Position numbers and translations under genes: made by a program. The notes beneath the pieces were generated by a model. It saw only the letters and a list, made by a program, of their open reading frames with translations. It was not told where the DNA came from and made no database searches. A DNA stretch of 64,000 nt from Chitinophaga cymbidii. Lineage in GTDB: Bacteria > Bacteroidota > Bacteroidia > Chitinophagales > Chitinophagaceae. Of this stretch, positions 1 through 64,000 are shown piece after piece (the first letter of the stretch is position 1; every line of letters begins with the position of its first letter). The stretch lies in NCBI RefSeq assembly GCF_007992715.1, contig NZ_BKAU01000001.1, positions 1,426,001-1,490,000 of the forward strand, in the 5' to 3' direction.

Positions 1-541
1 CGCTCACTGCGCCGCCGCCTGCGCCCGGCTGGTATTGCAGCGCGCCCTGCGAGATAATGGCCAGTTCGGATTTGATGGCGTCGTCGTGCACGCTTTCTTT
101 ATGCCAGTTGGAGTAGGCGAGCTTCATGTAGTTGCCGATCACTTGCGTGAAGCCTTCCTTTTTCTCCGGATTTTCTTCTTTAATCGCCTTGTCCATCACC
201 ATTTCCAGGTTCTTGCCGAAGTGACGGTTGCGGGGATATTTTTTCGGGTACGGCAGGCGTTCGGGTTTTGACTTCAACGTTTCGCGCGTAGGGATGGGAT
301 AGGGTGAATCCACATCCAGCTTGAAGTCGGACACCAGGAAAAGGTGGTCCCACAGCTTGTGCCGGAAGTCTTCCACATTACGTAAATGCGGTTGCAGGGT
401 GCCCATCAGCTCGATCACTGCCATCACTTGCTGCTGGCGGTGCTCCCGGTCTTTCAGGGTGAGTATATATTCGATCATGCGCTGGATATTTCTTCCATAC
501 TCGCGCATGATGAGGTGGTTGCGAGCGGTATTATATTCCAT
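1..541 (-). CDS. DUF4290 family protein (3' end cut by window edge)
   Basis: The minus-strand frame opens at an ATG at 541 and runs off the left edge, giving about 180 residues. The N-terminus (MEYNTARNHLIMREYGRNIQ) and the following helical, charged sequence match the DUF4290 family, a conserved cytoplasmic family of Bacteroidota with no assigned function. No signal peptide or membrane segment is visible. It is divergent from the SDR gene at 661, with a 119-nt spacer. The C-terminus lies outside the window. Confidence 0.85.
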   Translation of the reverse strand, partial: MEYNTARNHLIMREYGRNIQRMIEYILTLKDREHRQQQVMAVIELMGTLQPHLRNVEDFRHKLWDHLFLVSDFKLDVDSPYPIPTRETLKSKPERLPYPKKYPRNRHFGKNLEMVMDKAIKEENPEKKEGFTQVIGNYMKLAYSNWHKESVHDDAIKSELAIISQGALQYQPGAGGGAVS

Positions 542-660
542 TTGTGTATTTTAAAAAATTCCGTAAAGTCATTGATTAACAGCCATGTGCCTTGGTGCGG
601 AACGGCCTTAGGTGCAGTTAAGCTTCCTGCAAACCTAACGAAAAATATTACATTTACGCC

Positions 661-1446
661 ATGAAACTGTCATTAGCCGGAAAAACCGCCGTGGTATGCG
701 GTGGATCGCAGGGGTTGGGGTTCGCGTCCGCCAAGGAGCTGGCCTTTCTGGGTGCTTCCTGCATCCTGCTCGCCAGGAACGAGGCAACGCTGAAGGAAGC
801 CGTGGGCCAGCTGGACGTAAGCCAGGGGCAGCGGCACGATTACTATATCGTGGACTTCCAGTACCCCGACAAGGTGCAACAGACCATCCGCGCTATTACC
901 AATGAACAGGTAGTGCATGTGCTCGTGAACAACAGCGGCGGGCCTTCCGGCGGACCAATCGTGGCGGCCGAAGGCGGCGCCTTCCTGAAAGCATTCGAAA
1001 TGCACGTGGTATGCAACCAGTTGCTGGCACAGGCAGTGATCCCCGGCATGAAAGCCAGCGGCTATGGCCGTATCATACAGATCATATCCACCTCTGTAAA
1101 AACGCCGCTCAAGAACCTGGGCGTTTCCAATACCATCCGCGCTGCGGTGGCCAGCTGGGCGAAGACGATGGCCAATGAGCTGGCGCCTTTCGGCATTACC
1201 GTCAATAACGTGCTGCCCGGCTCCATGACCACAGACCGGCTCCGCAGCCTGTTCAAATCTTCAGCGGAAGCCCGTGGCGTAACGGAACAGGTGGTTTCCG
1301 AGGAATGGCGGAACGAAATACCGATGCAGCGTTTCGGCGATCCCGCGGAGTTTGGCGCCGCGGTGGCTTTCCTCGCATCGCCGGCGGCATCGTATATTAC
1401 CGGCATCAACCTGCCGGTAGACGGTGGAAAAACGCCGAGCTTGTAA
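661..1446 (+). CDS. SDR family oxidoreductase with degenerate catalytic motif
   Basis: A 261-residue Rossmann protein. It has the N-terminal nucleotide motif GGSQGLG (residues 14-20), the NNSG motif near 90-93 and the NNVLPG segment after the active-site helix, all typical of classical short-chain dehydrogenases. Ser143 of the catalytic triad is present. Aligning the RAAV segment with the usual KAAV shows Ser156 where Tyr is expected and Arg160 where Lys is expected. A known subgroup of FabG-like SDRs has this SNTxRA pattern. The substrate is unknown and ordinary reductase chemistry cannot be assumed. A TACATTTA element at 649-656 sits only 4 nt before the ATG, so the mRNA may be nearly leaderless. 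Confidence 0.85.
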   Translation: MKLSLAGKTAVVCGGSQGLGFASAKELAFLGASCILLARNEATLKEAVGQLDVSQGQRHDYYIVDFQYPDKVQQTIRAITNEQVVHVLVNNSGGPSGGPIVAAEGGAFLKAFEMHVVCNQLLAQAVIPGMKASGYGRIIQIISTSVKTPLKNLGVSNTIRAAVASWAKTMANELAPFGITVNNVLPGSMTTDRLRSLFKSSAEARGVTEQVVSEEWRNEIPMQRFGDPAEFGAAVAFLASPAASYITGINLPVDGGKTPSL

Positions 1447-1522
1447 GCGATCAATATTGCAGCGCGCTTCCGGAGTTTGCAAGCGCCGGGCGCGCGCAAC
1501 GCGAAATCCTTGCTTGTTTTCT

Positions 1523-1530
1523 TACTTTTG
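1523..1530 (+). promoter_or_regulatory. candidate -7 element for kynA
   Basis: TACTTTTG matches the Bacteroidota -7 consensus TAnnTTTG. No TTTG lies at the expected -33 spacing, so support is partial. It would give a leader of roughly 115 nt before kynA. The rest of the 1447-1649 spacer shows nothing recognisable. Confidence 0.3.
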
Positions 1531-1649
1531 CCGAAATCCTCCTTCCATGAACATCTGGAAAAACATCATTAAAAGTCCTACCTGACCCCTTTCCGGGCCT
1601 CCAGGGCCAGCATCTACATATTATACCAACCCTCTTAACCAATCGCTGT

Positions 1650-2690
1650 ATGGACAGAAAAGACGTGAATTATGGTGAATATCTGCACCTTGATCAGATA
1701 CTGCATGCGCAATTCCCGGAAAGTGACCGGCTGAATATGCCCGCGCATGATGAAATGCTTTTTATTGTGATCCACCAGGCCTATGAGCTGTGGTTCAAAC
1801 AATTGTTATACGAAGTGGAATCCGTGGCCGGCATTATGAAAAAGCCGGCGGTGAACGATAATTCCCCCGAGCTGCAAACCGTGGTGCACCGCCTTTCCCG
1901 CACGGTCACCATCCTGAAAGTGCTCGTGCATCAGATCGACATCATGGAAACCATGACGCCGATGGACTTCCTCGATTTCCGCGACATGCTGCGGCCGGCA
2001 TCCGGCTTCCAGAGCTGGCAGTTCAAAATACTGGAGGCCCGCCTCGGCCTGAAATTCGAGCACCGTTACGGGCAGGAATATTACATCTCACAGCTGCAAA
2101 CCGCGCAGATCAACGCCATCCGCCACGCGGAAAGTGAAAAGTCCGTACTGCAGCTGCTGAACGACTGGCTGGAAAGAATGCCGTTCTTCGAAGAGCCGGA
2201 AAACTGGGCGGACTATCAGCCTGTTACCAATGCCGGCCATGATGCCAACGAGCATATTTTCTGGAACGATTACCGGCAGATATACGCCGGCAGCCTGGCC
2301 GATGCGGAGCAAAGCAACCGCGAACAGTTCAACAAGGTGTTCCTGGAAAATACCGGTACCGGCCTTTCCGCCAAAGCATGCAGGGCCGCCTTGTTCATCA
2401 TGCTGTACCGCGGCTATCCTTTGCTGCAGCTGCCTTTCCAGCTGCTGAACAGCTTGCTGGAGATCGACGAGCAGCTGAGCACCTGGCGGTACCGCCACAT
2501 GAATATGGTGCACAGGATGATCGGCACCCGCATCGGTACGGGCGGCAGTACAGGCAGAGATTACCTGAAAGGCGCGCTGGACAAGCATTATATCTTTGCA
2601 GATATCGCAAGATTAACAAGCTTTCTTATTGAACGTAGAAAGCTGCCGGGCCTGAGCCAGAAAATGGAGAGAAGACTGGGGTTCCTGTGA
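1650..2690 (+). CDS. kynA: tryptophan 2,3-dioxygenase
   Basis: This 346-residue heme protein opens the kynurenine pathway by oxidising L-tryptophan to N-formylkynurenine. The family signature is clear: YGEYLHLDQIL (8-18), HDEMLFIVIHQAYELWFK (33-50) with the substrate-side His42, and FRDMLRPASGFQS (110-122). The segment VHRMIGTRIGTGGSTG has His288 as the probable proximal heme ligand. It is soluble and cytoplasmic. No kynureninase or kynurenine formamidase lies nearby. It is followed by a hairpin and the convergent Lrp/AsnC gene. That regulator family often controls amino-acid genes, but a link here is inference. Confidence 0.95.
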   Translation: MDRKDVNYGEYLHLDQILHAQFPESDRLNMPAHDEMLFIVIHQAYELWFKQLLYEVESVAGIMKKPAVNDNSPELQTVVHRLSRTVTILKVLVHQIDIMETMTPMDFLDFRDMLRPASGFQSWQFKILEARLGLKFEHRYGQEYYISQLQTAQINAIRHAESEKSVLQLLNDWLERMPFFEEPENWADYQPVTNAGHDANEHIFWNDYRQIYAGSLADAEQSNREQFNKVFLENTGTGLSAKACRAALFIMLYRGYPLLQLPFQLLNSLLEIDEQLSTWRYRHMNMVHRMIGTRIGTGGSTGRDYLKGALDKHYIFADIARLTSFLIERRKLPGLSQKMERRLGFL

Positions 2691-2703
2691 CAGTCTTCCA
2701 GAC

Positions 2704-2740
2704 AACATAAAGGGTGGCGGCAACCGTCATCCTTTATGTT
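2704..2740. terminator. bidirectional hairpin between kynA and the Lrp gene
   Basis: Arms 2704-2720 and 2724-2740 form a 17-bp stem with two G-U wobbles and a 3-nt loop. It lies between two convergent genes. There is no strong T-run, so it may be a mRNA 3'-end stabiliser rather than a textbook intrinsic terminator. Confidence 0.55.
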
Positions 2741-2767
2741 GCTGCAGATTTCATACACGTTGGAATC

Positions 2768-3235
2768 CTATTCCACTACGTTGATAGTGCGGGTAAAGCT
2801 CTCTTCCAGCGAAATGAATGTTTCGGTGCGTTCGATCCCTTTGATCTTCTGGAGTTCGTCGTGCAATACGCGGCGCAGGGAGGAGATATCCTTGCAGATG
2901 ATCTCGGCAAACATGCTCCATCCACCTGTGGTGTAATTCAGGCGGACGATTTCCGGCATTTTGCGCAGTTCCTTGGCTACAGCGTCGTACATGGAGCTTT
3001 TTTCGAGGAAAATCCCGATAAAAGCGATCACATCATAGCCGATCATTTTTAAATCTACATGTAATCTCGTACCTTTAACTATACCCAGTTCCTGCAGTTT
3101 CTTCATACGTACGTGGATGGTACCTCCTGAAACGAAGAGCTTCTTCCCCAGGTCAGCGTAAGAGATTTCTGCATTAGACATCATCTCACTGATGATCTGT
3201 AGGTCCAGTTTGTCAATATTCAAATTGTGGCTCAT
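2768..3235 (-). CDS. Lrp/AsnC family transcriptional regulator
   Basis: A 155-residue protein with an N-terminal winged helix-turn-helix (about residues 5-60, including the recognition segment GGTIHVRMKKLQELGIV) and a C-terminal RAM ligand-binding domain (about 65-150). This is the layout of feast/famine regulators that sense amino acids as octamers. It is divergent from the non-coding RNA at 3357 and convergent with kynA. A minus-strand promoter (TTTG, 19 nt, AATATTTG) lies at 3273-3303. The two divergent promoters are about 50 nt apart, so the regulator could also influence the RNA. That is inference. Confidence 0.92.
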   Translation of the reverse strand: MSHNLNIDKLDLQIISEMMSNAEISYADLGKKLFVSGGTIHVRMKKLQELGIVKGTRLHVDLKMIGYDVIAFIGIFLEKSSMYDAVAKELRKMPEIVRLNYTTGGWSMFAEIICKDISSLRRVLHDELQKIKGIERTETFISLEESFTRTINVVE

Positions 3236-3272
3236 TTTGACAAAGTGTTTTTGAATGTTTTAAACTTAAATG

Positions 3273-3303
3273 CAAATATTTAAAAAATATCGAAATTTCC
3301 AAA
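3273..3303 (-). promoter_or_regulatory. promoter of the Lrp/AsnC gene
   Basis: On the minus strand, TTTG (3303-3300), a 19-nt spacer and AATATTTG (3280-3273) fit TTTG-N19-TAnnTTTG with one mismatch. The start codon follows about 37 nt downstream. Confidence 0.5.
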
Positions 3304-3318
3304 ATTTCCTTTAAAATA

Positions 3319-3350
3319 TTTGCAAAAAATACCCCCTCTCTTTAGATTTG
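3319..3350 (+). promoter_or_regulatory. promoter of the tRNA-like non-coding RNA
   Basis: TTTG at 3319-3322, a 20-nt spacer and TAGATTTG at 3343-3350 match the Bacteroidota promoter consensus exactly. Transcription should start near 3357. No start codon with a plausible reading frame follows, and the unit ends at the strong terminator at 3583-3617. Confidence 0.75.
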
Positions 3351-3434
3351 CATTATTGTTACAGACAACAAGCCATTCCAGATAGCCGTCCGGCGCCTGA
3401 AAGAAGCGGTAAGACGGCAGGCGGAATCCAACTT

Positions 3435-3576
3435 TGTGGGATGATGGAACTGGCAGACATGCCCTCTCGTCTCGGGGGTGAGGATCACGGGATAAACGTA
3501 GCGTAATGGGTTGACCACTAATCTTATTTGTGCTATGGCTAACTGCCTCGTGTAGGTTCGACTCCTACTCCTACAG
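3435..3576 (+). other. tRNA-like cloverleaf (class II, Leu-like) with giant variable arm
   Basis: Acceptor arms TGTGGGA (3435-3441) and TCCTACA (3569-3575) pair over 7 bp with one wobble. T8 and a 3-bp D stem (ATG/CAT) enclose an 11-nt D loop GAACTGGCAGA, as in tRNA-Leu. A 5-bp anticodon-type stem CCCTC/GGGGG closes the loop TCGTCTC. The T arm GTAGG-TTCGACT-CCTAC is canonical. Two things are abnormal. The anticodon loop lacks U33 and has a pyrimidine at 37 (nominal anticodon GTC). The variable region is 73 nt (3479-3551), closed by TGAGG/CCTCG and containing a second stem GTTGACCA/TGGCTAAC with one mismatch. The 3' end reads GCGA and CCA is not encoded. A normal decoding role is unlikely. Confidence 0.6.
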
Positions 3577-3582
3577 CGAAGA

Positions 3583-3617
3583 AGCCCGTAAGTTACAACA
3601 ACTTACGGGCTTTTTTT
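3583..3617 (+). terminator. intrinsic terminator of the tRNA-like RNA
   Basis: AGCCCGTAAGTT (3583-3594) and AACTTACGGGCT (3600-3611) form a perfect 12-bp stem with a 5-nt loop, followed by a run of T to 3617. Confidence 0.9.
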
Positions 3618-3685
3618 ATGCGCGGCACCGGCCGTTTCTCCCACCATCTGCAATAGTATTACGATGCCATCTTGCCGGATCTTAT

Positions 3686-3693
3686 TATTTTTG
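3686..3693 (+). promoter_or_regulatory. candidate -7 element of trmB
   Basis: TATTTTTG matches TAnnTTTG and ends 7 nt before the trmB ATG at 3701. If used, transcription would begin at or next to the start codon, giving a leaderless or nearly leaderless mRNA. No TTTG is found at the -33 spacing. Confidence 0.4.
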
Positions 3694-3700
3694 CGGCCTC

Positions 3701-4411
3701 ATGGGACAAAAGAAATTACAACGGTTTGCAGAGATAGAAACCTTTCCGAACGTACTGATCTACCCGCAGGGCATGCCCGGAAAATGGGCGGAACATTTTG
3801 GCAACAGCCATCCATTGACGCTTGAGCTGGCCTGCGGCAAAGGGGATTACACCCTCGGCCTCGCGCGCCTTTTCCCGGAACGGAACTTCATGGGCGTAGA
3901 CGTAAAAGGCAACCGCATCTGGCGCGGCGCCAAAACCGCGCTGGCTGAAAAGCTGGCCAACGTTGCATTTCTCCGCACACAGATCGATAAACTCACGGAC
4001 TATTTTATACCGGGAGAAGTAAAAGAGATCTGGATCACCTTTCCTGACCCCTTCCTGCGGAAATCCCGCGCCCGCCACCGGCTTACCCACCCGCGGTTCC
4101 TCGCCCTGTACCAGCAGGTGCTGGCAACCGGCGGCACCATCAACCTGAAAACAGATTCTCCGCAGCTCTATAAATTCACGCAGATGGTCATAGCAGCCAC
4201 CGGCTGCACCCTGCTGGAAGACATCCCCGATGTGTACGCGCAGGAAAAGACCGATCCCCTGCTGCGCATCCAGACATTTTACGAAGGCATGCACCTGGCA
4301 GACGGCAGAACCATCCGCTTTCTTAAATTTGTACTGCCCGCGCAGCCGATCGACTGGAAAGCGGTAAAACTGGACCTCGAAGATGAAGACACCGCTGCAG
4401 GAGAACATTGA
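3701..4411 (+). CDS. trmB: tRNA (guanine-N7-)-methyltransferase
   Basis: A 236-residue SAM-dependent methyltransferase that makes m7G46 in the variable loop of tRNA. It has the SAM motif ELACGKGDY (42-50), the acidic GVDVKGNR (65-72) and the TrmB signature WITFPDPFLRKSRARHRL (111-128). I chose ATG 3701 because the family's N-terminus begins with the MGQKK-type sequence, and upstream codons read back through the RNA terminator. The 3' end overlaps the DUF5522 gene by 29 nt. It lies immediately downstream of a tRNA-like RNA with an enlarged variable arm. This enzyme modifies that region of real tRNAs, so the position is suggestive, but any link is inference. Confidence 0.95.
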   Translation: MGQKKLQRFAEIETFPNVLIYPQGMPGKWAEHFGNSHPLTLELACGKGDYTLGLARLFPERNFMGVDVKGNRIWRGAKTALAEKLANVAFLRTQIDKLTDYFIPGEVKEIWITFPDPFLRKSRARHRLTHPRFLALYQQVLATGGTINLKTDSPQLYKFTQMVIAATGCTLLEDIPDVYAQEKTDPLLRIQTFYEGMHLADGRTIRFLKFVLPAQPIDWKAVKLDLEDEDTAAGEH

Positions 4412-4592
4412 TTTCTATTACAACGAGCAGGGTTTAATGGTGCTGACGGAAAAATACCACCGCGACCGGGGGTATTGCTGTGGAAAAGGTTGCCTGCATT
4501 GCCCATTTGATTATGAGAACGTCCCCGAAGATAAAAAAAGCCGCCTCCGCGAAGCCCGCCGCCAAAGGGAAAACGGCGAAGGCCGCGGTTAG
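4383..4592 (+). CDS. small DUF5522 family protein
   Basis: A 69-residue protein with the conserved Cys-rich core GYCCGKGCLHCPF (about 31-43) seen in the DUF5522 family. The cysteines suggest a small metal site, but function is unknown. It starts inside trmB (29-nt overlap) and its charged tail (from about residue 44) overlaps the next gene by 80 nt in another frame. The three consecutive genes use three different frames, which implies translational coupling. Confidence 0.75.
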   Translation: MKTPLQENIDFYYNEQGLMVLTEKYHRDRGYCCGKGCLHCPFDYENVPEDKKSRLREARRQRENGEGRG

Positions 4593-5151
4593 CAAAACGA
4601 TTCCGCCCGTTAAGCGAAAAACGGCGGACGGAAAGTCCGCCGCGACTAAAAAGAGCGCTGCCGCAAAAAGCCCGAAAGTTGCTGCGGCGAAACCTGCTGC
4701 ACACGGCAAAAGCCCAAAAGCCGCGGTAATTAAAACCGCTGCGCCGTCCACAAGCAAGCCGGGCAAAAAAGCCGCGGTTAAAAAAGCCGCCGAACCCAAA
4801 CCGCTCACCTTCCTGGACACCGTATACAGGATCGTGCGCCAGGTGCCCCGCGGCCGCGTGACCAGCTACGGCGCCATCGCCGAGTCCGCCGGCATCCGCC
4901 TCTCCGCACGCATGGTCGGCTGGGCCATGAACGCCGCAGGCCGCGCAAACCCGCCCGTGCCCGCCCACCGCGTAGTGAACAGCAAAGGTCTGCTCAGCGG
5001 AAAAAACCACTTCGCCACACCCACCCTCATGCAGGAACTGCTGGAAAACGAAGGCATCACCGTTCACAACGACCAGGTGCAAAACTTCCCCACCGTTTTC
5101 TGGGACCCGCAGGAACTGCAAGGAAAAGGAAAAGCAAAAAAGAAGAAATAG
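4513..5151 (+). CDS. alkyltransferase-like (MGMT-family) protein with Lys/Ala-rich histone-H1-like N-terminal tail
   Basis: The C-terminal domain (about residues 96-200) is the DNA-binding fold of O6-alkylguanine-DNA alkyltransferases, with TVYRIVRQVPRGRVTSYG and PAHRVVNSKGLLSG. The methyl-accepting Cys of the PCHRV motif is Ala151, which makes this an ATL. Known ATLs bind O6-alkylguanine and flag it for nucleotide excision repair without removing the alkyl group. Residues 1-95 are a low-complexity Lys/Ala/Pro tail resembling bacterial H1-like proteins and probably bind DNA non-specifically. ATG 4513 is the first ATG in frame. An upstream GTG at 4480 is possible. The first 80 nt overlap the DUF5522 gene. 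Confidence 0.85.
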   Translation: MRTSPKIKKAASAKPAAKGKTAKAAVSKTIPPVKRKTADGKSAATKKSAAAKSPKVAAAKPAAHGKSPKAAVIKTAAPSTSKPGKKAAVKKAAEPKPLTFLDTVYRIVRQVPRGRVTSYGAIAESAGIRLSARMVGWAMNAAGRANPPVPAHRVVNSKGLLSGKNHFATPTLMQELLENEGITVHNDQVQNFPTVFWDPQELQGKGKAKKKK

Positions 5152-5168
5152 AATATCTTTACAAGGTT

Positions 5169-5612
5169 ATGTCTGTTCTAAAACTCAAGCTGGACCAGGA
5201 GCAGTTGGTGGAAGACTTTTTTGAAGATACCTGGCTGGCCGGCATCATGTCTCCCGCAAGGGATTACCAGCTGTGCTGGCAGATCAATCAGCAGCTGGGT
5301 TATGACCTTCGCGTCAACAACCTGCTGGAGATCAAGCTGACAAAGAACCGCCGCTCGTTTTACTTTACAGTGTTCGAATACCTGGAGCCGACCAAGTCCG
5401 CCGCCCATTACCTGTACAATAATCACTGCAAAGCAGAGTTCCTGTTGCCGGAGCTGAAGCATGTGGACTACATCTGGCTGATCAAGGGAAACTATTACCA
5501 GGCCGCGGATGTAAAGAACCTGGTAGAACAATGCAGAAAGGCCGGGCTTGTACAACTGGTGACGCTGCTGGATATGAAAGACATAAAAAACAAGATCAAT
5601 TTGATTTTTTAG
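5169..5612 (+). CDS. IPExxxVDY family protein
   Basis: A 147-residue cytoplasmic protein. The signature [12 protein letters not shown] (about 98-109) matches the IPExxxVDY family of Bacteroidota, which has no known activity. It lies 17 nt after the alkyltransferase-like gene and 74 nt before the next gene, probably in the same transcript. Confidence 0.85.
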
Positions 5613-5686
5613 ACAGGATATCATTATCATTATGTGGACGTAACCCTGAAGCATCCATTCCGTTATGCTCCATAAAACCTTATTGT

Positions 5687-5926
5687 ATGTGGCAGGAAAA
5701 AAATAATCACTTGTTCCGTGCTTTCCGGTTCTCCGATTTTAAGGAAGCATTTGCATTCATGACGAAAGTAGCACTGGTCGCAGAAAAGATGGACCATCAT
5801 CCCACCTGGACCAACACCTACAACCAGGTGGAGATATCCCTCTCCACACACAGCGCAGGAAATACCGTAACTGAAAAGGACCACGCACTGGCCAAAGCGA
5901 TAGACCAACTTTATGAACCATCCTGA
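5687..5926 (+). CDS. phhB: 4a-hydroxytetrahydrobiopterin dehydratase
   Basis: A 79-residue pterin-4-alpha-carbinolamine dehydratase. The active-site signature [19 protein letters not shown] (about 38-56) is intact, including the two histidines that bind the pterin. The enzyme recycles the cofactor of aromatic amino-acid hydroxylases. No phenylalanine hydroxylase is in the window. ATG 5687 gives the usual length; the frame opens further upstream but that segment belongs to the preceding gene. The end overlaps the kinase gene by 14 nt. Confidence 0.92.
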
Positions 5927-7994
5927 CCGTTTGCTTTCCTTCCTGTTGTTCTGCTGTTCCCTGCTCCCTTTTACCGCTGCAACGGCACAAGACACGCTCG
6001 CTGTTGACTTCACCAGCCCCGTAAACGGCCGGGACCTCCGGTTGGTGACCGGTGTGTACCACGACGAGGACGAGGCTTTCAACATGCAGGACCTTGCATC
6101 CCTGCCTTTCGAAAATGATACGTCCGTTTTTCATCCGCGCAAGCGGCCCTTATACCACGTTAACAACATCTGGCTGAAGCTGACCATTAAAAATACCGGC
6201 GCTGCAGATACTTCCCTCTGGTTCTTTACCGGCTATCACGATGAAATGGAATGGTTCACCCCGGATGGGGATGGCGGCTATCACAGCCTCGTCCGCACCG
6301 GGCTGATGACGGACAACGGGAACGTGGAGCGGTGGGGGCATTATGCTTTTCCTGTGAAAGCCGCCGCGGGCGAAACGAAGACCTATTACCTGCACATCGT
6401 CAATCACCGCTACCGGGAAAACAGGCTCATGCCCGTATTGTACGACGCCCTGCATTACGCGGAGCACCGCCATCAGTATGCGGACCATTTCAAAAAAGAA
6501 GCCCTCGTCATCCAGATCCTGATCGGCATGCTGCTGGTCCTCCTCTGCATCACGCTCATCAATTATACCCAGCTGCCGGACCGCTCATCGCTGTACTTCG
6601 CGGCGTACGTGCTCGGGCTGATCATCTTCTTTGCATTGCGCCTGGAATCAAAGCCTTTCCAGCTTTCCTTTTTCCATTACTGGCCGATGCTTAAATATTA
6701 CTGGGACATTCCGGCCATCCTGTTCTGCTTCTACCTCATGCCCTTGCTCTTCGGCAACATATTCCTCAGCCTGCGCGAACGTTTCCCGCTGATGGAAAGA
6801 TGCTACCGCTATGGCGCGGTGCTGTGTGCCGTGCTGATCGTGCTGTTCCTGGGGATCTTTGCCCTGGGGGAATACCAGGTGCCGGCCATGATCTATTCCT
6901 GGTTCCATATGTTCTCCATTATTCCGCTCGGCATTTCGCTTTTTGCGCTGGCCCGCAGAACGAGGCATCATCCGCTGATCCGCTTTTTCCTGCTGGGTTC
7001 GCTGAGCGTGTTCCTGCTGTCCCTCTGGTCGTTCATAGTGCACAGGGAACCTGTGGGGCTGAACAGCATACAGGAACTGACCGCCCCGAATTATATCATC
7101 CTGCTGGGCATATTGGCGCAGGCGATGTTTTACGCGGCGGGGCTAAGCTACCGGAATAAGCTCGTGCACCAGGAAAGAACGAAGACGCAGGAAATGCTGA
7201 TCCGGCAGCTGAACAGGAACAAGGAACTGCAACGCAAGCTCAACGAGCAGCTGGAAGAGCTGGTGAAGGAACAGACGACGGAAATACTGCGCAAGAACCA
7301 GGAGCTGGAAGAGCAGCGCAAGTTGCAGCTGGACGTGGAGTACAGCAAGAAGCTGGCGGAAATAGAGCTGAAAGCCATCCGCGCGCAGATCAATCCGCAC
7401 TTCATCTTCAACTGCCTCAACTCCATACAATTGTTCGTCATGCAGCGCGATTACGAACATGCCCAGAAATACCTGTCCGATTTCTCCTACCTGATCCGTA
7501 AAACGCTGGACTTCTCCCGCCGGAACTTTATCTCCCTGGCTGACGAAATTACCTACTTAAATACCTATCTTGGGCTGGAGAAAATGCGGTTTGAGCAAAA
7601 GATGTCTTATGAGATCGTAATAGACCCCGTAATCGCGGCCGCCGAACTGGAAGTGCCGGCCATGCTGCTGCAGCCATATGTGGAGAATGCGGTGAAGCAC
7701 GGCATGACGAATACAGACCACAGCTGCGGCCTGCTGATGATCCGCTTCAACGAACTGGAATCAGACATGCTGGAATGCGTGATTGAAGACAACGGCATCG
7801 GGATAGAACGCTCGAAGGCGTTGCGTTCCATGCCATCGCACCACCAGTCGTCCGGCATGGAGATCAGCCTCAACCGGGCGGAGCTGCTGAACAAAATGTA
7901 CAACACAGGCATCCAGATAGAGATCATTGATAAATCAAGTAAACAGGCCAGCAACAGCGGAACCATCATCAGGATATTGATACCCCAGTTATAG
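5913..7994 (+). CDS. 7TMR-DISM sensor histidine kinase (LytS-type)
   Basis: A 693-residue membrane sensor kinase. A signal peptide (about 1-26) is followed by a periplasmic 7TMR-DISM extracellular domain (about 30-190), seven membrane helices (about 197-412) and a long coiled coil rich in Glu, Gln and Lys (415-480). Next comes a His_kinase/LytS dimerisation domain with [15 protein letters not shown], whose phospho-accepting His is residue 496. The C-terminal HATPase domain has ENAVKHG and DNGIG. The 7TMR-DISM domain typically senses a carbohydrate or other small ligand. It forms an obvious two-component pair with the LytTR regulator 26 nt downstream and is coupled to phhB by a 14-nt overlap. 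Confidence 0.93.
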
Positions 7995-8020
7995 TTGACC
8001 TGTGCCAATTAAATAACCAT

Positions 8021-8770
8021 ATGATCCGCGCAATTATCATAGACGATGAACGGAACAGCAGGGATATTATCTCGCTGATGCTGGGCAAGTATTGCCCCGA
8101 GATCGAAGCGGTAGGCACCGCCGCCAACTGCCGGGAAGGCATTGAGCAGATCCGCCGCCACAAACCCCAACTGGTTTTCCTCGACCTCGAAATGCCCGAC
8201 GGCACAGGATTTGACGTGCTCGCCGGCGCATACGACGCATCTTTTGAAGCCATCTTCGTAACTGCTTTTGAAAAACGTTTCCTGCACACCATCCGGCTCA
8301 GCGAAGTAGAGCTGATCCTGAAACCGATCGACAAGGAAAGCCTGCTGCAGGCCGTAGGCACCGTGATGAAACGCATCGGGCAGCAACAGCAGCATGAACG
8401 TTATGAAGTTTTGCTGTCCAACTTCGGCAAGCCCGAAAGCGATGTGCGCCAGCTCGTGCTGCCGTCTTCCGAAGGGCCGGAGGCCGTGATCTCCATTGAC
8501 GACATTTACTACCTGGAAGGCTATACGGAGAAAACTGTTTTCTACCTGCCGGATGGTAAAGTGATGGCTTCGCGCCGCCCCTTCCGCTATTACACGGAAC
8601 TGTTCGCGAACATGCGCTTTTACCAGACCACGAATCACCAGATGGTGCAGGTGCCCCATATCCAGCGGATAGACCAGGAGCAGAACAAGCTGCATCTGAA
8701 AGGAGATATTGTGCTGGACGTAACAGACCGCCGCAAACGCGAGCTGGTCAATATCTGGAAGCAAGGCTGA
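8021..8770 (+). CDS. LytTR-family response regulator
   Basis: A 249-residue protein with an N-terminal receiver (1-120; acidic Asp8/Asp9, phospho-acceptor Asp55 in LVFLDLEMPDG, Lys near 107) and a C-terminal LytTR DNA-binding domain (about 145-245). The partner is the upstream kinase. LytTR proteins bind direct repeats upstream of targets, but I could not identify target sites in this window. It ends 1 nt from the stop of the convergent chromate transporter gene. Confidence 0.95.
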   Translation: MIRAIIIDDERNSRDIISLMLGKYCPEIEAVGTAANCREGIEQIRRHKPQLVFLDLEMPDGTGFDVLAGAYDASFEAIFVTAFEKRFLHTIRLSEVELILKPIDKESLLQAVGTVMKRIGQQQQHERYEVLLSNFGKPESDVRQLVLPSSEGPEAVISIDDIYYLEGYTEKTVFYLPDGKVMASRRPFRYYTELFANMRFYQTTNHQMVQVPHIQRIDQEQNKLHLKGDIVLDVTDRRKRELVNIWKQG

Positions 8771-8771
8771 C

Positions 8772-10031
8772 CTAGAGCCACCACCCCAGCAATATACAGG
8801 CAATTACGATGAATGGCGACGGCACTTTCGAGAAATAAAGCAGGCATAAGGTACCGGCCATAATGAGGAGGTTGTACCATTCCGGGTTGACGGACAGGAA
8901 GAGGATAAAGGTAGCCGACCACATGATGCCCACCACCACCGCATTGATGCCTTCCAGCGCGCGGTAGATGATCACATGTTTTTTGAGGTTGTTCCATATC
9001 GGGAAGAAGAACAGCACGAGCAGCATGCTTGGCAGGAAGATCGCCACAGGCGCCAGTATGCAGCCGAGGAACTGGTACCCCGTGCCCAGGTTCCGCATCA
9101 CCATCCCCCCTACAAAAGCAGCCAGCGAAAAAGTGGGACCGGGCAGCGCGCGCATGATCCCTGCGCCGGTCAGTAATTCCTCCGCGGTCATGAACTGTGA
9201 TTTGCTGCGGGTCACGTACTGTTCCAGCAACATCGCTATCAGGATGTCGCCCCCGCCAAACACAAGGCTGCCGAAACGGTAAAAGTTTTCGAACAGGTTG
9301 AAGGGCCGCCGCATGATCCAGTCATTCGTACGCGCCAGTTCGGAAAGCAGGCCCGCCACCAGGAAGATCAGCGCGAACAGCCAGAGGTTGCTCCATTGTA
9401 TCTTTTTGCGTTTCCCTTCAATGTCCGGGATGCGCTTGTCGCTGAAATTGGAGATAATGCCGCCGAGGATGATGAGCGCGGGAAAGGTCCAGGGAGATTT
9501 GACGAAGAAAGCCGTCAGCATCGCCACCAGCATGATCACTACGGTGGCCATGTTGCGGATGCTCACCTTGCAGGCTTTGATGCCCCCGTAAGCCAGGAAC
9601 CCAACGGCCATCGGCTGTACGTATTTGAAGATGTCCACTTCCAGCGCGCGTTTGTCAAAATACTGCAGCAGGAAACTGAGGGAGCCCATCAGCAGGCAGG
9701 CAGGGGTGATCCAGATAGCGAGCGTGGCAATAGCGAGCGGCAGCCCGCCCCGCTTGTACCCAATGAGGGTCAATGTCTGGGAAGATGAGGCGCCGGGCAA
9801 CAACTGGCAGAAGGCATTGTACTCCATCAGTTCCTGCTCCGTAACGTCTTTCCGCTGTTGCACAAACGTTTTCATCATCATCGCCAGGTGGCCCTGGGGC
9901 CCCCCAAAGGCGGTGAAGCTGTGCAACAATACGGCCTTCAGAAATGAAATGTGACGTAAAAACACTATCGATCTGGATATAGCTGCCGGAATTTGCGGTA
10001 AAATAGTGAATTTTTCAAATTGCGGCCCCAA
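8772..10031 (-). CDS. chrA: chromate efflux transporter, CHR family
   Basis: A 419-residue polytopic membrane protein with about ten hydrophobic segments and two homologous CHR halves. The N-terminal half has [14 protein letters not shown] (about 40-53) and [10 protein letters not shown], and the C-terminal half repeats the pattern with [16 protein letters not shown] and [15 protein letters not shown]. This is the long-chain ChrA architecture, which exports chromate by proton antiport. The first 20 residues are poorly conserved and an internal start is possible. There is no ChrB-type regulator next to it. Confidence 0.88.
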
Positions 10032-10139
10032 TAACCCGCTATTTGAGGCATAGAACTTGCACTTCCCTATCAGGCGAAGAACAAAACGGTTCGTTTAGCC
10101 GTTAAAGATAACATGGCCTCAAACTCATAATCAATACAG

Positions 10140-11186
10140 ATGAAACGATCCTTACTGGCAATTCTGCTGCTGGCCGGCTTTATGCACACGCAGGCCCAAT
10201 CCACCGGTTACAACAGCACCGCCCGTTGGTCTACCTTCGCCCTTCAATCCCCCGAAACCAGTCCTGAACCTGTCAGCGACACCTGCCTGGTGTTCGTCAG
10301 CAACCGCCATGTGATGACGGACAGCCTTCGCTTCGTGGACGAATCGCTGGACACGGCCGCGCTTAAATATTTCTTCCTGCAAAAACAGGAAGGCCAATGG
10401 AAGGTCTATAAAGCCGCTACGCTTGGCGAGGCCATGAAAAGCCTGCCCGGCCGGAAAGACATTGTTGTATACGCGGAAGGCATGGGAAAGACCTTTACGG
10501 CCAACGTAGAAAGGGCCCGGCTGATGAGCGCGCAGTATAACGTGCATGTGGTGATGTTCGACTATGCCAGCATCAACTCCACCTACAAGCCCGCGAAGAA
10601 CTTCCGCTTTGCCCGCGGGAACGCCCGCGGCTCCGCCGCCCAGTACCTTTCCCTGCTGAAAGAATTCCAACGGGCGCGCGTTAACAACGCGGATTGGATC
10701 AGCGGCCGGAAGCTTTCCACATTCTACCACAGTATGGGTAATATCATCCTCGAAAAAATGGTGGAAGAACATGACATCAGCAGCATTAACACAACGCCGT
10801 TCATCGACAACCTGGTGCTCAACGCCGCCTGCGTGCCCATGAAAAGGCACAGTGAATGGCTGGAAAAAATAAAGTTTGCCAAACAGATATACGTACATTA
10901 TAATGCTACCGATCTGCAGCTGAAAGGCGCGCACCTCCTGACCATGAAGCGGCAGCTGGGAGAAAAGATCACAAAGCGGCAACGCGCGGAAAATGCCGTC
11001 TACATTAACTTTCACGACATGGCCGGCTTTCAGCACAGCTACTTCATGAACTTCCCCTACAACGAATACCGCCTCACACCGGCCATGGTGGATTACTTTT
11101 CGAAGCTGTTCACCGGGCAGGACATCTCCCCGCAGGAAGCAATAACGCTGCTGACTACACGAAGCACTGCCACCAGTAGAATGTAA
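10140..11186 (+). CDS. secreted alpha/beta-hydrolase-like protein (DUF900-like)
   Basis: A 348-residue protein with a signal peptide (1-19, cut after AQA). The core has a beta strand DIVVYAEGMGKTFTANVERA and the nucleophile-elbow-like segment STFYHSMGN (about 197-205). A Ser is framed by His and Met-Gly, as in serine hydrolases of the DUF900 type. Motifs are weaker than in classical lipases, so catalysis is likely but not proven. Substrate unknown. It ends directly against the convergent oxygenase gene with no spacer. Confidence 0.6.
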   Translation: MKRSLLAILLLAGFMHTQAQSTGYNSTARWSTFALQSPETSPEPVSDTCLVFVSNRHVMTDSLRFVDESLDTAALKYFFLQKQEGQWKVYKAATLGEAMKSLPGRKDIVVYAEGMGKTFTANVERARLMSAQYNVHVVMFDYASINSTYKPAKNFRFARGNARGSAAQYLSLLKEFQRARVNNADWISGRKLSTFYHSMGNIILEKMVEEHDISSINTTPFIDNLVLNAACVPMKRHSEWLEKIKFAKQIYVHYNATDLQLKGAHLLTMKRQLGEKITKRQRAENAVYINFHDMAGFQHSYFMNFPYNEYRLTPAMVDYFSKLFTGQDISPQEAITLLTTRSTATSRM

Positions 11187-12143
11187 TTATTTCTTTAGTC
11201 CGATTTCCCGCAAACGCTCGTCCAGGTACGCTCCGGCGGTGATGGGCGCGTATTCCGCGGGATGTTTTTCATTCACGCAGCTGCTGAGGCAGGTGAGGTC
11301 CATATCGGATTTCGGGTGAAGGAAAAAGGGGATCGAGAACCGGGACGTTCCCCACAGCTCGCGCGGCGGATTCACTACGCGGTGCGTGGTGGATTTAAGC
11401 CGGTTGTTCGTGAGCCTTTGCAGCATGTCGCCCACGTTTACAACGATCTGTTCCGGCAGCGAGGTTACCGGCACCCAGTTCCCCTGTTTGTCCAGTATCT
11501 GCAAACCATCCGCTGATGCGCCGACCAGCAGGGTAATAAGATTGATGTCCTCATGCTGTTCCGCGCGAATGGCTGATTCCGGTTCCTGTGTAATAGGCGG
11601 GTAATGAATGGCGCGCAGGATGGAATTACCGTTATGTATCCTGCCGTCAAAATAATGTTCATCCAGCCCGAGATATAAAGCAATGGCCTGCAGCAAGGCG
11701 CGGCCGGCCTTCTCGAACCCGCGGTAGGCTTTAAAGAAAGTAGGCGTGAATGCCGGCACTTCTTTCACCTGCACATTGTCCGGGTATTCCGCTTTAACGG
11801 GATCATTGTCTTCTACCGACTGCCCGAACTGGAAGAACTCTTTCAGGTCCGGCGCGTCGAAGCCTTTGGCATGCTCCTTTCCGAAAGATGTGTACCCGCG
11901 CTGGCCGGCCAGTTCCGGTATCTCGTAGCTGCGCTTTGTATCGGAAGGCAATTTGAAAAACTCCTGTACGTACCGGTACAGATCGGCGATCAGTTCGTCG
12001 GAGATGCCGTGGTTCCTGACGGCTACGAATCCGACATCTTCATAAGCTTTTCCCAGTTGCTGCACGAAAGCCGCTTTGCGGGCGGGGTCGCCGGAGGTGA
12101 AGTCCGCCAGGTCAACGGATGGAATGGTGTTAACGGTAGCCAT
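11187..12143 (-). CDS. isopenicillin N synthase-like 2OG-Fe(II) oxygenase
   Basis: A 318-residue non-heme iron oxygenase. The N-terminal DIOX_N region (about 6-130) is followed by a 2OG-Fe(II) domain with the metal triad HxD in EQHEDINLITLL, the distal His in STTHRVVNPP, and the 2-oxoglutarate-binding RFSIPFF. The family oxidises small molecules in the cytoplasm. No biosynthetic cluster surrounds it, so the substrate is unknown. It is downstream of exbD on the same strand with a 34-nt gap and may be co-transcribed. Confidence 0.9.
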   Translation of the reverse strand: MATVNTIPSVDLADFTSGDPARKAAFVQQLGKAYEDVGFVAVRNHGISDELIADLYRYVQEFFKLPSDTKRSYEIPELAGQRGYTSFGKEHAKGFDAPDLKEFFQFGQSVEDNDPVKAEYPDNVQVKEVPAFTPTFFKAYRGFEKAGRALLQAIALYLGLDEHYFDGRIHNGNSILRAIHYPPITQEPESAIRAEQHEDINLITLLVGASADGLQILDKQGNWVPVTSLPEQIVVNVGDMLQRLTNNRLKSTTHRVVNPPRELWGTSRFSIPFFLHPKSDMDLTCLSSCVNEKHPAEYAPITAGAYLDERLREIGLKK

Positions 12144-12177
12144 ATAGTATTTGTTTTGGAATACTATAAAGATAAGG

Positions 12178-12708
12178 CTATTCCCCGATCATCTCTTCTT
12201 CCACCGCTGAAATATCCACCAGCGCGAAACGCGCCACGCGGTTGATCTTCATCTCGTCCAGCGCATCTACCACATTGCGGTATTGCGCGCCGTGGCTGGC
12301 TTTGATGGACACTACCAGCTGGTCCGCATCCCCGTACAGCTGCGCCATTTTCTGTTGCTTGGCGCGGATCACCTCACCGATGCCGCTGGCGGGTGAGAAG
12401 CTGCTTGGATGAACTTCCGGCGGGGCGGCGGGGTCCTGGCCCTGCCCGTCGTACCAGGAAATAGTGTTGTTGGCGCCGACCAGGAGGGTAAGGGATTTAC
12501 TGGCCCCAACCGGCATCGGTGGCCCGTCCGCCGGCATGATCAGGGAAAGGGAGCGGGGTTTGCTCATGGTAGTGGTGAGCATAAAAAAGGTGATCAGGAG
12601 GAAGCCGAGGTCCACCATCGGCGTCATGTCTACCCGCGTTGATAATTTTTTGCTGCGCCTGCCGCCGCGCTGGCGGCCGCTTTCAGCTTGTGTGTTCATT
12701 TCTGCCAT
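12178..12708 (-). CDS. ExbD/TolR family biopolymer transport protein
   Basis: A 176-residue protein with a basic cytoplasmic N-terminus, one membrane helix (about 29-46) with the conserved Asp of the VDMTPMVDLGFLLITFFML segment, and a periplasmic domain. ExbD partners ExbB/TolQ in using the proton gradient to drive TonB or Tol. No exbB or tonB gene is adjacent, so it must pair with distant partners. The leader contains a perfect 12-bp hairpin (12731-12759). Confidence 0.88.
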   Translation of the reverse strand: MAEMNTQAESGRQRGGRRSKKLSTRVDMTPMVDLGFLLITFFMLTTTMSKPRSLSLIMPADGPPMPVGASKSLTLLVGANNTISWYDGQGQDPAAPPEVHPSSFSPASGIGEVIRAKQQKMAQLYGDADQLVVSIKASHGAQYRNVVDALDEMKINRVARFALVDISAVEEEMIGE

Positions 12709-12730
12709 AGGTCTGTTTTTTTTGAATTAG

Positions 12731-12759
12731 CCGGCAACGGGTGCGAAACCCGTTGCCGG
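12731..12759 (-). promoter_or_regulatory. perfect hairpin in the exbD leader
   Basis: CCGGCAACGGGT (12731-12742) and its exact complement (12748-12759) form a 12-bp stem with a 5-nt loop, 22 nt upstream of the exbD start. Neither strand has a T-run next to it, so it is not a standard terminator. It could be a leader structure or an mRNA processing or stability element. Confidence 0.45.
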
Positions 12760-12854
12760 TAATAACACACACACTTTATTACAAGTGTTTTGCTCAATGC
12801 TAAAGAGATGCGGGAGCGGGCGGTTTCCATAAAAGCGTTTCATTCGCTACGAAC

Positions 12855-12953
12855 GGCAGGGCGGAATATGCGCTAAAAAAAAGATGGCATACATCAGTAT
12901 GCGGAAGGCACGGCGGAATGTGCGCTCAAAAAAAAGGCCACGTCAGTATGCGG
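12855..12953. repeat. imperfect tandem repeat, two copies of about 48 nt
   Basis: Copies 12855-12904 and 12907-12953 share GGCGGAAT(A/G)TGCGCT, an A-run, and TCAGTATGCGG. They lie between asnS and exbD in a non-coding spacer with no open frame. The function is unknown. Duplication by replication slippage is the simplest origin. Confidence 0.7.
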
Positions 12954-12967
12954 CCCCGCTGGTCTGC

Positions 12968-13002
12968 AAAAAAAAGCGGCAACCCTTTGGGTGGCTGCCG
13001 CT
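12968..13002 (-). terminator. intrinsic terminator of asnS
   Basis: On the minus strand a GC-rich stem (AGCGGCA... against ...TGCCGCT, arms 12975-12985 and 12989-13002) with a short AAA loop is followed by eight or so T residues (12974-12968). It lies 20 nt after the asnS stop. Confidence 0.88.
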
Positions 13003-13022
13003 GGTATAAGTTAAAAACCGGT

Positions 13023-14459
13023 TTAAAACTCCGCGTTCTTCGGTGTACGCGGGAAGGGGATCACGTCGCGGATATTGGTCATGCCGCTGACGAACAGCAC
13101 GAGGCGTTCAAACCCGAGCCCGAAGCCTGCGTGCGGCGCCGTACCGAAGCGGCGGGTATCCAGGTACCAGCTTAGCTCTTCCACGGGCACGTGCATGGAC
13201 TCCATGCGCTCCACCAGCTTGTCATAGTTCTCTTCCCGTTGTGAGCCACCCACGATCTCGCCGATGCCGGGGAACAGGATGTCCATCGCCCGCACCGTTT
13301 TGCCGTCGTCGTTGCGTTTCATGTAGAAAGATTTGATAGCGGCCGGATAGTCCGTCAGGATCACCGGCTTTTTAAAATGTTTCTCCACGAGGTAGCGTTC
13401 ATGTTCGCTTTGCAGGTCGGTGCCCCATTCTTCCACGATGTACTGGAACTTCTTGTTCTTGTTGGGTTTGCTGTTCTTCAGGATGTCGATCGCTTCTGTG
13501 TAAGTGATACGTTCAAACTGGTTGTTCAGCACAAATTCCAGCTTTTCTATCAATCCCATTTCACTGCGTTCCTGCTGCGGCTTTTGCTTTTCCTCGTCCG
13601 CCAGGCGTTGTGCGAGGAACTCCAGGTCTTCCCGGTTATGCTGCAGGGCATAGCCGATCACATATTTAATGAATTCCTCGGCGAGGTCCATATTATCCTT
13701 CAGATCGTAGAAAGCCATTTCCGGTTCTATCATCCAGAATTCCGCGAGATGGCGGGCGGTGTTGGAATTTTCGGCGCGGAAAGTGGGGCCGAACGTATAG
13801 ATGTCTCCGAACGCCATGGCGCCCAGTTCGCCTTCCAGCTGGCCGGATACGGTGAGGTTGGTGGAACGTCCAAAGAAATCTTCTTTGAAATCGATGTCCC
13901 CGTCGATATTACGCGGCAGCTTCTCCAGGTCCAGCGTGGTCACACGGAACATTTCGCCGGCGCCTTCCGCATCGGAAGCGGTGATGATAGGGGTATGGAG
14001 GTATACGAATCCTTTTTCATTAAAGAACTGGTGCACGGCAAATGCGAGGGAGTGGCGGAGACGGAAAACCGCGCCGAAGGTGTTGGTGCGGAAGCGCAGG
14101 TGCGCGATCTCCCGCAGGAACTCCAGGCTTTGCTTTTGCGGCTGGATGGGGTAGGCTTCCGCATCGCAGTCACCCAGTATTTCCAGGCTGGCGGCTTTCA
14201 TTTCGAGCTTCTGCCCTTTGCCGAGGGAGGGGATGATTTCACCGGTAACGCTGATAGCGGCGCCGCGGGTGATCCGCTTGAATTCGGCGGGGTCCATGTC
14301 CTGCTCGCTTACCACCACCTGCAGATTATTATTGGTAGAGCCGTCGTTCAATGCTATAAACTGGTTATTGCGGAAGGTGCGGACCCATCCCTTTACCGTT
14401 GCTTGATAGTTTGTTTTTTCGCTGGACAAGATCGCTTTGATCTTCACTCGTTGGCTCAT
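13023..14459 (-). CDS. asnS: asparaginyl-tRNA synthetase
   Basis: A 478-residue class IIb synthetase. It has an N-terminal OB-fold anticodon-binding domain (about 1-110, [20 protein letters not shown]) and a catalytic domain with motif 2 [21 protein letters not shown] and motif 3 [15 protein letters not shown]. The IEPEMAF and NTARHL segments fit AsnRS rather than AspRS. I start at ATG 14459 ([11 protein letters not shown]). The frame continues 10 codons upstream without conserved sequence. A -7-like TATTTTTG lies at 14494-14487. Confidence 0.95.
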
Positions 14460-14494
14460 ATCAATAATAAATTTTATAATGAGTTGCAAAAATA

Positions 14495-14869
14495 ATGTTT
14501 TATCCCGATGCCGGGAGGGGTGATTTTCGGGCCCCGCCGGCTTTCAAAAATGGCCTGCGATTTGTAATAGAATGGAGGTAACCGTTACGGGTAGAGGGAT
14601 ACAAACATTCTGTTAAATTTATATACATCGGCCATAGGCAGTCAATATTTATTTGGAGAATAATAAAACTTGTTTTAATCTTGTATTTATAATCTGTCTG
14701 ATTAAGTTCCAATTTACCACCTTCATCAGCAGTCCTTAACTCAAAGTGATCCCTATCAATTTAATGATCAAAGCTTTATTATTGACTCAAAACAATTATT
14801 TATTAATTGGTGTATGTTGGTATGCAGTGGTACCCACCTTACGACACTTCTAAAATTTGACAAACGCAG
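14495..14869. other. AT-rich intergenic region upstream of rho
   Basis: Beyond the asnS promoter element there is no supported gene in this stretch. It becomes strongly AT-rich from 14640 on and should hold the rho promoter and a long leader. I found no full TTTG-N19-TAnnTTTG match and no clear riboswitch. A 70-codon open frame on the minus strand (14500-14712) lacks any coding signature. Confidence 0.5.
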
Positions 14870-16588
<1,719 letters not shown>

Positions 16589-16608
16589 TTTATATAGTAT
16601 TAATAAGA

Positions 16609-16645
16609 ACGGCCCCGGCATTGAATTGCCGGGGCCGTTTTGTTT
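16609..16645 (+). terminator. intrinsic terminator of rho
   Basis: ACGGCCCCGGCA (16609-16620) and TGCCGGGGCCGT (16627-16638) form a 12-bp stem followed by TTTTGTTTT. The factor's own gene ends at a strong Rho-independent site. Confidence 0.9.
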
Positions 16646-16699
16646 TCAGCTGATGCCGCTCGAGGTTATTGAAGGATATTTTTTCAACCCGCTATCATG

Positions 16700-16732
16700 A
16701 AAGAAGCCCCGGTCAATGACCGGGGCTTCTTT
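16700..16732. terminator. second, bidirectional terminator hairpin
   Basis: Arms 16700-16715 and 16717-16732 are perfectly complementary over 16 bp around a single central base, with short A- and T-tracts at the ends. It most likely ends the minus-strand pair of small genes (16772-17148) and also backs up the rho terminator. Confidence 0.8.
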
Positions 16733-16771
16733 ACTTCACATGGCTAAAAAATGCACCTCTACCTTCAATCT

Positions 16772-16960
16772 TTATTTATGTGGGTATGCTATGGTCATTT
16801 CAGTGATGGTCTGCTGTTGTTCCATGGCATTCGGTCCGTGTGGCGGACGCGGAGGCTTGGGTGGTTTCGGAGGCCGCGGCGGCAGTCGTGGCGCGGCGCA
16901 GCTGGCGCCGATGATCAACATGGCACTAACGATGGCAGATGCGCTCCAGATCCTTTTCAT
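16772..16960 (-). CDS. small secreted proline-rich protein
   Basis: 62 residues from ATG 16960 (an ATG at 16966 is also in frame). A signal-type N-terminus (KR, then SASAIVSAMLIIGA) leads to a Cys at about residue 22, then a run of PPRPPKPPKPP-type repeats. The Cys could be a lipidation site, but the residue at -3 is Gly, which is atypical. The polyproline stretch suggests an envelope-spanning or surface-exposed tether. It starts 11 nt after the stop of the upstream lipoprotein gene, so the two are probably one operon. No family recognised. Confidence 0.5.
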   Translation of the reverse strand: MKRIWSASAIVSAMLIIGASCAAPRLPPRPPKPPKPPRPPHGPNAMEQQQTITEMTIAYPHK

Positions 16961-16971
16961 ACACAAATCTT

Positions 16972-17148
16972 TTAATGATGTTTCTTTTGCTGGCCCGGCG
17001 CAAATGGCTTGGCGGATTTGGTGCCGTATATTTTCTTCGCCTGGCCCGGAGGTATCCGGTTGCCCTGCGAATCATGGTAAACGGTGCAACTGCCAAGCAA
17101 AACAGCTGTCGCCAGCAAACACGATAATATAATCCTGTTGTTTTTCAT
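16972..17148 (-). CDS. small lipoprotein (58 residues)
   Basis: Minus-strand frame MKNNRIILSCLLATAVLLGS followed by Cys21, a textbook lipobox (LGSC). The mature part is about 38 residues: TVYHDSQGNRIPPGQAKK, then a Lys-rich tail ending KKHH. It is shorter than usual gene-finding cutoffs but has a perfect lipoprotein signal and good codon use. It is the first gene of a two-gene unit with the proline-rich protein. Function unknown. Confidence 0.7.
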   Translation of the reverse strand: MKNNRIILSCLLATAVLLGSCTVYHDSQGNRIPPGQAKKIYGTKSAKPFAPGQQKKHH

Positions 17149-17204
17149 CGATAGGTTGTTTTACAGGGATAGTATTGCCAAAACTCTGCCAAAGTCAACA
17201 AAAA

Positions 17205-17240
17205 CAAAAAAAGCATTGCCGCTCATGCAGCAATGCTTTT
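17205..17240 (-). terminator. terminator of the outer-membrane barrel gene
   Basis: AAAAGCATTGC (17209-17219) pairs with GCAATGCTTTT (17230-17240) and, on the minus strand, is followed by a T-rich tract. It lies 21 nt after the stop of the gene at 17262. Confidence 0.85.
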
Positions 17241-17261
17241 GAAAAAAATCTAATAGTTAGA

Positions 17262-17876
17262 TTAGAACAGGAAGCTTACGCCTAACGTAAACTGATCTGT
17301 AAAGGACAGACCGAATTCGCTTGTTTTGAATTTGGCACCTGAAGGCTCTGCTTTATTAACGGTGTTTGCATACATAATACCGCCAAAGGTACCTTCCAGA
17401 ACGAAGCTTTTTGTCACGAAATACGCGATCCCCGGTAATACGTTAGCATTAATAGTATTGAAGGAACTGGTCTTTGTGCCGTCTGTTTTTTGCTGGCCAA
17501 ATTCGTAAGAAACATTCGCCTCACCAAAGAATGCAAATTTGGAGCTGCCCAGGTTGTGGTAATTCCGAACAAAGATACCGGGAGCAATAGAGGTAGTTTG
17601 ATCTTTAGTTTCTACTCCGGCAACTTCTTCTTTGTGAGTACCGAAAGACGTGGTCGCAAAAACACCTACCATCCATTTGTCGCTAATTGCATAACCAACT
17701 TTGGGGCTGATGCCAAATGCAGTAGTTGTTTCTTTGTCATCAGAGCCGTCCGGCTTGTCGGTTCTGTTATAAACACCAACGTTACCACCCACCAAAAAAT
17801 CACCCTTAGCAACCTGTGCTTTTGCAAACTGAGTTCCAAACAGGCCCATTACGGCCAAAACGATCATTTTTTTCAT
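17262..17876 (-). CDS. outer-membrane beta-barrel protein
   Basis: 204 residues with a signal peptide (1-20, cut after AKA), alternating amphipathic strands rich in Gly, Thr and aromatic residues, and a C-terminal Phe (TLGVSFLF), the usual signal for barrel insertion. The size fits an 8-strand OmpW/OmpX-like barrel (PF13505-type). It is a single gene with its own terminator. Specific function unknown. Confidence 0.8.
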   Translation of the reverse strand: MKKMIVLAVMGLFGTQFAKAQVAKGDFLVGGNVGVYNRTDKPDGSDDKETTTAFGISPKVGYAISDKWMVGVFATTSFGTHKEEVAGVETKDQTTSIAPGIFVRNYHNLGSSKFAFFGEANVSYEFGQQKTDGTKTSSFNTINANVLPGIAYFVTKSFVLEGTFGGIMYANTVNKAEPSGAKFKTSEFGLSFTDQFTLGVSFLF

Positions 17877-17985
17877 CTGTCGTACAATTTAATTTTTGTG
17901 ATTATTTCAATAATTGATTCTGCTGTTTATGTTTCTACATACAAGCAAAGCAAATTGGGGAAGAAGAAATTGGCTGAATGATGGT

Positions 17986-18594
17986 TTACCGTAAGCCGTT
18001 AAAAAATATGGTCAGTACCATTCTTTCACGGTTCATAAATTCTTTTATATTTTCTGTATGATGAAGTTCAAAACCTGTAGCCTGCCATTTGCACCAGATC
18101 ACCCACAAACCAAACAACACATGCACCAGCATCTCGGCCGTCTTTTCCGGATCATGCTTCGCTGCTATCTCCCCGTTCGCAATCCCCTTGCGTATCCAGG
18201 CAGATAAAAAACAGATCTCCGCACGCTGTACCAGCTCTCCCACCTGACGCATCAGGTTCCCCGGCTTTTCCCGCACCCATTCGTGAATGCCGAAGAGAAA
18301 ATGATAATCCTGCAGGATCTTTTCCTTCAGCGCCAGGTACCGGTCCATCACCTGCTGCACCGTTACCGGCCCTTCCAGGTAGTCGCTGACATCCGCAAAA
18401 CACTGTGCAACGATCTTTTCGATCACCGCCACATAAATGCGGTCCTTATCCGGAAAATAGTAATACAAAGAGCCCTTCGACAAGTCAAGGTCCTTCGCGA
18501 TCTCCCCCATGGTGGTCTTGGCAAGACCATAGCGCGAAAAACGTTTCAGCGCAACCTCCAGTATCACTTCCCTTTTTTGATCCTGTTCAGCCAT
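17986..18594 (-). CDS. TetR family transcriptional regulator
   Basis: 202 residues. The N-terminal TetR HTH (about 8-55) reads VALKRFSRYGLAKTTMGEIA then LSKGSLYYYFPDKD. A helical C-terminal domain has a C-terminal part of the TetR_C type. The promoter region has a palindrome overlapping the -7 box, which suggests autorepression. No transporter or enzyme gene is next to it in the same direction, so its targets are unknown. Confidence 0.93.
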   Translation of the reverse strand: MAEQDQKREVILEVALKRFSRYGLAKTTMGEIAKDLDLSKGSLYYYFPDKDRIYVAVIEKIVAQCFADVSDYLEGPVTVQQVMDRYLALKEKILQDYHFLFGIHEWVREKPGNLMRQVGELVQRAEICFLSAWIRKGIANGEIAAKHDPEKTAEMLVHVLFGLWVIWCKWQATGFELHHTENIKEFMNRERMVLTIFFNGLR

Positions 18595-18621
18595 GAAGAA
18601 CTATAAAAAATGCTTTGACTT

Positions 18622-18667
18622 TTTGACTTTGCGGGTCAAATGTACGAAGTGTTTTGAAACTGCCAAA
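18622..18667 (-). promoter_or_regulatory. TetR promoter with overlapping palindromic operator
   Basis: On the minus strand TTTG (18667-18664), a 19-nt spacer and TACATTTG (18644-18637) form a perfect Bacteroidota promoter. The inverted repeat TTTGAC-N7-GTCAAA (18622-18640) overlaps the end of the -7 box and the start site, an ideal place for a dimeric repressor. Confidence 0.7.
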
Positions 18668-18838
18668 AGAAATTATAGCGGAATTTGAAAGAACTTAAAA
18701 ATATGACATGCATAATCTTACTGAAAAGCAAATATAAACAAATATTTTAATTACCAATATATAATTTGGCAAAGAATTGTTAAAACAGGCATGGGAGAAT
18801 GTTTGGGGTTGATTAAAGGGGTTGTAATGTTTACAAGT

Positions 18839-18868
18839 CAAAAAAAGAAGCTGGCCGGAGCCAGCTTC
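18839..18868 (-). terminator. terminator of the deoxyhypusine-synthase-like gene
   Basis: GAAGCTGGC (18847-18855) and GCCAGCTTC (18860-18868) form a 9-bp stem with a 4-nt loop, followed on the minus strand by seven T residues. Confidence 0.88.
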
Positions 18869-18878
18869 CGGAAATGAA

Positions 18879-19853
18879 TTACCAGCCCAGCAGGTAAGCG
18901 AAGATCAGCGGCGCAACAATGGTTGCATCTGACTCTACGATGAACTTGGGCGTATTGATGTCCAGCTTGCCCCAGGTGATCTTCTCATTGGGAACAGCGC
19001 CGGAATAGGAACCGTAAGAGGTGGTGGAATCGGAGATCTGGCAGAAGTAGCTCCAGAAAGGAACATCATGCCATTCCAGGTCCTGGTACATCATGGGCAC
19101 CACGCAAATGGGGAAATCACCGGCAATACCGCCGCCGATCTGGAAAAAGCCCACGCCCTTGCCGGAAGAATTCTTCCGGTACCAGTCGCTCAGCTCCACC
19201 ATGTATTCGATGCCGCTCTTCATGGTAGCGGCCTTCAGCTCGCCCTTGATGCAGTAGGAAGCAAAGATGTTACCCATGGTGCTGTCTTCCCAGCCTGGTA
19301 CTACAATGGGAATATTCCTTTCCGCCGCGGCGATCATCCAGCTGTTCTTCGGATCGATCTCGTAATGCTCTTTCATCACGCCGCTCAGCAGCAGCTTGTA
19401 CATATATTCATGCGGGAAGTAGCGTTCGCCCTTGCTCTCCGCATCTTTCCATATCTTGAAAATATGCTGCTGTATGCGGCGGAAAGCTTCTTCCTCGGGG
19501 ATGCAGGTATCTGTTACACGGTTAAAGCCGCCTTCCAGCAGTTCCCATTCGTCCTGGGGGCTCAGATCGCGGTAGTGCGGCACGCGCTTGTAATGCGTAT
19601 GCGCCACCAGGTTCATGATGTCTTCCTCCAGGTTGGCGCCGGTGCAGGAGATGATGTCCACTTTCCCCTGACGGATCATTTCCGCGAAGGAAATACCCAG
19701 CTCAGCCGTACTCATGGCCCCCGCGAGCGTAACCATCATTTTACCGCCTTCCAGCAGGTGCGTTTCATACCCCTTTGCAGCATCCACCAGGGCGGCCGCG
19801 TTAAAGTGACGGTAATGGTGCTGGATAAACTGTGAGATCGGTCCTTTATTCAT
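18879..19853 (-). CDS. deoxyhypusine synthase-like protein (putative homospermidine/spermidine-transferring enzyme)
   Basis: 324 residues of the deoxyhypusine synthase fold: NAD-binding segments such as GAMSTAELG, SCTGANLEEDIMNLVAH and IVVPGWEDSTMGN, and the C-terminal active-site stretch TWGKLD with Lys296 in place of the enzyme-bound imine Lys. Archaea and eukaryotes use this enzyme on eIF5A. Bacteria lack eIF5A, and some bacterial homologues make homospermidine or related polyamines. Which reaction runs here is not visible from sequence. It is monocistronic with its own terminator. Confidence 0.85.
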   Translation of the reverse strand: MNKGPISQFIQHHYRHFNAAALVDAAKGYETHLLEGGKMMVTLAGAMSTAELGISFAEMIRQGKVDIISCTGANLEEDIMNLVAHTHYKRVPHYRDLSPQDEWELLEGGFNRVTDTCIPEEEAFRRIQQHIFKIWKDAESKGERYFPHEYMYKLLLSGVMKEHYEIDPKNSWMIAAAERNIPIVVPGWEDSTMGNIFASYCIKGELKAATMKSGIEYMVELSDWYRKNSSGKGVGFFQIGGGIAGDFPICVVPMMYQDLEWHDVPFWSYFCQISDSTTSYGSYSGAVPNEKITWGKLDINTPKFIVESDATIVAPLIFAYLLGW

Positions 19854-19904
19854 AACAGTACAATATTTTGCTTGCGTTTAAGCCGCAAAGGTAAGATAAA
19901 GACA

Positions 19905-19937
19905 TAAAAAAACCGTTCCGTGATAAACGGAACGGTT
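19905..19937 (-). terminator. terminator of the PepSY-like protein gene
   Basis: AACCGTTCCGT (19911-19921) pairs with ACGGAACGGTT (19927-19937); on the minus strand it is followed by a T-run. It lies 46 nt past the stop of the gene at 19983. Confidence 0.88.
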
Positions 19938-19982
19938 ATGACTGATTAAACTAAAACTAAAACCGATTTGGGTGACTGTGAG

Positions 19983-20429
19983 CTACGCTTTTTGCAATTT
20001 CTTGAGGGTGGTAACATAACCGGAGGGTTGTGCTTTCAGCACGGTCCAGTGTGTTTCACTTTCCAGGGTGATCACGTAAGTGGTATTATCGTTTGCATCG
20101 TATTCCACTACGTTATGGATCTTCTGGTCAGGGAACTTCTTCATTAACTTGGTGATCACGCTCAGCGGCAGTTCGCTGTCTGTGATATAACGGGAAGTTG
20201 CGAGCAGGTTTCCTTCACCATCGAAGTGAGCGGTTACCTTGGATGCCTTTATGGTAAACTTGGCAACATATTTATCCTTGGTGCTGTACCAGGATACGTC
20301 TTCTGCTCCTGCAAATTCCTTGTTAAATGCGTCCATCACTTTTTTGTTGCTGACAGACTTGTCTCTGGCGAAAGCGGCGCTGCTGGCAAATACAGCAACG
20401 AGGGTAAGAATGGCGATAATTTTTTTCAT
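19983..20429 (-). CDS. periplasmic PepSY-like (BLIP-fold-like) protein
   Basis: 148 residues with a signal peptide (1-21, cut after AFA), then two short repeats with the pattern DVSWYSTKDKYVAKF and a Lys-rich end. This layout resembles the PepSY-like putative beta-lactamase-inhibitor family common in secreted Bacteroidota proteins. Function unknown. Its promoter is visible at 20485-20516. Confidence 0.65.
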   Translation of the reverse strand: MKKIIAILTLVAVFASSAAFARDKSVSNKKVMDAFNKEFAGAEDVSWYSTKDKYVAKFTIKASKVTAHFDGEGNLLATSRYITDSELPLSVITKLMKKFPDQKIHNVVEYDANDNTTYVITLESETHWTVLKAQPSGYVTTLKKLQKA

Positions 20430-20484
20430 GGCGGAAAAGTTTTATCTGGTTTTGTGTTTAAAAAAATTGTTTGTGATTACGATG

Positions 20485-20516
20485 TAAAAGTACTCCGGTG
20501 CGGAACGGTTGACAAG
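20485..20516 (-). promoter_or_regulatory. promoter of the PepSY-like gene
   Basis: On the minus strand CTTG (20516-20513), a 20-nt spacer and TACTTTTA (20492-20485) fit the Bacteroidota promoter with one mismatch in each box. The -7 box is identical to that of small-RNA copy A. Confidence 0.5.
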
Positions 20517-20842
20517 CGAATCTTTAAGAGTGGTCTGGCAAGATTAATTCAATGTTATGCATGTTATCACGTATATATAACAATGCATTTCGCGCACCCC
20601 TGAAATGCCGTACAGCAAAGGAGTTGAGCGGAAAGAGCAAATGTTGCACGAGCGAAGGTTAAGACTTTGTTAAAGTGGAATGCTGGTGACAACTGGTAGG
20701 ATGAAAAACACGTTTTTCAAAAGCGGACACTTATTCCCAATAGCGGACATCATCGCAGATAAGTCTTATCTTGGAGAAGCTGAAAGCCCCTGTTTATCGG
20801 GTTTTTACCATTCATAACCTGTCTTTTACCGTTCAACAGCCG
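20517..20842. other. intergenic region upstream of the AcpH-like gene
   Basis: No supported gene. A short direct repeat AGCGGACA occurs twice (near 20722 and 20746), 24 nt apart. A frame open from 20771 joins the AcpH-like gene but lacks an ATG start. Confidence 0.4.
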
Positions 20843-21436
20843 ATGAATTACCTCGCACACGCTTATTTATCTTTTCATGATCCTGCTATAACAGTCGGAC
20901 AAATGATCGCGGATTTCGTGAAAGGAAAACAGATATATAGTTATGATGAAAGGATACAGCAAGGTATCCGTTTGCACCGGGCGCTGGATGAGTTTACGGA
21001 CGGACATCCGGCCACACGCCAGGCTAAAGCCGTATTTCAGCCGGACTGCGGGCCTTACGGGCCCGTGTTTATGGACGTGGTGTACGACCATTTCCTGGCC
21101 AACGACCCCGAACACTTCTCCCTGCCATCCCTTGCCTCCTTTTCCGCATCTACCTATAATATATTAGCCGCGCATCAGGAACAGCTGCCGCCGGATTTTC
21201 AGCGGTTCTTCGCCTACATGCGCAGCGAGAACTGGCTATACAATTACCACAAGCGGGACGCCATCTTCCAGTCCTTTTCCGGCATTGTGCGCCGGGCGAA
21301 ATATTTTTCCAAACCGGCAACGGTACCGTTCGGGGTGTTCGAAACGCATTATGAAACGCTGGCGCTGTGCTACCGGCAGTTCTTCCCCGATGCGCTGGAT
21401 TATATGAAAAGCCGGTATGAAGGGGATCTTCCGTAA
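20843..21436 (+). CDS. acpH: ACP phosphodiesterase family protein
   Basis: 197 residues from ATG 20843. The start MNYLAHAYLSFHDPAITVGQ followed by GIRLHRALDEFTDGHP and VFMDVVYDHFLAND matches the AcpH/DUF479 family, HD-type hydrolases that remove phosphopantetheine from acyl carrier protein. The metal-binding His and Asp residues of HRALDEFTD and VVYDHFL are present. An upstream in-frame extension to 20771 exists but lacks an ATG and family similarity. Confidence 0.88.
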   Translation: MNYLAHAYLSFHDPAITVGQMIADFVKGKQIYSYDERIQQGIRLHRALDEFTDGHPATRQAKAVFQPDCGPYGPVFMDVVYDHFLANDPEHFSLPSLASFSASTYNILAAHQEQLPPDFQRFFAYMRSENWLYNYHKRDAIFQSFSGIVRRAKYFSKPATVPFGVFETHYETLALCYRQFFPDALDYMKSRYEGDLP

Positions 21437-21540
21437 AAGCGTCTTATCTGCAAGTGCTTCGAAAGCGCGCTTTTGAGGATTTTCTGAAAATCGCCTAGTT
21501 TTGGACATAAATTGATAATAACACAAAGAATACGCAGGTT

Positions 21541-22146
21541 ATGAGCAAGATCAAAACATTACTGGCCATTGTATGCCTGGCCACGTTGCAACCGGCTTTT
21601 GCGCAGGAAAAGAAAATGCCCCCCGTAGACCCCAGCCCGATGGACATGGCTTACTTTCCCGTCATGTACCCTTATGTATGCAAGGTAAAAGGAGAACCGG
21701 GCTCGCTGGTGGCCCGCGTGGTATTCAGCCGCCCGCAGAAAAAAGGCCGTCCCATTTTCGGCAACCTGGTGGAATATGGCAAAGTATGGCGCCTGGGAGC
21801 CAATGAAGCCACGGAAGTGGAGTTCTACCGCCCGGTGGTGATCGGTGGCAGGCAGGTACCCAAAGGCCGCTACACCCTTTACGCCATCCCGTCTGAAAAC
21901 AAATGGACCGTCATCGTCAATAAACAAACCGATATCTGGGGCGCTTATAAATATGAACAAAGCCTTGATCTCGTGCGTACAGACGTGCCTGTGAGTACAT
22001 CAGACGAAGAGCTGGAAGCCTTCAGCATGGTGTTCGAAAAAGCATCTTACGGCGCTAACCTGCTGATGGGCTGGGACAAAACACAGGTAAGCCTCCCCAT
22101 CCGCTGGAGCGACGCTACCGCATCCACCGGCAAGAAAAGGAAATAA
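21541..22146 (+). CDS. DUF2911 domain-containing protein
   Basis: 201 residues with a signal peptide (1-21, cut after AFA) and the family core ARVVFSRPQKKGRPIFGNLV followed by YGKVWRLGANEATEVEF. It is a periplasmic beta-rich protein family of Bacteroidota with no known activity. It ends at a clear terminator. Confidence 0.9.
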   Translation: MSKIKTLLAIVCLATLQPAFAQEKKMPPVDPSPMDMAYFPVMYPYVCKVKGEPGSLVARVVFSRPQKKGRPIFGNLVEYGKVWRLGANEATEVEFYRPVVIGGRQVPKGRYTLYAIPSENKWTVIVNKQTDIWGAYKYEQSLDLVRTDVPVSTSDEELEAFSMVFEKASYGANLLMGWDKTQVSLPIRWSDATASTGKKRK

Positions 22147-22172
22147 AATACTGGTATTCAACAGTTATAATA

Positions 22173-22197
22173 AAAGGCAGCGAAACCCGCTGCCTTT
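22173..22197 (+). terminator. terminator of the DUF2911 gene
   Basis: AAAGGCAGCG (22173-22182) and CGCTGCCTTT (22188-22197) form a 10-bp stem with a 5-nt loop. Confidence 0.85.
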
Positions 22198-22228
22198 ATT
22201 CATATATAGGTATAGAGAAAAAGAGGAA

Positions 22229-22288
22229 TAAAAAAAGCGGTAAGAATACCGCCTTCAGAAATTTTTAACCATATCCTATGAAAAACCT
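22229..22288 (-). ncRNA. small RNA family, copy A
   Basis: A predicted minus-strand RNA of about 58 nt. It begins near CAGG after a TACTTTTA promoter box and carries the conserved box GGTTTTTCATAGGATATGG. It ends at the hairpin GCGGU-AUUCUU-ACCGC (22237-22252) and a T-run. The same box and loop recur in copies B, C and D. It lies alone between the DUF2911 gene and the cystathionine gamma-synthase-like gene, antisense to both neighbours' direction. Confidence 0.65.
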
Positions 22289-22292
22289 GCCG

Positions 22293-22352
22293 TAAAAGTA
22301 TACGATAAACGGATAAGGTAAAAACCGTTTCTGGTGAACGCATCAAAATTCC
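22293..22352 (-). promoter_or_regulatory. promoter and upstream element of small RNA copy A
   Basis: On the minus strand TTTT (22323-22320), a 19-nt spacer and TACTTTTA (22300-22293) form the promoter. The shared upstream element, whose plus-strand form is GGTGAACGCATCAAAATTCC, begins 33 nt beyond the -7 box (22334). Confidence 0.5.
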
Positions 22353-22424
22353 TCGTGACCGTCATATATCACAAGGTATGCATAGGTCTTTACCGGCATA
22401 CATACGGGAAATTCACGTGAAAGT

Positions 22425-22487
22425 GCGTAGTAATAAGCATTTCACAGCTTGCGTAATACTACGTAAGTGTTATAGTATAACTACGTA
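22425..22487. promoter_or_regulatory. operator-like repeats upstream of the cystathionine gamma-synthase gene
   Basis: ACTACGTA occurs at 22458-22465 and 22480-22487, exactly 22 nt (two helical turns) apart. CGTAGTA at 22426-22432 is an inverted copy of the core. Between the two direct copies is the perfect palindrome GTTATA-G-TATAAC (22469-22481). This arrangement looks like a binding array for a dimeric regulator. Confidence 0.45.
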
Positions 22488-22542
22488 TATCCGTTATATA
22501 TTCTGTTTTGAAGCGCCTGAAAGTCCCCATTCCCAAAATCCT

Positions 22543-22550
22543 TACCTTTG
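22543..22550 (+). promoter_or_regulatory. candidate -7 element of the cystathionine gamma-synthase gene
   Basis: TACCTTTG matches TAnnTTTG and lies 25 nt before the ATG. No -33 TTTG at the correct distance, which would fit a promoter needing an activator at the upstream repeats. Confidence 0.4.
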
Positions 22551-22575
22551 GAGTTCTCATAAAATATAGCAAACC

Positions 22576-23715
22576 ATGAAGTTAGGTACCAGGCTTATTC
22601 ACGCAGGCGTAGAGCCGGACCCCTCCACAGGGGCCATTATGACGCCCATCTTCCAGACTTCCACCTATGTGCAGAACGCTCCGGGTGATCACAAGGGCTA
22701 TGAATACGCCCGTACCCAGAACCCCACGCGCCACGCCCTACAGAACGCGCTGGCTGCCATAGAGAACGGAAAACATGGTCTTTGCTTCAGCAGCGGCATG
22801 GCCGCCACCGACGCAGTGATGAAGCTGCTTTCTCCCGGTGATGAAGTGATCGCCTCCAGCGACCTTTACGGCGGCAGCTACCGCATCTTCACAAAGGTCT
22901 ACGCCCGCTACGGCGTTAAATTCCATTTCGTGAACATGCACGACGCGCAGCAGATCGCGCCTTTCATCAACGCACAAACGAAAATGATCTGGATCGAAAC
23001 GCCGACCAATCCCTTGCTGAATATCATCGACATAGCCGCCTGCGCGGCCATTGCCCAGGAACATAAAGTGCTGCTGGCGGTGGACAATACTTTTGCCTCG
23101 CCCTACCTGCAGAACCCGCTTGATCTTGGTGCGGATATTGTAGTACATTCCGCCACAAAATACCTTGGTGGCCACAGCGATGTGGTGCATGGCGCGGTGA
23201 TCGTGAAAGACGATGCGCTCGCGGAGCAGCTGGCCTTCGTTCAGAACAGCTGCGGAGCCGTACCGGGGCCGCAGGACTGCTTCCTGATACTGCGCGGATT
23301 GAAAACCCTGCACGTACGCATGCAAAGGCATTGCGAGAACGGAGAGGCCGTTGCGCGCTTCCTGCGGGAACATCCGAAAGTTGGAAAAGTATTGTGGTGC
23401 GGATTTGAAGATCATCCCAATCATGCGATCGCTAAAAAACAGATGCGCGGCTTCGGCGGCATGATCTCCTTCACGCTGAAAGATGACAGCCAGCCGGCGG
23501 CGCTCAAGGTATTGAGCGGTACAAAACTCTTCTCCCTGGCCGAATCACTCGGCGGCGTGGAGTCGCTCATCGGGCATCCCGCCACGATGACGCATGCGTC
23601 CATCCCGAGAGAAGAAAGAATAAAGAACGGGCTGACGGACTCGCTGATGCGGCTGAGTGTAGGCATCGAAGACGCCGCCGACCTGGTGGAAGACCTGAAA
23701 CAGGCGATAGGCTAG
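22576..23715 (+). CDS. cystathionine gamma-synthase/lyase family PLP enzyme
   Basis: 379 residues of the Cys/Met metabolism PLP family (fold type I). It has the substrate-side [28 protein letters not shown] and the Schiff-base Lys195 in [12 protein letters not shown]. It converts O-acylhomoserine with cysteine to cystathionine or cleaves cystathionine. Sequence alone does not separate synthase (MetB) from lyase (MetC/CTH-like). There are no other methionine genes nearby. The upstream region has an operator-like repeat array. Confidence 0.9.
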
Positions 23716-23816
23716 TTTCAGCGCCGGATTAGAAAAACCGGGAGAAACACCTTACTTTTAGCCGATACACCTACGTCCCCGCTGCATTGCAGCGGGAGTC
23801 CATATACCATAACCAT

Positions 23817-24590
23817 ATGAAGTCCCAACAACTGAGAGATTTTTTAGACGCCAAAGCGGCATATTACAATCAGCCGGCGTTTGTAGCCGGGGACCCGATC
23901 AGCATCCCCCACCGCTACAGCCTGCTGCAGGACATCGAGATAGCCGGACTATTTGCCGCCATACTGGCCTGGGGCAACCGTACTACTATTATCAACAAGT
24001 GTACGGAGCTGATGGAGCTCTTTGATAACGCACCTTACGATTTCATCCTGAACCACCAGGCGCAGGACCGGATGCGCCTTATGGGCTTCAAACACCGGAC
24101 CTTCAACGGGCTGGACCTGATGTATTTCGTAGAGTTCCTCCAGCACTATTATTCCAATGTGACCTCCCTGGAATTCGCTTTCAGCGGGCACATGGACGAT
24201 ACGGACAAAGACACGGAGAAAGCGCTCACCGGCTTTCACAACATGTTCTTTACCCTGGAGCACCCGGAACGCACGCGCAAGCATGTTTCCAGCCCCGAAG
24301 GCAATTCCGCCTGCAAACGGCTCAACATGTTCCTGCGCTGGATGGTGCGGAGCGATGAAAATGGCGTGGATTTTGGTTTATGGAAATATATTTCGCCTTC
24401 GCAGCTCGTATGCCCGATGGACGTTCACGTCAGCCGCGTGGCGGCAAGGCTCGGGCTCATTGAAAAAGCGGAAGCCAACTGGAAAACAGCACAGGAGCTG
24501 ACAGCCATGCTCCGGACGCTCGATCCCGAAGATCCGGTCAAATATGATTTTGCGCTGTTTGGCCTGGGGGTGATAGAAAAATATGTTTAA
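23817..24590 (+). CDS. TIGR02757 (DUF2400) family protein
   Basis: 257 residues from ATG 23817. The family pattern is present: an N-terminal helical LRDFLDAKAAYYN and later ILAWGNRTTIINKC, CKRLNMFLRWMVR and PMDVHVSRVAARLG. The fold is related to HhH-GPD DNA glycosylases, but activity is unproven. A perfect 8-bp hairpin (23778-23796) with a 3-nt loop lies in the leader. Confidence 0.88.
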   Translation: MKSQQLRDFLDAKAAYYNQPAFVAGDPISIPHRYSLLQDIEIAGLFAAILAWGNRTTIINKCTELMELFDNAPYDFILNHQAQDRMRLMGFKHRTFNGLDLMYFVEFLQHYYSNVTSLEFAFSGHMDDTDKDTEKALTGFHNMFFTLEHPERTRKHVSSPEGNSACKRLNMFLRWMVRSDENGVDFGLWKYISPSQLVCPMDVHVSRVAARLGLIEKAEANWKTAQELTAMLRTLDPEDPVKYDFALFGLGVIEKYV

Positions 24591-24654
24591 GATAAAAAGT
24601 TACGAATGAAACCGAAAGGTTCCATGAGGCCAATAAAAAGACAAACAATTACGA

Positions 24655-25593
24655 ATGAAAAAGATTACCGGATTGGCAGCACTGCTCTGCAGCTTTGCTA
24701 TTTCGCTCTCCGCGCAGGAATATGTGGAGCTTGATTACAAATTTAAAACGGGGGATGAGTTTGCATTGCAGCAGGAAAGCCGCAGTGAAACCTACATGAC
24801 GGTAAGTGAAGTGGTGCAGCGCACTACCCGCGACTACAATACCCAGATGACCATCAAGGTTACCGAATCAGGCCCCGGCCGCGTACTGCTGGCCTGGATG
24901 TACACCGACCTGAAGTTTAACTTCAACGCCAAGAACGTTAATATATTCGTAGACGCGAAAACCACCAGCGAAGAACCCCTGCAGGGCGCGCTCAAACTGA
25001 TGCTGGACCAGCCTTTCACCGTAGAGATACAAACCAACGGCATCATCAACAAGGTAGATGGCCTGGATGCGCTGATGGACAAAGCTTCCGCCGCCTTCTC
25101 CTCACTCAAGTCAGATGAACAGGAAGCCTATAAAAAGCTCCTGAAAGATCAGTTCGGCACCGACGCTTTCCGCTCCTGGCTGGAACAATTGCTGGTAATA
25201 TACCCGGTGCACGGCATCAAGAACGGCACCCAGTGGGAAGAAACCGTTCCGCTGAGAACAGGGCTCAAAGGCAGGGTAGACCTTTACTGGAACCTGCTTT
25301 ACTGGGACAGCAACTCGGCCAAGATCAACGGCACCGGCAACGTGAAAACTGATAAAACAGAAACTTTCACCGTGGAAGACGGCATACAGGCCACCGCTTC
25401 CATCCAGGGCACACAGACCAGCAATTACGTGATCAACCGCGAAAGCGGCTTCCCGAGCCTTTGCGTGCAGCATACCGAGATGAACGGCGAATACGTTTAT
25501 CTTGCCAACCGCAAAAAACAGCTGAGAAAAGACCTGACCGTGCCCGTGCGCATTACCACCAACGCATCTTACAAGATCAAGCAAATGAAATAA
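24655..25593 (+). CDS. DUF6263-like secreted protein
   Basis: 312 residues with a signal peptide (1-21, cut after LSA), then a beta-rich region without membrane segments. The pattern YKFKTGDEFALQQES and the later TQTSNYVINRESGFP fit the DUF6263 family, which is of unknown function. It is coupled to the next gene through a 1-nt stop/start overlap (TAATG). Confidence 0.7.
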   Translation: MKKITGLAALLCSFAISLSAQEYVELDYKFKTGDEFALQQESRSETYMTVSEVVQRTTRDYNTQMTIKVTESGPGRVLLAWMYTDLKFNFNAKNVNIFVDAKTTSEEPLQGALKLMLDQPFTVEIQTNGIINKVDGLDALMDKASAAFSSLKSDEQEAYKKLLKDQFGTDAFRSWLEQLLVIYPVHGIKNGTQWEETVPLRTGLKGRVDLYWNLLYWDSNSAKINGTGNVKTDKTETFTVEDGIQATASIQGTQTSNYVINRESGFPSLCVQHTEMNGEYVYLANRKKQLRKDLTVPVRITTNASYKIKQMK

Positions 25594-25928
25594 TGTCCGG
25601 ACGTTACCTACAGGAAACCGGCGAATGGCTGCAGGAAAATGCGGGCATTCGTGTACCCGCCGCCGTAAGCATGGAAGACCTGCGGAAACGGCTGGCAGAA
25701 AGGCTTGAAGTATTGGTGGAGCGGGACTTCCAGCAGTTCGTGCTGCTGCTCTACCAGGTAGATGTATCGGAGCGGAAGGTAAAAGAGATCCTGGCGGCCG
25801 AAAGCTACCCGGACGTATTCAATTCTCTCGCGCAGCTGATCATCGACCGGCAAATGGAAAAGATCCGGAGCCGGGAGATATACCGCCAGCCTCCGGAAAG
25901 TCTTACAGACGACGAAGAAAAATGGTAG
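25593..25928 (+). CDS. small helical hypothetical protein
   Basis: 111 residues starting at the ATG that overlaps the preceding stop codon. It is predicted helical and strongly charged (RKRLAERLEVLVERDFQQF), with no signal or membrane segment. The tight coupling to the DUF6263-like gene suggests a joint role, but I do not recognise a family. It ends 7 nt from the convergent fatty acid hydroxylase gene. Confidence 0.7.
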   Translation: MSGRYLQETGEWLQENAGIRVPAAVSMEDLRKRLAERLEVLVERDFQQFVLLLYQVDVSERKVKEILAAESYPDVFNSLAQLIIDRQMEKIRSREIYRQPPESLTDDEEKW

Positions 25929-25934
25929 AAAAGA

Positions 25935-26600
25935 TCACTTCTTCTCGAACATCAGCGCCTTCACTTTCTCCTTGTCTTCCCGCTCTTTTTCCAGATCAAA
26001 GAAGGTACCGAACACGTGGTCCCAGAAAGCGGTGCTCACGCCAAATCCCTTGTCATCATTCTTATAATGATGCAGGTGATGATTGCGCCACAGCGGTTTC
26101 AGGAACTTGAACGGCGGGTTCCAGGCGTGGATGGCATAGTGCATGCTTCCATACAGCAGGTAGCCGAGTATAAAACCCGGGAAGAACATGAACGCCGCCT
26201 TGCCTATTAACAGGTATTGTATGGAGAACAATATCGACGAGATGATGATGCTCGGCACCGGCGGCATGAACAAGCGCTGTTTGTCACGCGGATATTCATG
26301 ATGGTTGCCGTGCAGTACGTAAACGAACCGCCTCATCCGGGGATTTTCCGTTGCGAAATGGAAAAGGAAACGGTGCATGACGTATTCAAACAACGTCCAT
26401 ACAGCCAAACCGCTGACAAATACCGCGGCGATCCGTCCAATACCGAACCCTAACGACGCATTGCTGTAGTAAAGCATATAGCCGATAATAGGCAGATACA
26501 TACCCCAGATGATCAGGGGATGTGTTTTAGTGAGTACTTCCAGATATTGACTCTCGAATAATCTTGCCTGTCCTTTGTTCTTAATTTTGTCAAACTTCAT
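25935..26600 (-). CDS. sterol desaturase/fatty acid hydroxylase family protein
   Basis: 221 residues with four membrane segments and the di-iron histidine boxes HRFLFH, HGNHH, HYAIH and HHLHH. The layout resembles fatty acid 2-hydroxylases. In Bacteroidota such enzymes may hydroxylate the acyl chains of sphingolipids or ornithine lipids. Substrate is inferred from the family, not shown. Confidence 0.88.
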   Translation of the reverse strand: MKFDKIKNKGQARLFESQYLEVLTKTHPLIIWGMYLPIIGYMLYYSNASLGFGIGRIAAVFVSGLAVWTLFEYVMHRFLFHFATENPRMRRFVYVLHGNHHEYPRDKQRLFMPPVPSIIISSILFSIQYLLIGKAAFMFFPGFILGYLLYGSMHYAIHAWNPPFKFLKPLWRNHHLHHYKNDDKGFGVSTAFWDHVFGTFFDLEKEREDKEKVKALMFEKK

Positions 26601-26698
26601 GACTCCTAAATTTTAAAAATCAAATTAATTTGCCTTTTCGGTAACAGGAGTAGGGAAACAATCTTTTCAAGTTACAGCCGGGGGACTTCCGCTACATC

Positions 26699-28648
26699 TC
26701 AAAGGTCTTCCGACAGCAACCGGGGTATGGTAACCAATTCATATTGATTACGCTGCAAATATCGTATCAATTTATCCAATTGAAAATAAAATTTATCTAT
26801 ACGCCGTGGGTCTGTACCAATATGCAGCAGCAGGATAAACCCGTTAAGCCCCGCTGGCCGCTGATTTTCAAAGTGTAAGATAGATTGGAGGATGGTCTCG
26901 CTGTCCCGGTAACTTTTCCCCATTTCAGGGTAAGTGTAGTCCGCCGTGCTGCGCGTTCCGGGGCTGAAATTCACCAGTTGCAGGCCCAGACCGGAAGTCC
27001 ACTGCACAATGGAATCATTGTACCATTCATACGGCGGCAGGAAATAGTGCGGCGCCGGAAGGCCGTGCTTTTCCATGGCCCGGTAGTTCAGCGCCAGATC
27101 GTCCTCAAACTGCCGGCGGGTCACCAGCAGGCTGTCCCGCTTCGCCCAGTCGCAATACAGCAAATGCCGCCCGGAATGCGGCCCCAGGTAGTGCCCGTCT
27201 TTCTTCAGCCGCCGGATCAGGGGGGCGAAAGCTTCCGTTTCATAAAAGGTGCCTGTCAGAAAGAACGAGGCCGGCGCCTTGCGTTTCTTCAGCACGTCCG
27301 CAATATGCCGCCCGCCATCCGCGAATTCATGCCCGGTAAATACGATGGCTATACGCTTTTTGGTGGTATCGCCCCGTGTGATGGCGGCGGGTGGCTGCCC
27401 CAGTCCGGCCGTAGCCTCTTCAAAAAGTGAAAGGTCCGGTTCGTGCGGGCGGTTGCGTTGCAGCTCGTGCTGATAGATGATGTCCCCTACTTCTTTAAAA
27501 AAAGGATACCCGATTTCCTCGTATTCGTATTTGTTATCGTTCAGCACGCCGTCCCGGTTCACATAGATATTCCCGCTGATCATGAACTCCACTTTGTTTT
27601 TGAAGTCCGCGAAATAAGCCACATCCGTCAGGAAGCCGTAAGACCAGCCGGTCTTATTGAACACCCGGATGTAAGGTGGTATTTTGCCTTTGCCGGCCTT
27701 GAACCGGAAAAACTTCGTGTAGCTGTCAAAAAATTCCGTGGTGTCGTAAGCGGGATGGCGGGATTCAAAAGGCAGGGCCGCCATGTACCGGTATAAAAAA
27801 CGGTAATCGTCCGCCGCCAGGTTGAACCGTTTTGACGCCGGCACCGAAGCGGGGAACAACACGGATTGCAGCTGCTGCTGAAGGTCTTCCAGCGGGGCAT
27901 TGTTGTGCCGCGTGAAATCCATCGGCGTGTTTACAAGCTGCTCGTTTCGGTCGTAGTGCGCTTTCCCGATGAATACCGGTTTGCTGAAATCATACGTCAG
28001 GGTGCTGACGGCGGCGGGCTGATCGTATATGAGCTTCCCGTCCCGCTCAAAGCGCACGGGGTTCGTATGCCGGTTCTCTTCTTCATTCATCGATACAAAA
28101 CGGCGTACGATACGCATCCGCGGATATCCTTTCGCCCACAGCTTTTCATGGATCGTTTGCTGCCCGATGAATTCATACAAGCGGTTGTACGCATCGTTGT
28201 CGCTGACGAGGAACACTTTTTTGATGTATTGCGCAATGGACGGCAGGCCGTTTTCCGTCGAAGTGTCCCGGTATACGCGCGACTGCCCGCTGAAAGCGCT
28301 GTCCGTGAACATCGGCGTGTATTTGTCAAGCCCCTGCATGTTCAGCTCGTTCAGTTTTTCCAGCGCGAGAAAGGCCAGTGGCATTTTTACGGTGGATGCG
28401 GGATTGAAATACTGATTTGCGTCCAGATGATAATAGTAATGCCTGAATACCGGCCTGTTCTTCGCATCGCGGTTAATTTGGGTGTAGATGAGCTGGCAGT
28501 GAAAGGAATCGGGATGCTGCAGTACATGCCGCAGCGCGGGCGAAGCATGTTTGAGCAGCAGCTCCTCCAGGAACCGGTCCGTTTTCGGCTGGGCCATGGC
28601 AGTGAGGGCGCAAAGCAGCAGGATGATGGTTGACGATAAGCGAGGCAT
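26699..28648 (-). CDS. fusion of a serine beta-lactamase-like hydrolase and a polysaccharide deacetylase domain
   Basis: 649 residues with a signal peptide (1-19). The first part (about 25-400) has the penicillin-recognising motifs SxxK (Ser85-Thr-Val-Lys88), SDN (149-151) and KTG (332-334). The second (about 430-645) is a NodB-type deacetylase fold with HSGRH (His490 and His494) and a C-terminal LLLHIGTD. The NodB Asp-Asp motif is replaced by FTGHE, so metal binding may differ. Both domains could act on peptidoglycan in the periplasm. The gene is monocistronic and its start is divergent from the FAH gene. Confidence 0.85.
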   Translation of the reverse strand: MPRLSSTIILLLCALTAMAQPKTDRFLEELLLKHASPALRHVLQHPDSFHCQLIYTQINRDAKNRPVFRHYYYHLDANQYFNPASTVKMPLAFLALEKLNELNMQGLDKYTPMFTDSAFSGQSRVYRDTSTENGLPSIAQYIKKVFLVSDNDAYNRLYEFIGQQTIHEKLWAKGYPRMRIVRRFVSMNEEENRHTNPVRFERDGKLIYDQPAAVSTLTYDFSKPVFIGKAHYDRNEQLVNTPMDFTRHNNAPLEDLQQQLQSVLFPASVPASKRFNLAADDYRFLYRYMAALPFESRHPAYDTTEFFDSYTKFFRFKAGKGKIPPYIRVFNKTGWSYGFLTDVAYFADFKNKVEFMISGNIYVNRDGVLNDNKYEYEEIGYPFFKEVGDIIYQHELQRNRPHEPDLSLFEEATAGLGQPPAAITRGDTTKKRIAIVFTGHEFADGGRHIADVLKKRKAPASFFLTGTFYETEAFAPLIRRLKKDGHYLGPHSGRHLLYCDWAKRDSLLVTRRQFEDDLALNYRAMEKHGLPAPHYFLPPYEWYNDSIVQWTSGLGLQLVNFSPGTRSTADYTYPEMGKSYRDSETILQSILHFENQRPAGLNGFILLLHIGTDPRRIDKFYFQLDKLIRYLQRNQYELVTIPRLLSEDL

Positions 28649-28685
28649 ACCTTAAAGCTATAAAAATTTCGTTCTCCAAAAGGGC

Positions 28686-28693
28686 TATATTTG
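28686..28693 (+). promoter_or_regulatory. candidate -7 element of the FAH/flavin reductase pair
   Basis: TATATTTG matches TAnnTTTG exactly. It would give a leader of about 205 nt before the FAH gene. Within that leader a 15-codon open frame (28742-28789) begins with ATG and ends TGA. Its relevance is unknown. Confidence 0.4.
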
Positions 28694-28903
28694 AAGCCGT
28701 AAAAACACCAAAACGCAACGGACAGGCCTGGGAGAAGACAGATGGAGCGTGGCTGCCGCATTATCCACCTGACATGCTTCCGGGCCTGACACAGACCATT
28801 AAAAAATCAAACCAGACCAATGAAACCGAGCATGGTACATTTATCGCACAAGGCTATGTTAATGCGAGGTTCCATCTGGCCAGTAAAAAATCAATTTTAA
28901 CAG

Positions 28904-29923
28904 ATGAAACTTGTTACGTATTTAAGAGAGGAAGTAGATCAGCTGGCGATGCTGGTGAACGGGCAACTGTACAACCTGCAGGAGCTGCACCCGGACCTGC
29001 CCACCACCATGCACATGTTCCTGCAGATGTGGGAAGAAGTGATCGACCTCGCCAAAAGCATCGATGCGCAGCTCAAGGCCGGCAAAATGCCAAGGGCCAA
29101 CACCTGGGGCGTGCCGTATGACAACGCTACCCTGCTGGCGCCGGTGCCTTTCCCCACTTCCTGCCGTGATGGCTATGCTTTCCGCCAGCATGTGGCGGCG
29201 GCGCGCCGTAACCGCAAAGTGGACATGATCCCCGAATTCGATCAATACCCGATCTTCTATTTCACCAATCATAACGCCATCCAGGGCCCCGGCGACATTT
29301 ACTGCATGCCGGACCACTTCAGGAACCTGGACTTCGAGCTGGAAGCCGCCATCGTGATCTGCAAGCGCGGCCGCAATATCACTGCGGAAGAAGCGGATGA
29401 ATACATCGGCGGATATATGATCATGAACGATATGAGCGCGCGCCTGCTGCAAATGGAAGAGATGAAGCTGAACCTCGGCCCCGCCAAGGGGAAGGACTTC
29501 TCCACCGTTATCGGCCCGATGCTCGTAACAGCGGATGAGCTGGAACCTTACCGCATCCCCGCGAAAGAAGGGCATACCGGCAACGCCTTCAATCTCTCCA
29601 TGCGCTGCTGGGTAAACGGCCAGCAGGTGAGCGAAGGCAATATGGGCGATATGGACTGGACCTTTGCGGAGATCGTGGAGCGCTGCGCTTATGGCGCGGA
29701 CATCCTGCCCGGCGATGTGATCGGCAGCGGAACAGTGGGCACCGGTTGCTTTCTTGAACTGAACGGCACCGGCAAGCTCAATGACCCTAACTACACGCCG
29801 CAATGGCTGCAACCCGGCGATGTGGTGGAAATGGAGATCGAAGGGCTTGGCAGGCTGAAGAATACCATCGTTGCGGAAGACTCGGAATTTTCCATACTGG
29901 CCCGGAAAAAGAACGTACAATGA
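28904..29923 (+). CDS. fumarylacetoacetate hydrolase family protein
   Basis: 339 residues with the FAH core. DFELEAAIVICKRG carries the metal-binding Glu residues, and GSGTVGTG and LNLGPAKGKDFSTVIGP are also present. The family hydrolyses or decarboxylates 3-oxo and 2-oxo diacids in aromatic and sugar-acid breakdown. The stop overlaps the start of the flavin reductase gene (ATGA), so the two act together. The exact substrate is unknown. It could be fumarylacetoacetate, given aromatic amino-acid genes elsewhere in the window. Confidence 0.88.
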   Translation: MKLVTYLREEVDQLAMLVNGQLYNLQELHPDLPTTMHMFLQMWEEVIDLAKSIDAQLKAGKMPRANTWGVPYDNATLLAPVPFPTSCRDGYAFRQHVAAARRNRKVDMIPEFDQYPIFYFTNHNAIQGPGDIYCMPDHFRNLDFELEAAIVICKRGRNITAEEADEYIGGYMIMNDMSARLLQMEEMKLNLGPAKGKDFSTVIGPMLVTADELEPYRIPAKEGHTGNAFNLSMRCWVNGQQVSEGNMGDMDWTFAEIVERCAYGADILPGDVIGSGTVGTGCFLELNGTGKLNDPNYTPQWLQPGDVVEMEIEGLGRLKNTIVAEDSEFSILARKKNVQ

Positions 29924-30801
29924 AAATAATTCCCGGAGAGATCAAGACCAACCAGCTGCACGCCTACCTGCTGGGCGCCGTAGCGCCCCGCCCCATCTGC
30001 TTTGCCAGCACGGTAGACGCGGAGGGCCAGCCTAACCTGTCGCCTTTCAGCTTCTTCAATATTTTCGGTTCCAATCCGCCCACGCTCATTTTTTCCCCTT
30101 CCCGCAGAGTGCGAGATAATACGGTAAAGCATACACTGGAAAATATTCTGGCTACCCGCGAAGTGGTGATCAATGTAGTCACGCATGCGATGGTACAACA
30201 GGCGTCTTTGTCCAGCTGCGAATACCCGAAAGGCATCAGTGAATTTGAAAAGGCCGGCTTTACGCCGCTGGCGTCTGACCGCGTGAAACCCTTCCGGGTA
30301 AAGGAAAGCCCGGTGCAGATGGAATGCGTGGTGCGGCAGGTGGTGGAAACCGGCACAGAAGGCGGCGCGGGCAACCTCGTGATCTGCGAGCCGGTGTTGC
30401 TGCACATAGATGAAGACATACTGGACGCAAATGGCCGGATCGATCCGCAGAAGATCGACCTCGTAGCGCGCATGGGTGGCGATTATTATTGCCGTGCGTC
30501 GGGGAATGCGGTGTTTGAAGTGGCGAAGCCCAACCTGCAACTGGGCATCGGCGTGGATGCATTGCCCTGGGGCATCCGCAACAGCAGCATCCTTACCGGC
30601 AACAATCTCGGGCAACTCGGCAATGTGCATGAGCTGCCGGTGATAGACGCCGCTTTCCATGACGAGCATCTAAAGAACATCATTCAATATTACAGCGTGA
30701 ACCCCGATGAAATGGAAAAGGAGCTGCATACCTACGCGAAGCAGCTGCTTGCGGAAAACAAGGTGCCGGAAGCCTGGCAGGTGCTGCTGGCGGGGAGTTG
30801 A
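29920..30801 (+). CDS. flavin reductase family protein
   Basis: 293 residues from ATG 29920, which overlaps the FAH stop by 4 nt. The FMN-binding split-barrel pattern is clear (PRPICFASTVDAEGQPNLSP and FSPSRRVRDNTVKHTLEN). Such proteins bind FMN and supply reduced flavin, or act as oxygenase-like enzymes on their own. The tight coupling to the FAH gene suggests a shared catabolic step. I see no oxygenase component nearby. Confidence 0.9.
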   Translation: MKIIPGEIKTNQLHAYLLGAVAPRPICFASTVDAEGQPNLSPFSFFNIFGSNPPTLIFSPSRRVRDNTVKHTLENILATREVVINVVTHAMVQQASLSSCEYPKGISEFEKAGFTPLASDRVKPFRVKESPVQMECVVRQVVETGTEGGAGNLVICEPVLLHIDEDILDANGRIDPQKIDLVARMGGDYYCRASGNAVFEVAKPNLQLGIGVDALPWGIRNSSILTGNNLGQLGNVHELPVIDAAFHDEHLKNIIQYYSVNPDEMEKELHTYAKQLLAENKVPEAWQVLLAGS

Positions 30802-30808
30802 CGGAAGC

Positions 30809-31558
30809 TTAGCTATTGCCCCCGAAAACTTTCTTTAGCAACTCGGAGGTCCTGGCCGCGGGGTTTTCACGGATAGACAGCTCTTCTTTCGCGATCTGGT
30901 CGAACAGCGCTTTCACCGCTTTTTCCGTTACATATCCTTTCAGGTCAGGATTGAGCTTGTTGAAAGTGGTAGGCAGGCTGTTGTATTTTGTGACGATATC
31001 ACCGTAGTATTTCGTGGCGCTGGTCGTGTTCAGCGCACTGTCGATCACCGGTGAAAATGCCGCCGTCAGCTGCGCGGTCGTCTTGTTCTGGAAGAAATCC
31101 GTTGCGGAACGTTTGTTGCCGCTGGTGAGCAGTGCAAGCGCATCGTTGATGGTCATTTGTTTGATGGCATTTACAAAGATCGGTTTGGCAAAACCCACGG
31201 CCTCTTCCGCCGCGCGGTTGATCTGCAGGATGGCTTTATCCACCTGGCTGCCGAGGCCGATGCTGCGCAGGGCTCTCTCGGCCTTCAGCGCGTCCGGCGG
31301 TAATAACACCTTGTAGAGTTCATTCCCGAAAAAGCCATTCTCTTTGTTGAGCAATGAAATGCCGGCGCTGACGCCTTTTTCCAGCGCTTCTTTGATACCC
31401 ATTCCCGCTTCATTCTCGGAAACATTCGCGGTGGAACCGCCTGTAGAGGCGGATTTCAGAATACCGGAAGCTTTTTTCAGTATCTGCGCTTCGGTAACAG
31501 TGTGCAGGCATAATACACCCGCCATCAGTAAAACAGTTCTTTTTAGCATAGTTCTCAT
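30809..31558 (-). CDS. DUF4197 domain-containing protein
   Basis: 249 residues from the ATG at 31558 (31549 also possible), with a signal peptide ending AEA. The mature protein is helical with the family pattern GIKEALEKGVSAGISLLNKE and LLTSGNKRSATDFFQNKT. DUF4197 proteins are periplasmic and of unknown function. The gene starts 10 nt after the universal stress protein gene on the same strand, so co-transcription is likely. Confidence 0.88.
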   Translation of the reverse strand: MRTMLKRTVLLMAGVLCLHTVTEAQILKKASGILKSASTGGSTANVSENEAGMGIKEALEKGVSAGISLLNKENGFFGNELYKVLLPPDALKAERALRSIGLGSQVDKAILQINRAAEEAVGFAKPIFVNAIKQMTINDALALLTSGNKRSATDFFQNKTTAQLTAAFSPVIDSALNTTSATKYYGDIVTKYNSLPTTFNKLNPDLKGYVTEKAVKALFDQIAKEELSIRENPAARTSELLKKVFGGNS

Positions 31559-31568
31559 CACAGGGATT

Positions 31569-32396
31569 TTATTCATGAATAGATAGTAACGGGATGTGTG
31601 TATTGAAAGCGATCCTCGAAGTGGTGCTGCGTTTGAAAATGCTGTCGAACAGCCCGTGTTTTTTCGGGATGATGAGCAGCAGGTCGGCAGCCTCCTTTTC
31701 GGCAAACGCTGTAATGCCTTCCACCGTATTCGGATGGTCTACAAAATGATATTGCGGATTGTAGTTGTGCAGCATGTTGTCCAGCTCCTGGTTTTCTTCC
31801 GGGTGGATGTGCTCGCGGCCTTCCTTCTGGATGTTCAGTACATGCAGCTCCGGTTTGAAGATATCGAGCACCATATGCAGCACGTCTTTGCGGGTGGTCT
31901 TGGCCACTTTGCGGAGATCGCAGGCGAATACTACTTTCCGGATTGGCCGGAAGCTTGCCTGGGTGGGCACTACGATCACCGGGAAATTGGAGTTCTTCAC
32001 CACGTCCACCGTATTGGAGCCTACCAGTATCTCTTCCAGCTGGCTGCCGCCGGTGATGCCCATAATGATCAGGTCCGCCTGTTCGTCTTTGCAGACCTGG
32101 TCGATATTGGCGGCCAGCAGATGGTTGTCCGCCCGGAAATCCAGCGTTACGCTTGCCGGAAGGGCCGGGGAAAGAAGCGATTTCATTTTCTCCAGACCTT
32201 CAATGCTGGCGGCCTTCAGGTCGTCCATATTCACCATGGGCACGGCGGTAGGGAGGTCTGGTATAGGCACGATCAGCTCATACGCATGGTAAAGTATGAT
32301 GCGGGAAGCGCCCGTCTGCTCCGCGAGGCCAATGGCATAGCGGGCAGCGTTATAGGCTGTTTCCGAGAAATCTGTTGGGACAATGATGGTTTTCAT
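31569..32396 (-). CDS. tandem-domain universal stress protein
   Basis: 275 residues with two UspA folds (about 1-145 and 150-275). The first has the ATP-binding pattern GITGGSQLEEILVGSNTVDV. The second is more divergent (IPKKHGLFDSIFKRSTTSRI). UspA proteins bind nucleotides and respond to stress. It is the first gene of the unit with the DUF4197 gene. Confidence 0.9.
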   Translation of the reverse strand: MKTIIVPTDFSETAYNAARYAIGLAEQTGASRIILYHAYELIVPIPDLPTAVPMVNMDDLKAASIEGLEKMKSLLSPALPASVTLDFRADNHLLAANIDQVCKDEQADLIIMGITGGSQLEEILVGSNTVDVVKNSNFPVIVVPTQASFRPIRKVVFACDLRKVAKTTRKDVLHMVLDIFKPELHVLNIQKEGREHIHPEENQELDNMLHNYNPQYHFVDHPNTVEGITAFAEKEAADLLLIIPKKHGLFDSIFKRSTTSRIAFNTHIPLLSIHE

Positions 32397-32566
32397 GCCG
32401 GGTGGTTTTAACTACAATTTAAGCAATAACCGAACCAATTACAGTGACTAAAGGAACAAAAAAAGTTGATATCCGTCATCTGCCGCAAGGCAATTTGGAT
32501 ATTTTTTAACAGGATGGTCATGCTGAAATAGCATGTTTCCATGCAGGGAAAACCACTGAAATCAAC

Positions 32567-32574
32567 TATTTTTG
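32567..32574 (+). promoter_or_regulatory. candidate -7 element of lysS
   Basis: TATTTTTG fits TAnnTTTG and would give a leader of about 50 nt. No -33 match. The spacer 32397-32566 shows only an imperfect hairpin around GCATG. Confidence 0.4.
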
Positions 32575-32632
32575 CACTCCGTTGCACGGCCCTGGCGCCG
32601 CATGACGGTCAAAACCAGTATTACAAACAAAA

Positions 32633-34159
32633 ATGAGCGTAACTACCCAACAACAGCTATCTGAGCAGGAGATCATCCGCCGTGAGAAGCTCCAGGAGCT
32701 TACAAACCTGGGCATCGACCCGTACCCGGCGCCCGAATATCCCGTGAATGCATATTCCGTGGATGTCAAGGCCGGCTACTCCGAAGAAACCAAAGATCAA
32801 TACCAGGACCTCTGCCTCGCGGGCCGCATCATGAGCACCCGCGACATGGGCAAGGCGAACTTTGCGGTGCTCCAGGACAGCAAGGGACGCATCCAGCTAT
32901 ATATAAAACGGGACGAGATCTGTCCCGGTGAAGATAAAACCCTGTACGACCAGGTATGGAAAAAGCTGACGGACATCGGTGATTTCATCGGCGTGAAAGG
33001 TTATGCTTTTGTGACCAAAACCGGCGAAACTTCCATTCACGTCAAGGAACTGACCGTTCTCGCCAAATCGCTCCGTCCTTTACCCGTCGTGAAGGAAAAA
33101 GAAGGAGAGACCTTTGATGCGGTGACCGATCCGGAATTCAAATACCGTCAGCGGTATGCGGACCTCGTGATCAATCCGCAGCTCCGGGAAACCTTCATCA
33201 AGCGCACCCGCCTGATGCAAACGATCCGGGATTTTTATAACGGGCTGGGATACCTCGAGGTAGAAACGCCCATCCTGCAAGCGATCCCCGGCGGAGCGGC
33301 TGCCCGCCCTTTTATCACGCATCACAATGCGCTGGACATGCCGCTGTACCTCCGCATTGCCAACGAACTGTACCTGAAAAGGCTGATCGTAGGCGGCTTT
33401 GAAGGGGTGTACGAGTTTGCGAAAGACTTCCGGAATGAAGGGATGGACCGTACCCACAACCCCGAGTTCACCGTGATGGAAATGTACGCCGCGTACAAAG
33501 ACTATGAGTGGATGATGCGCACTACGGAAACATTGCTCGAAAAAGTGGCCGTAAATGTGAACGGCGACTCCAAAGTGCAGGTGGGCGATAAAGTGATCGA
33601 CTTCAAAGCACCGTACCGCCGCGTAAGCATGTACGACGCTATTAAGGAACATACCGGCATCGATATTACGGGCATGGACGAAGCGCAGCTGCGCGATGTC
33701 TGCAAGCAGCTGGACATCCACGTGGAAGCCAGTTCCGGTAAAGGCAAGCTCATCGACGAGATCTTCGGGGAAAAATGCGAGCATCACTATGTGCAGCCCA
33801 CATTCATCATCGATTATCCCGTGGAAATGAGCCCGCTGACCAAGAAGCACCGCAGCAAGGAAGGCGTGGTGGAACGCTTCGAGCTGATCTGCAACGGCAA
33901 GGAAATTGCCAACGCCTATTCCGAGCTGAACGATCCCATCGACCAGCGTCAGCGCTTTGAAGAGCAGGTGTTGCTGATGGAAAGGGGGGATGATGAAGCG
34001 ATGTATATCGATTATGATTTCCTGCGCGCGCTGGAGTACGGCATGCCGCCGACCTCGGGTATCGGCATCGGTATTGACAGGCTGACCATGCTGATGACCA
34101 ACCAGCCGTCTATCCAGGATGTGCTGTTCTTCCCGCAAATGCGGCCGGAGAATGCCTGA
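32633..34159 (+). CDS. lysS: lysyl-tRNA synthetase (class II)
   Basis: 508 residues. An OB-fold anticodon-binding domain (about 55-170) precedes the class II catalytic core with motif 2 [18 protein letters not shown] and motif 3 [15 protein letters not shown]. Charges Lys onto tRNA in the cytoplasm. It ends at an intrinsic terminator. Confidence 0.96.
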
Positions 34160-34187
34160 TGGAAAAAATATTTGAACTTTTTACAAG

Positions 34188-34219
34188 AGGATGTATCAAC
34201 GCGATACATCCTTTTTTTA
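34188..34219 (+). terminator. terminator of lysS
   Basis: AGGATGTATC (34188-34197) and GATACATCCT (34203-34212) form a 10-bp stem with a 5-nt loop and a following T-run. Confidence 0.9.
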
Positions 34220-34365
34220 TCCCTGAGCAGCCTTCGTTTGTGTTCCTGTCAACACAACGGCCACACGGCCGGCCGGCCCGGCCACTAGAACGTCGCCATC
34301 AGGGAAAACAGCCCCCTCATTGAACCCCAACCCCGCTTTTGGGGTTATTACCTAAACTTCTACCC

Positions 34366-34743
34366 ATGAAAATTCTCATTCCCACTAAATTCGCCATCGT
34401 GCTGTACGCACTCGTATTCCTGTACTTCGGTTTCAATCACCTCGCGCACGGGCAGGAAATGGCGCCGCGTGTGCCCGTTCCCGGTGGCGCTTTCTGGATA
34501 TATTTCACCGGCGTGGCCATGATAGCGGCCGGCGTGGCGATCATTTTCGGGAAACCGGCACGCATTGCAGGATACTTGCTGGCCTTGCTGCTGCTGACAT
34601 ACATCATTTCCATCCATTTACCGGGACTTATCCAGGGAAAACTGGAAGCTCCCGGGAACCTGCTGAAAGACTTCGGCCTCATGGCCGGCGCCATTATCAT
34701 CGCCAACATTGCACCAGAAAAGAAAAACAGGGCGGTAAACTGA
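34366..34743 (+). CDS. DoxX-like four-helix membrane protein
   Basis: 125 residues from ATG 34366 with four hydrophobic helices, the pattern FLYFGFNHL and a central GVAMIAAGVAIIFGKPARIAG typical of DoxX-family proteins. The family is linked to quinone or redox functions in the membrane, without a defined reaction. The coding end overlaps a hairpin that is part of diverged small-RNA copy E. Confidence 0.8.
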   Translation: MKILIPTKFAIVLYALVFLYFGFNHLAHGQEMAPRVPVPGGAFWIYFTGVAMIAAGVAIIFGKPARIAGYLLALLLLTYIISIHLPGLIQGKLEAPGNLLKDFGLMAGAIIIANIAPEKKNRAVN

Positions 34744-34783
34744 ATTACTGCCCTGCTTTTTTTGACCATATCCTATAAAAAAC
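34723..34783 (-). ncRNA. diverged small RNA family relative, copy E
   Basis: The minus strand has the box GTTTTTTATAGGATATGGTC (34783-34764) and a downstream GGGC...GCCC hairpin (about 34729-34754) with T-tracts. The hairpin lacks the invariant AUUCUU loop. On the plus strand it also ends the DoxX gene with a run of T. The promoter and upstream element seen in A-C are missing. It may be a degenerate copy or only a terminator with a chance box. Confidence 0.35.
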
Positions 34784-34975
34784 TATTTGAATATACTGTG
34801 GTTTGTATATAATATATAACGCCACTTACTGCTTTACGTGCCTGGCTTCATAACCGGTTGTTTTATGACGATGGCCGGTTACCATTGATATATTTCCTTT
34901 CCATATATTCGCTTTTCATCTTTATTTTCGTCGGATAGCGGCGAAAAGCACCGCAATTTCAACCTGTTTAAAATT

Positions 34976-37105
34976 ATGAGAAGTACATCCAAATCCTTCC
35001 CGGCATGGCTGGCCGGTCTATCCCTGCTTGCAGTATTACCAGCCGCTGCCCAGGAGAAAAAAGAACTGACCTTCGACCAGATCTTCACCCATCCCGTGAG
35101 CATCACGGAGCCGCTGCCGCAGATCCGCGGGTGGGCGGACAAAAGCCATTACATTGAAACGCGCAACGGGCAATCGCTTTCGGTGGATGCCAGGACCGGG
35201 AAAACGTCGCCATACACCGCACCGGCGGAAACCGGCAGCACCGTATCCGTGAAGGACAACGATATTTTCCTGCGAACGCCCTCCGGCGAAGAGATCCGGC
35301 TAACACAGGATTCCGCGGTGGAAAAGAACCCCACCCTTTCCCCCGACGAAAAATATGTGGCCTTTACCCGTAATAACGACCTGTATGCGGTGGAAGTGGC
35401 CTCCAAAAAAGAAACACGGTATACCACCGACGGCTCTGATGTGGTATACAATGGATGGGCATCCTGGGTGTACTATGAAGAAATTCTCGGCCGCGCTTCC
35501 CGCTACCGTGCCTTCTGGTGGAGCCCGGACAGCCGCCGGATCGCATTCATGCGCTTCGACGATACGCAGGTACCGATGTTCCCCATCTATAGCGAAGTAG
35601 GCCAGCATGGCTTCCTCGAAAGAACACGCTATCCCAAGGCGGGTGATACCAATCCCGAAACGAAACTGGGCGTTGTGCCCGTCACCGGCGGAAACATCAC
35701 CTGGGCGGATTTCAATTCCAAAGACGACCAGTATTTCGGTCAGCCCTTCTGGACACCCGATGGCAGCGCGCTCTGGGCGCAATGGATGAACCGCGGGCAG
35801 GACAATCTCATTATCTATGCCATCGATCCGCAAACCGGCGCCAAAAAGCCGGTGTACGACGAAAAGCAGGCTACGTGGATCGACTGGTTCACCGATATTC
35901 ACTACCTCTCCGGCAACAAAGGCTTTATCCTGAAAAGCGACAAATCCGGCTGGGACCACATCTACCTGTTCAATATGGACGGCAGCCTGAAGGAACAGCT
36001 CACGAAAGGCGACTGGCGCGTGCGGCAGATATTACAGATCGATGAAAAAAAACAGGTGATCTATTTTACGGCGCGCAAAGAAGCCAGCACCCGTTTTGAT
36101 CTTTACAAAGTAAGCCTTCGCGGCGGTGAGCCCCAACGCCTGACCTTCGGTGATTTCTCCCACGACGTAAAACTGGCGCCGGGCGGGGATTACTTCCTCA
36201 CCGTTTACAGCAACATGCGCACACCGCCCAGGATGGCGCTGCTGAACGACAAAGGCAAGGTGATCCGCGAGCTGGGCAACGCCAGAGGCGAGGCATTCGA
36301 CAACTATGTGCTGGCCCTGCCGGAGCTGCGGACCTACAAGACCCGCGACGGCCTCGAATTGCCGATGACCATCATCTGGCCGAACAAAATGGAAAGCGGT
36401 AAAAAATACCCGGTGCTGATCAGCATTTACGGCGGTCCGGATGCCGGCACCATCTACGATACCTGGCGCCCCAACCCGGCCACCCAATGGTACGCCAAAG
36501 AAGGGCTCATCCAGGTGGTGATGGATAACCGCGCCGCCGGCCATCTCGGCAAGAAAGGCATGAACGCCATCCACCGCCAGCTGGGCAAACACGAGATCGA
36601 GGATTATATGGACGGCGCCAAATGGCTGATCACCCAACCCAACGTGGACGCCTCGAAGATCTGTATCACCGGCGGCAGCTTCGGCGGATATATGACCTGC
36701 ATGGCGCTGACCTACGGCGCGGAGGTATTCACCCACGGCGTCGCCAACTTCTCGGTGACGGACTGGCAACTGTATGACAGCCATTACACAGAACGTTATA
36801 TGGACACGCCGGCGGAAAACCCCGAAGGCTACCGCATCACTTCGGCGATCACCCACGCCGCGAAATACAAGGGCCTCCTGCGCATCATACACGGCACAAT
36901 GGACGATAACGTGCACCTGCAGAACACTATTCAGCTGGTGAACCGCTTCCAGGACCTCGGCAAACACTTTGAGCTGATGCTCTACCCCGGCGAACGCCAT
37001 GGATGGGGCGGGCCCAAAGGCACCCATTCGAAGAACGAGATGTACCGTTTCGTGTATGCAAACCTGTTGGAGAGACCCCTGCCGGAAGGGTTTAAAGGGA
37101 ATTGA
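34976..37105 (+). CDS. S9B dipeptidyl peptidase IV-like protease
   Basis: 709 residues with a signal peptide (1-25, cut after AAA). A beta-propeller (about 60-430) has the double-Glu substrate motif WVYYEEILGR, which anchors the free N-terminus. An alpha/beta hydrolase domain has Ser568 in GGSFGGYM, Asp643 in MDDNVHLQN and His675 in GERHGWG. This is the complete catalytic triad of DPP-IV, which removes X-Pro dipeptides from the N-terminus. Likely periplasmic and nutritional. Confidence 0.93.
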   Translation: MRSTSKSFPAWLAGLSLLAVLPAAAQEKKELTFDQIFTHPVSITEPLPQIRGWADKSHYIETRNGQSLSVDARTGKTSPYTAPAETGSTVSVKDNDIFLRTPSGEEIRLTQDSAVEKNPTLSPDEKYVAFTRNNDLYAVEVASKKETRYTTDGSDVVYNGWASWVYYEEILGRASRYRAFWWSPDSRRIAFMRFDDTQVPMFPIYSEVGQHGFLERTRYPKAGDTNPETKLGVVPVTGGNITWADFNSKDDQYFGQPFWTPDGSALWAQWMNRGQDNLIIYAIDPQTGAKKPVYDEKQATWIDWFTDIHYLSGNKGFILKSDKSGWDHIYLFNMDGSLKEQLTKGDWRVRQILQIDEKKQVIYFTARKEASTRFDLYKVSLRGGEPQRLTFGDFSHDVKLAPGGDYFLTVYSNMRTPPRMALLNDKGKVIRELGNARGEAFDNYVLALPELRTYKTRDGLELPMTIIWPNKMESGKKYPVLISIYGGPDAGTIYDTWRPNPATQWYAKEGLIQVVMDNRAAGHLGKKGMNAIHRQLGKHEIEDYMDGAKWLITQPNVDASKICITGGSFGGYMTCMALTYGAEVFTHGVANFSVTDWQLYDSHYTERYMDTPAENPEGYRITSAITHAAKYKGLLRIIHGTMDDNVHLQNTIQLVNRFQDLGKHFELMLYPGERHGWGGPKGTHSKNEMYRFVYANLLERPLPEGFKGN

Positions 37106-37201
37106 TAGAAATCCCGCGGAAGATAAGGCAGTTGACGGCGCCCGGCAATGGAAAAACTGCTGACAGTACGGGCTGCTTCTCCAGATCAGCAAACCACAAA
37201 C

Positions 37202-37237
37202 AACAAGGGCCGCTTCTTTTCGGAAGCGGCCCTTGTT
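37202..37237 (+). terminator. terminator of the DPP-IV-like gene
   Basis: Arms 37202-37216 and 37223-37237 form a perfect 15-bp stem around a 6-nt loop, with a modest T-rich tail. Confidence 0.8.
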
Positions 37238-37259
37238 GTTTATTCAATGCGGTAGGGGC

Positions 37260-37323
37260 AAAAAAACAGGGCTGCAAGAATACAGCCCCGAAAAATTTTA
37301 ACCATATCTTTATTGAAAAACCT
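37260..37323 (-). ncRNA. small RNA family, copy D
   Basis: Minus-strand element with the box CAGGTTTTTCAATAAAGATATGG (a variant with extra bases), the terminator GGGCUGU-AUUCUU-GCAGCCC (37269-37288) and a T-run. The innermost pair is U-G on the minus-strand RNA but C-A on the plus strand, which supports the minus strand as the RNA. The promoter region is degenerate (aligned box CGAATTTC on plus, 37328-37335). The shared upstream element GGTAAACGTGCCGAAAATCC is intact at 37389-37408. Confidence 0.5.
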
Positions 37324-37488
37324 GTTACGAATTTCCATAATTTAGAAGTAACTCTAATCCTCAAACTAGCGAATGCTATAATATTTCTGGTAAACGTGCC
37401 GAAAATCCCCTTAAACGATTTGGTGCAAGGCTGTAAAAATCGCCGAAAATGGCCTTCAAGATAAGTTTATGCGAAGCGTCAGGAAATG

Positions 37489-37548
37489 AAAAAAGGCGGT
37501 AAGAATACCGCCTTTGTAATAATTTTAACCATATCCTATGAAAAACCT
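37489..37548 (-). ncRNA. small RNA family, copy B
   Basis: Best-preserved member. The RNA should start near 37548 with CAGGTTTTTCATAGGATATGG, continue through GTTAAAA, and end at the 9-bp terminator AAAGGCGGU-AUUCUU-ACCGCCUUU (37492-37515) plus a T-run. Length about 60 nt. There is no start codon with a usable frame. It lies between the DPP-IV gene and csaA, next to copy D. Confidence 0.7.
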
Positions 37549-37552
37549 GAGT

Positions 37553-37614
37553 CAAAGATATAGCGGTTCTGATCCTTCGCAACCCCATTTCCGTGAACGC
37601 CATAAAATTGTTGG
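37553..37614 (-). promoter_or_regulatory. promoter and upstream element of small RNA copy B
   Basis: On the minus strand GTTG (37583-37580), a 19-nt spacer and TATCTTTG (37560-37553) form a near-consensus promoter. The upstream element (plus form CGTGAACGCCATAAAATTG) starts 32 nt beyond the -7 box. Confidence 0.65.
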
Positions 37615-37679
37615 TAAAGGTCAAAAATCGGCTAGGCAGCATACGGATTAAATAAAAATTTAAATTAAAAATAATACCG

Positions 37680-38018
37680 TTATGCTATCCTGTGCCCGTT
37701 CTTGACAGGGCGGTCCGGCTGCAACAGCACTATTTCCTTCTCTTCACCTACCACGCCCAGCACCAGGCATTCTGAAAAGAAATTGGCGATCTGCTTGACC
37801 GGGAAATTGATCACAGCAATGACCTGCCGGCCTATTAAACTTTCAGGCTTATACAACTTTGTGATCTGCGCGGAGGAGCGTTTGACCCCTATTTCCGGGC
37901 CGAAATCCACTTCCAGCTGATAGGCGGGGTTCCTGGCCTGGGGGAATACCTTTGCGGTCAGCACCGTTCCCACATGCATGCGTACTTTCTCGAAATCGTT
38001 CCAGCTAATGGTTTCCAT
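37680..38018 (-). CDS. csaA: CsaA-type tRNA-binding protein
   Basis: 112 residues from ATG 38018. The OB fold and core VRMHVGTVLTAKVFP, YQLEVDFG and SSAQITKLY match the CsaA family, dimers that bind tRNA and have been described as secretion chaperones. The longer upstream frame to 38081 is not conserved. It lies between small-RNA copies B and C. Confidence 0.9.
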   Translation of the reverse strand: METISWNDFEKVRMHVGTVLTAKVFPQARNPAYQLEVDFGPEIGVKRSSAQITKLYKPESLIGRQVIAVINFPVKQIANFFSECLVLGVVGEEKEIVLLQPDRPVKNGHRIA

Positions 38019-38079
38019 GACATAAATATTTAATACCCGGAATTTAGCAAAAGAGAAGGAAAAAACGGGAAGGCGGGGC

Positions 38080-38141
38080 AAAAAAATAGGGCGTTAAGAA
38101 TAACGCCCTCAAGTATTTTTAACCATATCCTATGAAAAACC
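38080..38141 (-). ncRNA. small RNA family, copy C
   Basis: Minus-strand RNA of about 60 nt beginning near TTGGTTTTTCATAGGATATGG and ending at GGGCGUU-AUUCUU-AACGCCC (38089-38108) and a T-run. Compared with copy B the stem sequence differs at several positions but stays paired while the loop is unchanged. The promoter is near consensus. It lies between csaA and the aldo/keto reductase gene. Confidence 0.7.
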
Positions 38142-38145
38142 AAGA

Positions 38146-38226
38146 CAAAGATAGACACACCTTGCTTTTTGTCAATCTGGATTTGGTAAGTGAAACGATT
38201 TAGCTCGTAAACGTGTTGAAAATCCT
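38146..38226 (-). promoter_or_regulatory. promoter and upstream element of small RNA copy C
   Basis: On the minus strand ATTG (38176-38173), a 19-nt spacer and TATCTTTG (38153-38146). The upstream element (plus form CGTAAACGTGTTGAAAATCC, from 38206) begins 53 nt beyond the -7 box, about two helical turns further than in A and B. Confidence 0.65.
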
Positions 38227-38261
38227 ACTGTTAACATCGATTTAACCAACGCCATTCACCC

Positions 38262-39251
38262 TTAATGGGTAGGTGCGTGCGGCGCCGTTTGCATAATGCC
38301 GTCTATCTCCTGCATCACCGCATCTGTAAGGCTGCCAACCACTTCCACGGCTTTGAGGTTTTCGGTCAATTGCGCTTCTTTGGTGGCGCCGAGGATAGCA
38401 GTGGTCACATTCGGGTTTCTGATGCACCAGGCGACCGATAAAGTGGCAAGGCTGGTGTTCAGCCGGTCCGCCACCTCCTGCAGTTTGACTACCTTCTGAA
38501 TATTGCCTTCCAGCAGGTTCCTGTTTTTCAGCCATTCATACCCTTCAAGGCCCAGGCGGGAGCCTTCCGGAATGCCCTTGTTGTATTTGCCCGTGAGCAG
38601 GCCGGATGCCAGCGGGCTGAAGATGGTGGTGCCAAGCCCTACTGTCCGGAAAACAGGCAGGTACTCCATTTCCATTTTTTCCCGGCGGAACAGGTTGTAT
38701 TCCGGTTGTTCCATCACCGGCCCGATCAGGTTGTATTGCCGCGCGATCATATGCGCTTCCATGATCTCGGCGGCCGTCCACTCGGAGGTACCCCAGTAGA
38801 GTATCTTTCCTTGCTGGATGAGGATGTTCATGGTCCATACCACCTCTTCCACCGGTGTATTCCTGTCCGGCCGGTGGCAAAAATACAGGTCGAGATAATC
38901 CACCTGCAGGCGCTGCAGCGCTTCGTGGCAGGCTTCTACCAGGTGTTTACGGCTGAGGCCGGTCTGGTTCGGCTTGTTGTCAGCGCCGCGCCAGCCAAAA
39001 TAAGCTTTGCTGGATACCGTGTAGGAGGTACGGTCCCAGTTCTTTTTCTTCAGCACCCTTCCCATCATTTTTTCCGATTCTCCCAATGCGTATATCTCCG
39101 CGTTGTCAAAGAAATTCACGCCATTGTCGTAAGCGATGCCCATCAGCCTGTCAGATAGTGAATCGTCTACCTGGCCATGAAAGGTTACCCAGCTGCCGAA
39201 GGACAAAACGCTCAGCTGCAGTCCTGATTTACCCAGTCTTCTGTATTCCAT
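38262..39251 (-). CDS. aldo/keto reductase, potassium channel beta-subunit type
   Basis: 329 residues of the AKR barrel. It has catalytic Asp and Tyr in FFDNAEIYALGESE, Lys in SSKAYF, His in YFCHRPDRN, and the NADP-binding FSPLASGLLTGKY and LGATKEAQL. Closest to the AKR6 group related to Kv channel beta subunits. NADPH-dependent carbonyl reductase; substrate unknown. Confidence 0.9.
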   Translation of the reverse strand: MEYRRLGKSGLQLSVLSFGSWVTFHGQVDDSLSDRLMGIAYDNGVNFFDNAEIYALGESEKMMGRVLKKKNWDRTSYTVSSKAYFGWRGADNKPNQTGLSRKHLVEACHEALQRLQVDYLDLYFCHRPDRNTPVEEVVWTMNILIQQGKILYWGTSEWTAAEIMEAHMIARQYNLIGPVMEQPEYNLFRREKMEMEYLPVFRTVGLGTTIFSPLASGLLTGKYNKGIPEGSRLGLEGYEWLKNRNLLEGNIQKVVKLQEVADRLNTSLATLSVAWCIRNPNVTTAILGATKEAQLTENLKAVEVVGSLTDAVMQEIDGIMQTAPHAPTH

Positions 39252-39383
39252 TTGTTAAAGATTGAAGTTGTGATGATCAAAAATAAAAATTCAGGCTTCT
39301 ATTCGGAAGTATTGAAAAATAATACTTTGGCATGGTTGTTGGGCCAAATAGACAAGAAATTTAGGTTAAAAAATAGGTTAAAG

Positions 39384-39417
39384 CGCAAAAACCCGGTCAA
39401 TTGACCGGGTTTTTGCG
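39384..39417. terminator. perfect palindromic terminator downstream of lptC
   Basis: Arms 39384-39400 and 39401-39417 are perfectly complementary over 17 bp with T-rich distal ends on both strands. It ends the minus-strand operon from the methyltransferase gene to lptC. Confidence 0.85.
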
Positions 39418-39430
39418 TAATGATATTCAA

Positions 39431-39991
39431 CTAATCGAAATTGACCATGCTATCCGGCGGCAGGAAGCTGCCGTAGGCGTTGATGAACTGCCACCAGGAG
39501 AAGTCCTGGTTCGCTTCCAGGCCCTGGCCGTACAGGGTATCACCGGGACGGGCCACGCGGCAAAAGGTATTGGATACGAACAGCTTTCTTTTATCGTCCC
39601 ATTTCAGTTCCTTGCAATCCAGCCGCTCTTTCGGGATCATGCCTTTGAAGTAGCTGATGAACACCACGCTGTCCCGCAGCAGGATGTTATTGTTTTTCTC
39701 CTCCATCCGGCCATAATTGGCGGTGAGGATGCTGGTCTGAATGAGGGAATCGTTATAGAATACTACCCGGAGGCTCCTGGGGAATTCGGTGTAGGCGGGC
39801 TGTTCAACGTGCCGTTCCATATAGGGAGCGGTGAGCACTCCTTTCACATGGGCTGTCTGGCTCATGATGGTTTCCACGTTGAAAGCCTCTTCTACTCCTG
39901 CTTTGTCTTTATCCAATGCCCGCACGGCATTCATATCGTTTTCGCAGCTGCAGCAGATTAAAGCAAGAGCGAGGTATAAAAGGTGTTTCAT
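39431..39991 (-). CDS. lptC: LPS export periplasmic protein LptC
   Basis: 186 residues with a lipoprotein-like N-terminus (LYLALALICCSC) and the LptC fold pattern APYMERHVEQPAYTEFP. LptC hands lipopolysaccharide from the inner-membrane LptBFG pump to LptA. Here it appears to be a lipoprotein rather than a bitopic protein, as is common in Bacteroidota. The end of the coaX operon. Confidence 0.88.
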   Translation of the reverse strand: MKHLLYLALALICCSCENDMNAVRALDKDKAGVEEAFNVETIMSQTAHVKGVLTAPYMERHVEQPAYTEFPRSLRVVFYNDSLIQTSILTANYGRMEEKNNNILLRDSVVFISYFKGMIPKERLDCKELKWDDKRKLFVSNTFCRVARPGDTLYGQGLEANQDFSWWQFINAYGSFLPPDSMVNFD

Positions 39992-40032
39992 CTGTACATT
40001 TTGATGATCAGGCGGCAGATGGAACGTCAGGA

Positions 40033-41325
40033 TTAATCGTATTTGGTTTTGATGAACCAGCGGTCACTCAGGGTGAAGCCTATCGTCAGCTTGTAGAAAG
40101 TTTCCTTTGCGATGTTCACGTCCCCGCGGGTGCCTACTTCAAATGCGGCATTGATCTGCGAGAACTGGTAGCTGAACGGCATTCTTCTGACCGGCAGGCC
40201 GAGGCCAACGGTAAAGCCCATAGCGGTCATGTCTTTATCCGCGAGCTTTACGAAATCCTTTCCGTAGTATCCACCGAGCCTGTAAGTTACTTTATTCCAG
40301 TAACCTGTCAATGCCCCGGCATTGGGAACAAACTGGCCGCCAACGCTCAGCTTCCAGCTGTTCTGCGTGGAATCCGGCTCTCCGTAATTACGGAAGTTGC
40401 TCCATTGGGCGGTGGTATAGTCCACGCCGATCATGAACTTGTCTACCTTGTTCAGCATAATACCGCCGCCGAATTGCTGCGGGTAAAGGATCTCGCCGCG
40501 CGCACCTTTTTCGTAGAGCACAGTGTCCTGCGTATCATATTCGTCGGAAGAGGCGTCGTAATAAAGTGTTTCACGCATGCGTTCCCTGCGGGCCTTGAGC
40601 TTCTGCTCGAGGCTGCCGGTGGCGCCGATGGTCAGTTCCATATCTTTACTCAGGTCGATCGTCTGCTGGATACCAACGTTGTAGAAGAAGCTGCCGTAGT
40701 CGTTGCGGCGGCTGTGCCTGGAGGGGAGGATGGTGGAGGTGACCGGGTACAGTTCTTTGGTGCTGTTCACCACGTTCCCGAAAACATATCCAACATTCAC
40801 GCCTATACTGAAATTGCCGAGGCCCACGCCTGTACCGGCAAATACCTGGTACAAGCCGCCACTGCCTTCATACTGGTGCACAACCGGCACTTTCAGGGTA
40901 TCGAAGAATGTTCTTTCCTCGTTTTCCGCAATGTTATAGGATACCCGGCTTACCGGCCGAAGGCCGAAGGCCAGGCCCCATTTTTTGGAAAGGGGGATGC
41001 CGAGCTGAAGGTAACTGAGCGTGCCGAAGCCGGCGCGGGAGTTCACTTCATTGTTGGTCAGCCTGCGTACGCCGCCATTCAGCGCCACGTCAAAAGTGGT
41101 GAGCTGCAGGTTGGAATAACTGGCAGGGTTGAGAAAGTTTACGGACTGGGCGGAATAGAACGCCTGTGAAACGCCCCCCATACCCAGGTTGACAGCGTTT
41201 TCGGAGCGGGAAAGCTCTCCCAGGCCGAAACGCGAGTAAGGTGAATTATCCTGGGCGGCAGCATTTTTTGCCGAAAGCACAGAAAAGCCTAACAGGCAAA
41301 AGAAGCTAGCTTTTGTCCAATACAT
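40033..41325 (-). CDS. outer-membrane beta-barrel protein, FadL/PorV-like
   Basis: 430 residues with a signal peptide (1-24, cut after AAA), then NSPYSRFGLGELS and many amphipathic strands to a short charged C-terminus. The N-terminal SPYSRFGLG and GMGGVS motifs are typical of a Bacteroidota outer-membrane protein family related to FadL and PorV. No transported substrate is known. The first 20 nt overlap the end of coaX. Confidence 0.8.
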   Translation of the reverse strand: MYWTKASFFCLLGFSVLSAKNAAAQDNSPYSRFGLGELSRSENAVNLGMGGVSQAFYSAQSVNFLNPASYSNLQLTTFDVALNGGVRRLTNNEVNSRAGFGTLSYLQLGIPLSKKWGLAFGLRPVSRVSYNIAENEERTFFDTLKVPVVHQYEGSGGLYQVFAGTGVGLGNFSIGVNVGYVFGNVVNSTKELYPVTSTILPSRHSRRNDYGSFFYNVGIQQTIDLSKDMELTIGATGSLEQKLKARRERMRETLYYDASSDEYDTQDTVLYEKGARGEILYPQQFGGGIMLNKVDKFMIGVDYTTAQWSNFRNYGEPDSTQNSWKLSVGGQFVPNAGALTGYWNKVTYRLGGYYGKDFVKLADKDMTAMGFTVGLGLPVRRMPFSYQFSQINAAFEVGTRGDVNIAKETFYKLTIGFTLSDRWFIKTKYD

Positions 41326-42040
41326 TGCGTTCTACGATTGAATTTAAACCTTTATACAATAAATACGGGCTTGCAAATATCTTATTTTTAAGGCGGGAAG
41401 CAAAAAAATCCAAATTACCCCCTGTTAAAAGGACGTTAAAGTTCCCATATCTGCGGCCATAGGCCGCGATCATCCCTTCCACCTCCGCCAGCGCCCCTTC
41501 CTGAACGCCGCTGAGAATGCTTTGCCGCGTATTGTAGCCGATAAAGGAATATTGCGTGTCCGGCTTCACGAGGGGCAGTTTGTCCGTGAACGTATGCAGG
41601 GCGCGGAAACGCATATCAATACCGGGACTGATCCCTCCGCCCAGGAAGGCGCCGGTCTTGTGCAGAAAATTATAGGTGATGGCGGAGCCGGCACCGATAA
41701 TGAGGCTGTGCTGCCCGGGAAACTGGCTCCAGGCGCCGGCGGCCAGTGCAATGCGGTCTACGCCGAGCGTTTCGGGCTTGTCATATGCCAGCTGAATGGG
41801 CAATGGAATGGAGTGCTGCAGCCGGATGAACGTGGTATGCGCCGCCAGCAGGGTTTCCAGCTCCTGCGGATGGTCTATTACGGAAGAAAGGATGCTTGCG
41901 CGGGGCTTGAACGTATCCAGTGCGCGGCGCACCGCGCCGGCCAGGTCGTCTTCCGGGAAAAAAAGTTCCTGCTGTAATTCCCCCTGCTGCATCACGCCGC
42001 ATTTCAGGCGGGTATTACCCAGGTCCAGGCAAAAGATCAT
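41306..42040 (-). CDS. coaX: type III pantothenate kinase
   Basis: 244 residues of the ASKHA fold: DLGNTRLKCGV (6-16) phosphate-binding motif, GVDRIALAAGAW and AGSAITYNFL. It phosphorylates pantothenate as the first step of coenzyme A synthesis and needs a monovalent cation. It is coupled to the upstream LON-domain gene (9-nt gap) and the following barrel gene (20-nt overlap). Confidence 0.93.
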   Translation of the reverse strand: MIFCLDLGNTRLKCGVMQQGELQQELFFPEDDLAGAVRRALDTFKPRASILSSVIDHPQELETLLAAHTTFIRLQHSIPLPIQLAYDKPETLGVDRIALAAGAWSQFPGQHSLIIGAGSAITYNFLHKTGAFLGGGISPGIDMRFRALHTFTDKLPLVKPDTQYSFIGYNTRQSILSGVQEGALAEVEGMIAAYGRRYGNFNVLLTGGNLDFFASRLKNKIFASPYLLYKGLNSIVERNVLDKS

Positions 42041-42049
42041 GGCGCCAAG

Positions 42050-42685
42050 TTAAAAATTATCCACTGATAAATTCCGGAAGTGCCCGTTGAGCTTCACGCG
42101 GTCTTTCAGCCGCTCCATCTCTGTGAGCATCGGGATCACCTTGTGCAGGTGGCGTTTGAGGTATTCCAGCCGCTGCAGCTCGTGGAAAAGATGCAGCAGC
42201 TCATATTCTTCCTGCAGGGAAAGCCCCGCATGGTGCGCGATATCATAGGAACGAAGCGCATCGTCCGGCCGCACGAAAGTTTTGCTGACCTGCAGGATAT
42301 GATGCAGCTCGCGCACGGCCTTCAGCACTTCCCGCTGCAACTTCTGATGGCCGCGGTGATGATTGTCCGGGTAGTTTACAATAGCGCCGGAATACAATTT
42401 CTCCGGCACCTCGCGGATCACTTCGAGGATACGGAATACTTTCAGTCCGCGCGTGGATACGTCCATTTCTCCGTTCTCATATTCCTTCACCACCTTTTCA
42501 ACTTCCACCAGCGTACCATATTCATTCGCTTTTTTGTCGATCACCACGGGAATCCCGAAAGGTTTTCCGTCCCTGATGCATTCACCGATCAGTTGCTTGT
42601 AACGGGGCTCGAAGATGTGCAGGTTCAGCTGTTCATCCGGATAAACAACAATGCCCAAAGGAAATATGGGAATGAAATTCGTCAT
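42050..42685 (-). CDS. LON substrate-binding domain protein
   Basis: 211 residues with the Lon N-terminal fold (IPIFPLGIVVYPDEQLNLHI then FEPRYKQLIGEC) and no ATPase or protease domain. Stand-alone LON domains are seen in many bacteria without a clear role. It lies between the methyltransferase and coaX genes in one transcription unit. Confidence 0.9.
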   Translation of the reverse strand: MTNFIPIFPLGIVVYPDEQLNLHIFEPRYKQLIGECIRDGKPFGIPVVIDKKANEYGTLVEVEKVVKEYENGEMDVSTRGLKVFRILEVIREVPEKLYSGAIVNYPDNHHRGHQKLQREVLKAVRELHHILQVSKTFVRPDDALRSYDIAHHAGLSLQEEYELLHLFHELQRLEYLKRHLHKVIPMLTEMERLKDRVKLNGHFRNLSVDNF

Positions 42686-42716
42686 GATCTAAAATTAACA
42701 AAACTCCCCTGTTTTA

Positions 42717-43421
42717 TCAGATGCCGAAATAGGAAAAAATATACGGGGCGGGTTTCAGATTCAGCCATGACGCGCGATTGGCTGCGAGATCATCATACGT
42801 AAGCGCCTGTATCTGTTCTTTGGTAAAATTCAGCTGCTGTTGCGGCGGGCGTTTGGCAACAACACCCAATCCCATGTCCGTATCCAGCACAAAAACATCA
42901 ATATCATTGCGCAGGCTCCTGAGATGAAGAATGGCTTTCCACACATCCCCGTTCCAGTCCCAGGCGAAATTCCCTGCTTTCCATTGCTCAAAGGTGCATC
43001 CTGCCTGTGCTGACGCCGGATTGCAATCATGCATGATGATCACGCCGTCCTGCTGCAGATATTCCAGCGCATGCTCCACATCGCGCAATGCATATTCGTA
43101 TTCATGCATGCCGTCTACCAGGCAAACATCCAGCGAGCTTTTCTGTATCAGGCCGGGAGCAACGTTCTGGAAGAATGAATCGCTCGTCTGCTCAAAATAT
43201 TCCGCCTTCAGATTTGTGGCGTTGCGGAAGAGCCAGCCCAGCCGGCGTGACAGCTTTATTCTGAATGCAGGGTCTACACCTATTTTCCTTTCCGCCCGGA
43301 TCGGCAAAAAGTTTTTCCCTTTGAACACCCCGATTTCAAGGTATGTCCTGAATGCTTTGCTGTCAATTAATTGCTGGATGATCTGCCCTCTGGTCAGTTT
43401 CATTTGGGATGCTGCTTGCAT
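42717..43421 (-). CDS. class I SAM-dependent methyltransferase (Methyltransf_24)
   Basis: 234 residues: YLEIGVFKGKNFL (SAM motif I, about 27-39), then DVCLVDGMHEYEYALRDVEH and GVIIMHDCNP. The family modifies sugars and natural products. It is next to divergent glycosyltransferases, which makes a glycan substrate plausible. First gene of the unit leading to lptC. Confidence 0.88.
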   Translation of the reverse strand: MQAASQMKLTRGQIIQQLIDSKAFRTYLEIGVFKGKNFLPIRAERKIGVDPAFRIKLSRRLGWLFRNATNLKAEYFEQTSDSFFQNVAPGLIQKSSLDVCLVDGMHEYEYALRDVEHALEYLQQDGVIIMHDCNPASAQAGCTFEQWKAGNFAWDWNGDVWKAILHLRSLRNDIDVFVLDTDMGLGVVAKRPPQQQLNFTKEQIQALTYDDLAANRASWLNLKPAPYIFSYFGI

Positions 43422-43524
43422 TTTGTGCTTTTTTCGACTATTTTGCCGCTAAATGTAAGGTAAAAGTCCAGTGTTTCAAAACAAGTTTGCCACGGCCGCC
43501 TTCTACTTTTAAACACACACCTTT

Positions 43525-44454
43525 ATGCTGCCTGCCTACGACGTTGCCATCATTCTTTTAAATTACAATTCATCCTCCTTCACTGTCAATTGCGTTGAAT
43601 CTATATGGGAGCAGACCGACCGTTCCCTGCAATGGCAGATCATCATTGTAGACAATAATTCCGCCCCGGAAGATTATCAGCTCCTACAATCCGCCTTGCA
43701 GGGAAAACCGCACCTCACGCTGATCCGCAGCATTCTTAACCTGGGGTTCACGGGCGGCAACATGCTGGGCATACAGCATTGCAATGCGCGTTACATCTAC
43801 TTCCTGAACAACGATACGCTGCTGCAGAAAAACACGCTGAACAGCCTGCACCGTTTCATGGAAACGCATCCGGATGCGGGTATCTGCTCCGGCCAGATGC
43901 TCAATGATAAACTGCAACCGATCAATACCTTCAACTATTTCCCGACGATTTCGATGAAGATCCTGGGGCCGGGATTGCTGCGCCTGTTCCGCCCGGAAGA
44001 CTATCCGAAAAGGAATGCCACTTACGCCGACCCGTTGCGGGTGCCGCTTGTTTCCGGCGCCTCCATGTTCGTTCGCTACAGCATGCTGGCGGACGTTGGC
44101 GGAATGGACCCTAATTATTTTTTCTATTGCGAAGAAGAAGACCTCGCTTATACTTTCCGTAAAAAAGGATGGCATTGTTACCTGGTGCCGCAAGCCGGCT
44201 TCGTGCATTTCGTAAGCACCAGCACCACCGTGAAAATGGATTTTCTGCAGGAATACTATTATTCACTCCTGTATTTCTTCTCAAAACATCATTCCACGGC
44301 AGCATACATTTGTTTAAAGTGGTGGTATTTTTTCAAGCTGCTGAAGAAAACCTATAAAGACGCAGGCTACGCGAGAATTGCATGGATGATCGCAAAAGGC
44401 GCGCCGCCCTGTTATTCATTACGCTTTAAACAAAAAATGCAACTTCATCAATAA
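43525..44454 (+). CDS. family 2 glycosyltransferase
   Basis: 309 residues with a GT-A fold: VAIILLNYNSSSFTVNCVES (6-25) and IYFLNNDTLLQKN, where NND stands in the DXD position. A C-terminal helical part (YYSLLYFFSKHHS) resembles rhamnosyltransferase-type enzymes. Likely adds a sugar to a surface glycan or lipid at the inner face of the membrane. The next gene follows after 17 nt. Confidence 0.92.
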   Translation: MLPAYDVAIILLNYNSSSFTVNCVESIWEQTDRSLQWQIIIVDNNSAPEDYQLLQSALQGKPHLTLIRSILNLGFTGGNMLGIQHCNARYIYFLNNDTLLQKNTLNSLHRFMETHPDAGICSGQMLNDKLQPINTFNYFPTISMKILGPGLLRLFRPEDYPKRNATYADPLRVPLVSGASMFVRYSMLADVGGMDPNYFFYCEEEDLAYTFRKKGWHCYLVPQAGFVHFVSTSTTVKMDFLQEYYYSLLYFFSKHHSTAAYICLKWWYFFKLLKKTYKDAGYARIAWMIAKGAPPCYSLRFKQKMQLHQ

Positions 44455-44471
44455 TTTATAATTTAGGCTTC

Positions 44472-45509
44472 ATGCATATGATCGGACTGGATTTTGAAAA
44501 ACTGAAGTACCCTAACAACGGCCTGTATACCTTCTGCTACCAGTTGGGGGCGCTGCTTCCGGCATGCCTGAACGATGATGAACTATTGTATTACTACATG
44601 CCGGAGCATTTCCGTCATTTTAAAAACAACGCCTACCGCCCGATCCCTTACAGATGGTATGACCGCTATTCTTTCCGTCCGCCCCATACGCATGTATGGC
44701 ATGCCATTCATCAGAACCCGAACGTCTGGCCCCGCAAGCAGGCCCGCAGGATTGTGATGACGCTGCATGATCTCAACTTCCTGTTTACGGACAAAACCAA
44801 TCACCGCGCGTTGCTCCGGAAAATACAATCGCAGGTGGATGATGCGGATAAAGTAGTCGCCATTTCCGCATTCACGCTGGAATGCATGAAGGAACATCTC
44901 CGGTTGCCGGAGGAAAAAACGGCCGTTATCTATAACGGCGCCAGCGTAAATGAATTTCCCTTGTTTGACGCGCCGCGTTACCGCCCGGCGGCGAAATTTC
45001 TTTTTACCATCGGCATGCTCACGTCGAAGAAGAATTTTCATGTGCTTCCCGCGCTGCTGAAGGGTAATGACTATGAGCTGCTGATCGCGGGCAGTCCGCA
45101 GGGAAATTATGTAGATGCGATCAAAGCGGAAGCGGCCCGTCATGGAGTGAGCGAGCGGGTGAAACTGCTTGGGGCCATCAGCGAAAAAGAAAAATACTGG
45201 TATTACAAAAACTGTTCGGCGTTTCTTTTTCCCTCACTGGCGGAGGGCTTCGGCATACCTGTGATAGAAGCCATGCGCTTTGGCAAACCGGCGTTCATTT
45301 CGGACAAGACCAGCCTGCCGGAAGTAGGAGGCGATGTAGCTTATTATTTCAGGGATTTTGATGAAGAGCATATGCGGAAAACGCTGGAAGCGGGACTGGC
45401 CCATTATGCCGTTACGCAACCGGAAGAGAACATCAAATCACACGCGGCGCAATTCAGCTGGAAGAAGACGGTGGCCGCTTACCTGGACATCTACCGCAGC
45501 CTATATTAG
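44472..45509 (+). CDS. family 4 glycosyltransferase
   Basis: 345 residues with a GT-B fold. The C-terminal nucleotide-sugar motif FPSLAEGFGIPVIEAMRFG carries the E-x7-E signature. The start could be 44472 or 44478. It forms a pair with the GT2 gene and overlaps the convergent GT2-like gene by 9 nt. Confidence 0.92.
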   Translation: MHMIGLDFEKLKYPNNGLYTFCYQLGALLPACLNDDELLYYYMPEHFRHFKNNAYRPIPYRWYDRYSFRPPHTHVWHAIHQNPNVWPRKQARRIVMTLHDLNFLFTDKTNHRALLRKIQSQVDDADKVVAISAFTLECMKEHLRLPEEKTAVIYNGASVNEFPLFDAPRYRPAAKFLFTIGMLTSKKNFHVLPALLKGNDYELLIAGSPQGNYVDAIKAEAARHGVSERVKLLGAISEKEKYWYYKNCSAFLFPSLAEGFGIPVIEAMRFGKPAFISDKTSLPEVGGDVAYYFRDFDEEHMRKTLEAGLAHYAVTQPEENIKSHAAQFSWKKTVAAYLDIYRSLY

Positions 45510-46355
45510 CTTGTAATTCCGGTAATCGAACAGCCGCACGCCAAAACGTTTCTCAACCCAGTACAGCAGCTTTCGCTTCACGCCTTTGAAATTCTTGCGG
45601 CTGATATCATACTCAAACTGCCAGTTCTTCTTCTCGATCCTTCCCCACATGACCACCGGATGTTTGCCGGTAAATCTTTGCAGCGAATCAATCCCGCTAT
45701 AATCAAAATCGTTCGCGGGCACATCGCTGCCGTTGTAGATCTTCGCGGCGTTCTGCAGCTTCAGCGCCTGTTCGGCGGGGTTTTTCACCCATCCGTAATG
45801 ATGAATATGTGCCTGCACCGGCTTCACCCGCAGCTTGCGGCCGTCCAGGCGGAAGCCCTGTGCATCGCGGTAGGAGTGAATGCGCGGGTCTTTCCGGATG
45901 ATGCGGATCTCCCGGTTGTACCAGGTGCGTGAATCGCCTACATAATCATAGCTGCCGTAAAAATGCCGGTAATTGAATAACAGGCCCTCCACGTTCGCAT
46001 CATCCTTATATCGCTCCATGGCGGCGCGGATAGCGGGATAATCATCTTCATGCACCACTTCGTCCGCCTGGATGTAAAAAGCCCAGGTGGTATCTTCACT
46101 CACATGGGCATACGCTTTGTCCGTTTCAACGGCCAGCACGCGGCCCCCTGTTTTCAGCGAATCGTCCCAGGTAGTATGAAAAATGCGGATCTTGTCCGAG
46201 CCGATCGACTGTATCAGCTCCAGCGTGCCGTCATCCGAATTGCCAACGCTGACCACCACTTCATCGCAAAGCGGCAGAATGGAACGGATGGCTTCCGCAA
46301 CGGGATAGTCGAATTTAACGGCATTTCGTACAAAGGTAAATCCGGTGACTTTCAT
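45501..46355 (-). CDS. GT2-like glycosyltransferase
   Basis: 284 residues from ATG 46355 (MKVTGFTFVRNAVKFDYPV). The motif DEVVVSVGNSDDGT and the DxD-like QADEVVHEDDYP indicate a GT-A fold of the WaaE/KdtX-like type. The frame upstream of 46355 is not conserved. It is divergent from meaB with a 39-nt gap. Confidence 0.88.
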   Translation of the reverse strand: MKVTGFTFVRNAVKFDYPVAEAIRSILPLCDEVVVSVGNSDDGTLELIQSIGSDKIRIFHTTWDDSLKTGGRVLAVETDKAYAHVSEDTTWAFYIQADEVVHEDDYPAIRAAMERYKDDANVEGLLFNYRHFYGSYDYVGDSRTWYNREIRIIRKDPRIHSYRDAQGFRLDGRKLRVKPVQAHIHHYGWVKNPAEQALKLQNAAKIYNGSDVPANDFDYSGIDSLQRFTGKHPVVMWGRIEKKNWQFEYDISRKNFKGVKRKLLYWVEKRFGVRLFDYRNYKLI

Positions 46356-46394
46356 GGATGCAAAGATGTGGAAAATCATCGATACATTTGTTTC

Positions 46395-47291
46395 ATGTAT
46401 GCGCATTTACTCAGCCGTTTGCAACAGGGAGATATCCGGGCATTAGCCCGCTGTATTTCTCTTGTGGAGAATGAAGCGGAGGGCTATATGCAGCTGCTGG
46501 AAGCCCTGCCGCCGGAGGGAAAGACCCGTGTTGTAGGTATTACCGGCCCTCCCGGCGCCGGCAAAAGCACGCTGGTGAACGCCCTCATCACCGCACTCCT
46601 CCGCCGTCAGCAACGTGTGGCCATCATCGCGGTTGACCCTTCATCGCCCTTCAACTTCGGCGCATTGCTCGGCGACCGCATCCGCATGAGCGACCATTTC
46701 TCCGACCCCAACGTATTCATCCGCTCGATGGCCAGCCGCGGCGCACTCGGGGGCCTCAGCCCCAAGATCCTCGAAGTGAGCGACATCATCAAAGCCGCCG
46801 GCTTCGATTACCTGTTTATAGAAACAGTGGGCGTGGGGCAAAGCGAAGTGGAGATCGCCGGCATCGCGGACACCACGGTGGTAGTAGTAGTGCCGGAAGC
46901 AGGAGACGAGATACAGACCATGAAAGCGGGACTGATGGAGATCGCCAATATTTTTGTGGTGAACAAAGCGGACCGGCCGCAGGCGGACGAGTTCGTGAAA
47001 AATCTGCGGCTCCTCGCGCACATCAGGGAAACGCCCGTCATCAAAACCATCGCTACGCAGGAGCAGGGCATTGAAGCGCTGATCACCGCGCTGGACGCAC
47101 ACCGCGAGCAGATACACGGCAACCTGCAACGCAAGGCTTTTCTACTTACGGAGAAAGCCTGGCAGCTGATACGCCATCGCAGGATGCGCGATATGGATAA
47201 ACAGGTATTGTTACGTACGATCAGCGAGCAGATGGAAGACCCGCAATTCTCCGTTTACCGCATCGTGCAGCAATATGCTCATCCCGTCTGA
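46395..47291 (+). CDS. meaB: methylmalonyl-CoA mutase-associated GTPase
   Basis: 298 residues from ATG 46395. G-domain motifs: Walker A GITGPPGAGKST (48-59), switch FIRSMASRGALGGLSPK and NKAD. MeaB guards adenosylcobalamin loading of methylmalonyl-CoA mutase and rescues the inactivated enzyme. The mutase genes are not in the window. Confidence 0.94.
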   Translation: MYAHLLSRLQQGDIRALARCISLVENEAEGYMQLLEALPPEGKTRVVGITGPPGAGKSTLVNALITALLRRQQRVAIIAVDPSSPFNFGALLGDRIRMSDHFSDPNVFIRSMASRGALGGLSPKILEVSDIIKAAGFDYLFIETVGVGQSEVEIAGIADTTVVVVVPEAGDEIQTMKAGLMEIANIFVVNKADRPQADEFVKNLRLLAHIRETPVIKTIATQEQGIEALITALDAHREQIHGNLQRKAFLLTEKAWQLIRHRRMRDMDKQVLLRTISEQMEDPQFSVYRIVQQYAHPV

Positions 47292-47297
47292 TTTCCT

Positions 47298-47305
47298 TAT
47301 ATTTG
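47298..47305 (+). promoter_or_regulatory. candidate -7 element of the SMR exporter gene
   Basis: TATATTTG fits TAnnTTTG and would give a leader of about 130 nt. In the leader GCACCGT (47305-47311) can pair with ACGGTGC near 47379-47385. I could not match the leader to a guanidine riboswitch class. Confidence 0.35.
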
Positions 47306-47440
47306 CACCGTTATGTTCACACACCGCAGAGTATTCCGTCTTTTCTTCACTTATGCTGTATTCAATTACGGCCTCTGATACGGTGCGCACATCCCTGACC
47401 CCTCCTTTTACTTTTATTTATTTCTAAATATCATTTTATT

Positions 47441-47767
47441 ATGGCCTGGTTATTTTTAATTATCGGCGGGCTTTTTGAAATCGGTTTTACCATTTCATTG
47501 AAGTATTCTGAAAACTTCAGCAAGTTGTGGCCTTCGCTTAGCTTTGTAATATGCATCACCGCCAGTTTCTTTTTCCTGAATAAAGCGATCAATAACGGCT
47601 TGCCTATCGGTACCGCTTATGCGGTGTGGACCGGCATCGGCGCCGCCGGTACGGCCATCGCGGGCATGCTGTTCTTTAAGGAACCGGCCGCGGCCTGGCG
47701 GATATTTTTCCTGGTGATGCTCATCGGCTCTATCGTAGGCTTGAAGTTCGTATCTGAAGGGCATTGA
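47441..47767 (+). CDS. SMR family exporter, SugE/Gdx type
   Basis: 108 residues with four membrane helices. The conserved Glu13 in MAWLFLIIGGLFEIGF couples transport to protons. YAVWTGIGAAGTAIAG matches the Gdx (guanidinium exporter) side of the family rather than EmrE. Gdx proteins export guanidinium by antiport as dual-topology dimers. The substrate is inferred. Confidence 0.88.
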   Translation: MAWLFLIIGGLFEIGFTISLKYSENFSKLWPSLSFVICITASFFFLNKAINNGLPIGTAYAVWTGIGAAGTAIAGMLFFKEPAAAWRIFFLVMLIGSIVGLKFVSEGH

Positions 47768-47972
47768 TTCTCACTGCGATAGGAGCGCAGCGGATATAAA
47801 TTGTTCTTCGCGGGACAAACTATTTTGTGTCATCCTGACGTTAATCTAAACACCATGAATGTGTTATTCGGCAGGCTTAAAAAGTTTTGTACATTGGGCG
47901 CCATTCCATGAAGCCTGGCAAGAGCAACGAAGACACATATCCATTATCAAACCGATACAGCGACTATCCAAC

Positions 47973-48581
47973 ATGGCAAAGGAATCTACTTTTAACCCTG
48001 AATACCAGGCGTCTAATACCTCCAGCAAGGTGGTTGCGGCACTGGAGCGATTGTCCGAGGCATTTCGTGTTCTGCTATGGCAGGAGGCGAAGCAGCACGG
48101 CATCAGTCCCATTCAGGTACAGATATTGACGTTCCTCTTGCACTACCCGGAAAAGGTCCGTACGGTCACTTATCTTGCCGCCTACTTCAACATGACCAAG
48201 GCCACCGTCAGCGATGCCATCAAAACGCTGGAATCCAAAAACCTGCTGAGCCGCAAAGAAGACAAAAACGATAACCGCAGCCATACCCTGCATCTTACCC
48301 GCGAAGGGCGTGTGCTGGGGAAGAAAGTGGAGCGCTTTGCCAACCCCATGCTGGAGCCGGTGAAGAACATGCCGCCGGAAAAACAGGCGGACCTGCTGGA
48401 AAATTTATTGGGACTGATAAAAGACCTGAACGACCAGCTGATCATCACGCCGCAGCGGATGTGCTTCAACTGCCGGTTCTACGAAAAGAAAGGCAAGGGG
48501 CATTACTGCAATCTCGTGCAGTCCCCGCTCCGGTCTGCCGACCTGCGGGTGGAATGCCCTGAATTTGATCCCGGAAAATAA
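47973..48581 (+). CDS. MarR-family winged-helix regulator with C-terminal four-Cys tail
   Basis: 202 residues from ATG 47973. The winged helix (about 40-130) has TKATVSDAIKTLESKNLLSR and KNDNRSHTLHLT. The C-terminal tail has CFNCRFY, HYCNL and VECPEF: four Cys spaced as a possible zinc or iron-sulfur site, which is unusual for MarR. The signal could therefore be metal or redox. It lies next to the terminal-oxidase cluster but on the opposite strand. Confidence 0.85.
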   Translation: MAKESTFNPEYQASNTSSKVVAALERLSEAFRVLLWQEAKQHGISPIQVQILTFLLHYPEKVRTVTYLAAYFNMTKATVSDAIKTLESKNLLSRKEDKNDNRSHTLHLTREGRVLGKKVERFANPMLEPVKNMPPEKQADLLENLLGLIKDLNDQLIITPQRMCFNCRFYEKKGKGHYCNLVQSPLRSADLRVECPEFDPGK

Positions 48582-48794
48582 TTATGATTGGGAGGGCCGC
48601 TGGCTTCTCCACCAACGGTAGCCCAGGAAGGCCATCAATGCGAGCGGCGTGAACGCCAGCATGAGAATGCCATTGTTCAATCCTTTGGCAGGACCTTCGC
48701 CCAGCTGCTGCGCCGTTTTTGTGCAGAGCGAGCATTGCGCACTGGCGGATAACGACAGCGCAAAGACCATTATGAGCAGGAATAACTTTTTCAC
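48582..48794 (-). CDS. small membrane protein of the oxidase cluster
   Basis: 70 residues: a signal peptide (1-20), CSLCTKTAQQLGEG in the periplasm and one C-terminal membrane helix before a basic tail. The CxxC motif suggests a metal or thiol role. It is the last gene of the cytochrome oxidase cluster. Function unknown. Confidence 0.7.
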   Translation of the reverse strand: MKKLFLLIMVFALSLSASAQCSLCTKTAQQLGEGPAKGLNNGILMLAFTPLALMAFLGYRWWRSQRPSQS

Positions 48795-48844
48795 ACCACG
48801 AATTTAAAGGATTTGACCGGTTCAGACACTGATCTCCGTCAGTT

Positions 48845-49417
48845 TTACCCGTAGTACGGCTGTATCATGATATATACCACTACACCCGTGATCGCCACAT
48901 AGAACCAGATAGGCCAGGTGAAGCGGGCGATCCTGCGGTGACGGGGATTGTCGTACTGGAAAGCGCGCAGCAGCGTGAACAGCACCAGCGGAACGATCAC
49001 GATCGCCAGCAGGATGTGCGTCAGCAGCAGGAAATAATACAGGTACCGGATGCCTCCCACAGCGGCTTTTTCAGCAGCGTCCACCAGTCCGTCGTGATTG
49101 ATGTCGCCGAACTTCGTGCTTTCCGTGAGGAAGTGATAGGTGACGTAAGACAGGAGGAAGATGCCGGAAAGGACCACGGCGGAAAGGTTCGCCCATTTGT
49201 GCGCTTTCTGCTGCCCGTTCTTGATAAAGTACAGGCTCGCTAGCAGCAGCACGGCGGTGGCGGAATTGAGGATGGCATGGAAGAAAGGCATGATCCTTAC
49301 ATCAAAGCCGGCCTGGATATCGGGCTTGGGCAATATGAACAGCACGGCCACTACAAGCGGGATGAGGATGGAAATGATCGCTATCGGCAGGTTCAGGTTT
49401 CTGTTCTTCAGTTCCAT
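48845..49417 (-). CDS. DUF420 (CtaM-like) membrane protein with EF-hand-like loop
   Basis: 190 residues with five membrane helices in the DUF420 pattern (FHAILNSATAVLLLASLYFI, RYLYYFLLLTHILLA). DUF420/CtaM proteins help assemble heme-copper oxidases. Between two helices is a perfect EF-hand calcium loop, DINHDGLVDAAE (about residues 104-115). It is 3 nt from the SCO gene. Confidence 0.88.
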   Translation of the reverse strand: MELKNRNLNLPIAIISILIPLVVAVLFILPKPDIQAGFDVRIMPFFHAILNSATAVLLLASLYFIKNGQQKAHKWANLSAVVLSGIFLLSYVTYHFLTESTKFGDINHDGLVDAAEKAAVGGIRYLYYFLLLTHILLAIVIVPLVLFTLLRAFQYDNPRHRRIARFTWPIWFYVAITGVVVYIMIQPYYG

Positions 49418-49420
49418 GTG

Positions 49421-50131
49421 CTAGTTTTTTGAAAATAAGCGCTTCAGCAAACCGGGCTTCTTTTTGTCTTTCGCGATGTGCAGCACGGCGATGTCGTTGA
49501 CCATGCGGCGAACATCGTTTGTGTCCAGCCCGTTATAGTATCCGCGGATGTAGCGGTCCTTATCGATCACCACAAATTTTTCGGTGTGGATGAAATCATC
49601 CGGCCCGCCGTCGCCCTGCACGGCATTCACGAAAAATTCATAGCGGGCAAGATCATAGATCTCTTTTTTATCGCCGGTGAGCAGCCACCAGTTTTTCGGA
49701 TCGATGTTGTTTTTGTCCGCATACGCCTTCAGCTTTTGCACGGTATCCCTTTCCGGGTCAACGCTCAGGGAAAGTATCTGCACGAGCGTATCGTGCTTGT
49801 TAAAGGCTTCCTGCACCATCTTGAGATGGCTGGTGAGGGTGGGACAGATAGTGGGACAGCTGGTGAAGAAGAAATCCACCACCAGTATCCTGTTCCTGTA
49901 ATCGTCCAGGTTGATCTTTTTCCCGAGCTGGTTGGTGAGCGAGAAGTTCTTCACCTGGTGATAGATGGTATCGTAAGTGGTCTTGCCATCCTTCACGATG
50001 GTATCCACACGTTCCGCGATAAGGTAAGGCGGTACGTGCACTACATTTTTGCCATAGTGATCAACGATCAGGTAACCGGCGAGCGGTACGAGTATGGCCA
50101 ATGCAACCCCTAGTAATGCTTTTTTAGAAAT
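49421..50131 (-). CDS. SCO family copper chaperone
   Basis: A membrane-anchored thioredoxin-fold protein with the copper motif SCPTICPT and the distal His in DDFIHTEKFVVIDKD. It delivers copper to the CuA site of subunit II. The start is unusual: no ATG fits. A TTG at 50101 would leave only a short hydrophobic stretch. An in-frame ATT at 50131 gives SKKALLGVALAILVPLAGY, a full membrane anchor, just after a stop codon. I use ATT, with TTG as the alternative. Confidence 0.85.
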   Translation of the reverse strand: MSKKALLGVALAILVPLAGYLIVDHYGKNVVHVPPYLIAERVDTIVKDGKTTYDTIYHQVKNFSLTNQLGKKINLDDYRNRILVVDFFFTSCPTICPTLTSHLKMVQEAFNKHDTLVQILSLSVDPERDTVQKLKAYADKNNIDPKNWWLLTGDKKEIYDLARYEFFVNAVQGDGGPDDFIHTEKFVVIDKDRYIRGYYNGLDTNDVRRMVNDIAVLHIAKDKKKPGLLKRLFSKN

Positions 50132-50227
50132 GACCGGTCAGTTTTAGCGGTGATATAAAAAGCAAAAAATGTAAAAGTGAACTCACCTTTACATTTTTGG
50201 CTGATAAATTATCGTTACGATATTGTT

Positions 50228-50620
50228 TTAATGATGAGCAGGCTGTTGCGCGGGCGCTTCCTTCGCCGCGGGCGTGCCGGGGGCGAGGTCTCTGCGCATG
50301 TTCTTCCAGGAATCACCGTCCGCGAGGAATGCGATGATGAACCATACGAAGAGCGTCAGCGGGAACAGGATGGTCATGATCAGGTTCTTCACTTCATGAC
50401 GGAGGTGCATGAATTCCGCTACAATGTAGAAGGCTTTGAAGAACGTCAGCAGGATGAATAATGCATTCAGCCACAGCTTGTCAGGCCAGTGCGTATACAA
50501 ATGCAGGAATGCCATGCCTACTTCCACGACGGTAATGCCTAACAGGATCCAGAAGGTCCTCCATATCGCTTTTACAGCAGAATTGTCTTTCTCGCCTGTT
50601 GCAGAATGTGAATGCGCCAT
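50228..50620 (-). CDS. cytochrome c oxidase subunit IV-like protein
   Basis: 130 residues from ATG 50620 with three membrane helices, a conserved HLRHEVKN loop and a His-tipped C-terminus. It matches the short subunit IV family of bacterial caa3/bo3 oxidases. Accessory subunit that stabilises the enzyme. Confidence 0.88.
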   Translation of the reverse strand: MAHSHSATGEKDNSAVKAIWRTFWILLGITVVEVGMAFLHLYTHWPDKLWLNALFILLTFFKAFYIVAEFMHLRHEVKNLIMTILFPLTLFVWFIIAFLADGDSWKNMRRDLAPGTPAAKEAPAQQPAHH

Positions 50621-50661
50621 GTTCAATTAGTTCTTTTCTCGTTTATATTAATGATTTCAAA

Positions 50662-51339
50662 TTACAGCAAGTAGAAGCAGGTGAATACGAATACCCATAC
50701 CAGGTCTACAAAGTGCCAGTACAGGCCTACTTTCTCTACCATTTCGTAGTGGCCGCGCTGCTCATAGGTACCTTTGAGTACGTTGATGAGCACGATGATG
50801 TTCAGTACCACGCCGGAAGTAACGTGTACGCCGTGGAAGCCTGTGATGGTAAAGAAGAAGTCTGTAAAGTTAGTGGAAATAGCTGCAGAACCGTCCGCGT
50901 TGTTGAACGGATTGCGGCCCCACCATGCGCCGATCTCGTGCAGGTGCGTCCATTCCCAGGCCTGGCAGCCAAGGAACATGGCGCCGCCGATGATGGTCAG
51001 TATCAGCCACTTCACCACTCCCTTCCTGTCATGATTGTGACCGGCATGTACGGCCAGTACCATGGTTACGGAACTCATGATCAGGATGAAGGTCATCAAG
51101 CTCACGAATACCAGCGGGAGGTCCATATGCCCCATGAACGGGAAGGCATGGAAAACCACGTTGGGATCAGGCCAGGCTTCAGCCATGAAACGTTGTGTGC
51201 CGTAAGAGATCAGCAATGCACCGAATGTGAAGGCATCGGAGATCAGGAAATACCACATCATCAACTTACCATAGCTCACGCTGAAAGGCGAATGCCCTCC
51301 GCCCCACCATTTTTTCTTCGCTGTTACTGCGTTATCCAT
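50662..51339 (-). CDS. cytochrome c oxidase subunit III (first copy)
   Basis: 225 residues with seven hydrophobic segments and subunit III motifs: FLISDAFTFGALLISY, ITGFHGVHVTSG, LYWHFVDLVWVFVFTCFY. Supports the proton uptake and stability of subunit I. Confidence 0.92.
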   Translation of the reverse strand: MDNAVTAKKKWWGGGHSPFSVSYGKLMMWYFLISDAFTFGALLISYGTQRFMAEAWPDPNVVFHAFPFMGHMDLPLVFVSLMTFILIMSSVTMVLAVHAGHNHDRKGVVKWLILTIIGGAMFLGCQAWEWTHLHEIGAWWGRNPFNNADGSAAISTNFTDFFFTITGFHGVHVTSGVVLNIIVLINVLKGTYEQRGHYEMVEKVGLYWHFVDLVWVFVFTCFYLL

Positions 51340-51386
51340 TTGTACGAATTATAATTTTATGAGTTGATTGTCTTTTTAATCGCGTT

Positions 51387-51941
51387 TTACCGCGCCAGGC
51401 TGAAAAATACCAACAGGTAAATCCAGAGCCCGTCTACAAAATGCCAGTACGTTGCCGCCACTTCAATGGGCACCGCGCTGTAAGTTCTTACCCTGATGCG
51501 GTACGCCCTGAAGAACAGGATCAGCAGCACTACCACGCCTCCCAGCACGTGCAGGATATGCACGCCCACGATCACGTAGATGAAGGATGCCGATACCGTA
51601 CTGTCCAGCGCCAGCCCGTGATTCTTCATGTCCGAGAAGCCGATCACCTGGCAAACCGCAAACGCCACGCCAAGCAGGGCGGTCAGCGTGATGAGCGACT
51701 TGTAGCTGCCCATGCTGCGCGCCTTGAACTGGCGCAATGCCAGGTGTATCGTAAGGCTGCTCAAAAGAATGAGGCCTGTAGACACCCAGAAGATGGCCGG
51801 CAGCTCAAAGCTCAACCAGTTTGCCTGTGAACGTTTCACAACGTATGCGCTCGTGAAACCTACGAACATCATCGTGATGCTGGCCATAGCGATCCACATG
51901 GAATACTTGTGCGGATGTATCTTGTTTCTTTGTGCGTTCAT
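51387..51941 (-). CDS. cytochrome c oxidase subunit III-like protein (second copy)
   Basis: 184 residues from ATG 51941 with an AGGAG motif about 9 nt before it. Five hydrophobic segments and FIYVIVGVHILHVLGG and ATYWHFVDGLWIYLL place it in the subunit III family but shorter and divergent. It overlaps the heme O synthase region at the gene boundary only if an earlier start is used. Two subunit III genes side by side are a feature of this Bacteroidota cluster. Confidence 0.88.
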   Translation of the reverse strand: MNAQRNKIHPHKYSMWIAMASITMMFVGFTSAYVVKRSQANWLSFELPAIFWVSTGLILLSSLTIHLALRQFKARSMGSYKSLITLTALLGVAFAVCQVIGFSDMKNHGLALDSTVSASFIYVIVGVHILHVLGGVVVLLILFFRAYRIRVRTYSAVPIEVAATYWHFVDGLWIYLLVFFSLAR

Positions 51942-51955
51942 TGTTATCATTCTCC

Positions 51956-52861
51956 TCACAGTTTTACTTTATCAAACAACAATCCCAATAATATCACTGC
52001 CAGGTAAATGTATGATCCAAACATGAGCTTGCGGGCCGAGGGCACATCACATTTCCGGTACAGCATCACGGCCCTGTACAGGTAAAACCCGCCGATCAGT
52101 ATAGCCACCAGCGCCGAAAAACGGCCGGTAAGCCCCAACAGGTACGGCGCTACGCCGGCAGGGATCAGCAGCATGGCATACATGGCGGACTGCAGCGCAA
52201 TCATTTTACCGGGACCTTTATCCGAGGGCATCAGCTTGAAACCTGCTCTTGTATAGTCCGTATGCGCTACCCAGGCAATGGCCCAGAAGTGCGGGAACTG
52301 CCACAGGAACTGGATCGCGAACAATGACCATCCTCCTTCGGAGAGATCATTGGCGCCCGCAGCCCACCCGATGAGGGGAGGCAATGCGCCGGGCACCGCG
52401 CCTACCAGCACCGCCAGCGAGTTCCATTTTTTCCAGGGCGTGTACACGAAGCCGTACAGCACCAGGGAAACAAGGCTCACGCCCGCGCTCAGCCAGTTGA
52501 ACCCCAAACCGAGGATCGCCAGGCCGGCCGCGCCGGTCACCAGCGCTACCACGCTCGCTTCGGAAACAGACAAACGCCCGGAGGGCAGCGGTCTTACCGC
52601 CGTACGCGCCATGAGCTTGTCCGTATCCTTTTCGAGGATCTGGTTAATGGTATTGGCGGAACCGGATACCAGGATGCCGCCTGTAAATAATAAAAGAACT
52701 TTTATAAGATCAAATTCCACTCCCGGTACCAGCAGGTACGCTACCACGCAGGAGAACACCACCAGGAACGTAAGGGTGAACTTCATCATCATGAAGTAAT
52801 CTTTCACCCTGCTTGCAATGGCGTATGATAAAGACAACTTTATGGAATTTTCTTGCAACAT
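51956..52861 (-). CDS. ctaB: protoheme IX farnesyltransferase (heme O synthase)
   Basis: 301 residues of the UbiA prenyltransferase fold with about nine helices. Two Asp-rich motifs are visible: NTINQILEKDTDKLMARTAVR and YTPWKK followed by WQFPHFWAIAW. Farnesylates heme B to heme O for the oxidase. It lies between subunits I and III in the cluster. Confidence 0.94.
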   Translation of the reverse strand: MLQENSIKLSLSYAIASRVKDYFMMMKFTLTFLVVFSCVVAYLLVPGVEFDLIKVLLLFTGGILVSGSANTINQILEKDTDKLMARTAVRPLPSGRLSVSEASVVALVTGAAGLAILGLGFNWLSAGVSLVSLVLYGFVYTPWKKWNSLAVLVGAVPGALPPLIGWAAGANDLSEGGWSLFAIQFLWQFPHFWAIAWVAHTDYTRAGFKLMPSDKGPGKMIALQSAMYAMLLIPAGVAPYLLGLTGRFSALVAILIGGFYLYRAVMLYRKCDVPSARKLMFGSYIYLAVILLGLLFDKVKL

Positions 52862-52899
52862 AATTCTGATTCACAATTCCTTTTACTCTCCCATCAGCC

Positions 52900-54729
52900 T
52901 TAGTGGCCGGACTCCTCGGGCGATACCGGGACGGTCTGCGGAATGAAGTCCTTGCCATCCTTGCTGTAATCGTAAGCCCAGCGGTGTACTTCCGGGATCT
53001 CGCCGGGCCAGTTACCGTGACCGGGATGGATCGGCGTAGTCCACTCAAGTGTCGTAGCTTCCCACGGATTCGGTGAGGTGAGCTTGCGGCCTTTGAATAT
53101 GCTGTAGAAGAAGTTGAAAACGAACAACAGTTGTGTAGCGAATACGATGATCACCACAAAGCTGATGAACTGGTTCAGTCCACCGAACTGGTTGAATGAA
53201 GCCCAGGTAGAGTAATCGAAGTAACGGCGGGGCATACCGGCCATACCTTCGTAGTGCATCGGCCAGAAGATAAGGTAGGCGCCAACGAGCGTGATCCAGA
53301 AGTGGATGAAGCCGAGCGTCTGGTTCATAAAGCGGCCGTACATTTTCGGGAACCAGTGGTAGATACCGGCGAACATACCGAAGAATGCGGACACACCCAT
53401 TACGATGTGGAAGTGCGCAATTACAAAGTAGGTATCATGCAGGTGGATGTCGATAGCGGAGTTACCCAGCCAGATACCGGTCAGACCACCGGAGATGAAC
53501 GTGCTCACGAAACCGATAGAGAAGAGCGAGGCCGGTGTGAACCGGATGTTCCCGCGCCAGATGGTGGTGAGCCAGTTAAATACCTTGATGGCCGAGGGCA
53601 CCGCGATCAGCAGCGTCAGCAACACGAAGAATGCGCCGAGGAACGGATTGAGCCCTGTTACGAACATATGGTGCGCCCATACGAGGAACGCCAGTACAGT
53701 GATAGCAAAGAGAGAACCCACCATCGCGAGATAACCGAAGATCGGCTTGCGGGAATTCACCGCCAGTATCTCGGATACCATACCCATCGCGGGGAGGATG
53801 ATGATATACACCTCAGGGTGACCCAGGAACCAGAACAAGTGCTGGTAGAGGATCGCGGAGCCGCCTTCGTTCGGCAGCACCTTGCCCTGTACGAACAGCT
53901 CGCTCAGGTAGAAGCTGGTACCGCCGTGACGGTCGAACAGCAGCAGGATGAAACCACTCAGCAGAACAGGGAAAGACAATACGCCGAGCACCGCGGTGAA
54001 GAAGAACGCCCAGATGGTGAGCGGCATCTTCGTCATGCTCATGCCTTTTGTACGCATGTTCAGGATGGTGGAAATATAGTTCAGGGAACCGAGGAGGGAA
54101 GACACAACGAATATCGCCATGCTGATCAACCAGAGGTCCATACCAATTTTAGAACCGATAGAAGCGTCACCCAGCGCGCTCAGCGGAGGATAGGAAGTCC
54201 AGCCGCCGGAAGCGGGACCGGTTTGCACGAACAGGGAGCTCATCATAATAACGCTGGCCAGGAAGAAGAACCAGTAGCTCAGCATGTTCATGAAAGGAGA
54301 AGCCATGTCGCGGGCGCCTACCTGTAAGGGAATGAGCAGGTTGGAGAAGGTGCCGCTCAGGCCGGCGGTCAGTACAAAGAACACCAGGATGGTACCGTGC
54401 ATGGTAACCAGCGCATAATATGCTTCCGCGGTGATCCGGCCACCTTCAGCCCAGTGACCCAGGATGCTTTCCAGCCAGGGGAAAGTAGCATCGGGATAAC
54501 CCAGTTGCAAACGGAACAGTACAGAGAAGAACGCACCAATGATGGCCCAGATGATACCCGTAATGAGGAATTGCTTGGCAATCATCTTATGGTCCATGCT
54601 GAAAACATACTTCGAAATGAAGGTCTCCTCATGATGATGGTCGTGACCATCATGGCCATTACCATGCCCATGCTCCACGTGGCCGTGATGCAATAAATCT
54701 TGACTGTGCAATGTTGCTTCGTTACTCAT
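52900..54729 (-). CDS. ctaD: cytochrome c oxidase subunit I
   Basis: 609 residues of the heme-copper oxidase core with twelve helices. It has the heme a ligand His in MHGTILVFFVLTAG, the CuB ligands in WFLGHPEVYIIILPAMGMVSE, HHMFVTG, and the helix-X HDTYFVIAHFHIVMG carrying the two heme ligands. The YIIILP-Tyr of A-type oxidases is present. The N-terminus (residues 9-35) is rich in His and Gly, an unusual extension that could bind metal ions. Confidence 0.96.
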   Translation of the reverse strand: MSNEATLHSQDLLHHGHVEHGHGNGHDGHDHHHEETFISKYVFSMDHKMIAKQFLITGIIWAIIGAFFSVLFRLQLGYPDATFPWLESILGHWAEGGRITAEAYYALVTMHGTILVFFVLTAGLSGTFSNLLIPLQVGARDMASPFMNMLSYWFFFLASVIMMSSLFVQTGPASGGWTSYPPLSALGDASIGSKIGMDLWLISMAIFVVSSLLGSLNYISTILNMRTKGMSMTKMPLTIWAFFFTAVLGVLSFPVLLSGFILLLFDRHGGTSFYLSELFVQGKVLPNEGGSAILYQHLFWFLGHPEVYIIILPAMGMVSEILAVNSRKPIFGYLAMVGSLFAITVLAFLVWAHHMFVTGLNPFLGAFFVLLTLLIAVPSAIKVFNWLTTIWRGNIRFTPASLFSIGFVSTFISGGLTGIWLGNSAIDIHLHDTYFVIAHFHIVMGVSAFFGMFAGIYHWFPKMYGRFMNQTLGFIHFWITLVGAYLIFWPMHYEGMAGMPRRYFDYSTWASFNQFGGLNQFISFVVIIVFATQLLFVFNFFYSIFKGRKLTSPNPWEATTLEWTTPIHPGHGNWPGEIPEVHRWAYDYSKDGKDFIPQTVPVSPEESGH

Positions 54730-54808
54730 AATAAGTTCTGTTTATGATAAGCCGTCAAACGGGGCAGGCTCTCCGGCTATTTCTTTAAATTTTTACGCTT
54801 TCACAAAT

Positions 54809-55846
54809 TTACTTCATTGTCAACGCAGTGGCGGTTGAATCGGAGGCCGCGGGCTTCTCTGCCGGAGCGGCGGCCGGATGCGCCTGTGCATACTGTGTCG
54901 GCTGTGCTGCTACCCATGCGTCGTACTCTTCCTGTGTTTCCACAATGATGTTCGCTTTCATGGAGTAGTGGCCTACGCCGCACATCTGGTCGCAGGACAG
55001 TTCATATACAAAGTCCGGGTTGCCGGTGCGTTTCTTCATTTCAGCGGTCGTAAACTTCGGCGTGAACCACAGGGTAGTGGGGATGCCGGGTACGGCGTCC
55101 ATTTTCAGGCGGAAGTGCGGCAGGCCAACGTCGTGTACCACGTCGCGGGAACCGATCACCAGCTTCACGTTCTTGCCAACCACCACATGCAGTTCGGGAG
55201 ATACAAAGTCGTCATGATTCAGTGAATCCGCCCAATCCTGCCCAACAGGATTGCTCGCGGCCTCGTTGATCAGCTTATAGTTCTTGCGGCCAAGCTGTCC
55301 GTCTTTACCCGGGTAGCGTACCATCCACTTGAACTGCGCGCCGGTCACTTCCACTATCATGGCATCTTTCGGCGCCTCGGATGTGATGCGGAGCCAGTGG
55401 CGTATGCCAAAGGCAACCAGGATCGTCAATGCAATGGCCGGGATAACGGTCCAGATCACCTCCAGTTTATTGTTATGCGGGAAGTAGAATGCGGAACGGC
55501 CTTCTTTTTCCTGATATCTGAAAGAGAACCAGAACAACAGTATCTGTGTGATGATAAACACGACCAGGGTCATGATAAAGGTCACCTTGATCAGCTGATC
55601 TACACCCTCCCCCTGAACGGAAGCGGATTCCCCGAGCATTCTGTCTTCCAGGAGATCATGGCACCACCACACTCCTATCAATCCCAACACCAGGAATACC
55701 ACCATCAGGAAACCGTTGATGCGGTTGGATTGCTCACGCGATTTCTTTTCACCTTTCAGAATGGACACATACTCGCTGGCCTTCGCAATCTGGAAGATCA
55801 CGACGAATATGAGAACAACAACTAAAACTGCTAAAAATCCTGACAT
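54809..55846 (-). CDS. ctaC: cytochrome c oxidase subunit II
   Basis: 345 residues: an N-terminal membrane region of three helices, then a periplasmic cupredoxin domain with the CuA ligands in SCDQMCGVGHYSM. The C-terminus is a short Ala/Pro-rich tail. There is no heme c domain attached, so electrons must reach CuA from alternative complex III directly or through a mono-heme carrier. Confidence 0.94.
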   Translation of the reverse strand: MSGFLAVLVVVLIFVVIFQIAKASEYVSILKGEKKSREQSNRINGFLMVVFLVLGLIGVWWCHDLLEDRMLGESASVQGEGVDQLIKVTFIMTLVVFIITQILLFWFSFRYQEKEGRSAFYFPHNNKLEVIWTVIPAIALTILVAFGIRHWLRITSEAPKDAMIVEVTGAQFKWMVRYPGKDGQLGRKNYKLINEAASNPVGQDWADSLNHDDFVSPELHVVVGKNVKLVIGSRDVVHDVGLPHFRLKMDAVPGIPTTLWFTPKFTTAEMKKRTGNPDFVYELSCDQMCGVGHYSMKANIIVETQEEYDAWVAAQPTQYAQAHPAAAPAEKPAASDSTATALTMK

Positions 55847-55908
55847 TGCTATGAAAAATAATTAAGTTATCTAATGCTTTACGTTGTTTCTGTGCTGTAC
55901 GCCACGCA

Positions 55909-57108
55909 TCAGGTGTGGTGTATAATACTTTCTTTCATGTACGGATGGTTCTTCGGCGCCAGCGGGGCTTTTGCCAGCTGGTTGCCGGTGATCAGGATGA
56001 TCAGGCCAACGAACCCGAGGCCAATGCCGAGTTCATACCAGGGGAAATGCAGGCCGCCAACGGTGCCGGGCATTACCATCTGGTAAAAATCCAGCCAGTG
56101 ACCAAAGATCACGATAGCGGCTGTGAAGGTTACCACCGTATAATTGCGTTTTGTAGAGCGCTTCATGAATATCAGCAGCGGAAATACGAAGTTGATGATC
56201 AGGTTCAGGAAGAATACTGATCTCCAGGCTCCCCATACGCGCGGCTGGAAGTAAACTGTTTCCTCGGGCATGTTGGCATACCAGATCAGCATGTACTGGG
56301 AGAACCAGAGGTATGCCCAGAAGATGCTGAACGCGAATATAAACTTGCCGAGGTCATGTATATGTTCGTCATTTACCCATGTCAGATATCCCTGTCCTTT
56401 CAGATAGATCACAAACAGTACGATCAGTGACAGGCCGGATACCCATGTGCTGGCGAATGTGTACCAGCTGTACATGGTAGAGAACCAGTGCGCGTCGATG
56501 CTCATGAGCCAGATCCAGGGCGTGGTGGAGCCGATGGACAGCGCGTATACCACGATGAACACAGCACACCAAACGGAGTTTCTCCAGAGAAGGCTTTTGC
56601 CCAGGTTCGGGGTCATCGTCCAGCTATCTTCTTCAATCGACATCTTGCGGATCTTCATAGTGAGCGCGATCCAGGCGCCGATGGTGATAACGGAAGCGAT
56701 GGAAACGAAAGAGGGGTTCAGGAAAGGCGCTTTGCCTTCCAGTATCCTGTCTCCTTCCGGGTGTATCCAGTGAAATACGTGCCCTTTGTTACCGAAGATC
56801 AGGAAACCCAGGAGCACCAGCAGTATCACGCCGAGGGCGGGAACAGCCATGGCGATTGCCTCAGGCACCCTGCGGAAGCCGATCTGCCATCCGCCATGAG
56901 CCAGGGTGGTGGCAGCAATGAAGAAGGTACTGGCCAACACCACCATCAGGAAGAAGGTGCTGTTCTGCAGCAGGCCCGCCCAGAAACGTGTAGCGCCATG
57001 CTCGCCAGAGAATGCAAATAATCCGATCAATAAAGTCAGCAAGCCAATACCCAAAAGCACGTAGCTGGTCGTTTTTAATCTTGCTGGTACTACAAATTGG
57101 TCCTTCAT
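55909..57108 (-). CDS. actF: alternative complex III subunit ActF (quinol:cytochrome c oxidoreductase)
   Basis: 399 residues with ten hydrophobic helices. It is the NrfD-related second quinone-side membrane subunit, with motifs such as DWFSTMYSWY-like HWFSTMYSWYTFASTW. It follows ActE after 46 nt and precedes the oxidase subunit II gene. Confidence 0.9.
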   Translation of the reverse strand: MKDQFVVPARLKTTSYVLLGIGLLTLLIGLFAFSGEHGATRFWAGLLQNSTFFLMVVLASTFFIAATTLAHGGWQIGFRRVPEAIAMAVPALGVILLVLLGFLIFGNKGHVFHWIHPEGDRILEGKAPFLNPSFVSIASVITIGAWIALTMKIRKMSIEEDSWTMTPNLGKSLLWRNSVWCAVFIVVYALSIGSTTPWIWLMSIDAHWFSTMYSWYTFASTWVSGLSLIVLFVIYLKGQGYLTWVNDEHIHDLGKFIFAFSIFWAYLWFSQYMLIWYANMPEETVYFQPRVWGAWRSVFFLNLIINFVFPLLIFMKRSTKRNYTVVTFTAAIVIFGHWLDFYQMVMPGTVGGLHFPWYELGIGLGFVGLIILITGNQLAKAPLAPKNHPYMKESIIHHT

Positions 57109-57154
57109 TACTGTTGTATATTAAAATACGAAGTTGAAATGCGTTTAAAACAAA

Positions 57155-57784
57155 TTACTTGGCAGCCACTACAGCAGCGGATGCAGCCGGCGCCGCGGTG
57201 GAATCCGTTGCCGCGGGTGCTGCAGGCGCTTTACCGCCGTTCTGCATATTCTTGATATAGGCTACTACTTTCCAGCGTTGCTCGATATCGAGCTGGCTGG
57301 CATAGCTGCCCATCACGTTATAACCATAAGTGATCACGTGGAAGATGCGCCCTTCACTGTAACCCATCAGCTTGCCCGCCAGGAAAGCAGGGGGTGCCGC
57401 GGGATAGGGGCCATCGCCACCTTTATAGAGCGGACCGTTGCCATCCAGCTTGGTGCCGTGGCATACGCCGCAGTATATATCAAACAGGCGCTTGCCTTCC
57501 TTGATACCGGCTTCGTCTACTGTTACCGGGCTCTTCACCAGGTTGGCCTGTGCCGTATCTTCCGCTTTCAGGTGATAGGGCAGCAAAGCTCCTCTTTTAA
57601 CCGTGCCTTCCACCGGCTTCATGCTCGCGAGGCGCCCGCTGTAGAACTCGTATGCACGGGATTCATACATGTCAGGCATATAGATCTTGCCGGGCTTTCT
57701 ATTATGTGCTCCCCTGTTACAGGCGGAGAGCAATGCTCCACCAGCCAAAGCAGCTACAATCAGTATGTTGGAAGTCCTTTTCAT
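57155..57784 (-). CDS. actE: alternative complex III mono-heme cytochrome c (ActE)
   Basis: 209 residues with a lipoprotein signal (LLSAC), an N-terminal spacer and a cytochrome c domain with CGVCH (about 105-109) and a Met ligand in YNVMGSYAS. The C-terminal tail is Ala/Pro-rich. It is the likely electron exit from the complex. Directly upstream is a 27-bp direct repeat. Confidence 0.92.
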   Translation of the reverse strand: MKRTSNILIVAALAGGALLSACNRGAHNRKPGKIYMPDMYESRAYEFYSGRLASMKPVEGTVKRGALLPYHLKAEDTAQANLVKSPVTVDEAGIKEGKRLFDIYCGVCHGTKLDGNGPLYKGGDGPYPAAPPAFLAGKLMGYSEGRIFHVITYGYNVMGSYASQLDIEQRWKVVAYIKNMQNGGKAPAAPAATDSTAAPAASAAVVAAK

Positions 57785-57793
57785 CCAGAAACT

Positions 57794-57875
57794 ATTTATC
57801 TCGTTGTTTTTCGACTTTTTTTAATGTCTCGATGAATCTCCAAAGTCGATTTATCTCGTTGTTTTTCGACTTTTT
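57794..57875. repeat. 27-bp direct repeat between actD and actE
   Basis: ATTTATCTCGTTGTTTTTCG followed by ACTTTTT occurs at 57794-57820 and again at 57849-57875. TCGACTTT and AAAGTCGA also form an inverted repeat across the gap. Both copies lie in the 94-nt spacer of the operon, in front of the actE start. Confidence 0.85.
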
Positions 57876-57878
57876 CAA

Positions 57879-58472
57879 TTATGCATTCACAGGCTCCGCA
57901 GGCTTGCTGAAGAGCTTGTCTTCCCGGTCCCAGCGGCCCAGCCACCATCCGGTCTCTGCCGTCTGTTCGTTGATCTCTTTCGCTCCAACGCTATCGAGGA
58001 AAGCTTTCACTTCTTCGGCGCGGGTCTTTTCGGTCAGCTCGATGGCCATCACGAACAGGTCGTCTGTCTGGCGCGGATGGAAGATATGTTTCTTTACAAA
58101 GGGCGCCATCTGGCAGAGGTACATGAATGTCATCACCATGCCCACCGCAGAGAACAGCACCGTCAGCTCGAAAGTAATCGGAATGAATGCGGGCAGCGGA
58201 AAGTGTGGTTTACCACCGATGTTCAGCGGCCAATCTGTTGTAAATATCCAGCTCATGAAAGACAACGCAGTGGTTGTACCAGTGATGCCGTAGATGAAGC
58301 CTGCGGTATGCAGACTGGTTTCTCTCAGGCCCAGTGCGTGATCCAGACCATGCACGGGGAAAGGCGTATACACGTCGTGAATCCTGTAACCGGCTGCGCG
58401 TACTTTCTTTACCGCCGGGAACAAAACCGCCTCGTCATCAAAACTGCCTACAACAAATTTTTTAACAGCCAT
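57879..58472 (-). CDS. actD: alternative complex III subunit ActD (DUF3341)
   Basis: 197 residues. A cytoplasmic N-terminal part (FVVGSFDDEAVLFPAVKKV, DVYTPFPVHGLD) is followed by two membrane helices and a cytoplasmic tail. DUF3341 is the signature of ActD. Structural subunit of the complex. Confidence 0.92.
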   Translation of the reverse strand: MAVKKFVVGSFDDEAVLFPAVKKVRAAGYRIHDVYTPFPVHGLDHALGLRETSLHTAGFIYGITGTTTALSFMSWIFTTDWPLNIGGKPHFPLPAFIPITFELTVLFSAVGMVMTFMYLCQMAPFVKKHIFHPRQTDDLFVMAIELTEKTRAEEVKAFLDSVGAKEINEQTAETGWWLGRWDREDKLFSKPAEPVNA

Positions 58473-58512
58473 ATGGATAAGTGTTCAATAATCCGTTAAT
58501 CAAATTCAATTC

Positions 58513-59946
58513 TTAGTGATGTGCCTGATCGTGGGCAAATTTCTCCAGGTCTTCCTCTTCGTGTTTCACCATTTTCTCTTTAAAGTTCTGCCCGGAAGTT
58601 TTCAGGATCGACTTGATCTCCGCAACTGCGATCACCGGGAAATATTTGGCAAAGAAGAAATAACAGGTGAAGAACAGGCCGAAGGTTCCCAGATAGAAAC
58701 CAACTTCGGGCCAGGACGGACGGTAGTAGCTCCAGCTGGACGGCAGGTAGTCGCGGTACAGTGAAGAGCAGATGATCACGAAACGTTCAAACCACATACC
58801 GATGTTCACGATGATGGACATGATGAAAGTGACCATGATATTCCTTCTCAGCTTGCGGAACCAGAATATCTGCGGCGACACCACGTTACAGGTCATCATG
58901 ATATAGTAGCTCCATCCCATGGGACCGGCGGCGCGGAACTTGTAGAAAGCGTCGAACTCATACTGTACGCCGGAGTACCATGCCATGAACAGCTCTGTCA
59001 GATATGCCACACCCACAATGGAACCGGTCAGTACGATCACCCTGTTCATCGCGTCGATGTGACCGATGGTGATGTATTCTTCCAGTCCGAGTATCTTACG
59101 GGTAATGATCAGCAGCGTCTGTACCATCGCAAACCCGGAGAAGATCGCACCCGCAACGAAGTAAGGCGGGAAGATGGTGGTGTGCCATCCGGGGATCACC
59201 GAGGTAGCGAAGTCGAACGATACAATGGTGTGCACGGAGAGTACCAGGGGGGTAGACAGACCAGCGAGCACCAGTGATAAAGATTCGTGGCGTTGCCAGT
59301 GTTTGGTGGAACCTGTCCAGCCGAACGCCGCGATGCCATATAATAATTTGCGCAATTTTGTTTTAGCCCTGTCACGCACGGTGGCGAAGTCCGGCAGCAG
59401 ACCGGAGTACCAGAACAGCAGGGAAACGGTGAAGTACGTGGAGATCGCGAACACGTCCCACAGCAGCGGGGAGTTGAAGTTCACCCAGAGAGGACCGCGG
59501 GTATTGGGATAAGGCAGTACAAAGAAGGCCATCCATACACGGCCCATGTGCCAGATCGGGAACTGGCCCGCGCACATTACCGCAAAGATGGTCATCGCTT
59601 CCGCCGCGCGGTTCACCCCTGTACGCCATCCCTGGCGGAACAGCAGGAGGATCGCGGAGATCAGCGTACCGGCGTGACCGATACCTACCCACCATACGAA
59701 GTTGGTGATGTCCCATCCCCAACCTACCGTCTTGTTCAGGTTCCACACCCCGGTACCGAAATAAACTTCCCAGAACACGGAGAAAGCCCCAAACAACAGC
59801 AAGCTTATGGAGATAATTAATCCAATGTACCACAGCTTTCCTGGCTTGGCTTCAATGGGGCCGATAATATCCTCCGTTACCTGGTGATAATCTTTAACCC
59901 CATCTACTAAAGGTTCTCTCAGTGTGGATTCGTACTTCAAATGCAT
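58513..59946 (-). CDS. actC: alternative complex III subunit ActC (NrfD-like)
   Basis: 477 residues with about ten helices of the polysulfide reductase NrfD fold (FVWWVGIGHAGTLISAILLL, HTIVSFDFATSVIPGWHTTI). It carries the quinol-oxidising site with ActB's iron-sulfur clusters on top. Follows ActB after 115 nt. Confidence 0.93.
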   Translation of the reverse strand: MHLKYESTLREPLVDGVKDYHQVTEDIIGPIEAKPGKLWYIGLIISISLLLFGAFSVFWEVYFGTGVWNLNKTVGWGWDITNFVWWVGIGHAGTLISAILLLFRQGWRTGVNRAAEAMTIFAVMCAGQFPIWHMGRVWMAFFVLPYPNTRGPLWVNFNSPLLWDVFAISTYFTVSLLFWYSGLLPDFATVRDRAKTKLRKLLYGIAAFGWTGSTKHWQRHESLSLVLAGLSTPLVLSVHTIVSFDFATSVIPGWHTTIFPPYFVAGAIFSGFAMVQTLLIITRKILGLEEYITIGHIDAMNRVIVLTGSIVGVAYLTELFMAWYSGVQYEFDAFYKFRAAGPMGWSYYIMMTCNVVSPQIFWFRKLRRNIMVTFIMSIIVNIGMWFERFVIICSSLYRDYLPSSWSYYRPSWPEVGFYLGTFGLFFTCYFFFAKYFPVIAVAEIKSILKTSGQNFKEKMVKHEEEDLEKFAHDQAHH

Positions 59947-60061
59947 AGTATTTCGAGCTTTGCTCGTTCCGCCTTTCAGCAGGAACTACGTTGTTTCAAA
60001 ACTTAAAACTGGTTCTTTACTTGTTCAATCTTTTTCTTCCGCCTTCGCGGAAGATCACTTC

Positions 60062-63000
60062 CTAGTGATGAGCTTTCTCTTCACCATGCGCGCCCGCTGC
60101 CACCGGCGCCGCATCCTTGTTACGGATCTTGGCGAGGTAGTTAATAGAAGGCAGTGTATGGGTTTCTTCCAGCACATAGAACAGGCGGTCCTGCTGTTCT
60201 TCGTTACGTACTTTATAAATACGGCTATCCTTGTCGTTGATGTTACCGAATACGATCGCATCCGCGGCGCAGGCCTGCTGGCAGGCGGTACGCGCTTCTC
60301 CGTCTTTCATCGGGCGGCCTGCTTTCTTGGCGGCCAGCTTCGCGTCCTGCAGACGCTGTACGCAGAAGGAGCATTTCTCCATCGTACCACGGCTACGCAC
60401 CACCACGTCAGGGTTCAGCACCATGCGGGTCAGCGCATCGTTCATATCGCCGGTATCGTGCAGGTTGCCTTCAAAGCTGTCCGCACCGTTCCAGTCGCGC
60501 CAGTTGAAGCGGCGAACTTTATACGGACAGTTGTTTGCGCAATAACGGGTACCGATACAACGGTTATATGCCATCTGGTTGATGCCTTCAGAGCTGTGGT
60601 TGGTGGCGGCAACGGGACAAACGTTCTCACACGGAGCATTGTCGCAGTGCTGGCAGAGCATCGGCTGGAACACCACTTCCGGGTTGTTCTCATCACCGCT
60701 GAAGTAACGGTCGATGCGCAGCCAGTGCATTTCGTGCGCCAGTACCACCTGTTCCTTCCCTACCACGCCAACGTTGTTCTCTGCGGAGCAGGCCACTACA
60801 CAGGCGGCGCAGCCGAAGCAGGTGTTCAGGTCGATGGACATGCCCCATTTGATGCCGGGGTACGGGTGGTTGGGATACAGGGTGGCGTCTTTACGGAAAT
60901 CTTCTCCGTAGTGCGCCAGGTGTTCCCGGTCGTGGTTCACCTCTTTCGGGTTCTTGATAAACTCTTCGAGGGTAGTTTCCTTGATGATCGGGCGGCCTTC
61001 GTAGCTGTTATGCGTTTGCGTAAGGCCCACCGGGTATTGTCTGCCGGTTTTCTCGGCGGTTGCTTCTGTTACAAAGTAATCGAACGTCTGGCCGTTGAAG
61101 GAAACGAACGGATAAGCGTTCGCGCCTACTTCACCGGCAGCTTTACCGATGAATGCCTTTTTGCCGCGGCCGTAACCTACTGCAATGGCGATCACATCGG
61201 GATGAATACCGGGAACGATCAGCAGGGGCAGTTCTACGGTCACACCTTTTGCGGTGATCTTCAGCACTTGCTTCTCTGCGTGGATCTCGTAGTCGTCGCC
61301 CAGCTCGGTCCTGAAGGTTTTCGCTACTGTATTGGATACACAGGCGTAGTTGTCCCATGTAGCGCGGGTGATCGGGTCGGGGGTTTCCTGCAACCAGGGG
61401 TTGTTGGCTTCCTTACCGTTACCGATCGCAACTTTTTCATACAGCACCAGTTCCATTTTGCCGCCTTTCTTCGCGCTGCTGATCTTTGCAGCCGCGCCGG
61501 CAACGTCACCTGCGAATGCAGCGCCTGTGAGGGCTGCACCGGCCTGCGGTTCGATCACGCCATCCTGCAGTGTTTTGTCCCACGCTTCCTGGGAACCCAG
61601 CTTCGCGATCCATTCATTCTTAAGATAATCTTCCCAGGCTGTGGTGTTTCCGCTCCAGCTCAGGAGAGAGGACTGGAATGCGCGGGTTTTGAACAGGGGA
61701 GCGATCGTCGGCTGGATGAAAGCGTAGTAGCCGGTACGTCCTTCCGCATCACCCCAGCTTTCGAGGAAGTGATGGTCGGGAACGATGTATTTGCAGAGTT
61801 GTGTGGTTTCGTCGTAGCGGTCGTTGAAAGAAATGGACGTGCCTACTTTTTTGATACCGTCCGCGAACTTCTTCGCATCGAAGTAATCGTAAGCGGGGTT
61901 GGCGCCGTACACGAGCAGTGCGCCAACGGAGCCGGCGTTCATGTCGTTCACCAGCTGCGCCATATCACTGTCGATACCCTGGCGGTAGTTGGAGGTCACT
62001 GCCCAGTCGATGGTAGTGCCGTTTGCGCCGGCAAGGTTGTTGATGGCGTTCACGATGATCTGTACGTTCACGTCGTTGGAGCCGGATACCACCAGTGTTT
62101 TGCCGTTGTTGGCCTGGATGGCTTTGGCGGCTTTGGCGATACCTTCTTTCAGACGGGCGTCCGCGATCACGGGAGCGGTTACGCCGCCACCGAGTGCTGC
62201 CAGCAGCGCGAGGGCTACGGCGCCGGTCTCAGACGGGCGGTGTGTGTATCTTTCGTCAGCGTTGGCGCCGGTGAGGCTCATCATGCTTTCGAAGTGGAAA
62301 TGCTTGCTCATTTCCGGGTTCTTTGCATTGATCTTGCGGTTGGCGCCGTACTGGCGGGAATATTCTGCGGGGTTCAGCCAGGTACCGAGGAAGTCGGCGC
62401 CGAGGCTTACCACTACTTTTGCATTTTCAAAATGATAGGAAGGCAGGGCCCTTTTCCCGTAGGAGGCTTCATTCGCCAGCAGCATACCGGAATAGGAAAC
62501 CGCATCGTAGGTAACGTGACGGGAGCCGGGGTATTTCGCCAGGAACTCGCCGATCAGTTTTTTGGTAGTAGGGCTGATGATGGTGGAGGACAGCAGCACC
62601 ACAGGCTTGCCGGCGATAGCAGCGGCTACCTGTTTGTCCAGCTCCGCAAAAGTCAGTTCCTGCACACGGTCTTCCAGCTTGTCGCCTTTGTCCGCTCCCT
62701 TGTTGATACCGGGATAACGGAGACGGGCTACATCGTAGAGGCCCAGCACAGTTGCCTGTACCCTTGCCGTGGTGGCGCCGCCGGTAACGGCAGACATTTC
62801 GTTTCCTTCTATCTTGATGGGACGGCCCTCGCGGGTTTTCACCACCAGGGGAACGTATTCACCATCTACAGCATAGGCAGAAGCATAATAGTTGGGTACG
62901 CCGGGTGTAATGTCCTGCGGCTTATTCACGTAAGGGATGGCCTTCTTCACCGGGATGTCACAGCTTGCGGCAATGGTTGCCGCCGCGGTGGTGAACCCGA

Positions 63001-63157
63001 GGTATTTCAAGAAATCTCGGCGGGGGGTTGTAGCATTCAGCAGGCTTTCACTCTCTTCAAACGGCAGGTCTTCCCTGAATTCGTTTTTCACAGCTTCTTT
63101 ATGCGCAGCCGTATTGTGCAACTCCTCCAAGCCTTTCCAATACTTTTTTTGCTCCAT
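60062..63157 (-). CDS. actB: alternative complex III iron-sulfur subunit ActB
   Basis: 1031 residues. It has a Tat-like N-terminus (TPRRDFLKYLGF, twin Arg 46-47), then a molybdopterin-oxidoreductase-like region without a visible Mo ligand, and a C-terminal ferredoxin domain. That domain holds the Cys motifs CFGCAACVVAC, CQHCDNAPCENVCP, CIGTRYCANNCPY and CSFCVQRL for three or four clusters. In this family the Mo-like domain is inactive. Confidence 0.95.
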   Translation of the reverse strand: MEQKKYWKGLEELHNTAAHKEAVKNEFREDLPFEESESLLNATTPRRDFLKYLGFTTAAATIAASCDIPVKKAIPYVNKPQDITPGVPNYYASAYAVDGEYVPLVVKTREGRPIKIEGNEMSAVTGGATTARVQATVLGLYDVARLRYPGINKGADKGDKLEDRVQELTFAELDKQVAAAIAGKPVVLLSSTIISPTTKKLIGEFLAKYPGSRHVTYDAVSYSGMLLANEASYGKRALPSYHFENAKVVVSLGADFLGTWLNPAEYSRQYGANRKINAKNPEMSKHFHFESMMSLTGANADERYTHRPSETGAVALALLAALGGGVTAPVIADARLKEGIAKAAKAIQANNGKTLVVSGSNDVNVQIIVNAINNLAGANGTTIDWAVTSNYRQGIDSDMAQLVNDMNAGSVGALLVYGANPAYDYFDAKKFADGIKKVGTSISFNDRYDETTQLCKYIVPDHHFLESWGDAEGRTGYYAFIQPTIAPLFKTRAFQSSLLSWSGNTTAWEDYLKNEWIAKLGSQEAWDKTLQDGVIEPQAGAALTGAAFAGDVAGAAAKISSAKKGGKMELVLYEKVAIGNGKEANNPWLQETPDPITRATWDNYACVSNTVAKTFRTELGDDYEIHAEKQVLKITAKGVTVELPLLIVPGIHPDVIAIAVGYGRGKKAFIGKAAGEVGANAYPFVSFNGQTFDYFVTEATAEKTGRQYPVGLTQTHNSYEGRPIIKETTLEEFIKNPKEVNHDREHLAHYGEDFRKDATLYPNHPYPGIKWGMSIDLNTCFGCAACVVACSAENNVGVVGKEQVVLAHEMHWLRIDRYFSGDENNPEVVFQPMLCQHCDNAPCENVCPVAATNHSSEGINQMAYNRCIGTRYCANNCPYKVRRFNWRDWNGADSFEGNLHDTGDMNDALTRMVLNPDVVVRSRGTMEKCSFCVQRLQDAKLAAKKAGRPMKDGEARTACQQACAADAIVFGNINDKDSRIYKVRNEEQQDRLFYVLEETHTLPSINYLAKIRNKDAAPVAAGAHGEEKAHH

Positions 63158-63214
63158 GTGATTATATCGAGTTACGATTTAAAAATGTTGAGTCTAGCTC
63201 CTTATCCTTATATA

Positions 63215-64000
63215 TTAATAGTGGCATTTCTGACATTCGGTACCACCCACCATTTCAACCGTCACATCCTTGATCTTACCGTCCTTGATGTCATTATGCA
63301 GTTTCTCGAAGATGCTGTAGTAGTTGTTCTCAGCGAATTGTACATTGGTTGTACGGTGGCAGTTGATACACCAGCCCATAGAGAGGTCAGCGAACTGATG
63401 CACCTCGTCCATGTTCTGGATCTCGCCGTGGCAGGTCTGGCATTGTACCTTGCCGGCTGCTACGTGCTGGGAGTGGTTGAAGTAAACGTGGTCAGGCAGA
63501 CTGTGGATCTTTACCCACTCGATCGGCTGGCCGGGTTTGGTGTAACGCTGTGCGTTAGGATCCCATCCAACATGATCGAACAGCTTCTGGATTTCCGCAG
63601 TACCGTTCACTTTCTTGCCTTCAGCGGTAAACAGGTCTGGACCGGTATACTCTGTGATGGCTTTGTGACAGTTCATGCAGACGTTCTCGGAAGGGATCAT
63701 GGCATGCTTGCTTTTCTCCGCGGAGGAATGGCAATACAGACAGTTGATCTGGTTAATACCGGCGTGCACCTTGTGCGAGTAGAAGATGGGTTGCTCCGGC
63801 ATGTAGTCCTGCTGGCGGCCCAGGCCGATGGCGCCCTGGATAGTGAAGTATCCGCCTACAACGAACAATAATATGATACAGATAGCGATATACGCCTTAT
63901 TCTTATAGAACGGAACGGGTTCGGCATGTTCATGCCCTTCTTTTTCGGCGGCCAGCTTGTTAAGGTTGCTGTTGATCTGCATCAGGATCACCGCTACGAT
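63215..64000 (-). CDS. actA: alternative complex III pentaheme cytochrome ActA (5' end cut by window edge)
   Basis: At least 261 residues. The frame is open through position 64000, and IVAVILMQINSNLN looks like the end of a longer N-terminal part. One membrane helix (AYIAICIILLFVVGG) precedes a periplasmic domain with five CxxCH heme sites (CLYCH, CMNCH, CQTCH, CINCH, CQKCH). It leads the cluster and passes electrons toward ActE and the oxidase. Confidence 0.93.
   Translation of the reverse strand: MVAVILMQINSNLNKLAAEKEGHEHAEPVPFYKNKAYIAICIILLFVVGGYFTIQGAIGLGRQQDYMPEQPIFYSHKVHAGINQINCLYCHSSAEKSKHAMIPSENVCMNCHKAITEYTGPDLFTAEGKKVNGTAEIQKLFDHVGWDPNAQRYTKPGQPIEWVKIHSLPDHVYFNHSQHVAAGKVQCQTCHGEIQNMDEVHQFADLSMGWCINCHRTTNVQFAENNYYSIFEKLHNDIKDGKIKDVTVEMVGGTECQKCHY

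Follow-up and report, generated by a model that had tools for sequence, protein, structure and literature searches.

Regulatory RNA in the Bacteroidota is, to our knowledge, known mainly from gut Bacteroides. Bacteroides messages are described as having no Shine-Dalgarno sites (PMC7366714), which raises the question of how small RNAs (sRNAs) block initiation there. The nearest described family to the one considered here is FopS (Rfam RF04319, Bacteroidaceae), paralogous sRNAs of B. thetaiotaomicron that pair with susC starts (PMC11697453). FopS is said to share the R1 seed of GibS and to be bound and antagonised by the protein RbpB. GibS of Bacteroides also pairs with start regions through a 5' seed, as we propose for the Chitinophaga family; unlike that family, it is reported to be 145 nt long, to carry a second seed (R2) and to have a different promoter motif (PMC7366714).

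We compared with these systems a set of repeats from a 64,000-nucleotide stretch of the Chitinophaga cymbidii genome (the window). A sequence-only reading of the window had described four copies, A to D, on the minus strand. All four are present where it placed them; it had overlooked a fifth, copy E, bringing the number in the window to five, all on the minus strand. Copies were scored in the source genome with a covariance model, R1:

22228..22290, minus strand: putative sRNA copy A (R1 match G000:C1:1448227-1448288, 80.5 bits; fold), with a 25-nt box at 22263-22287 and a predicted terminator hairpin at 22233-22256, both minus strand; a DUF2911 gene and a gene for a Cys/Met-metabolism PLP enzyme, one on each side
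34339-34743, plus strand: DoxX-like open frame (DoxX match slightly below its cut-off)
34722..34785, minus strand: putative sRNA copy E, divergent (R1 match, 54.8 bits; pattern match with 3 mismatches; z -3.9)
37255..37326, minus strand: putative sRNA copy D, with variant box GGTTTTTCAATAAAGATATGG (R1 match, 69.2 bits)
37485..37550, minus strand: putative sRNA copy B (R1 match, 81.6 bits; z -4.3), with a DPPIV gene and a CsaA-like tRNA-binding gene as neighbours
38078..38143, minus strand: putative sRNA copy C (R1 match, 78.6 bits; FopS model, 27.7 bits, below cut-off), with a CsaA-like gene and an aldo/keto reductase gene as neighbours

Copy E sits before the DPPIV gene, and its terminator end is antisense to the last bases of the DoxX-like open frame. 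An Rfam scan of the window at the gathering threshold gave no match, and no literature record among the matches listed names such an RNA in Chitinophaga or Chitinophagaceae. The repeats form a family with a covarying terminator, a promoter-like box, conserved genomic addresses and conserved complementarity to one target. We consider it very probable that they are multicopy, trans-acting sRNA genes of about 60–65 nt, and probable that their box pairs with target starts and that they are Chitinophagaceae relatives of FopS.

The hairpins in the copies are as originally described and are of the Rho-independent type, as judged from covariation and folding. Compensatory changes in the stem are extensive: 60 cells have both sides changed, and the covariation score was reached by none of 500 shuffles, either in this test or in a second covariation test (0/500 each). 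Both sides have changed in seven of the nine stem pairs (as many in 3/500 shuffles), and covariation in a sliding control was far lower than in the stem. These changes support the proposal of a selected minus-strand RNA family. The strand argument first drawn from copy D, where one closing pair is a wobble only on the minus-strand RNA, extends to the family as a whole, with 33 G-U stem cells against five that are A-C or C-A, a bias that favours the minus strand.

The loop, by comparison, was only partly as claimed. The sequence ATTCTT is constant in copies A–D, but it differs in copy E and across the family. Comparison of 65 distinct copies shows that the first and last bases of the six-base loop, A and U, behave as a covarying pair (AU in 55, GC in 5, UA in 5). 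The tetraloop that they enclose is UUCU (35 copies), GUCU (14), AUCU, CUCU or UUCC (4 each) or another sequence (4). Because two of the six bases covary as a pair and the first loop base is variable, the idea that the six-base loop is a contact site finds no support. The conserved NUCU core could come from a stable terminator tetraloop, or it may have a role of its own.

The shared 21-nt box is exact in copies A and B and inexact in C and D. Copy C begins TTGG where CAGG is expected (two mismatches); the box of copy D carries a 2-nt insertion plus further changes, and for that reason was missed by a box search allowing 3 mismatches. No box match arose in any of 100 shuffles of the window. Across the main class of copies the box, GGUUUUUCAUAGGAUAUGGUUAAAA, is nearly constant, and minimum free energy (MFE) folds leave it weakly self-paired in copies A–C and partly so in copy D. 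Read antisense it does resemble a translation start, as had been noted, and this resemblance is what would commend a reading of plus-strand ATGAAAAACC as the true start of small leader peptides. We give that reading practically no credence: in the source genome's four copies with the exact box, the frames following the ATG run for 98, 5, 37 and 23 codons, their common product ends at MKN with no conserved coding frame, and the G-U bias favours the opposite strand.

Upstream of the box the copies carry promoter-like elements and repeats, which in the window are as follows:

22294..22302, minus strand: -7-like box TATACTTTT of copy A (sequence; family profile)
22330..22365, minus strand: upstream repeats of copy A, GCGTTCACCAGA and a poorer GACGGTCACGAG (alignment, motif count)
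37364..37400, minus strand: upstream repeats of copy D, one clear and one degenerate (alignment)
37553..37560, minus strand: -7 box TATCTTTG of copy B (sequence; family profile)
37587..37625, minus strand: upstream repeats of copy B, GCGTTCACGG and a poorer CTTTACCAAC (alignment, motif count)
38146..38153, minus strand: -7 box TATCTTTG of copy C (sequence)
38183..38220, minus strand: upstream repeats of copy C, CACGTTTACGAG and one poorer (alignment)

A profile of 167 copies gives a clear -7 box of TATcTTTg at -13..-6 relative to the box, which is weak in D and E; exact TAnnTTTG was counted in 120 copies. Set against the canonical sigma-ABfr promoter ascribed to FopS, no -33 box is evident in that profile. 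Of 164 copies, 103 carry the motif NGTTYACS at -74..-71 or -53..-51; shuffles give at most 7. The upstream repeats lie 21 bp apart in many Chitinophaga copies, an arrangement that we take to be LytTR-like in appearance.

A covariance search for further copies, which the sequence-only reading had named as a test that could refute it, returned many, and so came out in its favour. The model matches all 79 Chitinophaga genomes (79/79), with 6–25 matches per genome at E <= 0.01, a figure that may include antisense strands of target starts; in the source genome one of nine such matches is of that kind. That genome holds seven strong copies plus one divergent copy, which confirms several paralogous short RNA genes per genome. 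Elsewhere in the Chitinophagaceae, 79 genomes from other genera were sampled and the model matches 69; the best locus, inspected in 24 of those 69, had both box and hairpin every time (24/24). In these genera a local seed, AUAUUGGAU, stands in place of AUAUGGUUA. At least 114 stretches of named records carry the exact 25-nt box, and for 110 the record title gives Chitinophaga; the scan used the exact string and is therefore silent on variants.

Beyond the family, weak single matches occur outside Chitinophagaceae, including in 29 genomes of the order. The class- and phylum-level loci that we inspected were mostly terminators lacking the box, and none was counted as a family member, including five (L264, L266-L268 and L272) that have TTTTCAT and a hairpin. 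A viral collection gave 49 matches, many lacking a hairpin, and in a collection that large chance alone can produce a match to a 16-mer. Phage status was checked for five contigs with ten proteins, and a copy resembling the family lies on one phage contig (L229).

Intergenic, hairpin-bearing elements present several times per genome, sometimes in tandem arrays of up to six copies, could also be REP- or MITE-type dispersed repeats, or bidirectional terminators, with no function in trans. The addresses of the copies make this very improbable. A copy lies between the DUF2911 and Cys/Met genes in all 34 fetched loci holding both genes (34/34), between the CsaA and DPPIV genes in 30/30 such loci, and between the CsaA-like and aldo/keto reductase genes in 4/4; the place of copy E between DPPIV and LysS is kept in 16/28. 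D-type copies occur in 41 of 114 fetched loci. Conservation of the box outside the hairpin, the promoter-like box, the strand-specific G-U pairs and a conserved matching target likewise speak against simple dispersal.

The best-supported target, on computed pairing, is a secreted 191-aa protein of unassigned function that is conserved across Chitinophaga, with orthologues in 74 of the 79 genomes. The best duplex between box and message spans the AUG in 74/74 orthologues and reaches -18 kcal/mol or lower in 61 of them, which gives computational support to the suggestion that the box pairs with mRNA starts. Mean duplex energy is -21.4 with the true seed versus -7.8 with shuffled seeds, and was reached by 0/200 shuffled boxes. 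For the 50 best orthologues, regions up- and downstream average -9.6 and -10.6 with the same seed, and for 50 target orthologues none of 200 control seeds that keep UUUUUCAU pairs as well. The match fades in some species, with 6/74 orthologues weaker than -16. Among 757 gene starts elsewhere in the fetched Chitinophaga DNA, 4 reach -18; for 333 starts of the source genome, energies as low arose in 0/100 shuffles and 1/100 UUUUUCAU-keeping controls. The seed pairs slightly better than shuffles with gene starts generally, so part of any match comes free.

Other candidates fared variously. The SusC class expected from FopS found no support: 0/56 SusC starts, picked by a simple signal-peptide score so that some may be wrong, pair at -16 kcal/mol or better, and 14/100 UUUUUCAU-keeping control seeds pair equally well. 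In a genome of a second genus (G125), no start in the 400 kb searched out of 5.08 Mb (20 stretches, 339 starts) pairs with the local seed better than with shuffled seeds (best -20.8 kcal/mol, versus -19.6 on average and -26.6 at best for shuffled seeds). The 11-mer TCCTATGAAAA occurs 17 times in the source genome and its reversed pattern five times; six of the 17 sites belong to sRNA copies or, at C5:568178, to a likely relative, and three of the 11 elsewhere were judged convincing starts. Separate candidates in the source genome are an open frame that runs for 502 codons or more and is truncated where the fetched locus stops (C1:320859, -24.2 kcal/mol) and a 65-aa membrane protein (C4:339024, -24.7).

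The RNAs might instead work chiefly as decoys, titrating a protein of the RRM/RbpB type rather than pairing with messages. Many copies are near-identical, the genome encodes two RRM_1 proteins (106 and 91 aa), and RbpB, an RRM-1 protein, is reported to bind the 5' portions of FopS (PMC11697453). We nevertheless regard this as distinctly unlikely, since it leaves unexplained the start-codon complementarity kept in the orthologues of one gene.

Under the preferred reading, that of start-pairing sRNA genes, each copy would have a Bacteroidota-type promoter of its own, with TAnnTTTG a few nucleotides before the box, and would give a minus-strand transcript that ends at the intrinsic terminator. 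The 5' box would act as the seed for pairing with the translation start of target mRNAs, most likely blocking initiation, by analogy with what is reported for FopS in Bacteroides; an RRM protein may help or antagonise such repression. A genus-wide family whose seed can be tested and whose target message is conserved offers a way to learn whether antisense control at start codons is general to the phylum, and how multicopy sRNAs switch targets while their architecture stays.

The likeness to FopS is broad. Both families are multicopy, about 60–70 nt long, with one intrinsic terminator, a 5' seed containing GUUUUUCAU, pairing with start codons (computed on the Chitinophaga side) and an own promoter of TAnnTTTG type at like spacing (on the Chitinophaga side, a promoter-like box). 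Where TAnnTTTG is present, it lies 6 nt from GUUUUUCAU in 95 Chitinophaga copies and 5 nt from it in another 25; in Bacteroidaceae copies the distance is always 6 nt (28/28). Copies on phage contigs are reported for FopS (PMC11697453) and seen here in L229. Compared with the FopS R1/R1' seed (GUGUUUUUCAU...), the Chitinophaga copies keep GUUUUUCAU, but the middle of the seed differs (AGGAUAUGGUUAAAA) and MFE folds pair the box weakly in A–C and partly in D. They differ also in a hairpin tetraloop that is mostly UUCU, in the 21-bp upstream repeats of many copies, and in a predicted conserved target that is the 191-aa secreted protein and not susC.

Model scores place the two families at some distance. 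All copies fall short of the 56-bit cut-off of RF04319 (they score about 20–30 bits), though the model matches copies B, C and D at full length (19.7–27.7 bits, C the highest), as it does two copies in L021 (20–28 bits). Its best match in the source genome (30.8 bits) is not a family copy, the best family copy scoring 30.3; matches there have E-values of 0.03 or worse. A phylum-wide sample of 395 genomes gave no RF04319 match in Chitinophagaceae at E <= 0.001, and the 20 loci scanned from other genera of that family gave none even at E <= 1. STnc430, Thr_leader, DapZ, MicX and Phe_leader were dismissed, each below its own cut-off, although in those scans a few gave E-values better than that of FopS. 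In the other direction, a model (R2) built from 29 Chitinophagaceae sequences and zero from Bacteroides has its 27 best matches all at FopS genes, with 26 of 30 loci at E <= 0.05; the copy that most resembles FopS, L137, is one of its rows and may aid the cross-match.

These likenesses could have arisen by convergence, with a Chitinophagaceae family of independent origin. Many Bacteroidota messages begin AUGAAAAA, and sRNAs antisense to starts would for that reason come to read GUUUUUCAU. In the source genome the FopS model also picks up the antisense of ordinary gene starts, so that the seed half is readily attained; the targets are of another class than those of FopS; and genomes matched by R2 (50) and RF04319 (6) have one in common (G459), at different places. 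We judge convergence rather unlikely, as the likeness extends beyond the start-codon part (GUUUUUCAUAG--UAUUAGAUUUAA vs GUUUUUCAUAGGAUAUUGGAUUUUAA) and takes in promoter spacing, size, the single terminator and the multicopy habit. Shared descent with FopS is the likelier origin. A further proposal, slightly less likely than not, is that sRNAs antisense to start codons form an old class in the Bacteroidia whose seeds have been retargeted, with FopS as its tip in the Bacteroidaceae; in its Chitinophagaceae branch, selection would have held seed, addresses and one target leader together across the genus, with many copies wired to one activator through sites 21 bp apart and thereby forming a single switch on a few secreted proteins.

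We confirmed from the sequence, at their proposed places and on the minus strand, the four small RNA copies (A to D) that the sequence-only reading had described, and found a fifth (E) in the window:

22228-22290, minus strand: copy A
37485-37550, minus strand: copy B
38078-38143, minus strand: copy C
37255-37326, minus strand: copy D
34722-34785: copy E

The 21-nt box ascribed to all four is exact in A and B; C carries two mismatches, and D a 2-nt insertion plus substitutions. Across the 6.63 Mb C. cymbidii genome (18 contigs, with the window at C1:1426001-1490000), R1, a covariance model built from 65 distinct copies, identified seven strong copies (49-84 bits), five of them within the window. 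A divergent eighth at C5:438728 scored 28.5 bits with R1 and 47.8 bits with R2 (a model built from Chitinophagaceae rows without Bacteroides), and its 5' end, GUGUUUUUCAUAAGAUAUGAGAUAUGG, looks closer to the Bacteroides FopS RNAs. An equally strong R1 match at C1:137390 is the antisense strand of the start of a gene for a 191-aa secreted protein. A site at C5:568178 (L142/L171), with a box GGGTTTTCATAGGATATATGG, a preceding TACTTTTAG and a terminator-like hairpin further off, is possibly a further relative; its R1 score was only 20.4 bits.

An exact 25-mer of the box occurs in at least 114 stretches of named records, 110 of them titled Chitinophaga, and close relatives of window proteins lie beside such matches. 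The covariance search, from which the sequence-only reading had expected further copies, delivered them: R1 matched 79/79 genomes of the genus, with 6 to 25 matches per genome (E <= 0.01), counts that may include a few target antisense strands. When 298 genomes were sampled evenly across the order, 104 matched at E <= 0.001: 6 in the genus itself, 69 from other genera of the family (79 sampled) and 29 outside it, the last mostly with single putative matches. The best locus was read in 24 of the 69, and all 24 held a box and hairpin; outside the nearest genera the usual box is GGTTTTTCATAGGATATTGGAT....

Of the 114 loci fetched, those with both a DUF2911 and a Cys/Met gene always have a copy between the two (34/34), those with both CsaA and DPPIV always have a D-type copy in that interval (30/30), and the place of E, the DPPIV-LysS interval, is occupied in 16/28; these loci were chosen for holding the box, so the fractions describe conserved position rather than presence in every genome. 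Because the same gene neighbours recur in the 34/34 and 30/30 loci, the copies are not mobile. Some genomes carry tandem arrays, with the same box, a promoter-like box ahead of each copy and a spacing of ~190-320 bases:

L021:2272-3292, tandem array of 4-6 copies
L082:3360-4396, tandem array of 4-6 copies
L114:2469-3734, tandem array of 4-6 copies
L087:2144-2947, tandem array of 4-6 copies

The proposal of a selected RNA with compensatory stem changes was borne out. In a 65-row alignment (MAFFT, as for the second alignment below, with the structure of each assigned from the sequences), 97.4% of stem cells are paired and 60 carry two-sided changes, and 0/500 shuffles match its paired cells, two-sided changed cells or covariation score. 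Two-sided changes fall in 7/9 stem pairs, which 3/500 shuffles achieve, and sliding the partner by 1-3 columns lowers the paired cells to 35-70%. A second alignment (29 rows, several genera) has two-sided changes in 9/9 pairs (7/500 shuffles; covariation score 0/500). Stem cells include 33 G-U against 5 A-C or C-A, and the folded strand is therefore the minus strand. The supposedly invariant six-base loop did not hold up: the loop is mostly of four bases (UUCU in 35/65, GUCU in 14/65), closed by a covarying pair.

A profile of 167 copies has TATcTTTg at positions -13 to -6 from the box, resembling the Bacteroidota -7 box, and no evident -33 box. Further upstream, 103/164 copies have an NGTTYACS that starts between -74 and -71 or between -53 and -51 (100 mononucleotide shuffles: mean 3.1, maximum 7), with 23 pairs spaced exactly 21 bp. 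Copies A-D each have one good and one poorer half, and the E-like class has none (0/18). CGTTYACS-type repeats ~21 bp apart also occur in L030 (minus strand, 492) and L086 (minus strand, 5991; both 0-based on the reverse complement). Of 22 such pairs, these two have no recognised copy downstream, and possibly place other genes under the same regulator.

The box, read antisense, resembles a start region, and we therefore sought messages complementary to it. The leader and start of one gene (C1:137463, MKNLAALAIALVTVISGQAQ...) are complementary to the box at 19/20 bases, with a seed duplex of -31.6 kcal/mol:

G000:C1:137474-138046 (L157/L388), gene for a 191-aa secreted protein

Pfam gave no match to the protein at E <= 1, and its gene adjoins prmA-like and pnp-like genes (judged from translations). 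Orthologues are present in 74/79 genus genomes. All 74 starts were read, taking the in-frame ATG closest to the expected site, and in every one the strongest computed duplex extends across the AUG, which agrees with the suggested pairing of the box to mRNA starts. Duplexes reach -18 kcal/mol in 61 and -16 in 68; the remaining 6/74 fall short of -16, and some species have thus kept the match less well. The mean was -21.4 against -7.8 for shuffled seeds (0/200 as low). For the 50 best orthologues, control seeds keeping UUUUUCAU with the rest shuffled failed (0/200), and for adjacent regions of these genes the means were -9.6 and -10.6. In most orthologues read, a short leader separates TATATTTG from the ATG; one branch has the leader sequence AACCATATTTTATGAGAACC, where C-to-T changes retain pairing via G-U. 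Gene starts in general pair slightly more strongly with the seed than with shuffles, as expected of a start antisense; 4/757 comparison starts in other fetched Chitinophaga DNA and 3/333 in the C. cymbidii genome reach -18. That genome offers two further candidate targets; a partial search of a second genus found no clear target.

Family-like copies were also found on viral contigs:

L229:5674, minus strand, viral contig, family-like copy with box GTTTTTCATAGGATATTTGATTTT, hairpin and T-run

This copy overlaps, in antisense, the end of a gene for the large subunit of terminase (PHROG match), and phages can therefore carry such RNAs, as is also reported for FopS. Similar copies are present in L205, L217 (adjoining a ribonucleotide reductase gene), L234 and L237.

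At the level of sequence, these data establish many putative strand-specific small RNA genes, in which a promoter-like box precedes a conserved seed and a terminator, together with one predicted target leader that retains complementarity over its start codon. The RNA is probably produced, and would cover that start codon and reduce translation of the 191-aa protein; a few other targets may be affected likewise. The upstream repeats could allow one regulator to raise many copies jointly, and an RRM protein may help or oppose the RNA; two such proteins are encoded in the genome (RRM_1, of 106 and 91 aa).

According to PMC11697453, FopS are 14 B. thetaiotaomicron small RNAs, conserved in Bacteroidaceae, with sigma-ABfr promoters, that pair at the start and repress SusC translation, countered by the RRM protein RbpB. 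The Rfam FopS model, RF04319, aligns full length to our copies at 20-30 bits (cut-off 56). Searched at E <= 0.001 against 395 genomes sampled from the phylum, it matched six, five above cut-off, and found no member of the Chitinophagaceae family; nor did it match 20 loci of other Chitinophagaceae genera at E <= 1. Conversely, R2 (29 Chitinophagaceae rows), run unfiltered on 30 loci fetched by RF04319, placed its best 27 matches all on the FopS gene, with 26/30 loci at E <= 0.05 (E-values rough), aligning GUUUUUCAUAG--UAUUAGAUUUAA with GUUUUUCAUAGGAUAUUGGAUUUUAA. The box-promoter distance is 6 nt in 28/28 Bacteroidaceae copies; where Chitinophaga copies have an exact TAnnTTTG, it is 6 nt (95) or 5 nt (25). 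The 56 SusC starts of C. cymbidii showed no seed preference beyond controls keeping UUUUUCAU. Given the sub-cut-off scores, R2 cross-matches, similar spacing and lack of SusC preference, we call the family FopS-like and keep it apart from RF04319.

FopS-model matches at G000:C2:907285 (L123) and G000:C7:166151 (L124) are the antisense of ordinary start codons; such seeds resemble reversed initiation sites. Another match, L285 (genome G459; same class, another family), scored 43.9 bits, under cut-off, and has TTTG, GTGTTTTTCATTGTCTTAATTTT and a terminator; R2 matched its hairpin part only, and it is a possible link family. Among the open-access literature matches listed, none names the Chitinophagaceae family or the addresses, upstream repeats and target described here; multicopy Bacteroidota small RNAs antisense to start codons are a kind already known from FopS.
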